Both the position numbers and the translations under genes were made by a program. 64,000 bases of DNA from NCBI RefSeq assembly GCF_963675165.1, contig NC_087384.1, positions 5,263,182 through 5,327,181 on the forward strand, given 5' to 3'. A model generated the notes under the pieces. The model worked only from the letters and a program-made list of their open reading frames with translations, was not told the DNA's origin and ran no database searches. Source of the DNA: Halichondria panicea. Lineage: Eukaryota > Porifera > Demospongiae > Suberitida > Halichondriidae. Positions 1 through 64,000 of the stretch are shown in pieces. The first letter of the stretch is position 1. Each line of letters opens with the position of its first letter.

Positions 1-606
1 TTATACTGCGCTATATATATACTTGTTGTTTCTAGTATCTTGGGTTGAAATGACCAACCTGACCAGCCTGACCACTTGCTACGGTCTTGGTGTGTGTGTG
101 TGGCCAAAAGTCTAGGAGCAGAGCAAATAAATAAATGAATAAGGTACACAGGGACAGGTGACACCTCAGAATTGTGGCCAATGTTTGTTTATCCACTTAG
201 ATGGTCATGAATATTGGGCATTTGAAATTTGAATGTTTGAATGAGTCGGCAGGAAGTCTAGTGCTAGTATTGTGAATAAAGTAAACAGCTCTATACACTC
301 TTAAGAATCTAAGCCTATAATGTGAATTAAATATAGCAACAGACATGTTGTATTGTGTGGTGGGTGGTTTGTTTTTCATCATTACACAACATAAACAATA
401 ATTATATACGCAGAAGGTAATGTACAATTATGTAACGACTTGTGCAGTAATGAATTCTATTCCACACTGCACGTGATTAAGTGCAAAACAAGCTGTCAGT
501 GAGCTGAATGGTATGTGCAGTTATCCATATACGGCACGTGATTAACAATAATGCAATAGCTGAGCCAAAGCAGTTGAGTCCATAGTCAAGTAAAGATCTA
601 AGAGAA

Positions 607-1440
607 ATGGCGCAAGAGTTCCCTCTAGCTGAAACAGACGGAATTGGTAAATATCTACAACAAGAGTATGGTCCGCCTAAGCCTCCAAATACACATATTG
701 GATGCTTCTACATCAGTCTTGGACATGAAATTAGTAAGTCTCCAATGACTCAACCCTAAGCAATTGATACCCTAAACGGCATACCAGGCCTAACCATATG
801 GGGCAAAACAGAGCCAGGAATCATTTTCCTTATAAACCCCGAAGCAACAGCACCTAATGAACGTGTACGAGAAGCTGATATAAACGAAACTATTCGATTG
901 AAATTGATTACGAAATTAAGGGAACTACACAAAAACTACTACTCCCCGCTCCCAATCCATATCATGTTTAGCAGAGCTTGTTTGTACACTGATGAAGATA
1001 ACAAACGTGCTAGCAGCCATGAGATAACAACAGAAAATATTGGGGAAATTATCAAAAGCGTGTATGAGAATGATGCTGCAGGAAACACCCACATCGAATG
1101 CTTTTACCTTTTCGTACAAGCAGTTCTCGATGGGGAAATATTTCAAATTAATGACAAAGACGTAAATGTGCACAGTGGCGCTTTAGAAGAGCTCAAAACA
1201 CTACTGGGAGATTGGAAATCAGTTGAACCTCGAGCAACATGGCCAGGAAAATTTTTTGGCTATTTTCCAAAGGGAATGCAACCGATGACAGAACGAGAGA
1301 GGGAGAAAATACTCAACGGAGAAGTACGAATGCCTCTTATTAAAAGATTGGAAGCTAAGCTTTTAAATGTTACTCTGAGAGGTGGTTCAAAGATAAAAAT
1401 TAAAGTTATAATCACACGAGCTTGCAAATACACATCCTAA
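607..1440 (+). pseudogene. Subfamily A two-half-domain gene with one in-frame stop
   Basis: This is a family copy that reads open from ATG 607 (GAAATGG context, as in intact A genes) for 50 codons, meets TAA at 757-759, then continues in the same frame for 226 codons to TAA 1438-1440. The first half carries HIGCFYIS, then WGKTEPG, and ends IMFSRACLY. The second half carries HIECFYLFVQAV, WPGKFFGYFPKG, TEREREKILNGEVRMPL and ends IITRACKYTS. Comparison with the copy at 45441 puts the stop where a glutamate codon would be expected, so GAA to TAA is the simplest explanation. No other damage is visible, so it may be a recent pseudogene, a null allele, or a sequencing error. The family is unknown to me. 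I see no canonical module A or B upstream, only CACGTGATTAA at about 470 and 535. Confidence 0.85.
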
Positions 1441-2120
1441 ACGATTGTGTATACATACTTGACAATTGTATATAATTATAGGTGGCAGTTATAGTGACTA
1501 AAAATATGTTGTGTGTTCAAAGTACAATATATACGTATAATTATGTACATATATACGACCAAATAGTGGTACAGTTTTTGTAATTGTCATGCATTAATTT
1601 AAAAATAACGTATGTAATAAGCCTATAAGTACCAATACTTTGGGCCTCAGCTCAATGAAGCTGCCACCATTCATGCAAGCACATTGCATTGTATATACGT
1701 ATACAAAGCTCAATGTGTACCTTACTCAAAAGTACTCGATATAGGCACCATTCTATGCACACATCTATAATTATATCTTACTGTGTACAATAACAATATA
1801 CATACATGCAGCCTCATACAAGGTGTATTGAATACGTCTATAGCAACAGACAACATGTTGTGTGGGTGGTTTGGCTCACAGTGAAACCCTATACGTATAT
1901 AGTATCAAGGTATGTGTGCTGTATATAAACATTAATTTTATATCCAGAAATCGAGGCTGACAGCTATCTATACATATTTAAAATTCATATTGTGTGGGAG
2001 TATCGTTAAAAATTAGGAACAAAGAAAATATGAATACAGGCTATACATACCATAATTATACATTTACTACACGTGCAGTTATAAGCAGTGAACATTCATA
2101 CGTATATGTAGTTATACATG

Positions 2121-2143
2121 CACCGGATGTTGCATGTGACTAA
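2121..2143 (+). promoter_or_regulatory. Upstream module A
   Basis: A 23-base block, core CCGGATGTTGCATGTGACTA, lies about 125 bases before the ATG at 2268. The same core recurs upstream of other family genes (about 4219, 17593 in reverse, 31175, and diverged at 35445, 50442, 58066 and 59809). A role in transcription is inferred from recurrence and position only. Confidence 0.5.
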
Positions 2144-2267
2144 AGATTGATGTACATTTTATTCCAATCAAGTGCCTGCATTGGGAAAGAATCAGTAACT
2201 GCATGTGAGCTTCAACTGAGAGATTCCAGTATTATACATAAACAGTGTAGTAATTATAAGTGGAGAA

Positions 2268-3068
2268 ATGGCAGAGCAACTAGCTCCAACTGACAGTATT
2301 GGTATTCATCTAAAAGAAGAGTATGGTTCTAAGCCTCCAAATACACATATTGGATGCTTCTACATCAAGCTTGGACAAGAAATTTGTCAGTATCCCAGGA
2401 TTCTACTAAAAGCAATTGATGCCCTCAAAAGTATACTAGGATCGACCAAATGGGGAAAAACAGATCCAGGAGTATTTTTCTTCAAAGCCCCAGAAACAAC
2501 AACAACTGATGAACGTAAACACGAGGAAGAGATGAACGCTCAAATTCGGGAGAAGTTGATGACAGATTTGCAAGGACATGATACTGGCATCCATATCATA
2601 CTTAGTAGAGCATGTTTATACACAGAAAATAGCCGTGAGATAACAACAGAGGAAATCGGGGAAAAATTAACATACGTGTGTGAGCACAACGTCACAGGAA
2701 GCACCCACATCGACTATTTTTACCTTTTCATACAAGCAGTTGTCAGAGAGGAAAGCTTTGACAAGAAACAAGCCAAAATAAAGAATGAAAAGGTGCAAAG
2801 TAAGGCTTTGGAAGAGCTCAAAACACTACCGGGAAATTGGAAATCAGTGAAACCCCAAGAAACATGGCCAGGAACATTTTTTGGCTTTTTTCCAAACGGA
2901 TTAAATGAACGACACCGGGAGGAACTACTTAACGGGGAGGTACGAATACCTCTTATTGAAAGATTGGAAGCTAAACTTGAAGGTAAGAAGATTCATGACA
3001 GTCTTGGCCTGGAGCTAAAAGTTCAGGTCATAATCACACGAGCTTGCAAATACACACCAACAGAATGA
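2268..3068 (+). CDS. Subfamily A two-half-domain protein, 266 aa
   Basis: This is an intact single-exon gene of unrecognised function. Half one is residues 1 to about 122: DSIGIHLKEEYGS, THIGCFYIKLGQEI, WGKTDPGVFFF, DERKHEEEMNAQIRE and IILSRACLY. Half two is about 128 to 266: EITTEEIGEKL, THIDYFYLFIQAV, LPGNWKSV, TWPGTFFGFFPNG, NERHREELLNGEVRIPL and VIITRACKYT. The two halves align with each other, which implies an internal duplication. It is hydrophilic, with no signal peptide or membrane helix, so a cytosolic location is inferred. The ATG at 2268 is chosen because it matches the GAAATGGCA start of sister genes. Module A lies about 125 bases upstream. The second half is interrupted by a charged Lys/Glu stretch, as in other A members. 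Confidence 0.85.
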   Translation: MAEQLAPTDSIGIHLKEEYGSKPPNTHIGCFYIKLGQEICQYPRILLKAIDALKSILGSTKWGKTDPGVFFFKAPETTTTDERKHEEEMNAQIREKLMTDLQGHDTGIHIILSRACLYTENSREITTEEIGEKLTYVCEHNVTGSTHIDYFYLFIQAVVREESFDKKQAKIKNEKVQSKALEELKTLPGNWKSVKPQETWPGTFFGFFPNGLNERHREELLNGEVRIPLIERLEAKLEGKKIHDSLGLELKVQVIITRACKYTPTE

Positions 3069-3354
3069 ACACATCCTAACAATTTGATATTTGAACATAC
3101 GGTAGTTAGCAATGATTGTGACAAACATTTTATTCACCTGTTTGTGTTTTGACAGTACAATTGTGATTGCATTTGAGTGTGATGCACCACTCAAACACAT
3201 TGCATACAAAGCTCTAATCTATGTACTACGTATGTAAATTTTTAATTCAAAAGTACTAAGTACTTAATTTATCTACGCACACAGGGATAAAACAATAGCA
3301 TATAATACTAAAGTGTGTGTGTCGTCTAAAAGTCTAATTTAACTATAATTAAGC

Positions 3355-3525
3355 AAGTGTATAAATGTACAAGGTACACGGCTCATTAACGGGTGACACC
3401 TCAGAATTGTGGCCAATGTTTGTTTATCCACTTAGATGGTCATGAATATTGGGCATTTGAAATTTGAATTGAATATTTTTAACGAGTCGGCAGGAAGTCT
3501 AGTGCTAGTGTTATGAATACAGTAA
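3355..3525 (+). repeat. Dispersed spacer repeat R1
   Basis: R1 is a roughly 120-200 bp block recognised by GGTGACACCTCAGAATTGTG, TTATCCACTTAGATGGTCAT, TTTGAAATTTGAAT and GAGTCGGCAGGAAGTC. Other plus copies lie near 130-280, 6130-6335, 19425-19615, 33705-33910, 36765-36880, 37840-38030, 40535-40735, 40830-40955, 42290-42470, 49930-50160, 56985-57080 and 59185-59400. Minus copies lie near 14270-14475, 14800-14900 and 17215-17300. It sits in spacers between family genes and no protein is readable in it. Confidence 0.8.
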
Positions 3526-3706
3526 ACACTCATGCAGAGTGACTGTGCAATAAACAACAAACAATAAGCTGTAACTTCCTTAATGTTTTACAACACTGTC
3601 AGGACACCTAGGGGAGTATGTACAAAGACTGATTTAGAATAGCTATAATTATCATCATACCGGTATACACACAGTAAAGAAACATTATCATTGGTACCGT
3701 AAACAT

Positions 3707-3815
3707 GATCAGTAGCTCTATCATTCAGAACCTGCACTTAATAGCTAGACCATTAGTCAATACAATTATTGACTAATGGTCTAGCTATTAAGTGCAGATT
3801 CTGAGCTACTGATCA
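3707..3815. repeat. Imperfect palindrome (repeat R4)
   Basis: Perfect 30-base arms (3732-3761 and 3768-3797) around a 6-base loop, with weaker pairing extending outwards through GATCAGTAGCTC. Single-arm versions occur at about 14060-14150 and 41150-41260, so the palindrome probably arose by inverted joining of a spacer repeat. Confidence 0.75.
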
Positions 3816-4218
3816 CTCTAAACATGTTAACATGGCTACAAATATATGCTACATACATGTACGTATCCGTTGAGCAGGATAGTGATTTATACTGTGCACC
3901 TGTTTACTAACAGAAGCCCTGTTATGTGAAGCCTATAGTAATGAGCAAAAAGCCCGATAGTTGTATGCAAGAAGACTATATCAAGGATGTCTAAAGTTAT
4001 GAATACGATTAGTAATAGGATGCTATAAATCATGTGATACTATAGTGTAACATCAGAATAAAATATCTAGTATGCAAGCAGAGACACGAACATTAATACA
4101 AGTTAAGACAGTTTACAGTGAGTATTTGAATGTGAGAGAGTTATATAATTCTGTTAACGTATAAAAATAATACTGTCAGTAACAGTACAACAGTACACGT
4201 TCAGACAATAGTTGCATG

Positions 4219-4241
4219 CACAGGATGTTACATGTGACTAA
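4219..4241 (+). promoter_or_regulatory. Upstream module A
   Basis: Variant of module A (CAGGATGTTACATGTGACTA) about 280 bases before the ATG at 4518. A second shared stretch follows at about 4390-4480 with ACTTCCCACTATAAAG. This stretch resembles the proximal regions of 31439, 50699 and 55320 and may hold a TATA-like core. Confidence 0.45.
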
Positions 4242-4517
4242 CTAAACCATGCAAGATATAAATTGATGTATTGTTTTGATCAACTATTTTATAAGCAAGT
4301 AAAGAGTACAGAATACACTCACTTCAGACAAGGACCGCATGCTATTTACAACCATAAAATCTCTGCTAGTATAAGACTTCAAGTTCAAAATATTATATAG
4401 AGTGATATAGACAATTAACTTCCCACTATAAAGTAGCAAATCAGAAAATTGTAAGTGTAGGAAAATCCGGCCTTATACTCAACGGAAGAATCCATTGGCA
4501 AGCAATTTGTGCAGAGC

Positions 4518-5360
4518 ATGGCAAGGAAAGAAATGGCAGTGACACTACTTACTGAAGAAATTGGTGATCACCTACAACAAGAATATGGTTCTGAGCCTCC
4601 AAGTACACACATTGGATGCTTCTACATCAAGCTTGGACAAGAGATTAGTAACTCTCCAATCAGCCAAAAAGAAGCACTTGATACCATCAACCGTTTTATG
4701 ATAGGTCCGAATCAATGGGTCAAATCAGTGGCAGGATGGGATGGAGTCCTTTTCTTTCAGAACTCAGAAGCAACAACGAATCCGAATAATGAACGCGACA
4801 TTGAATTAAAGATAAACGATACTATTCGACGGCCTATGATTACAGATTTCTATATCATGTTTAGTAGAGCTTGTCTGTACAAAGAGAATATGGAATATGC
4901 TAGCAGCCAGGAGATGACAACAGACAAGATTGGGGAAATTATGGAAAACGTGTACGAGCACAATACCATAGGAAGCACTCACATCGAATACTTCTACCTT
5001 TTTGTACAAGCTGTTGTCAGAGAAGAAAGCAGTGACACAAAACAGCGTACGATAAAGGACGAAAAGGTGCACATTGAGGCATTAGCAGTGCTAAAAACAC
5101 TACCAGGAGATTGGGAAGCAGTGGAACCTCAAACAATGTGGCCAGGAACATTTTTTGGCTTTTTTCCAAAGAAAATGCAACCAATGACAGAACGAGAGAG
5201 GGAGAAAATACTCAACGGGGAGGTACGAATGCCTCTTATTGAAAGATTGGGACCTAAGCTTGAAGAAATGAAGCTTATTAATGACCTGAAGCCAAAAGTT
5301 CAGGTTATAATAACACGAGCTTGTAAATACACCCCGATAATTAAAGAGGCCACATCCTAA
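4518..5360 (+). CDS. Subfamily A two-half-domain protein, 280 aa
   Basis: Intact single-exon family gene. Two ATGs in good context are possible: 4518 (AGCATGG) and 4533 (GAAATGG). The latter aligns with the starts at 607, 2268 and 45441 and would give 275 aa. An upstream GTG at 4509 is in frame but is not expected to be used in an animal. Half one has IGDHLQQEYGSEPP, HIGCFYIKLGQEI, WDGVLFF and IMFSRACLY. Half two has HIEYFYLFVQAVVREE, MWPGTFFGFFPKK, TEREREKILNGEVRMPL and VIITRACKYTP. The closest relative in the window is the disrupted gene at 50699, which shares the extended amino end, the IKDEKVHIEALAVLK segment and the C-terminal IIKEATS. Function unknown. Confidence 0.87.
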   Translation: MARKEMAVTLLTEEIGDHLQQEYGSEPPSTHIGCFYIKLGQEISNSPISQKEALDTINRFMIGPNQWVKSVAGWDGVLFFQNSEATTNPNNERDIELKINDTIRRPMITDFYIMFSRACLYKENMEYASSQEMTTDKIGEIMENVYEHNTIGSTHIEYFYLFVQAVVREESSDTKQRTIKDEKVHIEALAVLKTLPGDWEAVEPQTMWPGTFFGFFPKKMQPMTEREREKILNGEVRMPLIERLGPKLEEMKLINDLKPKVQVIITRACKYTPIIKEATS

Positions 5361-6741
5361 CTGAACAGATTATAATTGTTGGATTAATTTTTGTAACAGA
5401 GTATTGATATACACATGCAGTTTTGCGATTGTTTTTGTAGAAGTGGAAATTAGCTCTTACCTATAGTACTAATAATTATGAAATTAGCTCTTACGTATAG
5501 TACTAATAATTATGACACTCAGTTTCTTATAACATTATAGACAGGTCACAGATCAAACTGGGTGGGGGCCCAGCCACCATTCCAGCACATACTGTTAACA
5601 TAAATTATGTGTGTATACACGTCTACAACTTGAAAAGTAGCTTTTATCTATGCACACAGGGATATGCTGTTGTCACACTTTGGCTGTCAATATTACATGA
5701 ATAGAAGGTACAGTCATGGGTTATTCCATACGAATAGCAAAACACTTCGTAAGTGGCCCCTCATGCAAAACTGTGGTCATAAACATTAATTCTTATATCG
5801 TTTAAAGTCTATTTGTGTTGAGTTTGAGCTTCATGATGTTGTCATAACTTTGTCGTACTTACACTGAAATTCACGTTTCATGGGATTCCTTGCCTATAAA
5901 AAGCGCTTCAGAATCTATATCTATTATGCTGTAGAGCTGATAAGCTTAAACCAGCTAAAGGATATATTCCATGTACATGCAGATTTGTTCAATCAAAACA
6001 TGATCAAAAGTACTCGATAAGCACTACTAATCTATATATATATATGCACCCAGGAATACACTGTTACACAACAGTTTCAAGTATGCCATCACTAAAATGA
6101 TGTTACTGCATGTGTGTGTGCAGTTGTCAGTGTGTGTGTGTGTCGTCAAAAGTCTAGGAACTAATTAGCAAATGAATACTAGGTACACGGGTCATTCAAC
6201 ACTTAATGGGTGACACCTTAGAATTGTGGCCAAATATTCGCTTATCCACTTATAGATGGTCATAATTGGGCACTTGAAATTTGAATGTTTAAACGAGTCG
6301 GCAGGAATTAGTCTGTATAGTGCAGTATTGTGAATTCCAGAATGGAGAGCCAATTTTTACTTATCAGAATTTGGATATACCATAATATAGACTCGGTCAA
6401 CAGAGTGTGAGTTGACATTAATCGCGCTTTGCCATGCTACATTCGTATCCGTTGAGCAAGGCAGTGAGTGACTTACTGTTACACATGAAGTATACTATAT
6501 TCATGAACGCAGAAATCTGTTGACATGCAGTATTATGTGAGGCCTATAATAATTATTATGACATTAAACAAAGCCAGTTAGAAATTTTTACGCAGGGAGT
6601 TTACCCGGTAAGTACATACATGATTATTTTTACGCCCTATTACATTCTACACATACCTATTGTCAGCAAAAGTCTAGAACAATAAGTCTGTAAATATGGT
6701 ATTGTCTATATAATTATAGCACTCATAAGTAACAGCTCACA

Positions 6742-6772
6742 CACGTCATGGTTTTGGCCATAAAAGTAGCCA
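6742..6772 (+). promoter_or_regulatory. Upstream module B
   Basis: Block with ACACGTCATGGTTTTGGC and CCATAAAAGTA, about 85 bases before the ATG at 6850. The same block precedes 20129, 34379, 45441 and 60562 and, in reverse, 13230. CCATAAAAG resembles a TATA box and CACGTG, present in several copies, an E-box; both roles are inferred. Confidence 0.5.
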
Positions 6773-6849
6773 CAATAACAAACAGCAATCTATAGCTGCT
6801 GACTACTTAAGTGACTCACATAGCTACAAAGTTTTGTCTGTACATTAAC

Positions 6850-7610
6850 ATGGAAAATAGAACTGCTAAAGTTGGAGCAATACTGGAGAGAGAGAGTACG
6901 GTCATCTACAGGATCAGAATCTACATATTGAATACTTTTTCCTCATACTTGGAACAAAACTTCTTGGCAAACGAGATGAAATCATTGACACATTGGGCGG
7001 CACAGCTGCATGGGATACCCTCGGGAAAAAAGGGCCTCAACTATTGTTTAGTACAGGTAAATATCTGAAAATATCAACATTTGAGACGGAGCGCCAACGA
7101 GAGGAGAGGCTCAATCTTCTTATTCGAGTGCCGTTACTTGCTAAATATGCTGACCCCCACAACCAACCACATATCATTGTCAGCCGTGTTTGCGAGTACA
7201 AAACAGAGCCTTTTCAAGTGGTCAAGAACAGCTTGAGTACTCCCGTGATAGAAAGCATTCTCAGAACCCCTAGCGACGAGCACTTGGATTATTTCTATCT
7301 TATGATAACACAACTTCCATTAACAGAAGTTGAGCTACCCTCGAGCGTGGAAGTTGTGCTACCCTCGAGCATCGATCTAGCACCACAAATTCCTGGAGAT
7401 TGGAAGGTAGTTGAGCCTGACGCCGCTTTTCCACTCACATTCATCAGCTATTTTCCCAAAAAACTTTTAAAAACGGAGCGTCAGAGAGAGTGGCGACTGA
7501 ACAAAGAAGTCCGAATACCTCTTAAGAAATGCCAGAATATACCTCTTAGACTACCAGAGAAACTTGTTAATATTGTGTTCACACGTGCTTGCATATACAC
7601 AAATATGTAG
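6850..7610 (+). pseudogene. Subfamily B gene broken by a 2-bp insertion
   Basis: Duplicate of the intact gene at 20129. From ATG 6850 the reading frame is lost within 20 codons, where the GA run (CTGGAGAGAGAGAGTACGG) has two bases more than the intact copy. The correct frame then stays open from about 6890 to TAG at 7608-7610. It retains LGTKLLGKRDEI, AWDTLGKKGPQLLF, ERQREERLN, VSRVCEY, DEHLDYFYLMITQ, ERQREWRLNKEVRIPL and FTRACIYTNM. It also has a small internal duplication (VELPSS then VVLPSS) and a shortened stretch before the final strand. Replication slippage in the GA run is the likely cause. Confidence 0.87.
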
Positions 7611-8023
7611 ATCGCAGAATGCACAATCTCATAATAATTACAAGCGAGAAGTTTAAGAACAGTACATAGTACTTTAGGACAGACACTAATCGAGCAATGT
7701 ATAATTATTTTTTGTATCAAAGGTTTTTTAGCAACGATTGTTGCAAGCGTGCGCTTGCTAATGCCTCTCGCCATAGTGTTTTTGCTTTCGCTCAAAGTAT
7801 TAGAGTGTTATAGAAGAGGTATATAATTTGCAATGTGATTTTAAATAAGTGTTATCCCCAAATGTGTATGAATGACTGTATACAATTGAAACCACGGTGA
7901 TTATAGACAAACCTCGTCCTCAAAGCTGCTGTGTGGGGGGCTGCAGTTGTGGTTTCAGGTGAGGTCTGCATGGCGATGGAATGATACTAATTTCGATATC
8001 TGCATGAGAATTGCACATAATAC

Positions 8024-8208
8024 CAAGGGCGTATAAAGAGAGAGGGATGTCTAAAAACATTGCATGTGCACTTTATACTCTAGACTAGCCTCATTTTTAC
8101 TCTATGCCCTAGTGGGCTGTTGGCTAAATATAGCATATCCTGCTGACTCATCAATAATACGACGCATACATTGTGAGTTGCATGCCCTCTTCTCTTTATA
8201 CGCCCTTG
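8024..8208. mobile_element. MITE, 185 bp, with 7-bp target duplication
   Basis: Terminal inverted repeats CAAGGGCGTATAAAGAGAGA and its complement bound the element. Direct ATAATAC copies flank it (8017-8023 and 8209-8215). The duplicated copy lies at about 22132-22300. No coding capacity. Confidence 0.75.
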
Positions 8209-8379
8209 ATAATACGTGTATATATATGCAATCCAAAGAAGCTTGCAATTCACAACTATGCATGCCATCAACATAATTAAATGGGTCAAAATATTCATGC
8301 ACTCTTGGACAAATGTATACATCTACAGAGCTATAGCACCATTATGTCGCAACCCAGGCATGCATGGGTTATATTATTA

Positions 8380-8660
8380 TAGCTAGCACCATAGTACACG
8401 TCGCGTATCCACGGCTAACCCATGCAATAATGTACCCCCTCTCCCAGAGTACCTATAGCACCACAGACTGTGGTACAGTATACGTGGCATGCCCATGGAT
8501 CACCAATAGTGTACAGCACGTATACATGTGCACCCTCTACATGTATACCTATCTATAGCACCATAGTACACGTGGCATACCAAAATTGGAGAGGCAAACT
8601 TGAGCTTGTGACTGGAACAAAAAAGAACCACCTCAGGACAAGAACTGTTTAATAGGAACA
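8380..8660. other. Non-coding stretch with short recurring motif
   Basis: The motif TAGCACCATAGTACACGTGG or variants occur three times here and again in the duplicate at about 22490-22690. No gene is supported. From here to 9500 I see no coding sequence. Confidence 0.5.
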
Positions 8661-9516
8661 CATCCTTCAACGGAAGAAACCGAGGATAAAATGGGACTTG
8701 CGATCAGGTGGTAGTCGTGGTACCAGTCCTACTGGGGGATTGTAGGTGCTCATGCAATTGCAAAGGTTCAAGCTAGTCTCATAAACATTAAATAATGCTC
8801 TATCTACCATTCATGTATAGTGTTACCAGTATCTTCCAGTTGATCTTGTCTTTTTGTAGTTCATTATGGTAAAGATCCTTAGTTTTATATTAGAGATTTT
8901 GGTAGTCTGTAAAAAAAAGGGGGTGCAGATCTGCATGCTAAGTTATATATAACAACCTATACATGTAGATCTACAAGGTGATTCTCTCATATAGTAATAA
9001 TGCAGCTACAGCCTGCCATGCATGGGGATTGCAAATCAAAAGAAACGATAATTACTCGGAGCATGCATGCAGTCCCCTGAAAACTGCATGTTTATGGCTC
9101 TATAATTATATGTAGCAATCGGTGGACTTAGATGCGGATCGAGATAATACCCTCACGACAGGATGTCCGTTAGAGAGTCTTTATTGAAATAAGCAAAAAA
9201 TTAATAGAAGACTGCCTGAGCAGTGCGAGTGTATATGCCAAACAGCTGAATCTGACGCTATAATAGCGGCTATTGCAGAGGACTCAAGCAAATTACAAAA
9301 GCTGGTTCCCATGAAAACACTGAAAAATTGAGTGAACAAGAAGGACTGGTGTACCTTAATTGATCACACCTCTATAAAGCCATTACTTCCAATGCCGAAC
9401 AAGACAAGTACAAGACGTACATGCAATGCCTTGTCCACGCTATACATACTCTTACTCCCACATGCCCTCACACCCACAAACACATAGAGAAATATATGAA
9501 GTACTGCATGCTAGCT

Positions 9517-9800
9517 ATGTATGGCATCAGATATGACCCAAAAAACAGACTATTTTAACAATTTCTGTACATGATAAAAATCATAAAATCATAATTAATG
9601 CTTAAGATGGAGGGCATTTTGAGTTTAAATTGTAGTGACATAGATCCTATAATTATAATGGTATGTATGGCATCAGATATGACCCAAAGTCAATAACAAG
9701 TTCTGTACATGATAAAAATCATAAAATCATAATCAATGCTTAAGATGGAGGGCATTTTGTTGGAGTTTAAATTGTAGTGACATTAGATCCTAATGGTATT
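9517..9800. repeat. 141-bp tandem duplication
   Basis: Two head-to-tail copies starting at GTATGGCATCAGATATGACC. The same pair is present at about 23607-23905, so the tandem event predates the segmental duplication. Confidence 0.75.
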
Positions 9801-10111
9801 CACGTTACGTGGTTCTTTGCTTGCATTCCAAGTACACACTGGCATGGTGCAGCTGTTGCTTGGTGACTGTTTCTAGAGAACCCCAACACCTGCAAATGAG
9901 TGCACATAATTATACAGTAGAAGCCAAATTAAAGTTTCTGTTTCATTTGTGTAGTACTCTGCGTTTGTTTTGATTCTGTGCACGCAAGCAAAACAATCGT
10001 TTGGTGCATGTGCAATCAAGCTTGCAATGTGTTGGTTACACAAACCGCTAATTGGATTCGTAGTAATTAAGGCAATTGCTACATGTACATTGTACATGCT
10101 GCAATGTATAC

Positions 10112-10396
10112 AGTACTTATTCGATTTAAGGAGACACTTAATTGCGAAGCCAGAGGTCATTTCTTTTGTTGAAAAGTTATGTTGAAGTCTTGGTGTCGCA
10201 TATTTAGAGGGTCGCATCTATCCTCGATTACAGGCCGCTTCATGTTTCGAGTGGCCTGGAATCGAGGCTATGGTTTGACCTCTATTTAGGATGCGACATA
10301 AACGTTTTTTGAACGCAGCAGTCGCTACTTGAAAATTGCCTAAGATCGAGAGTGTCGCATATTTGGAGGGTCGCCTTAAATCGAATGAGTACGGTA
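10112..10396. mobile_element. MITE with TACCGTACTTATTCGATTTA ends
   Basis: Inverted ends related to TACCGTACTTATTCGATTTA, with internal GTCGCATATTTAGAGGGTCG blocks. The paralogous copy is at 24227-24540 and a left-hand partial copy at about 43493-43640. Confidence 0.7.
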
Positions 10397-10569
10397 ACCA
10401 CGAAACCACTGAGTAAGTACGTAGGCGAAAACGGGCCTTTGCATGCAATTTAATCAGCTATCTACCCAAATGGAACAGAAACTTAGTGATAGGATGCAAG
10501 AGGCAATAATAATTATGCAGTGGATCGAAGGAGAAGTGTAATGCGAAATTGAGAAAGCAATAATTTTGT

Positions 10570-11193
10570 TGATCGAGACGCACCTTTTCAGTTCTTTGTC
10601 ATCAGTAGACTCAGCGAAGGAGGTCACCTGATTCATGAGAGACATTGTAATTGTTCTACTCGAATGTGAGTTAACTAGTATCATTATGGCTAGTTTGGGG
10701 CGTATGTCCATCATGACATCTCCCAACACATCCTCACACTCCGCCAGTTTCTCCGACAGTTGCCCTAGTAACAAAAAGAGCACAAATAACCTCACTGCCT
10801 GCCAATGAAGGATGCCGGGCTATTCCTTAATTGCTAGGTTAAAGACTTAATTATAATTGACACACTTCATTTGTAGTAAACACGTCTACACCTTTACTGT
10901 GGGCTCTTACAAAGCTTTGACTACTCATTTCCTGTACCACACAAACATGATCTTCTATATACAAAATCACCAAGGAAAAAGGGAAAATCTCACTACAACA
11001 GACTAGATGTCATGCCCCAAGGTATCCTTCTATTCACATGATTGTATAGAGTAGATTTCCCCTCACCTTCATCCACTGGCAGTATTCCATGTAGATCCAT
11101 GTCGTGTCTGGTGGCATCCAGAGCTCTCGCCATGGCAACATAGCTCCTCTCCAGATGAGCAATGCTTGAGACCACTGGACCAAGACCTTGCAG
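10570..11193 (-). pseudogene. HAUS8-like 3' exon remnant (segmental duplicate)
   Basis: This holds copies of the last recognised exons of the gene at 24796-30700. Exon 8-like is at 11067-11193 (LERSYVAMARALDATRHDM, intact splice sites). Exon 9-like begins at 10764 (QLSEKLAECEDVLGDVMMD), followed by an exon 10-like segment (VTSFAESTD) that lacks 27 bases and is in part less consistent. Upstream, homology jumps from exon 8 to sequence matching 25965 onwards, so exon 7 is deleted. No earlier exons are present. The splice sites are still canonical, so decay is recent. It is probably not a functional gene. Confidence 0.75.
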
Positions 11194-11454
11194 CTGTGGG
11201 GGAGTGTGCGTGTGTGGATAGTTGATCAGCAGTGAAGTAATTGACAGGGTGCTACAGAATACAGCCTTTTGTCTGAAACTGTTCTCAACCTAATTTATAC
11301 CATATGCACATATATTTTATGGATACACTAACAACTACTAACAATACTTCTAGTGAGCTAGCTATGGAAACCGGCACACATTTTGTCATGCATAAAGGCC
11401 TGGTGTAAACGGGGCTATAGCTAGGAGGGGATGCCGTGGGACTTAACCTGAGTT

Positions 11455-11750
11455 GCTATGCGATGAAACTAACAGCTTCTATAGACTTCTAGCCACGTTC
11501 TCTAATTCGTGGATTTGCAAACTAAAGCTTCTTTCTCGAGTTGCTACAATGAAAGTTGTTCCAGTTTCCTCAGAATCGTTTGTAGACTCTAGTATCATCT
11601 GTTCGCATAAAATTTCTATTCAACTTATGAGTAGCCTTGCACTAAATTAGGCGCTAGCTTTTTGTGTTAGCTATTTGAGTCAGAAAGGAGCTGCAAGGCT
11701 GTACTGCCAAAAGAATCAGCCATTGTGAACTCTCACCTCATGGCATGCGC
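11455..11750 (+). repeat. Dispersed repeat R2 (about 270 bp)
   Basis: Marked by AATTCGTGGATTTGCAAA near one end and GAGCTGCAAGGCT at the other. Related copies are at 46500-46745 (plus), and 47960-48195 and 62905-63130 (minus), with a further partial copy to 63260. No protein is readable. Confidence 0.65.
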
Positions 11751-11759
11751 AGGTCCACC

Positions 11760-12474
11760 CTTTTTTTTATTATTCATTGACAGGAAATGCACAATGTCAT
11801 ACAATTTTACTAAAATTTCTATTGTAATACGTGTACATCTATGCTTCTATCCTTGAAGTCTCTAGCCATCAGCATTCTGGTTAGCTCCTCTTCCATAACA
11901 CTCTATTTGACCGAAGCAAAATATTTTCGAGGCATTAATTAAGCACTCGTTTCTAAGTGAAAGCAGTCAATTTGAATCTTGTGATTTACATGTAGGTCGT
12001 CCATTCTTGGGCAAATTCATGAAATAAATCCTGGCGGCCCAATAATTCGTCGTTGTAGGTGTATAGTGTAGTCATGTAGTTGCATGCTAACTACATTTTA
12101 AGCTTGAATGGTAATGCTGTTACAGCAATAGCACGATTGAGTGCCTTAATATTATGTGAGTAAAAAACTGGTTGTGTGCATGTGCTCGAATATAAAATTA
12201 TTTAAGGCAAATGATTATCATCTTCATCTATAAAAATCATTGCATAAAACTCCTATTTATAACACGCTATATATAGCTTGTTTCAGCTACGTAAACTAAA
12301 ACCCTACATATAGCTGATGTGCTTAAGTCAATGGTGCTTGGCTAAAGTATTCACCAAAACCATTCTTACAAAAAGAGTAATCATGTCACACAGTGCCAAA
12401 CTACGTAGCTTTATTGAGTGTATACAGTACGTATACATGTCAGTGCTGTTGTGTTCTACTACTCTCTTAACCAT
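11760..12474. other. No gene recognised
   Basis: AT-rich spacer between repeat R2 and the 3' end of the minus-strand B gene. I find no conserved motif, repeat boundary or credible coding sequence here. Confidence 0.5.
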
Positions 12475-13230
12475 CTACATATTAATTGTGTACGTGCAAG
12501 CACGTGTGAACACAATACTAACAAATTTTTGTTGCTCAGGCATTCCCTGAGTCCCCTGGCTGAGCAGACTAACCAAATATTGTTTGAAGGGCATTCGGAC
12601 TTCTTGGTTCAGTCGCCACTCTCTCTCACGCTCTGTTTCAAAAATTTTTTTGGGGAAATTGCCAATAAATGTGAGTGGCCAAGTGGCTTCTGGTTTCACT
12701 GCCTTCCAATTACCAGGGATAAGTTTTGCAAGAATTATGCTCGAGGGTAGTGCGACTGTTGATGGAACATATTGAGTTATCATAAGATAGAAATAATCCA
12801 AGTGCTCGTCGTTAGGGGTTTTGATAATATTTTGTATCTCTGTGGTACTCAGGCTGTGAACCACTTGTTTGTTATACTTGCAAGCACGGCTGACAATGAT
12901 ACACGGTAGGTTACTGGGGTCGTTAGGGTCAGCATATTCAGCTAGCAGTGGCATTCGAATCTCTTTGTTGAGTCTCTCTTCTCTTTGCCGCTCTGTCTCA
13001 AATGGTGACTTAGGACTTTTACTTGTACTAAACAATAGTTGAGGCCCTTTTTCCCCGAGGGTATCCCATGCAGTGTTTCCGCCCAGTGTGGCAATGATTT
13101 CATCTCGTTTACCAAAAAGTTTTGTTCCAAGTATGAGGAAAAAGTATTCGATGTGTAGATTCTGATCTTGTAGACCGTACTCTTCCTCTAGTTTTGCTCC
13201 AATAACTTTATTAGGAGTTCTAATTGCCAT
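12475..13230 (-). CDS. Subfamily B two-half-domain protein, 251 aa
   Basis: Intact single-exon gene on the minus strand. Half one has NKVIGAKLEEEYGLQDQN, HIEYFFLILGTKLFGKRDE, AWDTLGEKGPQLLF, ERQREERLNKEIRMPLL and IIVSRACKY. Half two has LSTTEIQNII, DEHLDYFYLMITQYV, IPGNWKAVKPEATWPLTF, EREREWRLNQEVRMP and VFTRACTYTINM. It is slightly shorter than A members because the Lys/Glu stretch in half two is absent. It has no signal peptide or membrane helix. Module B lies about 65 bases upstream in the correct orientation (13295-13315). It differs from the 20129 paralogue throughout, so it is an older duplicate. Function unknown. Confidence 0.87.
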   Translation of the reverse strand: MAIRTPNKVIGAKLEEEYGLQDQNLHIEYFFLILGTKLFGKRDEIIATLGGNTAWDTLGEKGPQLLFSTSKSPKSPFETERQREERLNKEIRMPLLAEYADPNDPSNLPCIIVSRACKYNKQVVHSLSTTEIQNIIKTPNDEHLDYFYLMITQYVPSTVALPSSIILAKLIPGNWKAVKPEATWPLTFIGNFPKKIFETEREREWRLNQEVRMPFKQYLVSLLSQGTQGMPEQQKFVSIVFTRACTYTINM

Positions 13231-13294
13231 GTTAATGTACAGATAAAACTTGGTCTTTCAATAAGTGTAGCCGGAGATTGCTCTCTGTTTATTG

Positions 13295-13315
13295 TATGGT
13301 CAAAGCTATCACGTG
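13295..13315 (-). promoter_or_regulatory. Upstream module B (minus strand)
   Basis: On the minus strand this reads CACGTGATAGCTTTGACCAT, matching the CACGTGATGGTTTTGACCAT core before the other B and C genes. A promoter role is inferred from conserved position. Confidence 0.5.
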
Positions 13316-13504
13316 CATATAGCCGTTATTTATGAATATTTTGACACTGCCATATTCACAGTTATACTTATTGTTCTAGACTTTTGGTGACAATAGTTAC
13401 AGTATCACATGATTTAAAATCAAACTAGTACACAATATCTTATTATTTAATCGTATTCATAACTTTTGGTATACTAGTTGCCAAGTAATGTTCTTGCATA
13501 TAAC

Positions 13505-13845
13505 AGTTCCCACAGACGAAGTCAACTAGCCTTTCAGCAAGTAACTGACATGTGGGTACATAAGCCATTATAATAATACACAGGGAAAAGCACACACACG
13601 GACAGTTCCCACAGACGAAGTCAACTAGCCCTTCAGCAAGTAACTGACATGTGGGTACATAAGCTACTATAATAATATAATATACACAGAAAAGTACGCA
13701 AACGGACAGTTCCCACAGACGAAGTCAACTAGCCTTTCAGCAAGTAACTGACATGTGGGTACATAAGCCACTATAATAATACACAGGGAACAGCACACAC
13801 ACGGACAGTTCCCACAGACGAAGTCAACTAGCCTTTCAGCAACTA
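13505..13845. repeat. Minisatellite, about 100-bp unit, 3.5 copies
   Basis: Each unit contains CAGTTCCCACAGACGAAGTC and GTAACTGACATGTGGGTACA. The unit shares a core (GACGAAGT...AAC...AG, then GTAACTGACAYGTG) with the minisatellite at 51411-52306. Confidence 0.8.
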
Positions 13846-15027
13846 TATATTGGGCCTTTTGCTCATTACTATATAGGGTTCACTTAACAGGTACGTCTTC
13901 TGTTTAGTGTACAGTAAGTCACTGCCTTCCTCAATGTACATGTATTGTGGCCATGTATATATGTACAGTTTCTACATAGTTCCTTGTGTTTGTATAGTAA
14001 TTACCTTCTATTTGCTCACACAACATGTCTGTGGCTATATAATTATAGACAGTCAATATGCACATTGTATTGTGTGTATTGACTAATGGTCTAGCTAAGT
14101 GCAGATTCTTAATGATAGAGCTACTGATCACTCTATAAACATGTTTAACTGGTATCGATGATATTAATGATGTCCTTTACAGTGTGTATACTGGTACTGT
14201 ATAATACATAACTGATGATACGTTTGTTATTCAGTCTTCACACTTATATACGTAGGTGTCCCGATAGCGATAACTAAACGTTGTTTGTATACAGTCAATC
14301 ACTTTATTCACAACCCTATAGCACTAGATTTCCTGTGACTCATTCAAACAGTGATAAGCAAATATTTGGTCACAATTCTGAGGTGTCACACATTGATTAG
14401 TGTTGAATGACCCGTGTACCTTGTATTCATGTGCTAATTAGTTCCTAGACTTTTGACGACACACATGCACAGACACACACTCATTTTAGGACTCACCCAT
14501 CCGCAGCACGGCCCGCGAATGAGCCAAATCAATTTACCTTTTGCGATCTAACTATTGCATTCTGGCAAGGATCGTGTGTTGAGTTTTTGCCATTATATTT
14601 TTGCAAAGTGATCAACGCTCCCAAAGTTCGATGCTCGCAAAGCTTTCTAGGTATGTAATAGTGTAATAATTGCATGATGATTTAGCTGCGTTTGCTATTC
14701 TTTACACACGCCACTATAGCTAGGTATCTTGGTAACGTTAACTATCATACTTCAAAGAACAGCTCATTGTTCATTGTTCAGTGTACTCACTCTTTCTTAG
14801 CCTTATTTATAACATAAGCACTAGACTTTCTGCGGACTCATCATTCCAGGATTCAAATTTCAAACAGTCAATATTCACGACTACTTAAGTGGCCATGAAT
14901 AATTAATTATAAGCCATACACGTGCACAGAGCATGTGAAACAGAAATGCTTGGCTTCCTTGTGATACATCTTAGCAACCTTAATGTGTAGCAATTGACTC
15001 ATATAGCTATAATAATAAATGTATGCA

Positions 15028-15690
15028 CTCTTCCAATTTCCAGGCATAAGTGTTGTAAAAATGATGCTTGAGGGTATATAGTGCGACTATTATGTTGTGT
15101 TGTCATAATAATCAAGTACTTTAGTTAGGGGTTTTGAGAATGCTTTAAGTTGTGTTACTACTATACTTGTTTCACGGCTGACAATGGTCGATTGTGGGGG
15201 TTAGCAAGTAGATCAGAGCCAGTATAGCGGCATTCAAATAATCTCACTGAGCCTCTGTCTCAATATTATGAACTTTAGAATTTTTGGCGAAATATTTTTG
15301 TGTAGCAGTTGGTTGCATAGTTGGTGGCTATACCGAGTATACATGTGCATGGGTGCTTCCTATATAATTATATGCATCGTGCTCGTATATACATTTTCCA
15401 TAGTTCCCTTAATATTATCAGTTGTTATCCCCGGGCCCTGGCTGCTAGCACGTTCATTATCTTTGTGCATGCTCTACTATAAACATGATATGGATGTCAG
15501 GCCTTTAACCCCTCAAATCCATAATCAACTGCCATCAAAATTACGTTTATCTTTGTTTCATATTCGCGTTCATCAATCATTGCTGTTTCGATCTCAAAAG
15601 ATCCATCCCATGAATCCATCCTGGTTTTGTTTTGACTCATTTAGTCGGACCTATATAGTGTATGATTGAGGGTATAGCCATTAATGTGGG
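15028..15690 (-). pseudogene. Decayed A+B composite remnant (minus)
   Basis: Read on the minus strand, this holds first an A-type segment (GGTCCGACTAAATGAGTCAA, AAACCAGGATGGAT, then a GATGAACGCGAATATGAAAC stretch matching the ER motif). B-type debris then follows from about 15262 down to 15028 (ETE-like, RLSE, VSR, LLGNWK-like pieces). Stops and indels are frequent. The same composite order is present on the plus strand at 56429-56870, so the two descend from one inverted duplication. Confidence 0.65.
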
Positions 15691-16106
15691 ATAACGACTT
15701 GTCCATGCAAGCCTGCTGTAGAAACATCGATTGTGTGTATTTGAAATCATATACACTTCATGTAGATATAGTCACCAATACTATCAGTTTGAGCTACGTC
15801 ATGTATATAGAGACCATTACTTATACAAGACAATTGTGAACAGTGGAATATAGATCTAAATGTAAAACTGAAGTAAGTGTTCATTTTATGCTTCCTTGAA
15901 CCCAATAAACATAATAGATTCTGCCTGCATGTTGTCATTAATATTGTCAGGTTCTCATGATCAATAGCTATAGGGTTTTAAAATATTATTAAGTGTTTCA
16001 TTGCATATACTGTGTGACTATAATTATGTGTGTATACAACAAAAGCAGCTATATATTCCATATATAATTTCGCATGACAAATCTGTACAATAGTCAGAAT
16101 TCATAG

Positions 16107-16883
16107 TTAGATTCCAGTATTAGCAGATTCAAGTTTGCAGGCTCTGGTCATCAAAACCAGAACTCTCCTCTCGATCATGTCCCCAGCCTTGGGATAAGTT
16201 GTCATGAGTTCATTTTCTAACATTTTCATGAGAGGAAGTCGAACTTCACGATTGAGACGAGCTTCTCTTTCGCGCTCTGTTTTGTCAAAAGGTGACTTTG
16301 GAAAATATCCCAAGAAGGTATCTGGCCAATCATCTTGCGGTTTCACTTTCTTCCAATTTCCAGGGAGTGTCCTGAGAAATAAGGGAACATTTAATGTATC
16401 CGGGGGCTTAGTTCGAACTATGAGGTAAAAGAAATCTTGGTGGGTGTTCCTTGCACCCTCTTGTTGAGCATTGCCTTGTTCCATGACTTTTCCGATATCA
16501 CTCGCCTGGATAGTATCTTCATTCATGTCATAGCTGTGGTAGAGGCAAGCTCGGCTGAATATAACCTTGGTGTCTGTCAAATCACTTTCAATTGGGAATC
16601 GAAGCTCGTCGTTGATCGTCTTCTCCCTGTCATCTTCGCTTGTCCCTTCTGCCAGTGGGCACTTAATTATTATAAAGCCTAGCCATTCCTGATCCTTCAA
16701 TGCAAAAAATTCATATTTTTTGAGATGTGAAACAATATTTTCTGCATTTACATCGACTTTGTCTTTAGAACCTCGGAGGTAGAAGTAGTCAATATCTTTA
16801 TTTTGATCTTTTAGTGCTGAATATTCGTCTTTCAATTTCTTTCCAAACTCATCCGTAGTTGTATATGACATGTTCTGACCCAT
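16107..16883 (-). CDS. Subfamily C two-half-domain protein, 258 aa
   Basis: Intact single-exon gene. Half one has TTTDEFGKKLKDEYS, DIDYFYLRGSKDK, WLGFIIIKCPLAE, DREKTINDELRFPI and VIFSRACLYHSYDMNED. Half two has IQASDIGKVMEQGN, THQDFFYLIVRTKPPDTLN, LRTLPGNWKKVKPQDDWPD, FLGYFPKSPFDKTERERE, ARLNREVRLPLMKMLE and VLVLMTRACKLESANTGI. The C subfamily replaces the usual RACKY end by RACKL. It is very similar to the plus-strand gene at 55320, apparently as part of an inverted duplication. A module A copy in the correct orientation lies at 17593-17615, about 710 bases upstream, which is far compared with other members. Soluble and cytosolic by inspection; function unknown. Confidence 0.87.
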   Translation of the reverse strand: MGQNMSYTTTDEFGKKLKDEYSALKDQNKDIDYFYLRGSKDKVDVNAENIVSHLKKYEFFALKDQEWLGFIIIKCPLAEGTSEDDREKTINDELRFPIESDLTDTKVIFSRACLYHSYDMNEDTIQASDIGKVMEQGNAQQEGARNTHQDFFYLIVRTKPPDTLNVPLFLRTLPGNWKKVKPQDDWPDTFLGYFPKSPFDKTEREREARLNREVRLPLMKMLENELMTTYPKAGDMIERRVLVLMTRACKLESANTGI

Positions 16884-17592
16884 TGTGTTTGATGAAACTT
16901 AAGGGAGTTGTTCTTTAGCTCTGTATATATATATTATAATTATATATATAATTATATAAGAAGCAGTGAATCAGCAATTACTAAAATGCATAAGCCGTAT
17001 TTCTATTGTTAATTTAACCTTAGTTTGAATATAATATATATCCACATGCATGCTTTACATAGCTTTAGTGTATATATATAGCTACCAATAATGCATGTAT
17101 ATAGTATTATGATAGCTACGTTTGTTTGTTAACACTCCCCCATATATATAGCTAGGTTTCCTGACAGCGTTAACTATTATAAACTTATATGGAACAGCTT
17201 TAATTGTATACAGTTACTTTATCACTAAAATTCCTGCCAACTCGTTCAAGGATTCATATTTCAAATAACCATTAATTATTTAAGCCATGTGAGTGGCTCA
17301 TGAATACATGCCATATATAAATACACACAGCTAGGTGTTTGGATGTGCATGATATATAAATTATATAGAAAGAATGCCTATTCTGAGCTTTATATCGTAG
17401 CTATAGAATGCACACTGTGTTGGCGTACATATACATGTGTATAGCTATATAGAATTGTGAAGTTGAAGCTCACAGTTACTGGTGCTTTCTCAATATACTG
17501 GCAGAGATTTATAATTGTAAATAGCAGTCTTGTCTGGGTGAATGTATATTCTGTACTCCTTGCTTAGTTGACAAAACAATACATCATTTAAT

Positions 17593-17615
17593 TTAGTCAC
17601 ATGCAACATCCGGTG
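17593..17615 (-). promoter_or_regulatory. Upstream module A (minus strand)
   Basis: Exact core on the minus strand (CCGGATGTTGCATGTGACTA), oriented towards the C gene that starts at 16883. The distance, about 710 bases, is unusually long. The intervening sequence is AT-rich with an R1 fragment. Confidence 0.5.
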
Positions 17616-17802
17616 TATGCAACTATAGCAAACAATTGTATGCTTATACTATTCATACTTGTCATAACAACACTCCCACACAATAAGAATTTCAAATACT
17701 CATGCACTGCACGTGCAAAATTTAAGTACACTGCCATTATTATTTGTACCAATGTTTATATCCCTGGTCAGCTTTATGTTACCTTGATGCTATAGCCTCG
17801 TT

Positions 17803-17936
17803 CCCAGGCCTTACTTTTTCTTGGTGTTGTCATTGTTCATCCATAAATAGAAGGTATATAGCAAAAGAAAAGAATAGACAAATGAGGCAGCAAAAAGAAA
17901 GAAATGGGCATACAGTTGAGAAAAAGTAAGGCCTGG
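17803..17936. mobile_element. MITE with CCAGGCCTTACTTTTTC ends
   Basis: Inverted termini CCAGGCCTTACTTTTTC and GAAAAAGTAAGGCCTGG bound about 134 bp. A related but shorter inverted pair (GGCTCTCCTTTTTCC and GAAAAAGGAGAGC) lies at about 18350-18435. No coding capacity. The rest of 17940-18847 shows nothing recognisable. Confidence 0.65.
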
Positions 17937-20020
17937 TTTGGGAAATCGCGTGATCCACAAGAATTGTTATGAACGTGGGCGATATGTAGCCCACAATCAT
18001 GACGTAAGGTATTATCCCACGTATTCAGAGTTAATAAGACTGTACTGAGACACTGCCAAGGTACCAAGCTACTGCAAGTCAGGGAACCAGCGTGGCCAGC
18101 TCTGGTGACAGTAGCTACCTGCTATATAGATGATAATGATGACTAAGCTATATTCTGAATCTAAACACACGATCTAGACTAGTACAGCTAGCTAGCTTGT
18201 ATAAACAGCTTGCAAACTTCCAGTTCCAAGTCCATGTCCAGCTTGCTGCAGGCAAATGTTTATTAGTCGTAGATCTCTACGTGGGCAGTCCAACATCTCT
18301 AGCTCTGCATGCCTACGCTACCCTTCTACCACCCTCACGCGACTTCCCGATACAGGCTCTCCTTTTTCCTCTTTATCCCTCCAATTAATACTGTATTTTA
18401 TCAATTGTGATAAAGAACAGAAAAAGGAGAGCGTGTGTAGAGGCTACATTGATGCTACAGTACATTGAGCTCTGTAAACATGAACATGCATTATTGTATG
18501 TGTACACTTTATATCTGTTGTCAAGGTTACAAGCGTGTAATAAAAGTCACACAGTCTCTTCCGTTTTATACACGGTCGCGTAGCTTCAAGGCTAGAGGAG
18601 GTTGGTCACGCTAGTTAAAACTGTCCATAAAACTGCTTATCAAATCCCCAAGATAAAAATTATGACCATGCACAAACTGCTAAAATCAGGGTACTTGTCT
18701 GGATTCTGCACTATAGTACTACTATATAGGGAAGCTTTAGAGGACACGATTTAAACTGTGGTGAAACATGCTATGCGAACAGTGTTGGCCTCAAATTCGC
18801 CTTCAACCTGCTGAGTCTGCACTTTTGTCTCATTCTTGCATTCCTGCAGTACTAATAATTATGACACTCAGTTTCTTATAACATTATAGACAGGTCACAG
18901 ATCAAACTAGGTGGGGGCCCAGCCACCATTCCAGCACATTACTGTTAAACATAAATTATGTGTGTATACACGTCTACAACTTGAAAAGTAGCTTTTATCT
19001 ATGCACACAGGGATATGGTGTTGTCACACTTTGGCTGTCAATATTACATGAATAGAAGGTACATGGGTTATTCCATACGAATAGCAAAACACTGGTCATA
19101 CACATTAATTCTTATCGTTTAAAGTCTATTTGTGTTGAGTTTGACCTTCATAATGTTGTCATAACTTTGTCGTACTTACACTGAAATTCAAAGTTTCATG
19201 GATTCCTTGTCTAGAAAAAGCGCTTCTATATCTATATGCTGTAGAGCTGATAAGCTTAAACCAGCTAAAAGATATATTCCATGTACATGCAGATTTGTTC
19301 AATCAAAAGTACTTGATAAGCACTACTAATCTATAATATTATATGCACGCAGGAATACACTGTTACACAACCATTTCAAGTATGCCATCACTAAAATGAT
19401 GCTTCTGCATGCATGTGTGTGTGTGCGTCGTCAAAAGTCTAGGAACTAATTAACCAAATGAATACAAGGTACACGGGTCATTCCACACTTAATGGGTGAC
19501 ACCTCAGAATTGTGGCCAAATATTCGCTTATCCACTTATAGATGGTCATAATTGGGCACTTGAAATTTGAATGTTTAAATGAGTCAGCACGAAGTCTGTA
19601 TAGTGCAGTATTGTGAATTCCAGAATGGAGAGCCAATTTTTACTTATCAGAATTTGGATATACCATATAGACTCAGTCAACAGAGTGTGAGTTGACATAA
19701 TCATGCTTTGCCATGCTACATTCGTATCCGTTGAGCAAGGCAGTGAGTGACTTACTGTTACACATGAAGTATACTATATTCATGTACGCAGAAATCTGTT
19801 GACAGTATTATGTGAGGCCTATAATAATTATTATGACATTAAACAAAAGCCAGTTAGAAATTTTTACGCAGGGACTTTACCTGGTAAGTACGTACATGAT
19901 TATTTTTACGCCCTATTACATTACACACATGCATACCTATTGTCGGCAAAAGTCTAGAACAATAAGTCTGTAAATAATTATGGTATTGTCTATATATAGC
20001 ACTCATAAGTAACAGCTCAC

Positions 20021-20051
20021 GCACGTCATGGTTTTGGCCATAAAAGTAGCC
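20021..20051 (+). promoter_or_regulatory. Upstream module B
   Basis: GCACGTCATGGTTTTGGCC followed by ATAAAAGTAGCC, about 80 bases before the ATG at 20129. Paralogous to 6742-6772. Confidence 0.5.
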
Positions 20052-20128
20052 ACAAACAGCAATCTATAGCTGCTGACTACTTAAGTGACTCATATATACC
20101 AGCTACAAAGTTTTGTCTGTACATTAAC

Positions 20129-20893
20129 ATGGAAAATAGAACCGGTACAGTTGGAGCAATACTGGAGAGAGAGTACGGTCATCTATCAGATCAGAATGTA
20201 CATATCGAATACTTTTTTCTCATACTTGGAACAAAACTTCTTGGCAAACGAGATGAAATCATTGCCACATTGGGCGGCATAAGTGCATGGGATACCCTCG
20301 GGAAAAAAGGGCCTCAACTATTGTTTAGTACAGGTAAATGTCCTAAGATATCACTATTTGAGACAGAGCGCCAACGAGAGGAGAGGCTCAATCTTCTTTT
20401 TCGAATGCCGTTACTTGTTAAATATGCAGACCCCAACAACCCACCACATATCATTGTCAGCCGTGCTTGCGAGTACAAAACAGAGCCTTTTGAAGTGGTT
20501 AAGAACAGCTTGAGTACTCCTGTGATAGAAAGTATTCTCAGAACCCCTAGCGACGAGCACTTGGATTATTTCTATCTTATGATAACACAACATTTTTCAT
20601 TAACAGAAGTCGCACTACCCTCGAGCATCATTCTAGCACCACATATTCCTGGATATTGGAAGGCAGTCGAGGCTGAGGACAATTTTCCACTCACATTTTT
20701 CAGTTATTTTCCCAAAAAACTTTTTGAAACGGAGCGTGAGAGAGAGTGGCGACTACACAAAGAAGTCCGAATACCTCTTAAGGAATATCTGAAAGACAAA
20801 CTTATAAAGCAGTTTCAGGCCCAGGGCATACCTCTGCCAGAGAAACTTGTTAGTATTGTGTTCACACGTGCTTGCACATACACGAATATGTAG
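20129..20893 (+). CDS. Subfamily B two-half-domain protein, 254 aa
   Basis: Intact partner of the broken copy at 6850. Half one has GTVGAILEREYGHLSDQN, HIEYFFLILGTKLLGKRDE, IIATLGGISAWDTLG, ERQREERLNLLFRMPLL and IIVSRACEY. Half two has SLSTPVIESILRTPSDE, HLDYFYLMITQHF, IPGYWKAVEAEDNFPLTF, FSYFPKKLFETERERE, WRLHKEVRIPLKEYL and VFTRACTYTNM. The start at 20129 (AACATGG) aligns with the minus-strand B gene. Two B features stand out: the DTLGKKGPQLLF loop in half one and no Lys/Glu insertion in half two. Module B lies just upstream. No membrane or export signal. Function unknown. Confidence 0.88.
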   Translation: MENRTGTVGAILEREYGHLSDQNVHIEYFFLILGTKLLGKRDEIIATLGGISAWDTLGKKGPQLLFSTGKCPKISLFETERQREERLNLLFRMPLLVKYADPNNPPHIIVSRACEYKTEPFEVVKNSLSTPVIESILRTPSDEHLDYFYLMITQHFSLTEVALPSSIILAPHIPGYWKAVEAEDNFPLTFFSYFPKKLFETEREREWRLHKEVRIPLKEYLKDKLIKQFQAQGIPLPEKLVSIVFTRACTYTNM

Positions 20894-21119
20894 ATCGCAG
20901 AATGTACATAATTATTACAAGCGAGAAGTTCAAGAACAGTACATAGTACTTTAGTAAAGACACTACTCGAGCAATGTATAATTATTATTTTTTGTATAGT
21001 ATAGCAACGAGTGTTGCAAGTGTGCGCTTGCTAATGCCTCTCGCCACGTTTTGCTTTCGCTCAAAGCATTAGAGTGTTATAAAAGAGGTAAATAATTTGC
21101 AATGTGATTTTAAATTGAA

Positions 21120-21980
21120 TGAACATTAAGAGAATTATTACCAAATGTGTATGACTGTACCAGAAAACCAGAAAACCAATAACCCACCAATTAATTACTA
21201 CATGTTATAACTAGTTTATATCCCGAGGGCATAGCAACATAACACTGTCCTAGTAACACAATATAAACTGCACAAAAAAAGACAGAGACAATTCTAGACA
21301 CAGCTCCATCTCTTCTCTCTTCTAGACGCCAGTATCTGCAGCGTGTAAGATTGGCATGACCGACGAATGGCTTGACACAAAATTGTTGGAGTTCCAACGC
21401 TGAAATCTGCAAAACAGCCCCACCCCACTTCTGGTGCTGCAAAACAGCCCCGCCCCACTTACTGCTGCAAAGAAACAGCCCCACCCCACTACTCAGTGAA
21501 TACATGTGTACGTGTATTAGCTGCTGGTCTACGCTCGGCCTCATAACCAAGCCAAGAAAGCTCGCTTCTACACTGCTGCAAAACAGCTCATGCCCCCAGC
21601 AAAAAGAGCCACTTCTAGTGCTAGGGTGAAGCAGAATTGACATGCATCACGAGGTCGAGGACTAGGTCGATCTAGGAACACAGAATCTTCCACAAAATGA
21701 ATCTTGGACAATTTTAAAACCTGCATGGTTGCAAGAAGAAACTCCAGCAGTGCTGAACATTCATTCCTGCATGGCTGGACATACTTTGATACTTGTTATT
21801 TCTCATGCGTATTAATTTAATTTTAATTTAATTGTCTGTCTAATGCCAGAGGGGCGTTTTGTGGTTAGTGCATTATGACTTTGCGGTCAGTGCAATATGA
21901 CTTTCAGCAGTGCATTATGCTGCATATTGCACTTGGCAACAACGTAGCAACGGGATATAAGTACATATAATTATGGGAGC
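21120..21980. other. Segment present only in duplication copy 2
   Basis: Contains three imperfect copies of an AACAGCCCCACCCCACT-bearing unit of about 30 bp at 21410-21492, and a short AGTGCATTATGACTTT repeat at 21860-21930. A 150-codon minus-strand frame spans part of it, but its sequence follows the short repeats and shows no recognisable domain, so I do not call a gene. Origin unclear: an insertion in copy 2 or a deletion in copy 1. Confidence 0.45.
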
Positions 21981-22131
21981 TAGTCTTTTATACAATTGAA
22001 CATGGTGATTATAGACAAACCTCGTCCTCAAAGCTGCTGTGTAAGGAGCTGCAGTTGTGGTTTCGGGTGAGGTCTGCATGGCGATGGAATGATACTAATT
22101 TTGATATCTGCATGAGAATTGCACATAATAC

Positions 22132-22300
22132 CAAGGGCATATAAAGAGAGAGGGCATGCAACTACAATAAAAACATTGCTAGACTAGCCTCCTCTATTCC
22201 CTAGTGGACTGTTGGTTAAATCCTGCTGACTCATCAATAATACGACGCATACACAGTATACATTGCAAATTGCATGCCCTCTTCTCTTTATACGCCCTTG
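22132..22300. mobile_element. MITE, duplicate of 8024-8208
   Basis: CAAGGGCATATAAAGAGAGA and CTTTATACGCCCTTG termini. One end and the right flank have diverged from copy 1. Confidence 0.65.
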
Positions 22301-23606
22301 ATAAATTAATACGTGTATATAACTTATTGCACTCCAAAGAAGCTTTCAATTCACAACTATGCATACCATCAACATATTTAAATGGGTCAAAATATTCATG
22401 CACTCCTGGTAAAATGTATACATCTATAGAGCTAGCACCATTATGTCGCAACCCGGGCATAGGTTATGTAACTGTATTATTATAGCTTAGCACCATAGTA
22501 CACGTCGCGTAAACGTATCCATGGGTAACCCAACAATGTACCCCTCTCCCTGAGTACCTATATAGCACCACAGACTGTGGTACAGTACACGTGGCATGCC
22601 CATGGATCACCAATAGTGTACAGCACGTATACATGTGCACCATCTACATGTATACCAGCTATCTATAGCACCATAGTATCCGTGGCATACCGAAATTGGA
22701 GAGGCAAACTTGAGCTTGTGACTGGAACAAAAAAGAACCACCTCAGGACAAGAACTGTTTAATAGGAACACATCCTTCAACGGAAGAAACCGAGGACAAA
22801 ATGGAACTTGCGATCAGGTGGTAGTCGTGATACCAGTCCTACTGGGGGATTGTAGGTGCTCATGCAATATTGCAAAGGTTCAAGCTAGTCTCATGAACAT
22901 TAAATAATGCTCTATCTACCATTCATGTATAGTGTATACCAGTATCTTCCAGTTGATCTTGTCTTTTTGTAGTTCATTATGGTAAAGATCCTTAGTTTTA
23001 TATTAGAGATTTTGGTAGTCTGTAAAAAAAGGGGGTGCAGATCTGCATGCTAAGTTATATATAACAACCTATACATGTAGATCTACAAGGTGATTCTCTC
23101 ATATAGTAATAATGCAGCTACAGCCAGCCATGCATGGGGATTGCAAATCAGAAGAAACGATAATTACTCGGAGCATGCAGTCCCCTGAAAACTGCATGTT
23201 TATGGCTATAATTATATATGTAGCAATCGGTGGACTTAGATGCGGAGATACTACCTTCACGACAGGATGGCCGTTGGAGAGTCTTTATTGAAATAAGCAA
23301 AAAATTGATAGAAGACTGCCTGAGCAGTGCGAGTGTATATGCCAAACAGCTGAATCTGACGCTATTGCAGAGGAGGACTCAAGCAAATTAAAAGCTGGTT
23401 CCCATGAAAACACTGAAAAAAAGAGTATTTCATTGAGTGAACAAGAAGGACTGGTGTACCATAATTGATCACACCTCTAAAGCCATTACTTCCAATGCCG
23501 AACAAGACAAGTACAAGACGTACATGCAATGCCTTGTCCACACTATACGTACTCTTACTCCCACAAACACATAGAGAAATGAAGCACTGCATGCTAGCTA
23601 TGTATG

Positions 23607-23905
23607 GCTTCAGATATGACCCGAAACAGACTATGTTTTTTTGTTAAAATCAATAACAATTTCTGTACATGATAAAAATCATAAAATCATAATCAATGCT
23701 TAAGATGGAGGGCATTTTGAGTTTAAATTGTAGTGACATAGATCCTATAATTATAATGGTATGTATGGCATCAGATATGACCCAAAATCAATAACAAGTT
23801 CTGTACATGATAAAAATCATAAAATAATAATCAATGCTTAAGATGGAGGGCATTTTGTTGGGAGTTTAAATTGTAGTGACATTAGACCCTATAATTATAA
23901 TGGTG
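23607..23905. repeat. 141-bp tandem duplication, second copy
   Basis: Paralogous to 9517-9800, with both tandem units retained. Confidence 0.7.
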
Positions 23906-24226
23906 TTCACGTTACGTGGTTCTTTGCTTGCATTCCAAGTACACACTGGCATGGTGCACCTGTTGCTTGGTGACTGTTTCTAGAGAACTCCAACATCTGC
24001 AAAGAGTGCACATAATTATACAGTAGAAGCCAAATTTAAAGTTTCTGTTTCGTTTGTGTAGTACTCTGTAGTACTCTGCGTTTGTTTTGATTCTGTTGCA
24101 CGCAGGCAAAACAATCATTTGGTGCATGTGCAATCAAGCTTGCAGTGTGTTGGTTACACAAACCGCTAATTGGATTCGTAGTAATTAAGGCAATTGCTAC
24201 ATGACATGTACATGCATGCTGCAATG

Positions 24227-24540
24227 TACCGTACTTATTCGATTTAAGGAGACACTTCAAAAAAATAATTGCGAAGCCAGAGGTCATTTCTTTTGGAGGT
24301 TGAAAAGTTATGTTGAAGTCTTGGTGTCGCATATTTAGAGGGTCGCATCTACCCTCGATTACAGGCCGCTTAATGTTTCTAGTGGCCTAGAATCGATGCT
24401 ATGGTTTGACCTCTATTTAGGATGCGACATAAAAAAAAATTGCAACGTAGCAGTCACTACTTTTAGATGTCAGAAAATTACCCCTAAGATCGAGGGTGTC
24501 GTATATTCGGAGGTTCGCCTTAAATCGAATAAGTACGGTA
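24227..24540. mobile_element. MITE, duplicate of 10112-10396
   Basis: Ends TACCGTACTTATTCGATTTA and CTTAAATCGAATAAGTACGG, with several small indels relative to copy 1. Confidence 0.7.
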
Positions 24541-24795
24541 ACCACGAAACTGCAGCGTAGTAATACGTGCGTAGGTGGAAACGGGCCTTTGCGTGCAATC
24601 TAATCAGCTATCTACCCAAATGGAACAGAAACTTTAATTTGGCCTCTGCTGTATGATCACGAAGCTTTGCAATGGGTAACTTAAAGTGGTGGGATTCATC
24701 ATAATTATACAAGAGGCAATAATATGCGAATTTATTCAGTGGATCAAAAGACAACTGAAATTGAGAAAGCAATAATTTTGTTGATCGAGACAAAC

Positions 24796-27700
24796 CTTTT
24801 CAATTGTTCCAGTTCTTTGTCGACAGTAGTCACTACTGCATCAGTAGACTCAGCGAAGGAGGTCACCTGATTCATGAGAGACATTGTAATTGTTCTACTC
24901 GAATGTGAGTTAACTAGTATGGCTATACAATTACATTTGAGAGTTTGGGGCGTATGTCCATCATGACATCTCCCAACACATCTTCACACTCCGCCAGCTT
25001 CTCCGTCAGTTGCCCTGGTAACAAAGAGAGCACAAATAACCTTAACTCACAACTTGTCATTAAATCAATGCCTAAACTAGCAAAAAACATATTCCCCAGG
25101 AGAGGATCGAACTCTCGACCTTCGCATTACTCGGCCAATACTGCTTATAAGTACGACGCGCTAACCGACTGGGCCACTGGGGAAATCACATAATAAGACT
25201 GCCAATGGAGGATACCGGGCTATTCCTAATTGCTAAGTTAAATTAAAACTTACAACTGACACACTTCATTTGTAATAAGCACACTTTAGTCTACACCGTT
25301 ACTATGGGCTCTTTTGAAAAACTCTTACAAAGCTTCGACTACTAACATTTACCGTATACCATTGTGACACAAACACGATATTCTATATACAAAACCCCAA
25401 GGAAAGGAAAATCTCACTACAACAGACTAGATGTCATGCCCCAAGGTATTCTTCTATTCACATGATTGCATAGAGTAGATTGCCCCTCACCTTCATCGAC
25501 TGGCAGTATTCCACGTAGATCCATGTCGTGTCTGGTGGCATCCAGAGCTCTCGCCATAGCAACATAGCTCCTCTCCAGATGAGCAATGTTTGAGACTACT
25601 GGACCAAGACCTTGCAGCTGTATATGTGTGTGTGTGTGTGTGTGGACAGTTATTCGGACAGTTGATCAGTAGTGAAGTAATTGACAGGTGGCAGTTATAT
25701 ATAATGTAATCATTTGAATAAGTAACTACTTTAAAGGCGCCCTTAACAAGTGACATTGCACAAACATGTACACAACATTTCTCCTTCAGATACAGACCAC
25801 ACCCACCTGTATGTCCATGGTTTTGTCTAGCGCCAGATTCCTCTTTTCAGTGTCAAGACTCTTTTTCAGCTCCACACTATTACACTTCTTGTCCTCAACA
25901 CTTTTCCACAGACTGTATAGCTGTCTCTGCATGTGGAAGAAAACACAATTCTACTGTTATATTAACCGACAAAATACAGCTTTCTGGCTGAAAACGTTCC
26001 CAAGCTAATAAATATCATACGCACTAGTGATCGACACACTAAATTTACAGACGAAACTGTCACATACGTGATCCCATAATGAAAGTATGAGATTCCACTC
26101 ACCTTGGCCTCTTGTTCCTGCTCTTTCATACTGTGAGCAGACTGCATGATGTGGTACGATTAAGAGAGTAATTGGACAGATGGTTGTGAGGGTGTTACCG
26201 TGGTAGCTTACCAGTGCATTAAGATGTGTGGTCTCAAGCAGTCGTGTGTACAGTACTTCCAGCTCATCAATTTCACCCTGGGAGTAGTATGACACGGTAC
26301 ACAATTTGTAAGACTAAACAAATTTCTTCTTTCAGAGTAAGATGGTTGAGTTATAAACATGCCACCTTGATAACCACCTTTATATTATAATTATAGGCAC
26401 CAAGTTGTCAATGTACATTCAGCAACTCACTTTGATTGACTGTTTCTTAATGCTATCTCTAGGAGCCATGATCGAGTCTTTCCCTGCACCCATAGCAATG
26501 AAGCTGCCGTCACTTTCTCCACCATAAGTGCGAGATGGGGTAGAGGTCACTAGCCCTGGAGGAGGGAGAAGGGAACAGGTTGGTTTGAGGCCAATAATTA
26601 GCTTCCATATAGCTGTACGTATACATGGACAGGGAAGTTAGGGAACTATGTGTCTACTTCCACAACTCTACTATATAGAAATCTGAAATAAACTTGAATT
26701 AATTAATTTGTGAGCCGTGCACACACACCTCAAAGCAAAGCTACAGACACAGTGCACCTCTTAAACAGCTAGTGCCCATGCATTTCAGAACTAAAGCATA
26801 AATCGGTTTGCACAGTACGATAGCGGTACTTACCTGACGGAGAGAATGCGACTGAGAGGGATGAGAAGTTGTGTGAGGGTGTGGAGGGGTGTGTGGAGTG
26901 GGGAGCTTTCACTGCTGGAGGGGGTGGCTTGCCTCGTTGGGTGTGAGGATTGGGGGGCTTGTGAGGGGGGATCTACAATGGGAAATAATACAGTTAGACA
27001 TTAACCATATAGTGCGACATTTTCGAGGGGCTTAATCTTCGCTGATTTCGTGGGTTAGCAATATTCTACACGAAAATTAAGTCCACGAAAATTGTTCTAT
27101 AACGTGCAAATGATTAAAGGCATAGCTCCGGTAAGCATGCAGTCATTCCACGAATATTGTGCAACGAAATGCTTTAGAGGCATTCCACGAAATATAAATG
27201 CTTCGAAAATTTCGCGCTCTAATAAGGTATTTGATACATATAGTAACACACAGACAATGTAACTAGTACAACATACCCTACCATGATAGCGGATAGTTAT
27301 ATACGGTACTATTGTATATATACAATAGTGAACAGTAGTGACCATTGTTACAGCTAGTACTGACAGCGAATAGTTTTTAAAGATGTTAGTTGTTGTTGTA
27401 TCGTGATCTTATGATTGTTGCCTGTGATACGTACGACTCAGAGGGTATTACCAACTACGATATGAACACTTTAGACATTGCCATATGCAAATGGCCGAGT
27501 CACTTCCTACTACAGTGTACCTACTTTGCCAATTACTATTATATCTTGTAGGGTTTGACACAAGACGAGTATTACGCGCATGTATACTGTCCTTAATCAT
27601 TAGCACGGTAGTGCTAATAGTAGGGTTGGGTCGAAAACAGCAAAAAGCCCCCCTCTGGATCTCACCCAAGACACAAGACAGAGTTATTTTGAGTTCATAT

Positions 27701-30700
27701 ATCTGTTGCCCATATCATTTGTGACATTTGTGTGAAATATGAACTGAATTGAACATTGTATGAAAAAGTTGTAAGAACAGCAAAACAAAAAAAACAACAA
27801 CTTTTTGTCATTCTTCTCCTCAGTTTCTTCAGTAGAGATGTCAGACCGGAAGTAGTGCGTGGGCGTATTTTCGTACAGTAATTCAATGGTAAAAAACGGG
27901 ACCAGAAAGTGAGTGAACAAGAAGGGCTTTCCGCAAGCCCTGGAAGAGTCTAGCAAACAACAGCTGTTCCCAGGGGTAAAAAATAGCGTAGAATTTGATT
28001 TTTATAACAGTTTTTTATGATTTTAGCATTTGATGCTTGTTTTGTGTGTGATTTTTTCTCAAAGGTGATCATCATTTTGGCAACCAAACATGAAAATGAA
28101 CAAAAACACAAGTGAGCATGTCTTTCATCTCTAACTCTCTCCAGATTATGCAAAAAGTTGCTACAATAAGCTTTTATTTCTTGCGGAATCACATATTGCA
28201 TGGATAGATGGGTGGAGCTGAGAATAGAAATGCAGTAAAATCAAGCCAAGTGTACCAATAGCTGTATTTATTTCTTAGAAGTTCTTAGAAGTTACTGAAA
28301 GTAATTATTGAAGCAATCTGAAAGCCTCTGTTGAAAAAAAACAAGAAAGATTGGAGAGAATTCCAGGGACAACAATGTAATCTACCAAAACTATTAAATT
28401 GCAAGAACTGATTCAATTTGCACACAAAAAAGACAAGAGTAATCTACTGTATTAATTAGAAGCTGTCAACAGAGTTGTATTATAGATTTATATAGTTGTA
28501 TGGCCTTAAATCTACATCACACTAAAAACGAATTATTTAAACCAAATGAAATTGACAGAAAAATTGCTTATAAAGATCAAGAAACAGATACAAGCGTAAG
28601 GTGGACATTGATGAGAGTTCTGAAACATGATACAATATACTGTACGAAAGAAAAGATAGCATAGTTACTTTAAATCCAAAAGAACTCTCTGAAGCAGGAG
28701 ACATCATACTATTATAGGGACATCATAAAGATATACATTACAGAAACATTATAAACTTCATAATAGATATCAAATGGTTACAATGTTAACTCCTGAGTCC
28801 TGAGTGTCCATTTCATACTTTTTTAAAAGAGAATAGACCAAGCGGTTCAGCAGATATGCTAACTTTAAGATCATTTCCGGTAATTTCATAAGTCCCGCCC
28901 AAGTACATTAAAATGCGGTAAATTTTTGTATGAATTTTTCCCTGACTAGTGTTCTTCAAAACTCTGTATCTCTGCATTCACTTGACCAAATCCAGTGCAG
29001 TAAAGTTTTTCTGGTTTGCCTAGAGTGTTCAAAAGAGATAGTAATACATAGGAGTTAGAAATAGCAAAAATGAAAATCGGTCTGACATCGCTATCTTCAG
29101 TAAGGTAAGCTAGAGAACTGTAGGTCCACAAGACAAACTAATGGCACCGCACTGTTCTGTGTCGCCTTGGGTAGTGCAGTCACTAATCATTTTACCTCGA
29201 AGTTAAATTTGCTAGGGTGGAAGCTACGCCCTCTTTAATAGGTACAGAGGTGAGGTCGCCATTGTTTTCCTACTGAGCATGCTCAGATAGCATGGCCACA
29301 CCCCTCTGATCTTAGCAACCACTTGAGGTCCATAGCAACAGTAGTGTTTTGTACTGTCGATTCTTACCGCTCCAGTTAATGCTCGCATACGTTGAAGCTC
29401 TTCATTCTGGGTTGTTACCTCATTCTGAGGCTCCGAGCTTGTGCATCACTTCATGAAAATTATCATGACAGACACAAACTGCAACAGTGCAAATAAAATA
29501 TTCAGTATAGTTAGCTAGATCTTTTATCATAGTAAAGGTGGATTGCCACCTACTGAATATTTGATCTAGCTAGCAACCCGGCATAGACAAATCTATGCTG
29601 GTACCTGTGAAGAAAAAAGTGTAGGTACAAACAAGTGTAAAAAACTTTTGTGATTAAGGTAAGTACGGTTGCATGTTGGATGAGCCACTCAAACGGACGT
29701 GAACAAGATGATGGGTAACCCTAAAAGGAACGCCCCGATTACAAAACGTCATTACTTAAAATATTGTACGTGTTTTCCAGGACCACTTATAAAATGTATA
29801 AATGCAGTGAAAAAAGTGTACAAACAAGTGCAAAAAACATTTTGTGAAAAAATGGGGAAGAGTAGGGTTGGAAGAGCATGCGCACTGAAGTAACAAAAAG
29901 TTCGAAAACAAGATTGTGGGTTGGTATAGTCTTGCATGCTCCAACTAGTTGGGGGTGGGGTGCGATCTTTAACAGTTGGGTCCAGCACTACTTCTCGTTA
30001 CACCTCTTTCTTTATTTGAGACGCTCAATCTTACCATTGCATGTGTTTCTACATAAGAATGAATGAGGCTTTTTCGAATTAACTTTTCTTTCTGCCACAG
30101 CACCGAAACACAAGTGTAAAATAATATTAAATTTGAGACTCTACAGATGAGCCCTGCCCACCCAAAACTCGAAGTAGTGCTGGACCCAACTGTTAAAGAT
30201 CGCACCCCACTCCCAACTAGTTGGAGCATGCAAGACTATACCAACCCACAATCTTGTTTTCGAACTTTTTGTTACTTCAGTGCGCATGCTCTTCCAACCC
30301 TACTCTTCCCCATTTTTTCACAAAATGTTTTTTGCACTTGTATAGTTATAGCTGAACAGTGTAAATCAACTGCACTTACTCTGGAAGCTGTTTTGGTTTT
30401 AGGGGCTTTGTACAGGCTTTTTGTTTTGAGGGCTGTGGCCTTCCCTTGCCCACTCTGAGAGGGGGGTGGTCTCCTTGCAGAAGCAGGGTCAGACATATAC
30501 CGGGCTGAAACTTGGCGGCCTACACAGTAACAGCGGACTACATGAACACAGAATACATGACATAATTATTGTACATAATTATACATGTAGTGATTCTGTC
30601 TACAAATAACTATCGGTACTTAATTGTATACATGACCTTTGGGTGCTTTCTTGTTAGTGGAGGCTGCAGACATCTTGGGTCGTGTAGAGTCCGTATCCAT
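24796..30700 (-). CDS. HAUS8: HAUS8-like augmin subunit gene, 10 exons recognised
   Basis: Minus-strand multi-exon gene. Exons: 30637-30700 (from ATG), 30380-30519, 26834-26972, 26431-26555, 26212-26277, 26103-26141, 25807-25926, 25491-25617, 24935-25014 and 24796-24866. All junctions are GT-AG and phases are consistent across all ten. The basic, proline-rich amino end with SARYMSDPA resembles the SRYLQ start of HAUS8/Hice1. A coiled-coil-like part follows (EIDELEVLYTRLLETTHLNA, VEDKKCNSVELKKSLDTEKR), then LERSYVAMARALDATRHDM, close to the conserved YxxxATALDTTRHEL of HAUS8, and KLAECEDVLGDV. Augmin binds spindle microtubules and recruits gamma-tubulin for branching nucleation; the HAUS8 basic tail contacts the microtubule. 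The final exon is unresolved: exon 10 ends at a GTTTGT donor, or reads through to a nearby stop. The 80-bp exon 9 is followed by a small intron (24867-24934). Identity is from memory of family motifs. Confidence 0.72.
25092..25183 (-). tRNA. tRNA-Ile(UAU) with an 18-base intron
   Basis: The minus strand folds as a cloverleaf. The acceptor TCCCCAG pairs with CTGGGGA. The D arm is GCCC...GCGC with a C-C mismatch at the third pair. The anticodon stem TCGTA pairs with TGCGA, and the anticodon is TAT. An 18-base intron follows position 37 (about 25128-25145). The T arm is GAGAG-TTCGATC-CTCTC and the discriminator base is A. Introns at this place are usual for animal tRNA-Ile(UAU). It lies in an intron of the HAUS8-like gene, on the same strand, and is absent from duplication copy 1. 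Confidence 0.88.
27008..27228. mobile_element. MITE of the AAATTTTCGnGG family
   Basis: Lies in the largest HAUS8 intron. Ends are TATAGTGCGACATTTTCGAG and the complementary GAAAATTTCGCGCTCTAATA, with internal CCACGAAAATT and CATTCCACGAA blocks. The closest relative is at 47603-47840. Confidence 0.65.
27230..29820. other. Intron 2 of the HAUS8-like gene, no gene seen
   Basis: Intronic sequence between exons 3 and 2. I find no conserved coding motif, only short palindromes (for example ATTGTATATATACAAT at about 27312 and a weak inverted pair at 29495-29575). The open frames here look random. Confidence 0.5.
29825..30340. repeat. Long inverted repeat, about 170-bp arms
   Basis: The left arm (29825-29994) and right arm (30171-30340) are near-exact reverse complements, with a 176-bp spacer. 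Outer ends are CAAGTGCAAAAAACATTTTG. It is located in intron 2 of the HAUS8-like gene, so a foldback in the pre-mRNA is expected. It is probably a foldback-type transposable element; no target duplication was identified. Confidence 0.85.
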
Positions 30701-31174
30701 TGAGCGAGAGCGGATAGGCACTGCATGTGGGAAGAGAATTAGACAATTAATGTAAACTGTTGTGGGCTATTTAATGTCTATATAGTTATAAGTCTGCCTA
30801 TAATTAATTATTTACAAAACTGTAAGCAGAGTATTGGCAGAAAATGTACACGCATGATGATCGATTGTACATGTATATAACTGTGTAGCGCCAAATTTTC
30901 GAGGTGCACACTTTTTTTGCGGTTTTTGCAGATGGACTTCAAACCTCGAAAATTATGGCCACCAGACTTGGAGTCACTGTTTACTTCCGGTCGTTAGAAC
31001 TTCAATAAAACCAGCGTTGGTCCTCAGAATTTGGTGCTACCATACAACATACACACACTCTATGTACCATTATATACAATACATGCACTAGCTCTCCATG
31101 TGCCATACCATGCACGTAATATACCTTCTCCCACCACTCACCATCTTGTTGCTTGCTCTTCATCAGTCCATGGT

Positions 31175-31197
31175 CACCGGATGTTGCATGTGACTAA
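31175..31197 (+). promoter_or_regulatory. Upstream module A
   Basis: Exact CCGGATGTTGCATGTGACTA core, about 240 bases before the D-type copy at 31439. The shared proximal ACTTCCCGCTATA stretch is at about 31345. Both elements outlived the gene's loss of function. Confidence 0.5.
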
Positions 31198-31438
31198 GAT
31201 ATAGAATGATGTGATCAACTATAAGCAAGAGTACAGAATACAGACAAGGACTGCATGCGATTTACAATCACAAATCTCTGCAAGTAGCTGTATTAAGAAA
31301 GATAACTGTGAGCTTCAACTTCACAATTCTGTATCTAGTCAGATATAACTTCCCGCTATAGGTAGTAAATTAGCATATCTGTATGACACACACCGGCCTG
31401 ACTTGCAACAAAGAAAAAAAACCAAAATTGTGAAGAGC

Positions 31439-32265
31439 ATGGAAGCCTACGAAGTTAAAACTGAAATTATTGGAAAAAAACTCCAGGCAGAATATGGTAA
31501 AAAAGATCCCAACACTCCAATAAACTACTTCATGATTCTGTTGGGCACACGGATATCGCAAAAGCTAAAAGACTCTGAGCAAAAATTTGCAGAAAGCCTT
31601 AATCAACTTGGAATGAATGTTTGGAGGATAAAGGATGATGGCTGGACGGCACGAAAATTGCTCTTTATTGAGTACAACATCAATTCGGCAATGAGTGTCA
31701 AAGAGAGTATGCAGTGAATGTGAAGGTTCGTGAAGACTTGAAGCAAAGGTACAATGATTTAGTTAAGGCTGAGGAGATGCGAGGCATCACAGACGTTCAA
31801 ATCATACTCAGTTGAGTTTGCTTGTACTATGAAAAAGACGGCCAATCCCAGCAACAGCCAGATCAACCGGATCAACGGCTACCTTTTATAACTACCGACG
31901 AAATCGAAAGTATTCTATACTCACAAGTAGGAGACACTCCGATTGACTACTTCTATCTCTTCATTCAAGTGGAAGAGAATGAAAACCCTAAAGATGTGCA
32001 TGAGACAGCCTCACCAATCCTGAAAGATCTGCCAGGAGAGTGGAGACGTCTTGATGAAGCGAACTGGCCAGGAGTATACATTGGACATTACCCCAAGACA
32101 TCAGGATTCATGACTGAGAGAGAAAAGGAGATGAGTCTGAACGAAAAAGTCCAAAAGCCTCTCATTGAGAAAATTCAACCACAGATCAGGCAAATGCTCA
32201 CGGATGCAAGTGAGCCTGAAGCTGAGTCCGAGGCTAAAGTTCACGTTATAATCACACGTGCGTGA
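31439..32265 (+). pseudogene. Subfamily D gene with frameshift and stop
   Basis: ATG 31439 opens a frame with KTEIIGKKLQAEYGKKDP, TPINYFMILLGTRIS and DDGWTARKLLFIEYN. The frame is then lost at about 31695 near the ER-type motif. In the shifted frame, VKVREDLKQRYNDL and VQIILS follow, then TGA at 31813-31815 in place of the arginine of RACLY. The second half is open: PDQPDQRLPFITTDEIES, TPIDYFYLFIQVEEN, LPGEWRRLDEANWPGVYIG, TEREKEMSLNEKVQKPLI and VHVIITRA. It ends early because a 2-base loss turns the expected Cys-Glu-Tyr end into TGA. Three lesions make it a clear pseudogene. The closest intact relative is 35618. Confidence 0.85.
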
Positions 32266-32835
32266 AATAGACTATACTGCATGTTTGTTAGTGCTGATTA
32301 TGGCTAGCAGGAGAGTACTAATTATAACCATATAAATGCAATATTTCGAATTACTTGCACATGTATCTGGCTAATTGAATATTATTATGTATGTTTATTT
32401 CTTGATGATGCAAATGCACAAATGCATAATTGTCAAGCTATATATAGTCGGCTAAAAAAATACTAGCCTATAGTAATACATACAGTCATAATTATATGCA
32501 TATGCATATGCATAGTATCAAACGCAGTGTGCATTATTGCTATCATGTAGACAGCCATGATCATGTACAGTGTAACTGTAGAGCAAGCTTCCATGCATTG
32601 TATACGTACACATCGTATATAATTTATTATACGTACTATACATTCGAACTGCTTGTATGGTTTATATCAATAGGAAGTCTTTAGAGTATGCAACTCCACT
32701 TAAAGCCGTAGTAGGTGTTCTGTTCAACCTACGTCACAACCACATGCTGTTGTATAAACTGATACTGATGTTATTCATGGTCTTTCTTTACATGTGGTTG
32801 AGATTTTATCAATATTGTTATAGCCAGTTAAGTTG

Positions 32836-33068
32836 ACTGGCCAGGAGTTTACTTCGGCCATTTTCCCAAGACATCAGGATTTATGACTGAGAGAGAAAGG
32901 GAGATGAGTTTGAACAAAAAAGTCCGAGAGCCTCTCATTGAGAAAATGCAACCAAAGATCAGGAAAATGCTCACGGAAGCGGATGTAAGTGGAACTGAGT
33001 CCGAGGCTAAAGTTTATGTTATAATTACACGTGAGTACAACAAAAAACATATGCCATGCACGTACTGA
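32836..33068 (+). pseudogene. Subfamily D C-terminal fragment
   Basis: Only the last third of a D gene is present: WPGVYFGHFPKTSGFMTERE, REMSLNKKVREPLIEKMQ and VYVIITR, then EYNKK directly, because the Ala-Cys codons of RACEY are missing. Upstream sequence is unrelated. No initiation context. Confidence 0.8.
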
Positions 33069-34278
33069 ACTGACTTACTGAACATGTAATAGCTATAGCA
33101 GAAAAGAGCACCAACTAACCAATTACTTGCACATGTACATAGCTTTGATACAGTTATGAGCTACTTATACTGACTTCAAATGCATATGCGAGTTAGTTCT
33201 ACGAGAATATATAGGCTGTATGCAAACACATGCGGTGTGCATTCTTGCTAAGAGCAAGCATTTCTGACACATGAACACCTGCCTTGTATGGCTTATATTT
33301 ATGAGCCACTTAAATTGTCATGAATATTGGTTACTTGAAATTTGAATCCTTAAATGTGTCAGCAGGAAGTCTGTTGTCACACAGTAAGTAACTGTGAATT
33401 ATGAATGTCAACAGTATTCATAAGTAACAACTTATGTGCATTGTATGTTGAGTTTGACCTTCATATAACTTCGTCATACTTAAAGTGGATTCCTTGTTAA
33501 AAAGCGCTTTCTATATAATTATGATAAGCTAAAAGTTAACATTTTCCATGTACATATATAATATACATCAGATTTGCTAAATCAAAAGTACTCGATAAGC
33601 ACTATAATTATTATCTAAAATTATATGCACGCAGGGATACACTGTTACACGACCATTTCAAGTATGCCAACACTATATGCTACTGCATGTGTGTGTGTGC
33701 AGTTGTCAGTGTGTGTGTGTCGTCAAAAGTCTAGGAACTAATTAGCAAATGAATACAAGGTACACGGGTCATTTAACACGTAATGGGTGACCTCAGAATT
33801 GTGGCCAAATATTCGCTTATCCACTTATAGATGGTCATAATTGGGTATTTGAAATTTGAATGTTTGAATGAGTCGGCAGGAAGTCTGTAGTGCAGTATTG
33901 TGAATAAAGCAAACTGTTCCAGAATGGACAGCCAACTTCACTTCTCATGAAGGTATATATATACAATGGACTCAGTCAATATACATGCAGAGTGTGAGTT
34001 GACATTAATCGTGCTTTGCCATGCTACATTCGTATCCGTTGAGCAAGGACTTACTGCACATTATAATATGCGAGGCATATGACATTGAACAAAAAGCCAG
34101 CCAGATAGTTTACGCAGGGACTTTACCTGGTAATAAGTGCTATCAAGCGTTAAATGAAAAAGATATGTATAACACGCCCTACTACATTACACATACCTAT
34201 TGTCGCTAAAAAAGTCGAGAACAAACCGCAAATATGGCATTGTCTTAATTGTAGCATTCCGATAAGTTACGGCTCACA

Positions 34279-34310
34279 CACGTGATATGGTTTGACCATG
34301 AAATTAGCCA
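34279..34310 (+). promoter_or_regulatory. Upstream module B (diverged)
   Basis: ACACGTGATATGGTTTGACC followed by ATGAAATTAGCC, about 70 bases before the B pseudogene at 34379. Confidence 0.4.
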
Positions 34311-34378
34311 CAATGTACAAATAACAATCTAGCTGCTGACTATACACTTAGTGACTTTTCTACACAAAACAATTAAAC

Positions 34379-35045
34379 TGCTAAAGTTGGAGCAATACTG
34401 GAGGGAGATTACGATCAAGGGAAACACCCAAATTAACATCTACAAGATCAGAATCTACCTCTTACTTGGAACAAAATATTCTTGGCAAAATTCTTGGTAA
34501 ACGAGATGAAATCATTGCCACATTGGGCGGCATAGATACATGGTATACCCTCAAGTAAAAAGGGCTCAACTATTATGTTTAGCACAAAAGTCAGGGTTTC
34601 ATCTAGGATAAAAAAATATTGGGGGGGGGGGGGGGGGGGGCGATTTGGCTACGCGTGCCGCAAATGTTTGGCTACGCCCACTTTTGTTGATACACATTGC
34701 ATTTGCACATCAGAGACAGTAGAGATTCTACCATGAAATCCATATGATTGCGGTTGAGTTAACCAATGTGATGATGTCATTATTCTACAACATTTGGGGG
34801 AGGGAATGTTCACCCCTGCCCACCCACCCCACTATAGATGAAACCCTGCAAGTAAATGTCCTAAGATAGCACACTTGAGACAGAGCACCAACAAGAGGCT
34901 CAATCAAGTTATTCGATTGCTGTTGCTAGCTCGATATATTATGCTGACCCCTATACCACATATCATTGTCAGCCATGCAAGTTTACGAAACAGAAGTAGT
35001 CAAACACAGCTTGTCATCAATGACTCCCGAGATAGAAAATAGCAG
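34379..35045 (+). pseudogene. Subfamily B remnant split by a MITE
   Basis: B-type segments in order: AKVGAILEG, LLLGT/KILGKRDEIIATLGGID, then, after the insertion, debris matching ETERQ...RLN, LLLA.YADP..PHIIVS and KHSLSS. Stops and indels throughout. Interrupted at 34592-34848 by a foreign element. Confidence 0.75.
34592..34848. mobile_element. MITE, 257 bp, with poly-G tract
   Basis: Ends CAGGGTTTCATCTA and its complement TAGATGAAACCCTG. It contains a 20-base G run at about 34621-34640. The termini resemble hAT elements, but a clean 8-bp target duplication is not visible. Inserted in a B pseudogene, which gives the pre-insertion context. Confidence 0.75.
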
Positions 35046-35444
35046 TTCCAGCTCAAACTGACATTGATGACTGCCTACAACAACAAAAGTATAAGCCCCG
35101 GAGGTATATACACACATACTGGGTACTATACTTATAGGTTTGAGGTTTGAGGCTGTGAGCGATTCAACTGAGGCTGCGTCAAATCGAGGGTGGTGTGCTA
35201 TAGGTCCTGAGCATTGTATACATGTATTCAGTATTAAACAGACATATTGCGCAATCACCATAACAATACTTAGTACATCACCTCAACGTTCTGCAGTATC
35301 AAGAGTAAACATAACTATGCACACAGGGACACACTGTTACACAAACATTGAAACGAGTAAATGGATTACTTAACAGTCAATATTCATATAATGTGGGGGT
35401 GTTGTCAAAAATCTGGCAATATAAGCTACACATGCACTATTGAA

Positions 35445-35472
35445 TATCCGGTGCATATTGCATGTGACTAAG
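35445..35472 (+). promoter_or_regulatory. Upstream module A (variant)
   Basis: CCGGTGCATATTGCATGTGA then CTAA, about 145 bases before ATG 35618. The spacing within the core differs from the consensus. Confidence 0.4.
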
Positions 35473-35617
35473 GACTCAAGGTAAACTAAGCTATATTACA
35501 GCAAAGTACAAATAGGAAAGCATCAGCAACTGCTTGCATCAAGTTCACAGGAAAAATCCTATATTCTGTACTACCAAAAAAGAACATTATAAGAACGCCT
35601 ACAACAACGTGAAGGAA

Positions 35618-36493
35618 ATGGCATCACCTCCAAACGGCATGGCACCTCCAAACCTACCTGATCCAGTTACAGCTGAACAAATTGGAGAAATTCTCCAGAA
35701 AGAATATGGTGAAAAAGAAGATCGCAATACTCCAATCAATTATTTCATAATACTGTTAGGCAAACAGATTTCAGGCAAACTGAAGGAGGGAAAGAGAGAA
35801 GGGGAATTTTTTGCAAGCATTGAGCCATTAAAACTTAACGTTTGGAGGCCAATTCGTGATGGCTGGGGTGCACGAAAAATGCTTTTCTTCAAATTCAATC
35901 ATACATTCAACAATGAGCGTGAGCGAGAAAATGACATTAACGTGAGGGTTCGCGAACCATTGAAGAAGGAGTACGAGGTCATAGACATAGACGCTCAAAT
36001 CATATTCAGCCGAGCTTGCTTGTACTACGAGCCAAGTTCGTGCCAGGATCAACCGGGTCAACCGAATCAACCGGATCAACCAAATCAGCCGGATCAACTG
36101 CTACCTCACATAACCACCAATGAAATTGGAAAAATTCTGAAAAGCGAATACTCAACAGGAGATGTTTCGATTGACTACTTTTATCTCATTATTCAAGTGG
36201 AAGAAGGTAATAAGTCCAAGCACGTGCCTGAGGTGAAAAAAAAAGCATCTTCAATCCTAAATCGTCTGCCAGGAGAGTGGAGATTTCTTGATGAAGAGGA
36301 CTGGCCAGGAGTTTACTTTGGATATTACCCCAAGACGTCACTGCCCATGACTGAAAGAGAAAGGGAGATGAGTTTAAACAAAGAAGTCAGACAGCCCCTC
36401 ATTAATGAATTAGAATCGGAGCTCAAGAAACTCGAGCTCAAGGCTAATGTTCACATTATACTTACACGTGCCTGTGAGTACAACAAAAAATAG
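35618..36493 (+). CDS. Subfamily D two-half-domain protein, 291 aa
   Basis: The only intact D gene. ATG 35618 (GAAATGG) is chosen. The frame extends upstream only to a TTG, and a second ATG seven codons on is weaker. Half one has TAEQIGEILQKEYGEKEDRN, TPINYFIILLGKQISGKL, DGWGARKMLFFKFNH, NERERENDINVRVREPL and IIFSRACLYYEPS. A linker of about 20 residues made of repeated QPN/QPD units follows. Half two has ITTNEIGKILKSEYSTG, SIDYFYLIIQVEEGN, LPGEWRFLDEEDWPGVYFGY, TEREREMSLNKEVRQPLI and HIILTRACEYNKK. The low-complexity linker separates the halves, which supports two independently folding units. Soluble by inspection. Function unknown. Confidence 0.87.
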   Translation: MASPPNGMAPPNLPDPVTAEQIGEILQKEYGEKEDRNTPINYFIILLGKQISGKLKEGKREGEFFASIEPLKLNVWRPIRDGWGARKMLFFKFNHTFNNERERENDINVRVREPLKKEYEVIDIDAQIIFSRACLYYEPSSCQDQPGQPNQPDQPNQPDQLLPHITTNEIGKILKSEYSTGDVSIDYFYLIIQVEEGNKSKHVPEVKKKASSILNRLPGEWRFLDEEDWPGVYFGYYPKTSLPMTEREREMSLNKEVRQPLINELESELKKLELKANVHIILTRACEYNKK

Positions 36494-37053
36494 TCCACTA
36501 TTAATTTATTAGTGCTTTATGTATAGTGAACTGGTTCAATTAACGTTTATCGCTAGCAGAGCTATAATTATAGTTGTATATAGTAGAGCACTATAACGTG
36601 ATTATTTGTATTACAAGTACATGTACAGCTTGATATTGATATACGATTGGCATAAAGTACGTGCTAAGATGTATTATATGCATACAAACACAGTGTGCAT
36701 TATTGCTAATAATGTTGCATGCTCAGAACAAGCATTTCAGTATTACATTACATTCAACGTATGGCTTATATTTATGAGCCACTTAAATGCATGGTCATGA
36801 ATATTGATTATTTAAAATTTGAATCCGTGAATGAGTCGGCAGGAAGTCTAGTGCTAGTGTTGTGAATAAAGTAAACACTCATGCAGAGTGACTGTACAAT
36901 AAACAACAAACATAAGCTGCTCCATAATGTTTCACAGTATACCGTATATATGGCAGGTTATTTTTCGTATGGTGGAAATTTCGTATAAATTATTTCGTAT
37001 TGAAGAGCATCATACAACAAGTTATAGTTGTGACACATGCACAGTGCCACATG

Positions 37054-37122
37054 GGATATATTGGCTCAGTAGTGACTTAGGCCTGGCCTCGAGGGCAAAG
37101 GCACTACTGAGCCAATATATCC
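37054..37122. other. Hairpin with 21-bp perfect stem
   Basis: GGATATATTGGCTCAGTAGT and its complement face each other across a 27-base loop that contains CTCGAGGGCAAAGG. The loop resembles that of the hairpin at 38424-38499. It could be a small MITE or a hairpin RNA. Confidence 0.6.
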
Positions 37123-37467
37123 AATGTGCGCACGAGTGAGCTGTGTAACAACTGATTTATTGCATTCCTTGTGCATTCCTTTCGTGTACACATCACTCCT
37201 TTTATAGGACAACTAGTTTCAACTACTTGTGGTGGCTATGGAATGCTCCAGACGCATGAAAAACGTTTTCTGCCTACCACTGAATCTGTTTAACAGTGTT
37301 ATACTATAAAAGGGACCGTTTCAGGTTACTGGGTGGAGAGTGGGCTTTAGGTAACTTCAGCCATACTATGCCAGTATCTAGATAGTGGCACAGTTCAAGG
37401 CTTGACCTGTGCCATATGGCAGATATTGGCACAGTGTTTCCTTTGATCTGCCCACTCAAAATGCAAC
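37115..37467 (+). repeat. Dispersed repeat R3 (about 355 bp)
   Basis: A near-identical copy lies at 62227-62582, starting ATATATCCAATGTGCGCACG and ending CCACTCAAAATGCAACAA. No coding content is recognised. Confidence 0.85.
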
Positions 37468-37479
37468 AATTAAAACTAC

Positions 37480-37611
37480 GGGAAGGTACCCTGCAATACC
37501 TCTCATTCAAAGCTAAGCTTGAACGTAAGAAGCTTCACGACAGTCTTGGCCTGGAGAGCTAAAAGTTCAGATCATAATCACACGAGCTTGCAAACGTACA
37601 CCAATGAAATG
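37480..37611 (+). pseudogene. Subfamily A C-terminal fragment
   Basis: Matches the last 45 codons of the 2268 gene: IPLIQS-like, KAKLERKKLHDSLGLE, then a short insertion with an in-frame stop, KVQIIITRACKRTPMK and TGA. It immediately follows repeat R3, so the fragment is bounded by repeat sequence. Confidence 0.75.
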
Positions 37612-38423
37612 AAAATAGGGTATAGATAGCATGACTGCGACAAACGTGCATTCACGTGTTTGTATTTTGACAGTTTAATTGTGGTGCATTTGAGTGGTGA
37701 AACTATCACTCAAACACATTGCATACAAAGCTCAATGTACTGTATGCAAAAGTACTAAGTACTTTTATCTATGCACACAGGGATAAAACAATAGCATATA
37801 ATACTAAAGTGTGTGTGTTGCCTAAAAGTCAAGGAAATTTAACTATAATTAAGCAAGTGTATAAATGTACAAGGTACACAGCTAGTTAACGGGTGACACC
37901 TCGGAATTGTGGCCAAATATTTGCTTATCCACTTAGATGGTCACGAATTATTGGGAATTTGAAATTTGAAATTTGAATGCTTGAAGGAGTCGGCAGGAAG
38001 TCTAGTGCTAGTGTTGTGAATACAATAAACAACACACAATAAGCTGTAACTACCTTGATGTATTACAGTTTACTTAACACTGTCAGGACACCTGGGGGAG
38101 TGTGTATTGAATAGCTATATCATCAGTATGTATATTTAGATCCCACTTGTGTGTGTTTAGCAGGGAATTATGAGCCATAATCTCATAGTTTCCCAGGGAA
38201 TTATAAGCTTGAGGATATAAAGTACAAGTACAATTTTTGAATGTACAAAAATGATAATTTCTGCATGATAATTAGCTATGGCTATTCAGTTTTTTCACTA
38301 CCAGTTTCTATAGTGTTTGCTGGGTTGATGGTAGGGATCACCAGTATCTTTTCTTGTCTCTACGAGGAACACTAAGAGCCAATGATTTTAACAGTTCTGG
38401 GTCCATTGTCACAAGCATAATTC

Positions 38424-38499
38424 GGTATCTATGGTTATAGTGTCCCTCATCCCTCGGGCAAAGCCCTCGTGATATGGGACACTATAACACATAGATACC
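38424..38499. other. Hairpin with 23-bp stem
   Basis: GGTATCTATGGTTATAGTGT and a complement with a single bulge enclose CCTCGGGCAAAGCCCTCG. The shape suggests a small foldback MITE or an RNA hairpin. Confidence 0.6.
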
Positions 38500-38974
38500 T
38501 CATGCCCATGTACTATCTATAACATAGTATACCGGTATACACATGCAGTGAGTGACACTGTAAATTGAATACGTCTATAGCAACAGACATGTTGTGTGAG
38601 CAATGAAACAATAGAAGGTGTAATGTGCAATAAGTTCATGTCTACAAACATGAGGAAGTATGTAGGAACTATATATTACTTGTGCATGTACATGGCCACA
38701 ACACATGTTACATATACATGTATATACGTATATATCCGTGGAGCAATTTGGCAGTGACATATACTGCACACCTGCATGTTTACTAAACACGCAGAAGCCC
38801 TGTGGTGTGAAGCCTATGCATGGTAATGACAAAAGGCCAGCCCGATAAAACAATACTTGGCAACTATATATTACTACAAAGGAGTTCTACTTTAAATCCA
38901 CAATAATGCACATGTAACTATTGTCGCCAAAAGTCAAGAACAGGAAGTAAACTGTGCAATTCGATTGGGAAATT

Positions 38975-39148
38975 AGAAGGGGAAAATATACTCGACGGGG
39001 AAGTACGAATGCCTCTTATTGAAAGATTGGGAGCTAATATTAAGTGCATGAAGAAATGAAACTTACTCATTACTGAAGCCAAAAGTTCAGGTCATAATAA
39101 CACGAGCTTGCAAATACACAGAAGAAAGAATGGAAACAACATCCTAAA
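38975..39148 (+). pseudogene. Subfamily A C-terminal fragment
   Basis: GENILDGEVRMPLIERLGA is readable, then a disturbed stretch (EEMK, stop), and AKSSGHNNTSLQIHR-like out-of-frame remains of VQVIITRACKYT. It matches the 4518 group. Broken by indels. Confidence 0.7.
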
Positions 39149-39739
39149 CAAATCGATGTTTGTAGACCTGTATTATATAGGTAGTTAGTGAGTAGATGTA
39201 TATGCTGTGTGACAAGAACGTGTTTATACTATATTAAAGTGTTTTATGGTGTTTATAGTTTGTGATTTTGCATTCATCAACATAAAGAACTATATAAATT
39301 ATTGTTAATATTATTAACATGACCCTTTATATATAGGTAGCACACACTATATGCGTTTACACAAATGGACATAAAGAGAGACATATACACTTTAACGATG
39401 ACCGTAAACACAAAGAAGAGATAAATCTTAAATGACGGATTTGCAAGGACAAGATATACGGACATCCAGATAGTATATATATAGTGGGAAATTTTTGCTA
39501 TTTGATTCCAAAGCCCTCAGCAGAAATGTCGTGATGCCAGGAAACCACACCCACCAATAGCTTGCACATGAAATACCGGTGCGTGTGAGTTTTTATTCCA
39601 GTTTTAATTTTCGCGTTAACTGCTTTGTCTAGAAATTTTGCATGCCATGAAAAAACAATTATAGACGAAATTAGGTAGAATATGTATTAGTTATTGCGTG
39701 AGCACGAGTAGTATGGCCCTCGACCACTAATTACAACCG

Positions 39740-40277
39740 TATTACTAGAATGTTTTGCGAGCATCAAACATTTGAGAATTTTGCGAGGGTTGATCAATTC
39801 ATAACAATAAAATCCGCAAAACCTAAATTATTACTAGTAAATACACACGATCCTTGCCAGAACGCAATAGTTAGATTGCAAAGGGTCAAATTTTCTGCTG
39901 ATTTGGCTCATTCGCAAAGGTTTTTCACCCGCAAAATATTCTAGTAATACGGTATACTGAGCCAATATCTGGCATATTGCATGAGTGATTATGCAATAAT
40001 AACTGATTTGTTACGTGGGAGAAGCACATAGTTATAATGAGATTCATGCATTCTGCATTCCTTATTTTGACACCACAAAGTAATTTTCGTGGGGCAAAAT
40101 TCGTGGTTTTCGTGGTTGAAGGTCTGACCATGAATATTTACCCACAAATGAAGCGACCTTGCCTACCTTTACCTGCAGTGCAAACTCCAACCACGAAAAT
40201 ATTACCCACGAAATGTCTCAAGATTTCTGAACCACGTGCACGAATATTTTGTCCCCCGAAAATTACCCGCTATACGG
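39740..40277. mobile_element. Two MITE-like units with CGTGGTTTTCGTGG blocks
   Basis: At 40079-40277, inverted ends TAATTTTCGTGGGGCAAAAT and TTTTGTCCCCCGAAAATTAC, with internal ACCACGAATATT-type blocks. At 39740-39955, a pair ATTACTAGAATGTTTTGCGA and CGCAAAATATTCTAGTAATA. Neither encodes a protein. Confidence 0.7.
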
Positions 40278-41608
40278 TATGTATAATTATGATTATACAT
40301 GTGTATACAGCTTGAAAAGTAGATTTTATATATATGCACACAGGGATATGCTGTTGTTACACAAATATTGTATACATAAGATTTGCTCAATAAAAAGTAC
40401 TCGTAAGCACTATATTATCTATGCACGCACGGATACACTGTTACACAACCATTTCAAATATGCCATCACTAAAATTATGCTTACTGCATGTATATGTGTG
40501 TGTGCAGTTTTCAGTGTGTGTGTGTGTGTGTGTGTGTCGTCAAAAGTCTAGGAACTAATTAGCAAATGAATACAAGGTACACGGGTCATTCAACACTTAA
40601 TGGGTGACACCTTAGAATTGTGGCCAAATATTCGCTTATTCACTTATATAGATAGTCATAATTGGGTATTTGAAAATTAAATGAGTCAGCAGAAAGTCTG
40701 TAGTCATGCAGTATTGTGAATAAAGCAAACTGTTCCAGAATGGACAGCCAACTTCACTTCTCAGAATAATTATGAATTTGGACTGGAGTTAATATAGAGT
40801 GTAATATAGAGTGTGAGTTGACATAACTGGTGTGGCCAAATATTTGCTTATCCACTTATATAGGTGATCATGAGTACTGGGCATTTGAACTTTGAAATTT
40901 GAATGTTTGAATGAGTCGGCAGGAAGTCTAGTGCTAGTGTTGTGAATAAAGTAAACACTCATGCAGAGTTACGTATACTGTACAATAAACAACAAACACT
41001 GAGCTGTTATTCCTTATAATGTATTACAGTTTACTTAACACTGTCAGGACACCTAGGGGAGTGTGTATAAAGACTGAATATAGCTATATCATCAGCATAG
41101 TACCAGTATAGTACACAGTGAGTGACACTGTAAAGGACAAAATTATCATTGGCACCAGTAAACATGTTTAGTAAACATGTTTAGAGTGATCAGTAGCTCT
41201 CTCGTTCAGAATTTTCACTTAGCTAGATCATTAGTCAATACACACAATACGTACATTGTGTATTGAATATGTGTATATACAAAGTGTGAGCGATAAAACA
41301 ATAGATGTACAAACACAAGGAACTATATGACTTTGTAGGAACTGACTTATACCTGCATGTATATACATGGCCACAAATACATGCTACTATAGATGTACAT
41401 ATTCGTTGAGCAAGGTAGTGACTTATACTGTACACCTGTTTACTAAGCAGAAACCCTGCATGTTATGTGAAGCCCATAGGGTAATAGCAAAAGGCTATAT
41501 GTAGCTTGATAGTTGTATCAAGAGCATTACTTGGTAAATATAATTATATGTACTATCAAGGACATTTATAACAGTTATGAATACGATTAGTGAATACAAA
41601 TCATGGAG

Positions 41609-41689
41609 TTTCAGGCCCAGGGCATACCTCTGCCAGAGAAACTTGTTAGTATTGTGTTCACACGTGCTTGCACATACACAAATATGTAA
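41609..41689 (+). pseudogene. Subfamily B C-terminal fragment
   Basis: The last 27 codons of the 20129 gene: FQAQGIPLPEKLVSIVFTRA then CTYTNM and TAA. The match is essentially exact, so this is a recent partial duplication in otherwise unrelated sequence. Confidence 0.85.
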
Positions 41690-41708
41690 ATTGCACTATA
41701 TCAGTATA

Positions 41709-42111
41709 TGTGACAGGCTCTGGGAAAACAGACCAATTGGCGCAAGCTATAATTTTTGCGATCTATATACCAGATGATAGAGCAAAGAATTGCCTACCAT
41801 TGATATGGTTAGTTTGCATATACCTCGTTCTATGCCTGAGTTATGCGCGTTGGAAACTCGAAGTTGTAAAACTGCAGTATTGAGAAACGCCCACTCAAAG
41901 AGTGCTAAATTGGGAAAAGTAAGGTAATGGTGGCAGCTTAGACGAAGCACTTTGGTGGAAAGAAATTTTGCAGAGAGATAGTAGAAAGACTGTAAATAAC
42001 TATAAGCCAATAAAAAAATTATGAGATTATACACTGTATAGTCTATAAATCTGGCTATTGCTCAATACCAATATCTGCTCCAATTGGTCTGTTTTCCCAG
42101 AGCCTGTCACA
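41709..42111. mobile_element. MITE, 403 bp, with about 33-bp ends
   Basis: Ends TGTGACAGGCTCTGGGAAAA, continuing ACAGACCAATTGG, are mirrored at the right side. Flanking TA on both sides suggests a TA-targeting element. No open frame of substance. Confidence 0.8.
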
Positions 42112-42669
42112 TATATGTACAGGCGAGGAATTAAAAAACACTTACAATAGTACATACGTACATATATCAAGCTAGTTCAGCACTGTGTGACAAAAATTAT
42201 TATTTTCGTATCAATTGTTAGATGTATATAGCAATTAAGGTTAGGGTATTGTGGTCACTCATGAATATTCATTAAAAGTGTGTGTGTGTGTGTGTCGCCT
42301 AAAGTCTAGGAAATTTAAGCATGTGTATAAATGTACAAGGTACACGGCTCATTAACGGGTGACACCTCAGAATTGTGGCCAAATATTTGCTTATCCACTT
42401 AGGTGGTCATGGGAATTTGAATGATTGTTAACGAGTCGGCAGGAAGTCTAGTGCTAGTGTTGTGAATAAACACTCATGCAGAGTGACAGTGTAATAAACA
42501 ACAAACGATAAGTATTACAGTTTACTTAACACTGTCAGGACACCTATAGGGGAGTGTGTATAAATAATTATATCATCTACCTGGTATTCGTGCCAGTATC
42601 ATAATATTGAACATGTACCTAAAACAGTTGTAACTATACATGCACTGTACTACGTGTATATATACAGCA

Positions 42670-43957
42670 GCCCAGAGTACAGCTAATCTAAGATTATAGA
42701 CCAAGTGTGTTCATAAAACCAAAAGGACTGTTCAATACCTACATAATTTACATACTGTAAAGAATTCCAGAGTGCGCAATTTAAGTGTAAGACAATGTCA
42801 ATTTTGAACGTGCATCTCTCACATACATGCATGTATAGTAATTATGCATGACTCAAATCTGTGAGTATTTGTATAGTGAATGCAGCTGTGCTTTCAACTA
42901 CACGTGTACAGTAAACTGACCTCCACTGATTGAGAGTGTGATGGACTGGAGTTGAGAGCTCTGACTACCAACACAGACTCTGAGGAGGGCTCAAGCTGCA
43001 TGTGCATGAGTGTGTGTGTGGGAGTGCATGGTATACCGGTAATAGGAAGTAGAAGGACCACAAAACACTAATGGTTTGATAATTAAAGAACCATGGTGGT
43101 TAGACAAACCTCGTCCTCGAAGTTGCTGTGTGGTTTCGTGGTTGAAACTCTGCATGACCACGAATATTTTACCTAATGCATGGTGTTCACGTTATGTGGT
43201 TCTTTGCTTGCATTCCAAGTACACACTGGTATCGTGCAGCTGTTGCTTGGTGACTGTTTCTAGAGAACCCCAACATCTGCAAATGAGTGTGCATAATTAT
43301 ACAGTAGAGGCCAAATTAAAGTTTCTGTTTCGTTTGTGTAGTACTCTGCGTTTGTTTTGATTCTGTTGCACGCAGGCAAAACAATTGTTTGGTGCATGTG
43401 CAATCAAGCTTGCAATGCGTTGGCTTACATAAACCACTAATTGGATTCGTAGTAATTAAGGCAATTGCTACATGCTGTGAGTGTAAATAATGTACCGTAC
43501 TTATTCGATTAAAAAATAATTACAAAGCCAGAGGTCGTTTCTTTTGGAGGTTGAAGTCTTGCGGTGTCACACATTTAGAGGGTCGCATCTAATTGGAAGG
43601 TACTCTACTATCCTCGATGACAGGCCGCTTAACACCTGGTCCAACAAGAGCTATAGAGCAAGTCAGGTGTTATAAGCTCAGCAAAGCAAGAGCAGCCATA
43701 ACTTTTTCTACAGTTATTCAGTCTATATAGTAACGTAAGCAGAAACCTTAGGAATGTCACATAAATGATGACGCGTGGCCAACCTCCTCTGGTACAAACA
43801 TGTGCACCTCATTTCTCCATCCCCAATACAGATATAGACCACACCCACCTGTACGTCCATGGTTTTGTCGAGCGCCAGATTCCTCCTTTCAGTATCATAA
43901 CTTTTTTTTAGCTCCACTCTATCATATTTCTTGTCCTCGACACTTTCCACAGACTGT
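42670..43957 (-). pseudogene. Composite block of exon copies from two genes
   Basis: 42670-43000 duplicates the right edge of the window (about 63720-64000). It includes an exon-like end reading ALNSSPSHSQSVE before a GTCAG donor. 43080-43650 matches sequence 3' of the HAUS8-like gene (9790-10250, 23910-24360). 43845-43957 is a copy of HAUS8 exon 7 (RNLALDKTMDVQ) with a one-base deletion, cut by the MITE at 43959. No continuous gene. Confidence 0.65.
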
Positions 43958-43958
43958 A

Positions 43959-44168
43959 TACCGTATAGCGGGTAAGTTTCGTGGGGGAAAAAATTCGTTC
44001 AACTCAAGAAAAGGTGGTTTTCGTGAGTAAACATTTCGTTTAGTCTCGTGGCTGCACGGCATTCCTACGTTCCGATAAGCCACGCCTATGTTAAAATTTC
44101 ATGGAGGTCAGCCTGCCCATGAAAATAACGAATATTTTACCCCACGAAAATTAACCCGCTATACGGTA
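43959..44168. mobile_element. MITE with TACCGTATAGCGGG ends
   Basis: TACCGTATAGCGGGTAA and TTAACCCGCTATACGGTA bound the element. Inserted into the HAUS8 exon 7 copy. A second related unit with one end missing follows at 44197-44358, and a diverged one lies at 44928-45112. Confidence 0.8.
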
Positions 44169-44384
44169 ATTATATAGCTATAGCATTTTCAGTGTATACC
44201 GTGTAGCTGGTAATTTTCGTAGGGCAAAATAATCTTGGTTTTCGTGGTTGAAACTCTGACCACGAATATTTTCCCTACGAATGAAGGGACCTTGCCTAGC
44301 AGCAACTACGAAAATATTATCCACGAAGTGACTATAGATATTGCTCAACCACGAATGATTCATAGCTATTCTAAGATTTTTTGG

Positions 44385-44665
44385 AAAAAAAATGGCAACA
44401 ACATAAATGTGTACAGTGAAGCTTTAGAAGAGTTCAAAACACTACCGGAAGACCGGGAGATTGGAAATCAGTTGAACCTCGAACAACATGGCCAGGAAAA
44501 TTTTTTTGATTTTTTCCAAAGGGAATGCAACCAATGTCAGAACGAGAGAGAGAGAAGGTACTCACACAGGGAAGTACGAATGCTTCTTATTGAAAGATTG
44601 AAAGCTAAATGTTACTCTGAGCGGTGGCTAAAAAAAATTACATGAGCTTGCAAATACATCCAACA
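44385..44665 (+). pseudogene. Subfamily A second-half fragment
   Basis: NINVYSEALEEFKTLP, a local duplication around GGAGATTGG that shifts frame, then QHGQENFF-like remains of WPGKFF, NERERRYSHREVRMLLIERL, and a terminal out-of-frame TRACKY. It matches the 607 copy best. Truncated at its 5' end by MITE sequence and at its 3' end by a palindrome. Confidence 0.75.
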
Positions 44666-44680
44666 CTTAATTCAATGTTT

Positions 44681-44850
44681 CACAGTAAAAACAGATTCGT
44701 TATAATAACATAAAACATCTCAAATAAAATGCATCATTTGAAATTTAATGTAGAAATGACAGAAATTTATGTCATTTCTACATTAAATTTCAAATGATGC
44801 ATTTTATTTGAGATGTTTTATGTTATTATAACGAATCTGTTTTTACTGTG
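44681..44850. repeat. 170-bp near-perfect palindrome
   Basis: Both halves are exact reverse complements except one pair near the centre (44762/44769). Ends CACAGTAAAAACAG and CTGTTTTTACTGTG. It could be a foldback MITE or a snapback artefact. Confidence 0.9.
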
Positions 44851-45266
44851 TTGTACATACAATTATGTATGTAAGTGCATGGCAGTTAATGACTGATTGT
44901 TTTCAAAATACATTCATAATGCTATACTGTATAACGGGTATATTTCGAGGGACTTTCGCAGAAAAAACTTTTCGAGCCTTTCTGCAGCATGCATGCATAC
45001 ATGCCAGTGATAATAATATTCGTGGGTATAATTGTTTGTGGTACATGCTTAATTAATCAGCAAAAACCACAAACGTTTATACGCTCAAAATATAGCCTAT
45101 ATATATATACGGTACGTACATGTTACATGTATTTCTGACCAATTAGACTTGATAATTGCATCATATGCAACTATACATGTATTGTGTGTGCAAAAGTCTA
45201 GAACAATAACAAATGTAATTATGGCAATGTCTATATATATATATAGTGTAAGTATAACAGGTCACG

Positions 45267-45293
45267 CACGTGATGGTTTTGCCATAAAAGTAA
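45267..45293 (+). promoter_or_regulatory. Upstream module B
   Basis: CACGTGATGGTTTTGCCATA followed by AAAGTAACTGCTGAC, about 150 bases before ATG 45441. Note that this A-type gene uses module B, whereas most A genes have module A. Confidence 0.5.
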
Positions 45294-45440
45294 CTGCTGA
45301 CTCACTAAAGTAACTTAATTATTACAGAACTAAAAAGAGTTTAATTTACTAAGTCTTCATTAAACACGATGATAATAGCTTAGCTATAAAGCAGTTGAGT
45401 CTATGCATGCAGGGTCAAATCTATCGATATAACGAAATAA

Positions 45441-46289
45441 ATGGCAGTGCAAGTAGGTCAAACTGATGATATTGGTGAGTACTTACAACGAGAGTATGGT
45501 TCTAAGCCTCCAAATACACACATTGGATGCTTCTACATCAAGCTTGGACAAGAAATTAGTGAATCTCCCATGAGCCAACAAAAAGAAGCAATTGCTACCC
45601 TCAACCGTATACTAGGTCCGGGTCATTGGGTCAAAACAGAGCCAGGATGGGATGGAATCATTTTCTTTCGGGCCCATGCAGAAACAGCGAAAAATGAACG
45701 CGAAATTGAAGCAAATATAAACGATACTATTCGATTTCCTTTGATTACAGATTTGAGCGGACAAAGCCCTAGCCATATTATGTTTAGTAGAGCTTGCTTG
45801 TACAAAGAAAAAGATAACAAATGTATGAGCAATCAGAAGATAACAACAGACACGATCGGAAAAATTATGGAAGACGTGTACGAGCACGATGACATTGGAA
45901 GCACCCACATCGAATACTTCTATCTTTTTGTACAAGCTGTTGTCAGAGAAGGAAGCAGCGACACAAAACAAGTTAACATAAAAGAAGAAAAGGTGCACAG
46001 TAAGGCTTTAGAAGAGCTCAAAAAATTACCGGGAAATTGGAAATCAGTCGAACCTCAAGAAACATGGCCAGGAACATTTTTTGGCTTTTTTCCAAAGGAA
46101 ATGCAACCGATGACAGAGCGAAAGAGAGAGAAGATACTGAATGGGGAGGTACGAATGCCTCTTATTGAAAGATTGGGAGCTAAGCTTGATGATAAGAAAT
46201 ACAATGAGAGCCTTGGCCTGAAGCTAAAAGTTCAAGTGATAATAACACGAGCTTGCAAATACACACCAATAAAAATGGACACATCCTAA
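45441..46289 (+). CDS. Subfamily A two-half-domain protein, 282 aa
   Basis: Intact single-exon gene and a good reference copy for the subfamily. Half one has TDDIGEYLQREYGSKPP, THIGCFYIKLGQEISES, ATLNRILGPGHWVKTEPG, WDGIIFFRA, NEREIEANINDTIRFPLI and IMFSRACLYKEK. Half two has ITTDTIGKIMEDVYEHDD, THIEYFYLFVQAVVREG, a charged stretch about 25 residues long, LEELKKLPGNWKSVEPQE, TWPGTFFGFFPKEM, TERKREKILNGEVRMPL and VIITRACKYTPIK. ATG 45441 (AAATGG) is supported by alignment with 2268. No signal or membrane segment. It ends TAA 46287-46289. The role is unknown. Confidence 0.88.
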   Translation: MAVQVGQTDDIGEYLQREYGSKPPNTHIGCFYIKLGQEISESPMSQQKEAIATLNRILGPGHWVKTEPGWDGIIFFRAHAETAKNEREIEANINDTIRFPLITDLSGQSPSHIMFSRACLYKEKDNKCMSNQKITTDTIGKIMEDVYEHDDIGSTHIEYFYLFVQAVVREGSSDTKQVNIKEEKVHSKALEELKKLPGNWKSVEPQETWPGTFFGFFPKEMQPMTERKREKILNGEVRMPLIERLGAKLDDKKYNESLGLKLKVQVIITRACKYTPIKMDTS

Positions 46290-46891
46290 ACGCATTGATG
46301 TTTCGACATACGTTGAGAGTTAGTATAATTATACTGTTAGACTTATTTGTGTGATAAAGGTCTTCCTACACTACATTCACGTATTTGAATGTACATGTAC
46401 GTATATAAAATGTGTTTTTATAGTTTTTGTGATTGTTTTTATGCCTTGGTGCGCTTGCGCAAGCGGGATATACGGTAGTGTTTGTGTGTGTGTCTGTCTG
46501 TGTAGACGTGCACGTAAGAGTTTCTATAGGCTTATAGCTTGGATTTTAATTCGTGGATTTGCAAAATAATGCTTCGTTCTCGAATTATGCCTACTTGGAA
46601 TGCCATTACAGCCTTTTCAGAAGAGTGCGTAGAAAAACTTGTCCATGGAGTGTTGCTACTCTACTTAGTAGTTAGCTCTGCACTAGAACGCTAGCTATTG
46701 GTAGCTGCAAGAATGAGAAGAGAGCTGCAAGGCTCTACTATAGCCTCGACACCAGCCGTTTGTTATCTGAAAGAACGCCTGGTCAAGTTCCAATGTAAGC
46801 TCGTCTAATTGGTCCAGGAATTTCTTCTTAGACCGATAATTATGCACAACAACCATACTTGCCCGTGAATATCATTATGATGCTTACAGTA

Positions 46892-47160
46892 CAGTAGAAC
46901 CTCAATTATCCGGACACCTTGGTTCCAGAAGTAGGCCGGATAAGTGAATATGCCAGATAATCGAATATATAAACCATGCCTTGATCCAGCCACTTTATTG
47001 ATAAAACAGCAGTGCCACATGGTTGTCTGCGCATGCGCAAAAGATAAGCAGGCATGTCTCCATGGTAACAGCTGTGCGCATTGAGGGACACGCCCATTTT
47101 CTGAATTATTTAATCTGATTAAAAAGAAAACTGCCAAGCCGGATAATCGAGGTTCTACTG
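46892..47160. mobile_element. pogo/Tigger-type MITE, 269 bp
   Basis: Ends CAGTAGAACCTCAATTATCC and the complementary GGATAATCGAGGTTCTACTG, with TA on both sides (46890-46891 and 47161-47162). These ends are typical of pogo/Tigger elements of the Tc1/mariner superfamily. No transposase is present. Confidence 0.88.
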
Positions 47161-47527
47161 TAACGTGCAGCTAGCTATAGTATTGTTATGTTTGTGGTTA
47201 CCGCAATCATGTTCACAACTACTCAAGCTTAACCACCTGCTGACTCAACAACATAATGTATAATGTGCATTCAACGATGTGTGACTATTATTAGATTACG
47301 AAAGTGAAAAGCAAAGCAGAAAGTGAACACTAGCATAAAACAATGAGTTATACCGTTACGGTACTTACCGTCACCGCAATGTTTTGCGAGCATCAATCAC
47401 AATCACGCAAACCATTGCAAAAATAATAATCACTTATACTGTATACTTGTTCGTATGGATCCTTGCCATATCGCTAAAATTAGATTGCAAATTGTCAAAT
47501 TTTTGCTCATTCGCCATAAACATTGAA

Positions 47528-48195
47528 GTAATGAAACACCGCGGGTGCTGATGCCTCGGTGGAGGTGTCAAAGCTAAAGCTCTATTATAGCAATACACAT
47601 TATACCGCATAGCGCGAAATTTTCGAGGCATTCATATTTCGTGGATTAGCCTCTAAAAGCCATTTCGTTGCACAATGTTCGCGGAATGACTGCTTACCGG
47701 AAGCCACGCCTTTAAATCTTTGCATGATAGCAGGTAATTCTAATTAAAGAACAATTTTCGTGGACTTAACTTTTCGTGTAGAATTCTAACCCAATAAATC
47801 TGCGGAAATTAAGCCCCTAGAAAATTTCGCGCTATACAGCATCATGATGAACTTCAAGAACATTTTTGCATACATTTTGCTGCATGCAGGCGGAATCCAA
47901 AAAGTGGGATGATTGACCATTAAAAACGTTGATGCCAAAATTTCAAGTGTAAAATTAATGGCTGCATCAGCAGAGCAGAGCCTTGCAGCTCTCTTCTCAC
48001 TCTTGCAGCTACCAATAGCTAGCGTTCTAGTGCAGAGCTAACTACTAAGTATAGAGTAGCAACACTCAATCCATGGTCTATACGCACTCTTCTGAAAAGG
48101 CTGCAATGGCATTCCAAGTAAGCATAACCTGAGAATGAAGCATTAATTGTTTTGCAAATCCACAAATTAAAATCTAAGAAAACATGGCTAGAAGC
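47528..48195 (-). repeat. Dispersed repeat with R2, interrupted by a MITE
   Basis: Corresponds to 62700-63130: CTGATGCCTCGGTGGAGGTG, then a CATGATGAAC-bearing stretch, then R2. The MITE at about 47603-47840 (ends TACCGCATAGCGCGAAATTT and AAATTTCGCGCTATA) lies between blocks that are contiguous at 62765-62780. R2 ends at the CA tract. Confidence 0.75.
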
Positions 48196-48556
<361 letters not shown>

Positions 48557-48954
48557 TATGATTGAAGTATAGCACTTTTTGCCAAATATGTTTTGTGTAA
48601 CAGTGCATGTATTTTGAGTACACGTATTCAATGAGCTTTGTATTTATATACACTGTGAATGGTGGCAGCTTATTAATTGAACTGAAGATATCAGAAAGTA
48701 TAGACCTATATTAATTCATTCAATGTAAATCCTGCAGCATTTATAGGTGTGAGATAGTGTGAAAGGACAAAAATGTCCTCCATGTCCTGATATGCAACTA
48801 CATGTATATATTGTCGCCTAAAGTCTAGAACAATAACAAACGTGAATATATATACGGCAATGTCTATATGTGTGCTTGCAAGTACAAAGGATTTTAGTAA
48901 CAGGACGTATTCCATCAGTGAAAGTGGACATGGATGTACCCTTTCATGCTTTCA

Positions 48955-49045
48955 CAGTATCCTATAGCTGGAGATTGGAGGGCAGTGGAACCGCAGGTCA
49001 CATAGCTGCTCATGTTTATCGGCTATTTTCCCAAACTGAAATGGA
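48955..49045 (+). pseudogene. Small B-type fragment
   Basis: GGAGATTGGAGGGCAGTGGA, then a disturbed stretch, then TTTATCGGCTATTTTCCC, corresponds to GDWKAVEP...FIGYFPK of B genes. Too short and broken to be functional. Confidence 0.5.
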
Positions 49046-50441
49046 GCATAATTATTCCTTAATTATCAAGCAAAAAAATCAGCCTAGGAACACAATGCTC
49101 ACAGTACAGTGCAGTCCATCCAGGGTATAATAGATTCCAAAGTTTCCTAGCATTTCAGCCTATTGTAGTACTATACATGGTGTATATAGTATAAGTACGG
49201 CCCTTGGATACACTTCATATAATATTATATAGTGGCCGGTGATAAAAGGTCACCAGGGAGATGATGTTTTTGCACGTACATGCAGTTCTGTAGCTGAAGC
49301 AATTAAATCATAGTTTTTGTTAATCCATGCATAGTCTACATGTATATACGCAAGTTCCACCGGATATATATACGTTTTCTTAACATTTATTAGTGTAATC
49401 AACATTCTCAGGCTCTTAAACCATCAATTGTATTATACAGTGCACAGCATACATGTATTCTAAGCTCACCTTTACGGACATGTACATGTATAGGAACAAT
49501 TACGTGTGCTATTACAGTACGCACACTATAAAAGGGCATGATGATCGAATCATACCACCAAGTATAGACGTTGTAGGGAGAAGTGTATGTACTATTATAC
49601 AGTAAGCAGAAAACCACTATATATCCACCAATTAAGTTACAATGATTAAACATGTGTGGGAGCTAGTCTTTTATACGATTGAACCACAATGGTTAGACAA
49701 ACCTCATCCTCGAAGCTTCTGTGTGGGGGTGGCTGCAGCTGTGGTTTCCAAGCATTATAGGCTATCAAGATCAGTTCTGATGCAATTTGCAATTGACAGT
49801 CCCTCTGTATGCTATGCATAAAAAGAAAAAAACATACCACACTACTTTTTTTTTAAAGTGGGCACATTGCCCTGCTTCCCTGATTTAAGGGAAACACTGC
49901 TATGTCAGTCGCTACCTGAGAATATATTGTGAGTGTCGTCAAAAGGTCTGGGAACTAATTTAGTATATATGACTACGGTACATGGGTCATTTCATACGAA
50001 TAACAACATGCAGCACTTAATGGGGTGACCCCTCAGAATTGTGGCCAGATACTGTAACAATGTATTTGCTTATCCACATAAATGGTTGAAATTTGAATCT
50101 TTGAATGAGCCGACAGGAAGTCTATATATATATATATATAGTGCTTGTTGTATAAAGTAAACTGAGTAACTGCATGTGCAATAAACAACAGCTCCACTTT
50201 CAAAATCTAACTTCTGAGTGACTGTTAAAACAAAATTGAATAGCTTTAGTTAATGCAGTACATAATAGTGTGGGTTGTAAATTACTAGCTCAAACTTAAA
50301 AGTGGCCGACAGAGAGCTATTTGACATTCATATTGTGTGGGGGTGTTGTACAAGTATGTGAATGCAGACAAAACAGTACAGTGACGGTGACTGTCACGTT
50401 CAGATAAGTATGCATATACAATACATAATTATAGTTGCATA

Positions 50442-50465
50442 CACCGGATGTTGTATAATTATGAC
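50442..50465 (+). promoter_or_regulatory. Upstream module A (diverged)
   Basis: CACCGGATGTTGTATAATTA then TGAC, about 255 bases before ATG 50699. The proximal ACAGTTTTCCGCTATATAAT stretch at about 50610 matches other A and D promoters. Confidence 0.4.
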
Positions 50466-51410
50466 TATAAAGATATAGACGATGGATTGTTTTGATCAAC
50501 TAATCAAGGAGAACGGAATACATTCACTTAGACAAGGACTGCTATTACAACCACAAATCTCTGCCAGTATATTACCAGCTTCAACTTTACAATTATATAG
50601 TCACAGACAGTTTTCCGCTATATAATATAGATAGCTAATAATTGTAAGCAAGTGCCTGGCACACACCGGCCACATATACGAAGGGATTTTTGCAGAGCAT
50701 GGCAACTTCAAATCTACCTACAAGGAATGAAATGGCAGGGCAACTACTACAAACTGACGAGATTGGTGATTACCTACACAAAGAGTATGGTTCTGACGAC
50801 ATTGGTGATTACCTACACAAAGAGTACACTGCAAAAACACTTTTGTTAATTTAACAAACAAAAGTTTGTCCCGGTGATGAATCTCACATGACAGAATAAT
50901 ATTTGTTAGAATGACAAAGGTAAAACAACCTACAATGTTTTGTCATTCAAGCAAAGAAATTATGTCAAAACAACAAAGTATTATGTCATCTGAATTTCAC
51001 CAATTTATTGTACTTCTATGTCAAAATAGCAAAGTGAATGCTGAATTAACACTGCTATAAAGTGAATTTCTTTGTTAAATTAACACTATACCTTTGTCAT
51101 TTAATTAATTGTTTTCTCGCGCACGTATGCACATGCAGAAGGTCAAACGGTAACAATGAGTTTATGATAGAATAAGATCACTGGATCACATGACATGCAT
51201 CACAATACATTTCTTCTGTCAGTAAATTGTTTTTAGTGTTCATCACTTAGCGTTTCTTGAAATTCCAGTACAGTGAACTGCAGGCGTTTCGTTTGGTTTC
51301 ATGAACGCTACATCCCTCAGATCATTTTCGTCACAATAAGCCCCTACAGAACAAAAGATTGAAGTCACTATAGTTACCAACACATATGTAGTGAAAAATG
51401 TAAATAGTAT

Positions 51411-52306
51411 AAGCTATCACCCCCATGGACGAAGTTGACCAGTGTAACTGACACGTGAGGACACATATACACACAAACTCGTAAATCAGTATGCTATAGC
51501 TATCACCCCATGGACGAAGTTGACCAGTCGAAACCAGTGTAACTGACACGTGAGGACACATACACACAAAATCGTAAATCGGTATGCTAGCTATCACCCC
51601 ATGGACGAAGTTGACCAGTCGAAACCAGTGTAACTGACACTTGAGGACACATACACACAAACTCGTAAATCAGTATGCTAGCTATCACCCCATGGACGAA
51701 GTTGACCAGTCGAAACCAGTATAACTGATACGTGAGGACACATACACACAAACTCGTAAATCAGTATGCTAGCTATCACCCCATGGGCAAAGTTGACCAG
51801 TCAAAACCAGTGTAACTGACACGTGAGGACACATACACACAAACTGGTAAATTACAATGCTAGCTATCACCCCATGGACGAAGTTGACCAGTCAAAACCA
51901 GTGTAACTGACGCTTGAGGACACATACACACAAACTCGTAAATCAGTATGCTAGCTATCACCCCATGGACGAAGTTGACCAGTCGAAACCAGTGTAACTG
52001 ACACGTGAGGACACATACACACAAACTGGTAAATTACAATGCTAGCTATCACCCCATGGACGAAGTTGACCAGTCAAAACCAGTGTAACTGACGCATGAG
52101 GACACATACACACAAACTCGTAAATCAGTATGCTAGCTATCACCCCATGGACGAAGTTGACCAGTCGAAACCAGTGTAACTGACACGTGAGGACACATAC
52201 ACACAAACTGGTAAATTACAATGCTAGCTATCACCCCATGGACGAAGTTGACCAGTCGAAACCAGTGCATGAAGACACAAACTCGTAAATCAGTATGCTA
52301 CAGATG
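51411..52306. repeat. Minisatellite, 91-bp unit, about 10 copies
   Basis: Unit begins GCTATCACCCCATGGACGAA and includes GTAACTGACACGTGAGGACA. Copies from about 51840 on alternate between CTCGTAAATCAGTATGC and CTGGTAAATTACAATGC endings. Lies inside the transposon. Confidence 0.92.
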
Positions 52307-53005
52307 AAGGTCGAAACCAGGGACAGTTGCCCTCTAGCTAGCTATATAGTTTTATGGAATCTGGCATAACTTGCAAGTCGTTTCTTTGAAGTCGATGAAG
52401 GTGGTTAAGTAGACTCCTAGCTGGTACACATTGTGGGGCCGAGGTACGGTAAAATCTGCAGCTGGAAGAAACACGTAAACACATTTATTTAGCAATGAGC
52501 AACATACCTTAAATCCTTTTTCTTTGAAGCTGGTACATGGTGGAGTTATACGCCGATACGGTATAGCAGTGATTTGTAAACTGTGAATTCAGAGAGTTTT
52601 GGGATCATGTACATGCCATGCGCCAACAGCATGCAATGGAACTTAACTTTTTTCTTTGAGATGGTGGTACTATATCTACTCTTAAGAAAATCTGAAAGAG
52701 AGTATTGGGCAATAAGTTGAGTTTAGCAATGAGCACTGACTAACTTGCAATTGTCTTTTCTTTCAAGCTGCAGATGCAGGTGACTCTTGACTCCTAGATC
52801 CTAGCTGGTGTACATGGAACATGGTAGCCCAGGGCCAGGGGTACAGGCATGCAGTCAGTGATATGATAGTATAAATTAAAGCTGCATGAGCAGCTGCAGT
52901 CCGGTGCAGCTGCAAGCACCATGTGCTAAGTATGTTTGAGGCCTTGCCCTGTTATTCCTGAACGCCCCCTCATGCCACACCTATAGTTACAGCTTATAAT
53001 TATAG

Positions 53006-53037
53006 TCTCGAGGCCAAACTCTCCTGGCCTCGAGACT
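53006..53037. other. Short perfect hairpin inside the transposon
   Basis: GTCTCGAGGCCA and TGGCCTCGAGAC around an 8-base loop. Confidence 0.6.
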
Positions 53038-54892
53038 AGCTAGAGTTAGAGGCTAGAGAGAAGCTCGATCCCAGGCCGCTCTTCAGGCCAGGCCTAGTGA
53101 AGGAGGCTATAGAGAGAAGGCTGCCTGCACTGCACTGCACTGAAGGACTCTGGAGGCTCCTAACTTCTTCACTGCCACTGTAACTTACCATGCCCAGTCA
53201 CAAGTCTCCAATTGCTACATACACAATTGAACATGAGCATGCAAAGATATAAGCATCAGGGCAACTGAGATGTTTCTGTGTAGACAATTTATTACGAGCT
53301 AGGGTAATCGAGTATAGGTTGAGTAGGTTGAAATCAGTGATGCAAACTTGCACGTATCTTTTAGTAGAGTTCTAGCTGTAACTTTATAATTTGTTATTGT
53401 CACACATTAATGTTAATTTGACAATGAACGGTAACTTCCACTAAATGTGAGATCAACAATGCTTCGACAAAATGACAACACATGTGTTCAAATAACAATC
53501 TACCATTATAATAACAAATATTAATAGTTAGATAAACTATATTAATAGTTAAATAAACTATGATTTGTCGTTATAACAATAATTGCAGGAAATTGACAAA
53601 CGTTTTGTCAAGATAACATTTTGTGCTGGTAGCAAACTGTGTCACAATAACAAAAGTGTTTTTGCAGTGTATGGTTCTGAGCCTCCAAACAATACACATA
53701 TTGGATGCTTCTACATCAAGCTTGGACAAGAAATAAGTAACTCTGAAAAAGAAGCACTTGATACCATCAACCGTATTATAGGTCCGAATCAATGGGTCAA
53801 ATCAGTGGCAGGATGGGATGGAGTCCTTTTCTTTCAGAACTCAGAAGCAACAACGAATGATGAACGCAAAATTGAATTCAAGATAAACGATACTATTCGA
53901 AAGCCTTTGATTACGGATTTGAGCGAACACGGTCCTGACATCCATATCAAGTTTAGTAGAGCTTGTCTGTACACAAAGGATATGAAATGCGCTAGCAGCC
54001 AGGGGTTAACAACAGACAAGATCGGGGAAATTATGAAAAACGTGTATGAGCAAAATGTCAGTGAAACCGCTCACATCGAATATTTTTTCTTTTTGTACAA
54101 GCTGTTATCGGAGAGGAAAGCAGTGACACAAAACAATGTACGATAAAGGACAAAAAGGTGCACATTGAGGCATTAGCAGTGCTCAAAACACTACCGGGAG
54201 ATTGGGAAGCAGTGGAACCTCAAACAACGTGGCCAGGAACATTTTTCGGCTTTTTTCCAAAGAAACTGCAACCAATTACAGAACGAGAGAGGGAGAAAAT
54301 ACTCAACGGGGAAGTACGAATGCCTCTCATTCAAAGATTGGAAGCTAAGCTTGAAGAAATGAAGCTTAATGACCTGAAGCCAAAAGTTCAGGTTATAATA
54401 ACACGAGCTTGTAAATACACCCCGATAATTAAAGAGGCCACATCCTAACTGATGGTCTAATTTTTGTCAGAGTATTCTAAGAAATACATATGCCGTTCTG
54501 TGATTGTTTTTGTAAGAAGTGGAAACTAACTCTAATACTATATATGACACTCAATACGCACATATGCATAATTAGTTTTTTTTTTGTGAACGAGCAAAAT
54601 TAATGACTCTGCATGCAGAGACAATTATATTATAACCACATGACAACATTGCATGAATGTTCTTAACCAAATACACTTTCGATTTCAGTTTCTTAGATCA
54701 CAGATTAAATTGGGTGCAAGCACATTACTGTTAAACATATAATTATGTATGTATACACGTTTACCTTACTAATATTTCTAGTGATCGACCTATGAACACA
54801 CACAAACAAACAAACTTGGTCACACAGCTCTGAAACAATGCTTATACATTTAGGACTAGCTGACTACACAATAGTTAGACACTGTTTTGGAG

Positions 54893-54941
54893 GTGTCTAT
54901 GGGATTTAGAAGCCCAGAGGGCTTCTAAATCACATGGACAC
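54893..54941. other. Hairpin, 13-bp perfect inner stem
   Basis: GATTTAGAAGCCC-AGA-GGGCTTCTAAATC, extended by GTGTC/GACAC. It lies in the spacer before the C gene at 55320. RNA or MITE origin cannot be told apart. Confidence 0.5.
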
Positions 54942-55319
54942 TGACATGTGTGATTGTTGCTGTACACTACATTGCGTGTACTATCCTTTTGGCTTCCTAT
55001 TCAACAGGTATTGCACAACCATTATAACAACATTGTTACAAACATTTAGCATTGTATTGTCAAACAATATATATAGGAGCTAAACACACGGCAGTGAAGT
55101 ATATATAGCTTTACGTGACTAATATTAATTTTGACCAAATATGTGGTACTATCCCGTGTATCAATCATGGAAAGGCTAAGTACTACTATAATACTTACAG
55201 CTACAGTATAGTGAAAAAGAATCAGTAAATTGTATATAATTACAGTCACAGATAAATTCCTGCTATATATATAGTTAGCAAATTAGCTAGGAAAGTGTAA
55301 CACACCGACCTGACAGTGC

Positions 55320-56150
55320 ATGCCTAAGAAAGAGAGCAACTCCTTACCAAGTCTTTATCAAAAAACAATGGAACAGAACATATCATTTATAACCACGGAT
55401 GACTTTGGAAAGAAATTGAAAGAAGAATATTCTCCACCAACAGATCAAAATAAACATATTGATTACTTCTACTTCCGAGGTTCTGAAGACAAACATCATA
55501 TTGCAGACAAAATTGTTCAACGTTTCAAAACATTTGTGGGTGATGATTTCTTTACATTGATAGATCAGGAATGGCTAGGCTTTACAATAATTAAGTACCC
55601 ATTGGCAGAAGAAACAAGCGAAGATGTCAGGGAGAAGATGATCAACGAAAAGCTTCGATCCCCAATTGCTAGTGACCTGACAGACACCAAGGTCATTTTC
55701 AGCCGAGCTTGCCTCTACCACAGCTATGACATGAATGAAGATACTATCCAGGCGAGTGATATCGGAAAAGTCATGAAACAAGGCAATGCTCAACAAGAGG
55801 ATACACATAACACCCATCAAGATTTTTTCTATCTCACAGTTCGAATTAAGCCCCAGGAGACATTAAATGTTTCCTCATTTCTTAGGAGACTCCCTGGAAA
55901 TTGGAAGAAATTAGAACCGCATGATACCTGGCCAGATACCTTCTTGGGACATTTTCCGAAGTCACCTTTCGATAAAACAGAGCGCGAAAGGGAAGCTCGT
56001 CTCAATCGTGAAGTTCGACTTCCTCTCATGAAGGTGTTAGAAGATGAACTCATGACAACTTATCCCAAGACTGGGGACATGATCGAGAGGAGAGTTCTGG
56101 TTTTGATGACCAGAGCCTGTAAACTTGAATCTGCTAATACTGGAATCTAA
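55320..56150 (+). CDS. Subfamily C two-half-domain protein, 276 aa
   Basis: Intact single-exon gene, nearly a mirror copy of 16107-16883 on the other strand. ATG 55320 gives 276 aa. An internal ATG at 55368 (ACAATGG) aligns with the start of the minus-strand paralogue and gives 260 aa, and I think it more likely. Half one has ITTDDFGKKLKEEYSPP, HIDYFYFRGSEDK, DQEWLGFTIIKYPL, VREKMINEKLRSPI and VIFSRACLYHSYD. Half two has IQASDIGKVMKQGNAQQ, THQDFFYLTVRIKPQ, LRRLPGNWKKLEPHDTWP, TFLGHFPKSPFDKTERERE, ARLNREVRLPLMKVLED and VLVLMTRACKLES. Cytosolic by inspection. No clear module A; a weak TACGTGACTAA is at about 55113. Confidence 0.87.
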   Translation: MPKKESNSLPSLYQKTMEQNISFITTDDFGKKLKEEYSPPTDQNKHIDYFYFRGSEDKHHIADKIVQRFKTFVGDDFFTLIDQEWLGFTIIKYPLAEETSEDVREKMINEKLRSPIASDLTDTKVIFSRACLYHSYDMNEDTIQASDIGKVMKQGNAQQEDTHNTHQDFFYLTVRIKPQETLNVSSFLRRLPGNWKKLEPHDTWPDTFLGHFPKSPFDKTEREREARLNREVRLPLMKVLEDELMTTYPKTGDMIERRVLVLMTRACKLESANTGI

Positions 56151-56428
56151 CTATGAATTCTAGCTGACTATCGTACAGATTTGACATGTGAAAATTATAT
56201 TGTAAATATATAGCTGCTTTTGTTGTATACACATGCACATGCATATAGTTACACAGTATAATAATTCTATATTGATCATGAGGACCTGACACTATTAATG
56301 ACAACAGGCTCCATTGACGTTATGGGGTTCAAGGAAGCATAAAATGAGCACTTACTTCAATTGACTTGCATGTATAATTATACATTTATATACTTGCACT
56401 GTTTACAATAATTGTGTTGTAAGTAATG

Positions 56429-56870
56429 GCAGTGTAAGTCTCTCTAGCTCAAACTGACAGTATTTGTGACTATGTCTACAACAAATATGGTTCTATAAGC
56501 TTCCAAATACTTTCAAATATACAAACATTTGATGCATCCAGGCTTGGACAAGTCGTTATCCTATGATTTAAACAAATAACATTAATGGCTACCCTCTCAA
56601 CCATATACACTATACTGGTCCAACTAAATGAGTCAAAACAGAACCAGGATGGGATGGATCCTTTTCTTTAAGAGACAAGAAACAGCAATGATTGAACACG
56701 AATATGAAACGTAAATTGTTAACAAAAGCATTCTCAAAACCCCTAGCGACGAGCACTTGGATTATATGATAACACCATTGACAGTCGCACTATACTCTCG
56801 AGCATCATTCTTGCAACACTTATTCCTGGAAATTGGAAAGGTGGATTCCGAGGCTTGGCCACATATATAT
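56429..56870 (+). pseudogene. Decayed A+B composite remnant
   Basis: ATGGCAGTGTAAG (stop at codon 4), then A-type debris (AQTDSIC, YNKYGSIS, ASRLGQV, WDGSFSL), to about 56716. A B-type centre joins it (SILKTPSDEHLDY-like, then VALYSRASFL, IPGNWK-like, EAWPH), to 56870. The same composite is at 15028-15690 in the opposite orientation. Confidence 0.7.
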
Positions 56871-57420
56871 ATTGTTATAGCTATGAGAATAGCAAGTCAA
56901 TAGCCACGTGTTGCTACATGTAAGAATAAGGAAGCCAAGCATTTCTGTTTACTGTTTACACATGCTTTGTGTGTATGGCTTATAATTAAATATTCATACC
57001 ACTTAAGTGGTCGTGAATATTGACTGTTTGAAATTTGAATCCTTGAATGATGAGTCGGCAGGAAGTCTAGCGCTTATGTTATGAAGAACTAAGAAGAGTA
57101 GACTATTGTACACTGTAAACTATACAATGAACAATGAGCTGTTCCTTAAAGGCTATCAAGACACCTATAATAATGTCATCAACCTGTCAATGGAAGTTAA
57201 ACGCTACATTCGCCTAAACATGCATGTTGGCTCGATCGGACATTTGATGGTGGTCGTTATACATTGCACACTGGAATGGCGTCGCAACGATATCCCGGTT
57301 TGATAAGTTACACCCCACCAGGCTTGTCACCTCGGACTCGTCGGGGTCGTGGGGATGCATGTGAGGCATTCTATACCCAGCTCTACATGGTTCCAGCTCA
57401 AATGGCCCACATCCATGGGA

Positions 57421-57600
57421 CCCATTGTCATTGCCGTGGCAATATGGGGTGAGGAGTGGCAAGGCCATGCAGTCACTCCACTTCCGTTAGGATAACGCAG
57501 CAGTTGTGGCGTTAGTCAATGCAGGCACAAGCAGAGACGACGACCTTATGAGAAACATTATAAGCTTCATCATGGAACTTCGTTTTGTCGATTTCCCACA
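57421..57600 (+). mobile_element. Retrotransposon RNase H fragment, DIRS-like
   Basis: PIVIAVAIWGEEWQGHAV is followed, after a one-base frame change, by DNAAVVALVNAGTSRDDDLM and RNIISFIMELRFVDF. The pattern (I-x-I-A-V-x-x-W-G-x-x-W-x-G, then DNxAVVAxxNxGTSRDxxLM) is that of the RNase H domain in DIRS/Ngaro-type retroelements. The upstream 57210-57420 is GC-richer and may be older element sequence. It is isolated and broken, with no reverse transcriptase or recombinase found. Confidence 0.7.
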
Positions 57601-58065
57601 TCAGGGGTATCCACAATTTGCTAGCTAAAGTTTAGGCAAACTGCTTTTCTTTCAAGTATTCCAAGCTTAACTTTTATCTGGCTACAAAGTTTTGGCCGTC
57701 GGGTAGCGATGTTTTAAACAAAATTAATGGTGCATATTGAAGAGACACACACTGAACGACCATAATCTTTTATATAAAGAAATTAATCTTTTAACTTGAA
57801 TATCAATGATGATGTCACGGCAAATTTATTTACCAACTACTCAAAAATATCTCAGGCTAATTGAAAGTGCAAACTTTATAGGCAATCTTGATATAATTTT
57901 GAAGCTTAAGGTATGTTCTATTCAATTTGATAAAATGTGCATGCTAAGGGGCATCTTCTTATAGGCCACGTCACAATATATAGTCAGCACACGTGAACTG
58001 GCTTACACAACACAATTAACAGCAACACGTATAAACACGAGAATGTACATAATTACACACATACA

Positions 58066-58087
58066 CCACCGGATGTTTCATGTACTA
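58066..58087 (+). promoter_or_regulatory. Upstream module A (variant)
   Basis: CACCGGATGTTTCATGTACTA, upstream of the D remnant at 58620. Proximal ACAACTTTCTGCTATAATTA at about 58225 is also family-like. Confidence 0.4.
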
Positions 58088-58619
58088 AAATTATTGTTTT
58101 GACCAAATATATGTGACACTAAGTACTCATGAAACAGCTACTTGGTACTATACAAAGTCTGCAAATCTGCGAAAGAATCAATAACTGTGAGTTTCAATAA
58201 CAATACATGTATATACAGTCATAGACAACTTTCTGCTATAATTATGCGTATAACATAACAGCCAGAAAATTGTAATGGCATGTCACAGTCTAGTCTATAT
58301 GAAACCAAGAGTATAGATAAGAGTAAGAGTGTTGAACTGCTACAGTGCCATCACTTGATAGTATGTTAGCAACTTCCCAGAAACCATACATGCTAGTTGT
58401 GCAGTTCGGCAGTGCTACAAACCACAGACCACAGTTTACTCCACAGCACTCATTAATTGAATAGTGACGACAGTGATGGTAAATGCAGTTCTACGTTAAC
58501 TATTTATACAGCACTCTTATTCTTGACGAAACTTATCACAAGAACGTTAATTGTAAGTGCATGACACATGTAAAACATGGCAGCAACTCTACCCTATATA
58601 TGAAGTTGCAAATACTTCA

Positions 58620-58860
58620 TATAGGAATGGTAAGAAAGATCCCAACACTGTACTCCCAATAAACTATTGTTGGGCTAATGGATCAAGCTAAAAGACTCTG
58701 AGCAAGCCTTGATAAACTTAGAACAGAGGCTGAAAGGGTAGAAAATAATGGTTGCATGGACAGCCCGAAAATTGATTTTCAACGATCCATTCAGCAATGA
58801 GCGTTAATGAGAAAATGCAATTAATAGTGAAGAAGCTTAACCTCTCAATACGGGCAAACA
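58620..58860 (+). pseudogene. Subfamily D first-half remnant
   Basis: Pieces match the 31439 copy: GTAAGAAAGATCCCAACACT, AATAAACTATTGTTGGGCTA, AAAAGACTCTGAGCAA, TGGACAGCCCGAAAATTGAT, CAATGAGCGTTAATGAGAAA. Multiple deletions and stops. Confidence 0.65.
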
Positions 58861-59428
58861 GGAAACCACACTCACATTTCATGTCCAATGTGGTAGAGCA
58901 TACTGGCACTCCAATAATATCTTGGATTTCAGCATAGATACTGTAACAGGAAAGGTGATCACGTGTGGATATAGGCTACACATATAATCAATATACAGAG
59001 CTTGACCAGCCATCCGTGTTCCCCACCAAACGCGGAAAAACAACCTTTATGGCTGTTACAGCAAATACAGACTTTTGGGGGTGTTGTAAAATGTTGGGAA
59101 CAAAGAAAATATGAATACACCACACACACAGGGATACACTGTTACACACAAAATATTTGGCCAAAAACGCTAAAATTTATAGTGTGTGTCGTCAAAACAT
59201 CTGGGAACTAATTAAGCAACAATATTATGTAAACAAGCCATTCCATAAAACAATTCGTTGTAACGAGTACGTGACTCCCTGAGAATTGTGAATCAAACTT
59301 TCACTTAAATGGTCACGAACATTAATGGGTACTATAATTTGAATGCTTGAATGAGTCGACAGGAAGTATATATAGTGCTGCAGCGTTGTGAACACTCGGA
59401 ATGGCCTGAACTGCATATACGCATGGAC

Positions 59429-59512
59429 ATTTCCTAAAACATCACCAATTGAGACAGAGCGCCAACGAGGGGAAATCAGACTATTCGAATGCCACTGCTA
59501 GCTCTTGTTTAA
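59429..59512 (+). pseudogene. Small B-type fragment
   Basis: TTTCCTAAAACATCACCAAT and TTGAGACAGAGCGCCAACGA, then remnants of RMPLLA. Corresponds to the ER motif area of half one in B genes. Confidence 0.55.
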
Positions 59513-59808
59513 ACAATTTTCTTTGTTCCAAAAGTTTAACGACACCCCCATGCACACATGAATCAAATGCTCTAATAGATATATCTGTCAGCCTCGATTT
59601 CTGAGTAAACGTGTACAGCAGTTATATAGCTACTGTATATACGTATATAGGGTTTCACTGTGAGCCAAACCACCCAAACAAACGTGCTAGTGTTGTGAAT
59701 AAAGCAAACATGCACTCATGCACCCACACAAATGCGTGCGTGTTGCCATAGACGTATTAAATACAAACTTTAGGAACAAAGAATACAGGCTATAGACATA
59801 CCATATAC

Positions 59809-59965
59809 CATCCGGTGCATGTGACTAAAGATAGAATCAAAATTCTATAAAAAGAATACAGTGTGTGCCTGTATTGAGAGTTCCAGTTAACTAGAAGTGG
59901 AGAAATAGCAGGGCAACTAGCTTCAACTGACAGTATTGGCATTGATCTTCATGGTAAGCCTCCTT
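59809..59965 (+). pseudogene. A-type promoter and start fragment
   Basis: Module A variant (CCGGTGCATGTGACTAAAG) at 59809. About 95 bases on is a copy of the 2268 start with ATG changed to ATA, then AGQLASTDSIGIDLHGKPP. The rest of the gene is missing. Confidence 0.65.
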
Positions 59966-59999
59966 GTCAATATAAATCATATGTTCAAACATTGGATGT

Positions 60000-60205
60000 G
60001 TTCATTCTGTTGGTGTGTATTTGCAAGCTCATGTGATTATGATCTGAACTTTTAGCTCCAGGCCATGACTCTAGCTTCTTACGTTCAAGCTTAGCTTCCA
60101 ATCTTTCAATAAGAGGTTTCAATTTCCCTGTATAGTGTTTTGAGCTCATGTAAAGCCTCCTTTTTATTCTTCTTAGCTTGTCTTTTGCTTTCCTCTCTGA
60201 CAATG
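60000..60205 (-). pseudogene. A-type C-terminal fragment in opposite orientation
   Basis: On the minus strand: KPLIERLEAKLERKKL, then a frame change and DHNHMSLQIHTNRMNTSNV, which is the +1 frame reading of a VIITRACKYTPTE-type end. It matches 2268 and lies inverted next to the A-type start fragment at 59906. Confidence 0.65.
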
Positions 60206-60458
60206 TGCATTCATGTATAAGTAAAATGGTCAGTTTAATTGTGATGTTTTTGTGAATATTATAAATGCATTAATTTGGGGAATTTCTATGCAGATGCCAC
60301 CACTCCACCACTCAAACACAAATCTCAATGTGCTCAATAGATATACCACTCAATTGCATTATACATACATTGAAAGCTGTGTATACTGTATTTGCTCAAT
60401 AGGTATACCCTTAATAGTAAAAGTTAGTGTGCGTGTTTATCTAAGGCAGTGACGGCTC

Positions 60459-60512
60459 GTGCATGCGATGGTTTTGACCATAAAAGTAACTGCTGACTCA
60501 CTAAAGTAACCT
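60459..60512 (+). promoter_or_regulatory. Upstream module B
   Basis: GATGGTTTTGACCATAAAAG and TAACTGCTGACTCACTAAAG, about 80 bases before ATG 60562. Very close to the module in front of the 45441 gene, although that gene is subfamily A. Confidence 0.5.
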
Positions 60513-60561
60513 AATTCTTACAGAGCTGAGAAAAACTCCATACTGTAAGTCTTTAAACACA

Positions 60562-61359
60562 ATGGCCCAGAGCCTTTCACCTAAACCTATGACCACGGAT
60601 GAAATTGGAAAGCTATTGCAAGACAAATATTCTCCACCAACAGATCAAAATGTACATATCGATTACTTCTACTTTCGAGTATCTGAAAAGAAAGCCACTA
60701 TTGCAGAGACGTTTATTCCTGATCTAAAAACAAAGTTAGGGAATGATTTCTGCGCAATGGTAGATCCAAAATGGCCAGGTTTTATAATGATTTGCTTCCC
60801 AAAACAAACAAACGAAGAAGAAAGGGAGAAGGCTATCGACGAATATCTTCGATCCCCAATTTCTAGAAATACAGACACGATGGTCACAGTTCATAGAGCT
60901 TGCCTCTACCCCAGCTATGAGATGAGTCAAAAAACTATCAAAACTGTCCAAGCGATTGACATCGGAGATGTTATGGAACAAACCAATGCTCAACAACAGG
61001 ATGCAAAGAACACCCATCAAGATTTCTTCTACCTCATGATTAATCACCCACAGATATTGAATGTTTCTTCATTTCTTAGGACACTCCCAGGAAATTGGAT
61101 GAAAGTGGAACCGCAAGATGATTGGCCAGATACCTTCTTGGGAGATTTTCCAAAGGCACACGTCGATAAAACAGAGCGTGAAAGGGAAGCTCGTCTCAAT
61201 CGTGAAGTTCGACTTCCTCTCATGAAAATGTTAGAAGATGAAGTCATGACAGCTTATCCCAAGACTGGGGACAGGGTCGAGCGGAAAGTTCAGGTTTTGA
61301 TAACCAGAGCCCTTAAAGATAAAAATGCTAATACTGGCATAAAATATCATAGTTTCTGA
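60562..61359 (+). CDS. Subfamily C two-half-domain protein, 265 aa
   Basis: Intact single-exon gene; ATG 60562 (CACAATGG). Half one has MTTDEIGKLLQDKYSPP, HIDYFYFRVSEKK, DPKWPGFIMICFPKQ, EEREKAIDEYLRSPI and VTVHRACLYPSYE. The serine of SRACLY is histidine here. Half two has VQAIDIGDVMEQTN, THQDFFYLMINHPQ, LRTLPGNWMKVEPQDDWP, TFLGDFPKAHVDKTERERE, ARLNREVRLPLMKMLED and VQVLITRALKDKN. The cysteine of the second RAC motif is lost (RAL), so that cysteine is not needed for the fold. It is the most diverged C member in half one. Module B is upstream. Cytosolic by inspection; function unknown. Confidence 0.87.
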   Translation: MAQSLSPKPMTTDEIGKLLQDKYSPPTDQNVHIDYFYFRVSEKKATIAETFIPDLKTKLGNDFCAMVDPKWPGFIMICFPKQTNEEEREKAIDEYLRSPISRNTDTMVTVHRACLYPSYEMSQKTIKTVQAIDIGDVMEQTNAQQQDAKNTHQDFFYLMINHPQILNVSSFLRTLPGNWMKVEPQDDWPDTFLGDFPKAHVDKTEREREARLNREVRLPLMKMLEDEVMTAYPKTGDRVERKVQVLITRALKDKNANTGIKYHSF

Positions 61360-61507
61360 CTATCGTATATATAGTATACAGATTTTACACGAGAAATATA
61401 GTTAGTTATAACACTGCATAATTATTGTACATAAGTATAGCTGCTTTCGTTTTGTACACACACATGCAGTCACACAGTATAATATGCAATGAAAGAAACT
61501 AATCCTA

Positions 61508-61834
61508 TACCGTACCCTCGCGAAAATATGCCCACTATTTTCTACAAGAAGTTTATATACTATAGGCTGATTAGGGGACTGGGCGTTTAATCGCGAACGG
61601 CGTGTTTTCATTCGAATATACGCCCACCTGCGGCCTGAAATCGAGGTTTACACTTGGCACTATGACAATTCTTCAGTATATTTCATAGTAGGAACATTTC
61701 ATTGACAACACAACAATGTTATATCCATTTTGGGTGGGCGTATATAATAGAGTCAAAATACCCTTGTGCAAAATCGAAGCAAAAGAGGGGGTGAATGTTT
61801 ATTCAAGATGGGCTTATTTTCGTGAGGGTATACA
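61508..61834. mobile_element. MITE with TACCCTCGCGAAAATA-like ends
   Basis: TACCGTACCCTCGCGAAAAT at the left, and TATTTTCGTGAGGGTATAC at the right. No coding content. Confidence 0.65.
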
Positions 61835-62226
61835 GTACCTGTATACACACTGTAAAGGACAGTAGTACACGTTTACAGTATGCATGATCATGTAGTAGCA
61901 GAATTTGTACACTTGGCTATAGAGCATTTAGTGAACACACAATATATACAGTATGTCTATAATTATTGTGTCATTGATCGATACAATTAATGTACAAACA
62001 CGAGGAACTATGTGTAGGAATACATGTACCTTACCTGCATGTACATGACTACAAATACATGCTATCCATTGAGGAAGGCAGTAACTTATTGTACACTGTT
62101 TATATGCTAAACAGAAGCCCTGTTATATACGTATGAAGCCTATATATGCATGGTAACGATAGGTGCAAGAACATTTGTTGAGCTTATATAATTATAGTCT
62201 GCAGACGACTGTCAAGACAACAATAA

Positions 62227-62582
62227 TATATCCAATGTGCGCACGAGTGAGCTGTGTAACAACTGATTTGTTGCATTCCTTGTGCATTCCTTTCCGTGTA
62301 CACATCACTCCTTTTATAGGACAACTACTTTCAACTACTTGTGGTGGCTGTGGAATGCACCAGACGCATGAAAAACGTTTTCTGCCTACCACTGAATCTG
62401 TTTAACAGTGTTATACTATAAAAGGAACCGTTTCAGGTTACTGGGTGGAGGGGGGGTTTTAGGTCACTTCAGCCATACTATGCCAGTATCTAGATAGTGG
62501 CACAGTTCAAGGCTTGACCTGTGCCATATGGCAGATATTGGCACAGTGTTTCCTTTGATCTGCCCACTCAAAATGCAACAAA
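62227..62582 (+). repeat. Dispersed repeat R3, second copy
   Basis: Near-identical to 37115-37467. The adjoining hairpin of the first copy is absent here except for its last bases. Confidence 0.85.
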
Positions 62583-62699
62583 AGTCAAATCTACATGACA
62601 GTATATAGTATATATATACGTTTACATGGTATTCGTATCAGTACCAACATGTTACTGTAACTACGTACAGGAATACAGCAGCACAATGTACTGTTCTAA

Positions 62700-63265
62700 T
62701 AATGAAAGCACCGCAGGTGCTGATGCCTCGGTGAAGGTGTCAAAGCTATAAAGTCACTACTATTATAGCAATAACATGATGAACATTTTGCATAAATGTT
62801 GCTGCTTGCACAGAACCAGAGTCACAGAGAAACTCAAAGAGTGCATGAGTATACTGATCAACATGATTGTTGTGAAAAACGATCGATGCCAAAAGTCCAG
62901 TCTAAATGAATAAAGAGCCTTGCAGCTCTCTTCTCACTCTTGCAGTTACCAATAGCTAGCGTTCTAGTTCAGAGCTAACTACTAAGTAGAGTAGCAATTA
63001 ACACTCTATCATGGACAAGTTTTTCTACAAACTCTTCTGAAAAGGCATTCCAATTAGACATAACGCATAACTTGAGAACGAAGCATTTTGCAAATCCACG
63101 AATTAAAATCCAAGAAAACGTGACTAGAAGCCTATATAGAAACCCTCACTTACACTTCATTGATCCTTATAAAATGAAGCATTATTTTGCAAATCCACGA
63201 ATTTAAATCCAAGAAAACACGACTAGAAGCCTATATATAGAAACTCTTACTTACACTTCATTGCT
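62700..63265 (-). repeat. Dispersed repeat with R2 (uninterrupted copy)
   Basis: Counterpart of 47528-48195 without the MITE. The R2 end is partly duplicated at 63170-63265. Confidence 0.7.
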
Positions 63266-63420
63266 CCTTGAGCAACTGTAGCAGCTAGTCTATATATTAC
63301 ACATTACACAGACACAGACACAAACTCACAAACACACTACCGTATACACCTCGCTTGCACATGCGCACCGATAGAGGCATATTTATGATACACAAGACTA
63401 TACGTTATAATGCCCGTACA

Positions 63421-63660
63421 TCACCCACTTGTATCACTGGGCTCACTATAGTCTCCAGCTATCCCTCCACTAGATTTCGATGCCACAAAGTTTGAGCTGA
63501 ACCTCCTCCAGCTGGTGGGGGGTAGCTGGTCAGGGGGGGCAATGGCGGCTATATCCGTGGTGAATGTATCATCATCTCCCTCGTAGAAATGACGGGTCAC
63601 TTTGACTGCATGGGGACAGAGTCCTGGTCGAGATGGTCTGCTCGAGATGTGCAATGTTAA
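63421..63660 (-). CDS. Exon-like segment of an unidentified minus-strand gene
   Basis: An open segment with coding-like composition: RPSRPGLCPHAVKVTRHFYE, GDDDTFTTDIAAIAPP, LPPTSWRRFSSNF and SGGIAGDYSEPSDTSG. It is bounded by a plausible AG acceptor at about 63658 and a GTGATG donor at about 63425. I do not recognise the protein. The strand and the position suggest it belongs to a gene with another exon at the right edge. Confidence 0.45.
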   Translation of the reverse strand, partial: LTLHISSRPSRPGLCPHAVKVTRHFYEGDDDTFTTDIAAIAPPDQLPPTSWRRFSSNFVASKSSGGIAGDYSEPSDTSG

Positions 63661-63965
63661 CATGCATAATATATACATTCACCTCATCGTGGATTAGGCT
63701 CTTGAGATACATGATTACATGGTCTCATAATTATATAGACCAAGTGTTTATAGACTGTTCAATAGCTACATATACATATATATAGACAATCCAGAGTTCA
63801 CAATGAAATGACAATGTCAATTTAGAATGTGCATCTCTCACATACATACATACATGCATGCATGTATAGTAATCACTATAATGCATGCTAACATCTGCGA
63901 GTGCTTGCTATAGTGAAAGCATGCATCTGGGCTTTCAACTACATGTATATATACAGTAAACTGAC

Positions 63966-64000
63966 CTTCACTGATTGAGAGTGTGATGGACTTAATGAGT
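63966..64000 (-). CDS. Partial exon at window edge
   Basis: Minus-strand SPSHSQSV-type reading before a GTCAG donor, duplicated at about 42920-43000. It is truncated by the window end, so the gene cannot be identified. Confidence 0.35.

What the first reader, a model, noticed from the sequence alone, without database searches (positions are those of the whole stretch)
607..61359. An apparently undescribed, rapidly duplicating two-half-domain protein family
Nine intact and four nearly complete broken single-exon genes, plus about a dozen fragments, share a fold signature I cannot assign to any known family (ER-x-RE...N..V/IR.PL, then hydrophobic strand and RAC.Y). High copy number, mixed orientation, several recent pseudogenes and strong divergence between subfamilies suggest birth-and-death evolution, as seen in recognition or defence gene clusters. 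The function is not inferable from sequence.
Basis: partly seen in the sequence, partly recalled or inferred. Interest (0 to 1): 0.85.

Follow-up and report, generated by a model that had tools for sequence, protein, structure and literature searches.

The report
Orphan gene cluster, private upstream modules
A stretch of an animal genome, probably a sponge's, carries many copies of a fast-evolving gene that matched no protein family we could search; most intact copies share short upstream sequences that a whole-genome scan found only at this family, so they look like a working gene family, perhaps for defence, but their job is unproven.

Summary
The window has nine intact single-ORF genes and four nearly complete broken copies. 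It is part of a ~153 kb cluster (C8:5.212-5.365 Mb) with 17 intact copies; two intact copies and one broken copy lie on C12 and C1. Each protein is an internal duplication; AlphaFold2 predicts each half as a helix plus beta-alpha-beta-beta-alpha-beta (ferredoxin-like). Pfam, PADLOC, PHROGs, NCBIfam, PDB-sequence, prokaryote and viral searches gave nothing convincing, and no structural match reached E<=1e-3; eukaryote protein databases could not be searched. New here: (1) two upstream modules (22-23 bp patterns, up to 2 mismatches) occur genome-wide only here: 9 of 9 hits upstream of family copies, 10 of 10 inside the cluster; reversed controls 0. (2) One gene's upstream DNA aligns with other subfamilies', suggesting exchange. 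(3) The N-half evolves faster than the C-half (dN/dS 0.80 vs 0.41, 8 sister pairs; weaker in distant pairs). (4) A GBP-type GTPase gene sits inside the cluster and one outlying copy lies near a NACHT gene, but another lies among housekeeping genes. Best explanation, not shown: a soluble intracellular defence-type family.

The parts
2268..3068 (+). intact gene, subfamily A, 266 aa
   Evidence: ORF; profile; subfamily; 98.6% copy downstream of the window
4518..5360 (+). intact gene, subfamily A, 280 aa
12475..13230 (-). intact gene, subfamily B, 251 aa
16107..16883 (-). intact gene, subfamily C, 258 aa
20129..20893 (+). intact gene, subfamily B, 254 aa
35618..36493 (+). intact gene, subfamily D, 291 aa, with a PDQ-rich linker between the halves
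   Evidence: tandem repeat
45441..46289 (+). intact gene, subfamily A, 282 aa, with upstream DNA alignable to that of B and C genes
55320..56150 (+). intact gene, subfamily C, 276 aa (second ATG at 55368)
60562..61359 (+). intact gene, subfamily C, 265 aa
628..1437 (+). broken copy, subfamily A (interrupted near its N-terminus)
6811..7604 (+). broken copy, subfamily B (interrupted near its N-terminus)
31433..32262 (+). broken copy in two pieces, nearest to subfamily D by DNA match
53670..54436 (+). broken copy in two pieces, nearest to subfamily A by DNA match
32835..33044 (+). C-terminal fragment
   Evidence: E=1e-20
37553..37606 (+). short C-terminal fragment
   Evidence: E=3e-4
38976..39138 (+). 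C-terminal fragment in two pieces
41606..41683 (+). C-terminal fragment
   Evidence: E=8e-5
44400..44612 (+). C-half fragment
2120..2143 (+). upstream module M2 (exact) before the ATG at 2268; promoter role inferred from position
4218..4241 (+). upstream module M2 (2 mismatches) before 4518
17593..17616 (-). upstream module M2, about 730 bp before the start at 16883
31174..31197 (+). upstream module M2 before the broken copy at 31433
35449..35471 (+). weaker M2 (5 mismatches) before 35618
6669..6768 (+). upstream module M1 (M1a at 6669-6686, M1b at 6742-6768) before the broken copy at 6811
13289..13384 (-). upstream module M1 (M1a exact at 13367-13384; M1b weaker, 5 mismatches) before the start at 13230
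19949..20048 (+). upstream module M1 (M1a exact, M1b 2 mismatches) before 20129
45193..45314 (+). upstream module M1 (M1a 1 mismatch at 45193-45210, M1c exact at 45295-45314; M1b only at 7 mismatches, within background) before 45441
60462..60510 (+). upstream module M1 (M1b core exact, M1c exact) before 60562

Best explanation
A lineage-restricted family of soluble, probably cytosolic host proteins, apparently single-exon. Each protein is a fused pair of ferredoxin-like half-domains, forming a built-in pseudo-dimer. The C-terminal half is constrained and carries the ERxRE...N..VR.PL helix and the RAC strand; I infer that it is the constant working or docking part. The N-terminal half, above all its first two helices, changes quickly and would be the part that meets a changing partner. 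Copies arise and die by segmental duplication, and most intact copies stand behind one of two upstream modules private to the family. The most likely role is a cell-autonomous defence or recognition repertoire. Shown: gene layout, duplication, upstream modules, unequal constraint. Predicted: the fold. Inferred: promoter function of the modules, cytosolic location, constant/variable division of labour, defence role.
For: 19 intact copies (17 clustered, 2 elsewhere), broken copies and 91-99% segmental duplications. Four subfamilies, each 100/99 at its base. In 8 independent sister pairs dN/dS is 0.80 (0.61-1.04) in the N-half and 0.41 (0.30-0.55) in the C-half; bootstrap P 0.001; permutation of dN alone 0 of 5000. 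In 5 intact-only pairs it is 0.77 against 0.41. M1b core: 9 of 9 genome hits upstream of family copies, intact or broken; M2: 10 of 10 inside the cluster, 9 of them within 750 bp of a family copy on the same strand; reversed controls 0 (up to 2 mismatches). 15 of 19 intact copies carry M1 or M2 parts beyond shuffled background. No membrane-type hydrophobic stretch: maximum 19-residue hydropathy 1.42 in 24 ORFs. A GBP-FN3 gene lies inside the cluster; a NACHT gene whose last LRR-like frame ends about 3 kb before one outlying copy.
Against: Defence is inferred from evolutionary style and neighbours only. The N-half dN/dS interval reaches 1 but does not clear it, so relaxed constraint fits as well as positive selection. 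Three of the 8 sister pairs include a broken copy. In five more distant intact pairs the contrast shrinks and the intervals overlap: 0.59 (0.44-0.79) against 0.42 (0.32-0.54). The C12 copy lies between Integrator-2 and Piezo exons. Interferon-type and kappaB-type patterns: 0 of 17 upstream regions. The genome has over 100 NACHT hits, so one adjacency means little; the LRR match there is below Pfam's cut-off. Four of 19 intact copies have neither module. No expression data.
Confidence: 0.42

Rival explanations
1. A small-molecule-binding or enzymatic family of the dimeric alpha-beta-barrel kind (the broad fold group of chlorite dismutases, Lrp/AsnC ligand domains and stress-responsive A/B-barrel proteins; grouping recalled), expanded for metabolism or detoxification; the conserved E, R, N and C residues would line a pocket between the halves.
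For: In the full-length search 12 of the 15 best PDB rows are chlorite dismutase or coproheme decarboxylase. Half-domain rows include Lrp/AsnC, SP1 and ClcF folds, all at E 0.69 or worse. E and R are invariant and N and C near-invariant in 24 halves.
Against: All fold hits are weak: best E 4.1e-3 with TM 0.17 at 17 A for the full length; best E 0.24 for the half, where RNA-binding RRM domains rank first and second. No histidine is invariant, so no heme ligand as in the chlorite dismutase group (recalled). No Pfam family hits more than 2 of 24 halves.
Confidence: 0.22
2. A reproductive, larval or structural family whose fast change reflects sexual conflict or relaxed constraint, not microbes.
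For: The same evolutionary signature would be expected. TATA-like patterns stand in 11 of 17 upstream regions (shuffle mean 6.4; one of the three patterns was chosen after reading the sequences, and some of the 17 are recent duplicates); this only hints at regulated expression.
Against: No sign of secretion or membrane insertion, which many such proteins have (recalled).
Confidence: 0.18
3. Captured mobile or viral gene, now spreading or domesticated.
For: Single-ORF genes, dispersed copies on C1 and C12, duplicated blocks.
Against: No confirmed match in PHROGs (best E 0.014), two IMG/VR scans or viral structures. Duplicated blocks are chromosomal DNA carrying upstream modules and a tRNA gene. 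Terminal repeats around copies were not searched for.
Confidence: 0.08
4. Mostly decaying or non-functional repeats that happen to keep open frames.
For: Many broken copies; some pairs have dN/dS of 0.7-0.84.
Against: C-half dN/dS 0.41 with upper limit 0.55-0.60; 19 intact frames at pairwise dS up to 0.8; family-only upstream modules alike across subfamilies.
Confidence: 0.05

Closest known systems
Ferredoxin-like (beta-alpha-beta-beta-alpha-beta) fold, tandem two-half arrangement
   Same: Predicted secondary structure of each half and head-to-tail duplication.
   Different: No match at E<=1e-3 in PDB (both models) or BFVD (half only); extra N-terminal helix; own sequence signature.
Chlorite dismutase / coproheme decarboxylase / DyP group (dimeric alpha-beta barrel)
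   Same: Two ferredoxin-like halves in one chain (recalled); most frequent weak full-length hits.
   Different: TM about 0.17, no invariant histidine, no sequence match.
Duplicating animal immune repertoires such as sponge NLR genes (PMC12909245, passages seen)
   Same: Local clustering and lineage-style expansion; one copy near a NACHT gene and the cluster around a GBP gene in this genome.
   Different: No NACHT, LRR, death-fold, GTPase or TIR match in the family; 19 intact copies; single open frame.
Guanylate-binding proteins
   Same: One GBP-FN3 gene lies inside the cluster.
   Different: No Pfam GBP match in the family; neither module was found upstream of the GBP gene.

Membership tests
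Any Pfam-A family | score above the curated cut-off | tested here: not met
   10 proteins: five hits, all below cut-off. 24 half-domain rows: best E 0.02, at most 2 of 24 rows for one family; that table shows no cut-offs
Known phage-defence families (PADLOC) | profile match | tested here: not met
   0 of 9 proteins, E up to 1
Chlorite dismutase / coproheme decarboxylase / DyP group | fold: two ferredoxin-like halves forming a barrel (recalled) | tested here: inconclusive
   Topology agrees; Foldseek E 4.1e-3, TM 0.17; placement of the halves is not reliable at pLDDT 66
Chlorite dismutase / coproheme decarboxylase / DyP group | conserved heme-ligand histidine (recalled) | tested here: not met
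   No histidine among the invariant columns of nine proteins
Ferredoxin-like fold class | beta-alpha-beta-beta-alpha-beta order in each half | tested here: met
   AlphaFold2 half-domain pLDDT 80, pTM 0.75; a prediction, and no fold search confirmed it at E<=1e-3
NLR / GBP immune families | NACHT, LRR or GBP GTPase domain | tested here: not met
   No such match in the 10 family proteins scanned
Birth-and-death multigene family | tandem duplicates, pseudogenes, divergent subfamilies | tested here: met
Host defence or recognition repertoire | induction by microbes or effect on infection | not testable with these tools
   needs RNA-seq or bench work

The most novel reading that the evidence does not exclude
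A previously undescribed animal intracellular defence repertoire in which each protein joins a fast-changing sensor half to a constant half of the same fold, with copies switched on by one of two promoter modules owned by this family alone and sometimes exchanged between subfamilies.
Probability: 0.2. Interest if true: 0.8.

Novelty: new variant of a known kind. Interest (0 to 1): 0.56.

Why it matters
Lineage-restricted tandem families are common (established knowledge), but most give no handle on function. This one does: two upstream modules that a whole-genome scan found nowhere else, a faster and a slower half, and 19 intact copies with broken counterparts. If microbe-induced, it would be a new class of defence protein in an early-branching animal. 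If not, it still offers a compact natural case of promoter exchange and of duplicated half-domains changing at different rates.

Tried and rejected
Profile searches: Pfam, PADLOC, PHROGs, NCBIfam, PDB sequences; nothing convincing. Prokaryote and viral collections: 39 candidate stretches in genome contigs and 42 and 8 in viral contigs, none confirmed by tblastn; each scan used only a few short peptide patterns. Fold searches: no hit at E<=1e-3 among 482, 234 and 250 matches at E<=10. Interferon-type and kappaB-type patterns: none in 17 upstream regions. CCAAT: 3 of 17 against a shuffle mean of 5.7. Species: a COX1 fragment on C1 with in-frame TGA codons fits a code-4 animal such as a sponge; 131.5 Mb and a large NACHT set fit too, but six cysteine-peptidase genes read (of 77 hits) showed no clear silicatein, so no species is named and 'sponge' is an inference. 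A death-fold domain that I thought I saw at the start of the NACHT gene was not called by Pfam at E 0.01 and is dropped. Literature: six searches listed nothing that I recognised as this family; the library cannot be searched by sequence. Of the papers, only passages of PMC12909245 were seen; the rest were seen as search listings.

Rows dropped: of 24 ORFs covering over 200 profile positions, five were judged broken and left out of the intact count (clu_70760, clu_76870, clu_139960, clu_161544, clu_167867). Three of these are in the 8-pair test, as they stand; one search repeats the test without them. One search used 18 of the 24 ORFs. One search listed only matches of 600 bases or more. One search listed only pairs at least 55% alike over at least 200 codons. 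Modules M1a and M1c were scanned in the cluster and three outlying loci only, not genome-wide. The tree tool warned that long branches meet where subfamilies B and C join, so the order of the subfamilies is not used.
Full report
What is there. The window lies at C8:5263182-5327181 of a 131.5 Mb, 39-contig assembly. ORF listing gives the nine intact genes. A profile built from them and run on six-frame ORFs of the window plus 130 kb of adjoining chromosome gives four nearly complete broken copies and six short pieces or groups in the window, and shows that the cluster runs from about C8:5.212 to 5.365 Mb. Counting ATG-to-stop frames with both halves, there are 17 intact copies in the cluster and two elsewhere (C12, L022; C1, L024); one more C1 copy is broken (L023). 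Three whole-genome protein searches returned hits at these places only; the tool calls such counts lower bounds.

Two halves. N-half and C-half profiles, from 18 of the 24 long ORFs, align with probability 99.7% and E 9.5e-26 over 113 columns. Over 24 half-domain rows, one F, two E and one R are invariant, and G, N, R, P, A and C near-invariant.

Fold. The full-length AlphaFold2 model, from 14 window sequences, has mean pLDDT 66 and pTM 0.72. A half-domain model from 24 halves has pLDDT 80 and pTM 0.75, with helix, then beta-alpha-beta-beta-alpha-beta. This is the ferredoxin-like order. Foldseek gives no match at E<=1e-3 in PDB for either model, nor in BFVD for the half. The full-length search puts chlorite dismutases or coproheme decarboxylases in 12 of its first 15 rows, best E 4.1e-3, but TM is about 0.17 and no histidine is invariant. 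The half-domain search starts with RRM domains at E 0.24 and 0.43. I file the family under neither.

Duplication history. Self-comparison of the 194 kb (matches of 600 bases or more) shows blocks such as 1817-3216 with offset 66874-68276 at 98.6%, 3754-7874 with 69240-73321 at 90.7%, 18848-21211 with 70981-73375 at 94.1%, and 21200-27600 with 73470-79887 at 96.6% (offsets are window coordinates continued past its end). A tree of 24 ORFs has subfamilies A to D, each with bootstrap 100 and SH-aLRT 99 at its base; the tool warns of long branches where B and C join, so I do not use their order. The letters A to D are mine.

Constraint. Pairwise dN/dS among copies at least 55% alike runs from 0.13 to 0.84. 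Across 8 sister pairs that share no branch it is 0.80 (0.61-1.04) in the N-half and 0.41 (0.30-0.55) in the C-half. The C-half ERxRE helix stands at 0.25, and the two first N-half helices at 1.08 and 1.19, with wide intervals; the N-half strand 1 is low too, at 0.19. Per pair, the N-half value is the higher in six of the seven pairs where both can be computed, and lower in one (the 20129 pair, with very few changes). Five intact-only sister pairs give 0.77 (0.56-1.07) and 0.41 (0.28-0.60); five more distant pairs give 0.59 and 0.42 with overlapping intervals. So the C-half is under clear purifying selection; the N-half is looser, and positive selection is not proven.

Upstream modules. Reading 300 bp upstream of 17 intact cluster genes showed shared blocks. 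M1 is AAAGTCTAGAACAATAAG (M1a), then in most cases about 55 bp, then CACGTGATGGTTTTGACCATAAAAGTA (M1b), in some genes followed by TGCTGACTCACTAAAGTAAC (M1c). M2 is GCACCGGATGTTGCATGTGACTAA. Most lie on the gene's strand some 50-320 bp before it; two M2 blocks lie 600-750 bp before C-type copies, and a few blocks have no family copy within 1.6 kb. Scanning the whole genome with up to two mismatches, the 22-base M1b core occurs 9 times, each time upstream of an intact or broken family copy, including both C1 copies. The 23-base M2 pattern occurs 10 times, all in the cluster, nine within 750 bp of a family copy on the same strand and one about 1.6 kb away. The patterns read backwards give 0. By my arithmetic, with equal base use, chance would give about 0.03 and 0.01 hits. 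Of 19 intact copies, 9 carry M1 parts and 6 carry M2 beyond the shuffled background; one of the nine (60562) also has a marginal M2 with six mismatches, one of the six (35618) has five mismatches, and four copies carry neither. The patterns were chosen from family upstream DNA, so their presence there is by construction; what is informative is their absence elsewhere and their identity across subfamilies: 28 of 28 bases are shared by the A gene at 2268 and the D gene at offset 81392. That they are promoters is inferred from position and strand.

Promoter exchange. The A gene at 45441 has 109 aligned columns upstream at 79% identity to the B gene at 20129, and 67 at 91% to the C gene at 60562, although its protein is only 33-34% identical to those. 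The simplest reading is recombination that put another subfamily's upstream DNA before an A-type coding sequence; shared ancestry of a slowly changing promoter is the alternative.

Neighbours. Inside the cluster, about 4.5 to 14 kb before the window, lies a gene with a GBP GTPase domain (E 1.1e-27 on one exon, 9e-9 on the next) followed by fibronectin type III repeats in a 1353-aa open exon; it is one of about seven GBP places in the genome (13 exon hits). The intact C1 copy lies after a gene with a NACHT domain (the best of 102 scored, from 265 candidates) and one LRR match below Pfam's cut-off; its last LRR-like frame ends about 3 kb before the copy. The C12 copy lies between Integrator-2 and Piezo exons. 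These contexts are suggestive at most.

Organism. Not named.

Most likely working. The proteins lack signal- or membrane-type hydrophobic stretches and so are probably cytosolic or nuclear. I think that the C-half supplies a fixed function or docking surface and the N-half a changing contact, in a defence-type repertoire (0.42). The enzyme or ligand-binding reading is the main rival (0.22). Nothing run here separates them.

Novelty. No library held here describes the family, but eukaryote protein databases were not available, and clustered orphan families on common folds are a known kind; hence 'new variant of a known kind'.

Noticed in passing
window 25092-25183 (-); C8:5340555-5340660, 5230081-5230186, 5208085-5208176: A tRNA-Leu(TAA) gene (Rfam 46.6 bits) has four copies in or near the cluster, all on the minus strand, at least two of them in a duplicated block, and three more on C15 and C5.
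   Followed up: partly
L014:5765-6259 and L015:1496-5554 (C8:5248946-5258735): A GBP-type GTPase gene with a 1353-aa open exon holding the end of the GTPase domain and fibronectin type III repeats sits inside the cluster. Open frames of 1468 aa on C11 and 1559 aa at C8:2.79 Mb suggest sister genes.
   Followed up: partly
G000 C7, C13, C14 and other contigs: 102 NACHT hits scored, many in dense local arrays, for example C13:4.06-6.31 Mb and C7:1.5-4.2 Mb.
   Followed up: no
window 48198-48554, 51438-52267, 13503-13842: A CA repeat of 178 copies, a 91-base minisatellite of 9 copies and a 99-base repeat of 3.4 copies.
   Followed up: no
L023 and L024: The two C1 family copies, 0.59 Mb apart, sit in an inverted duplicated segment (99.25% over 1466 bases and 95.7% over 2615 bases); one copy is broken.
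   Followed up: partly
L025 (C1:5280527-5280718): A nuclear COX1 fragment with two in-frame TGA codons, probably a mitochondrial insert.
   Followed up: partly
window 48820-48837 (+): An M1a-like block with one mismatch that has no family copy within 1.8 kb downstream: a possible orphan promoter.
   Followed up: no
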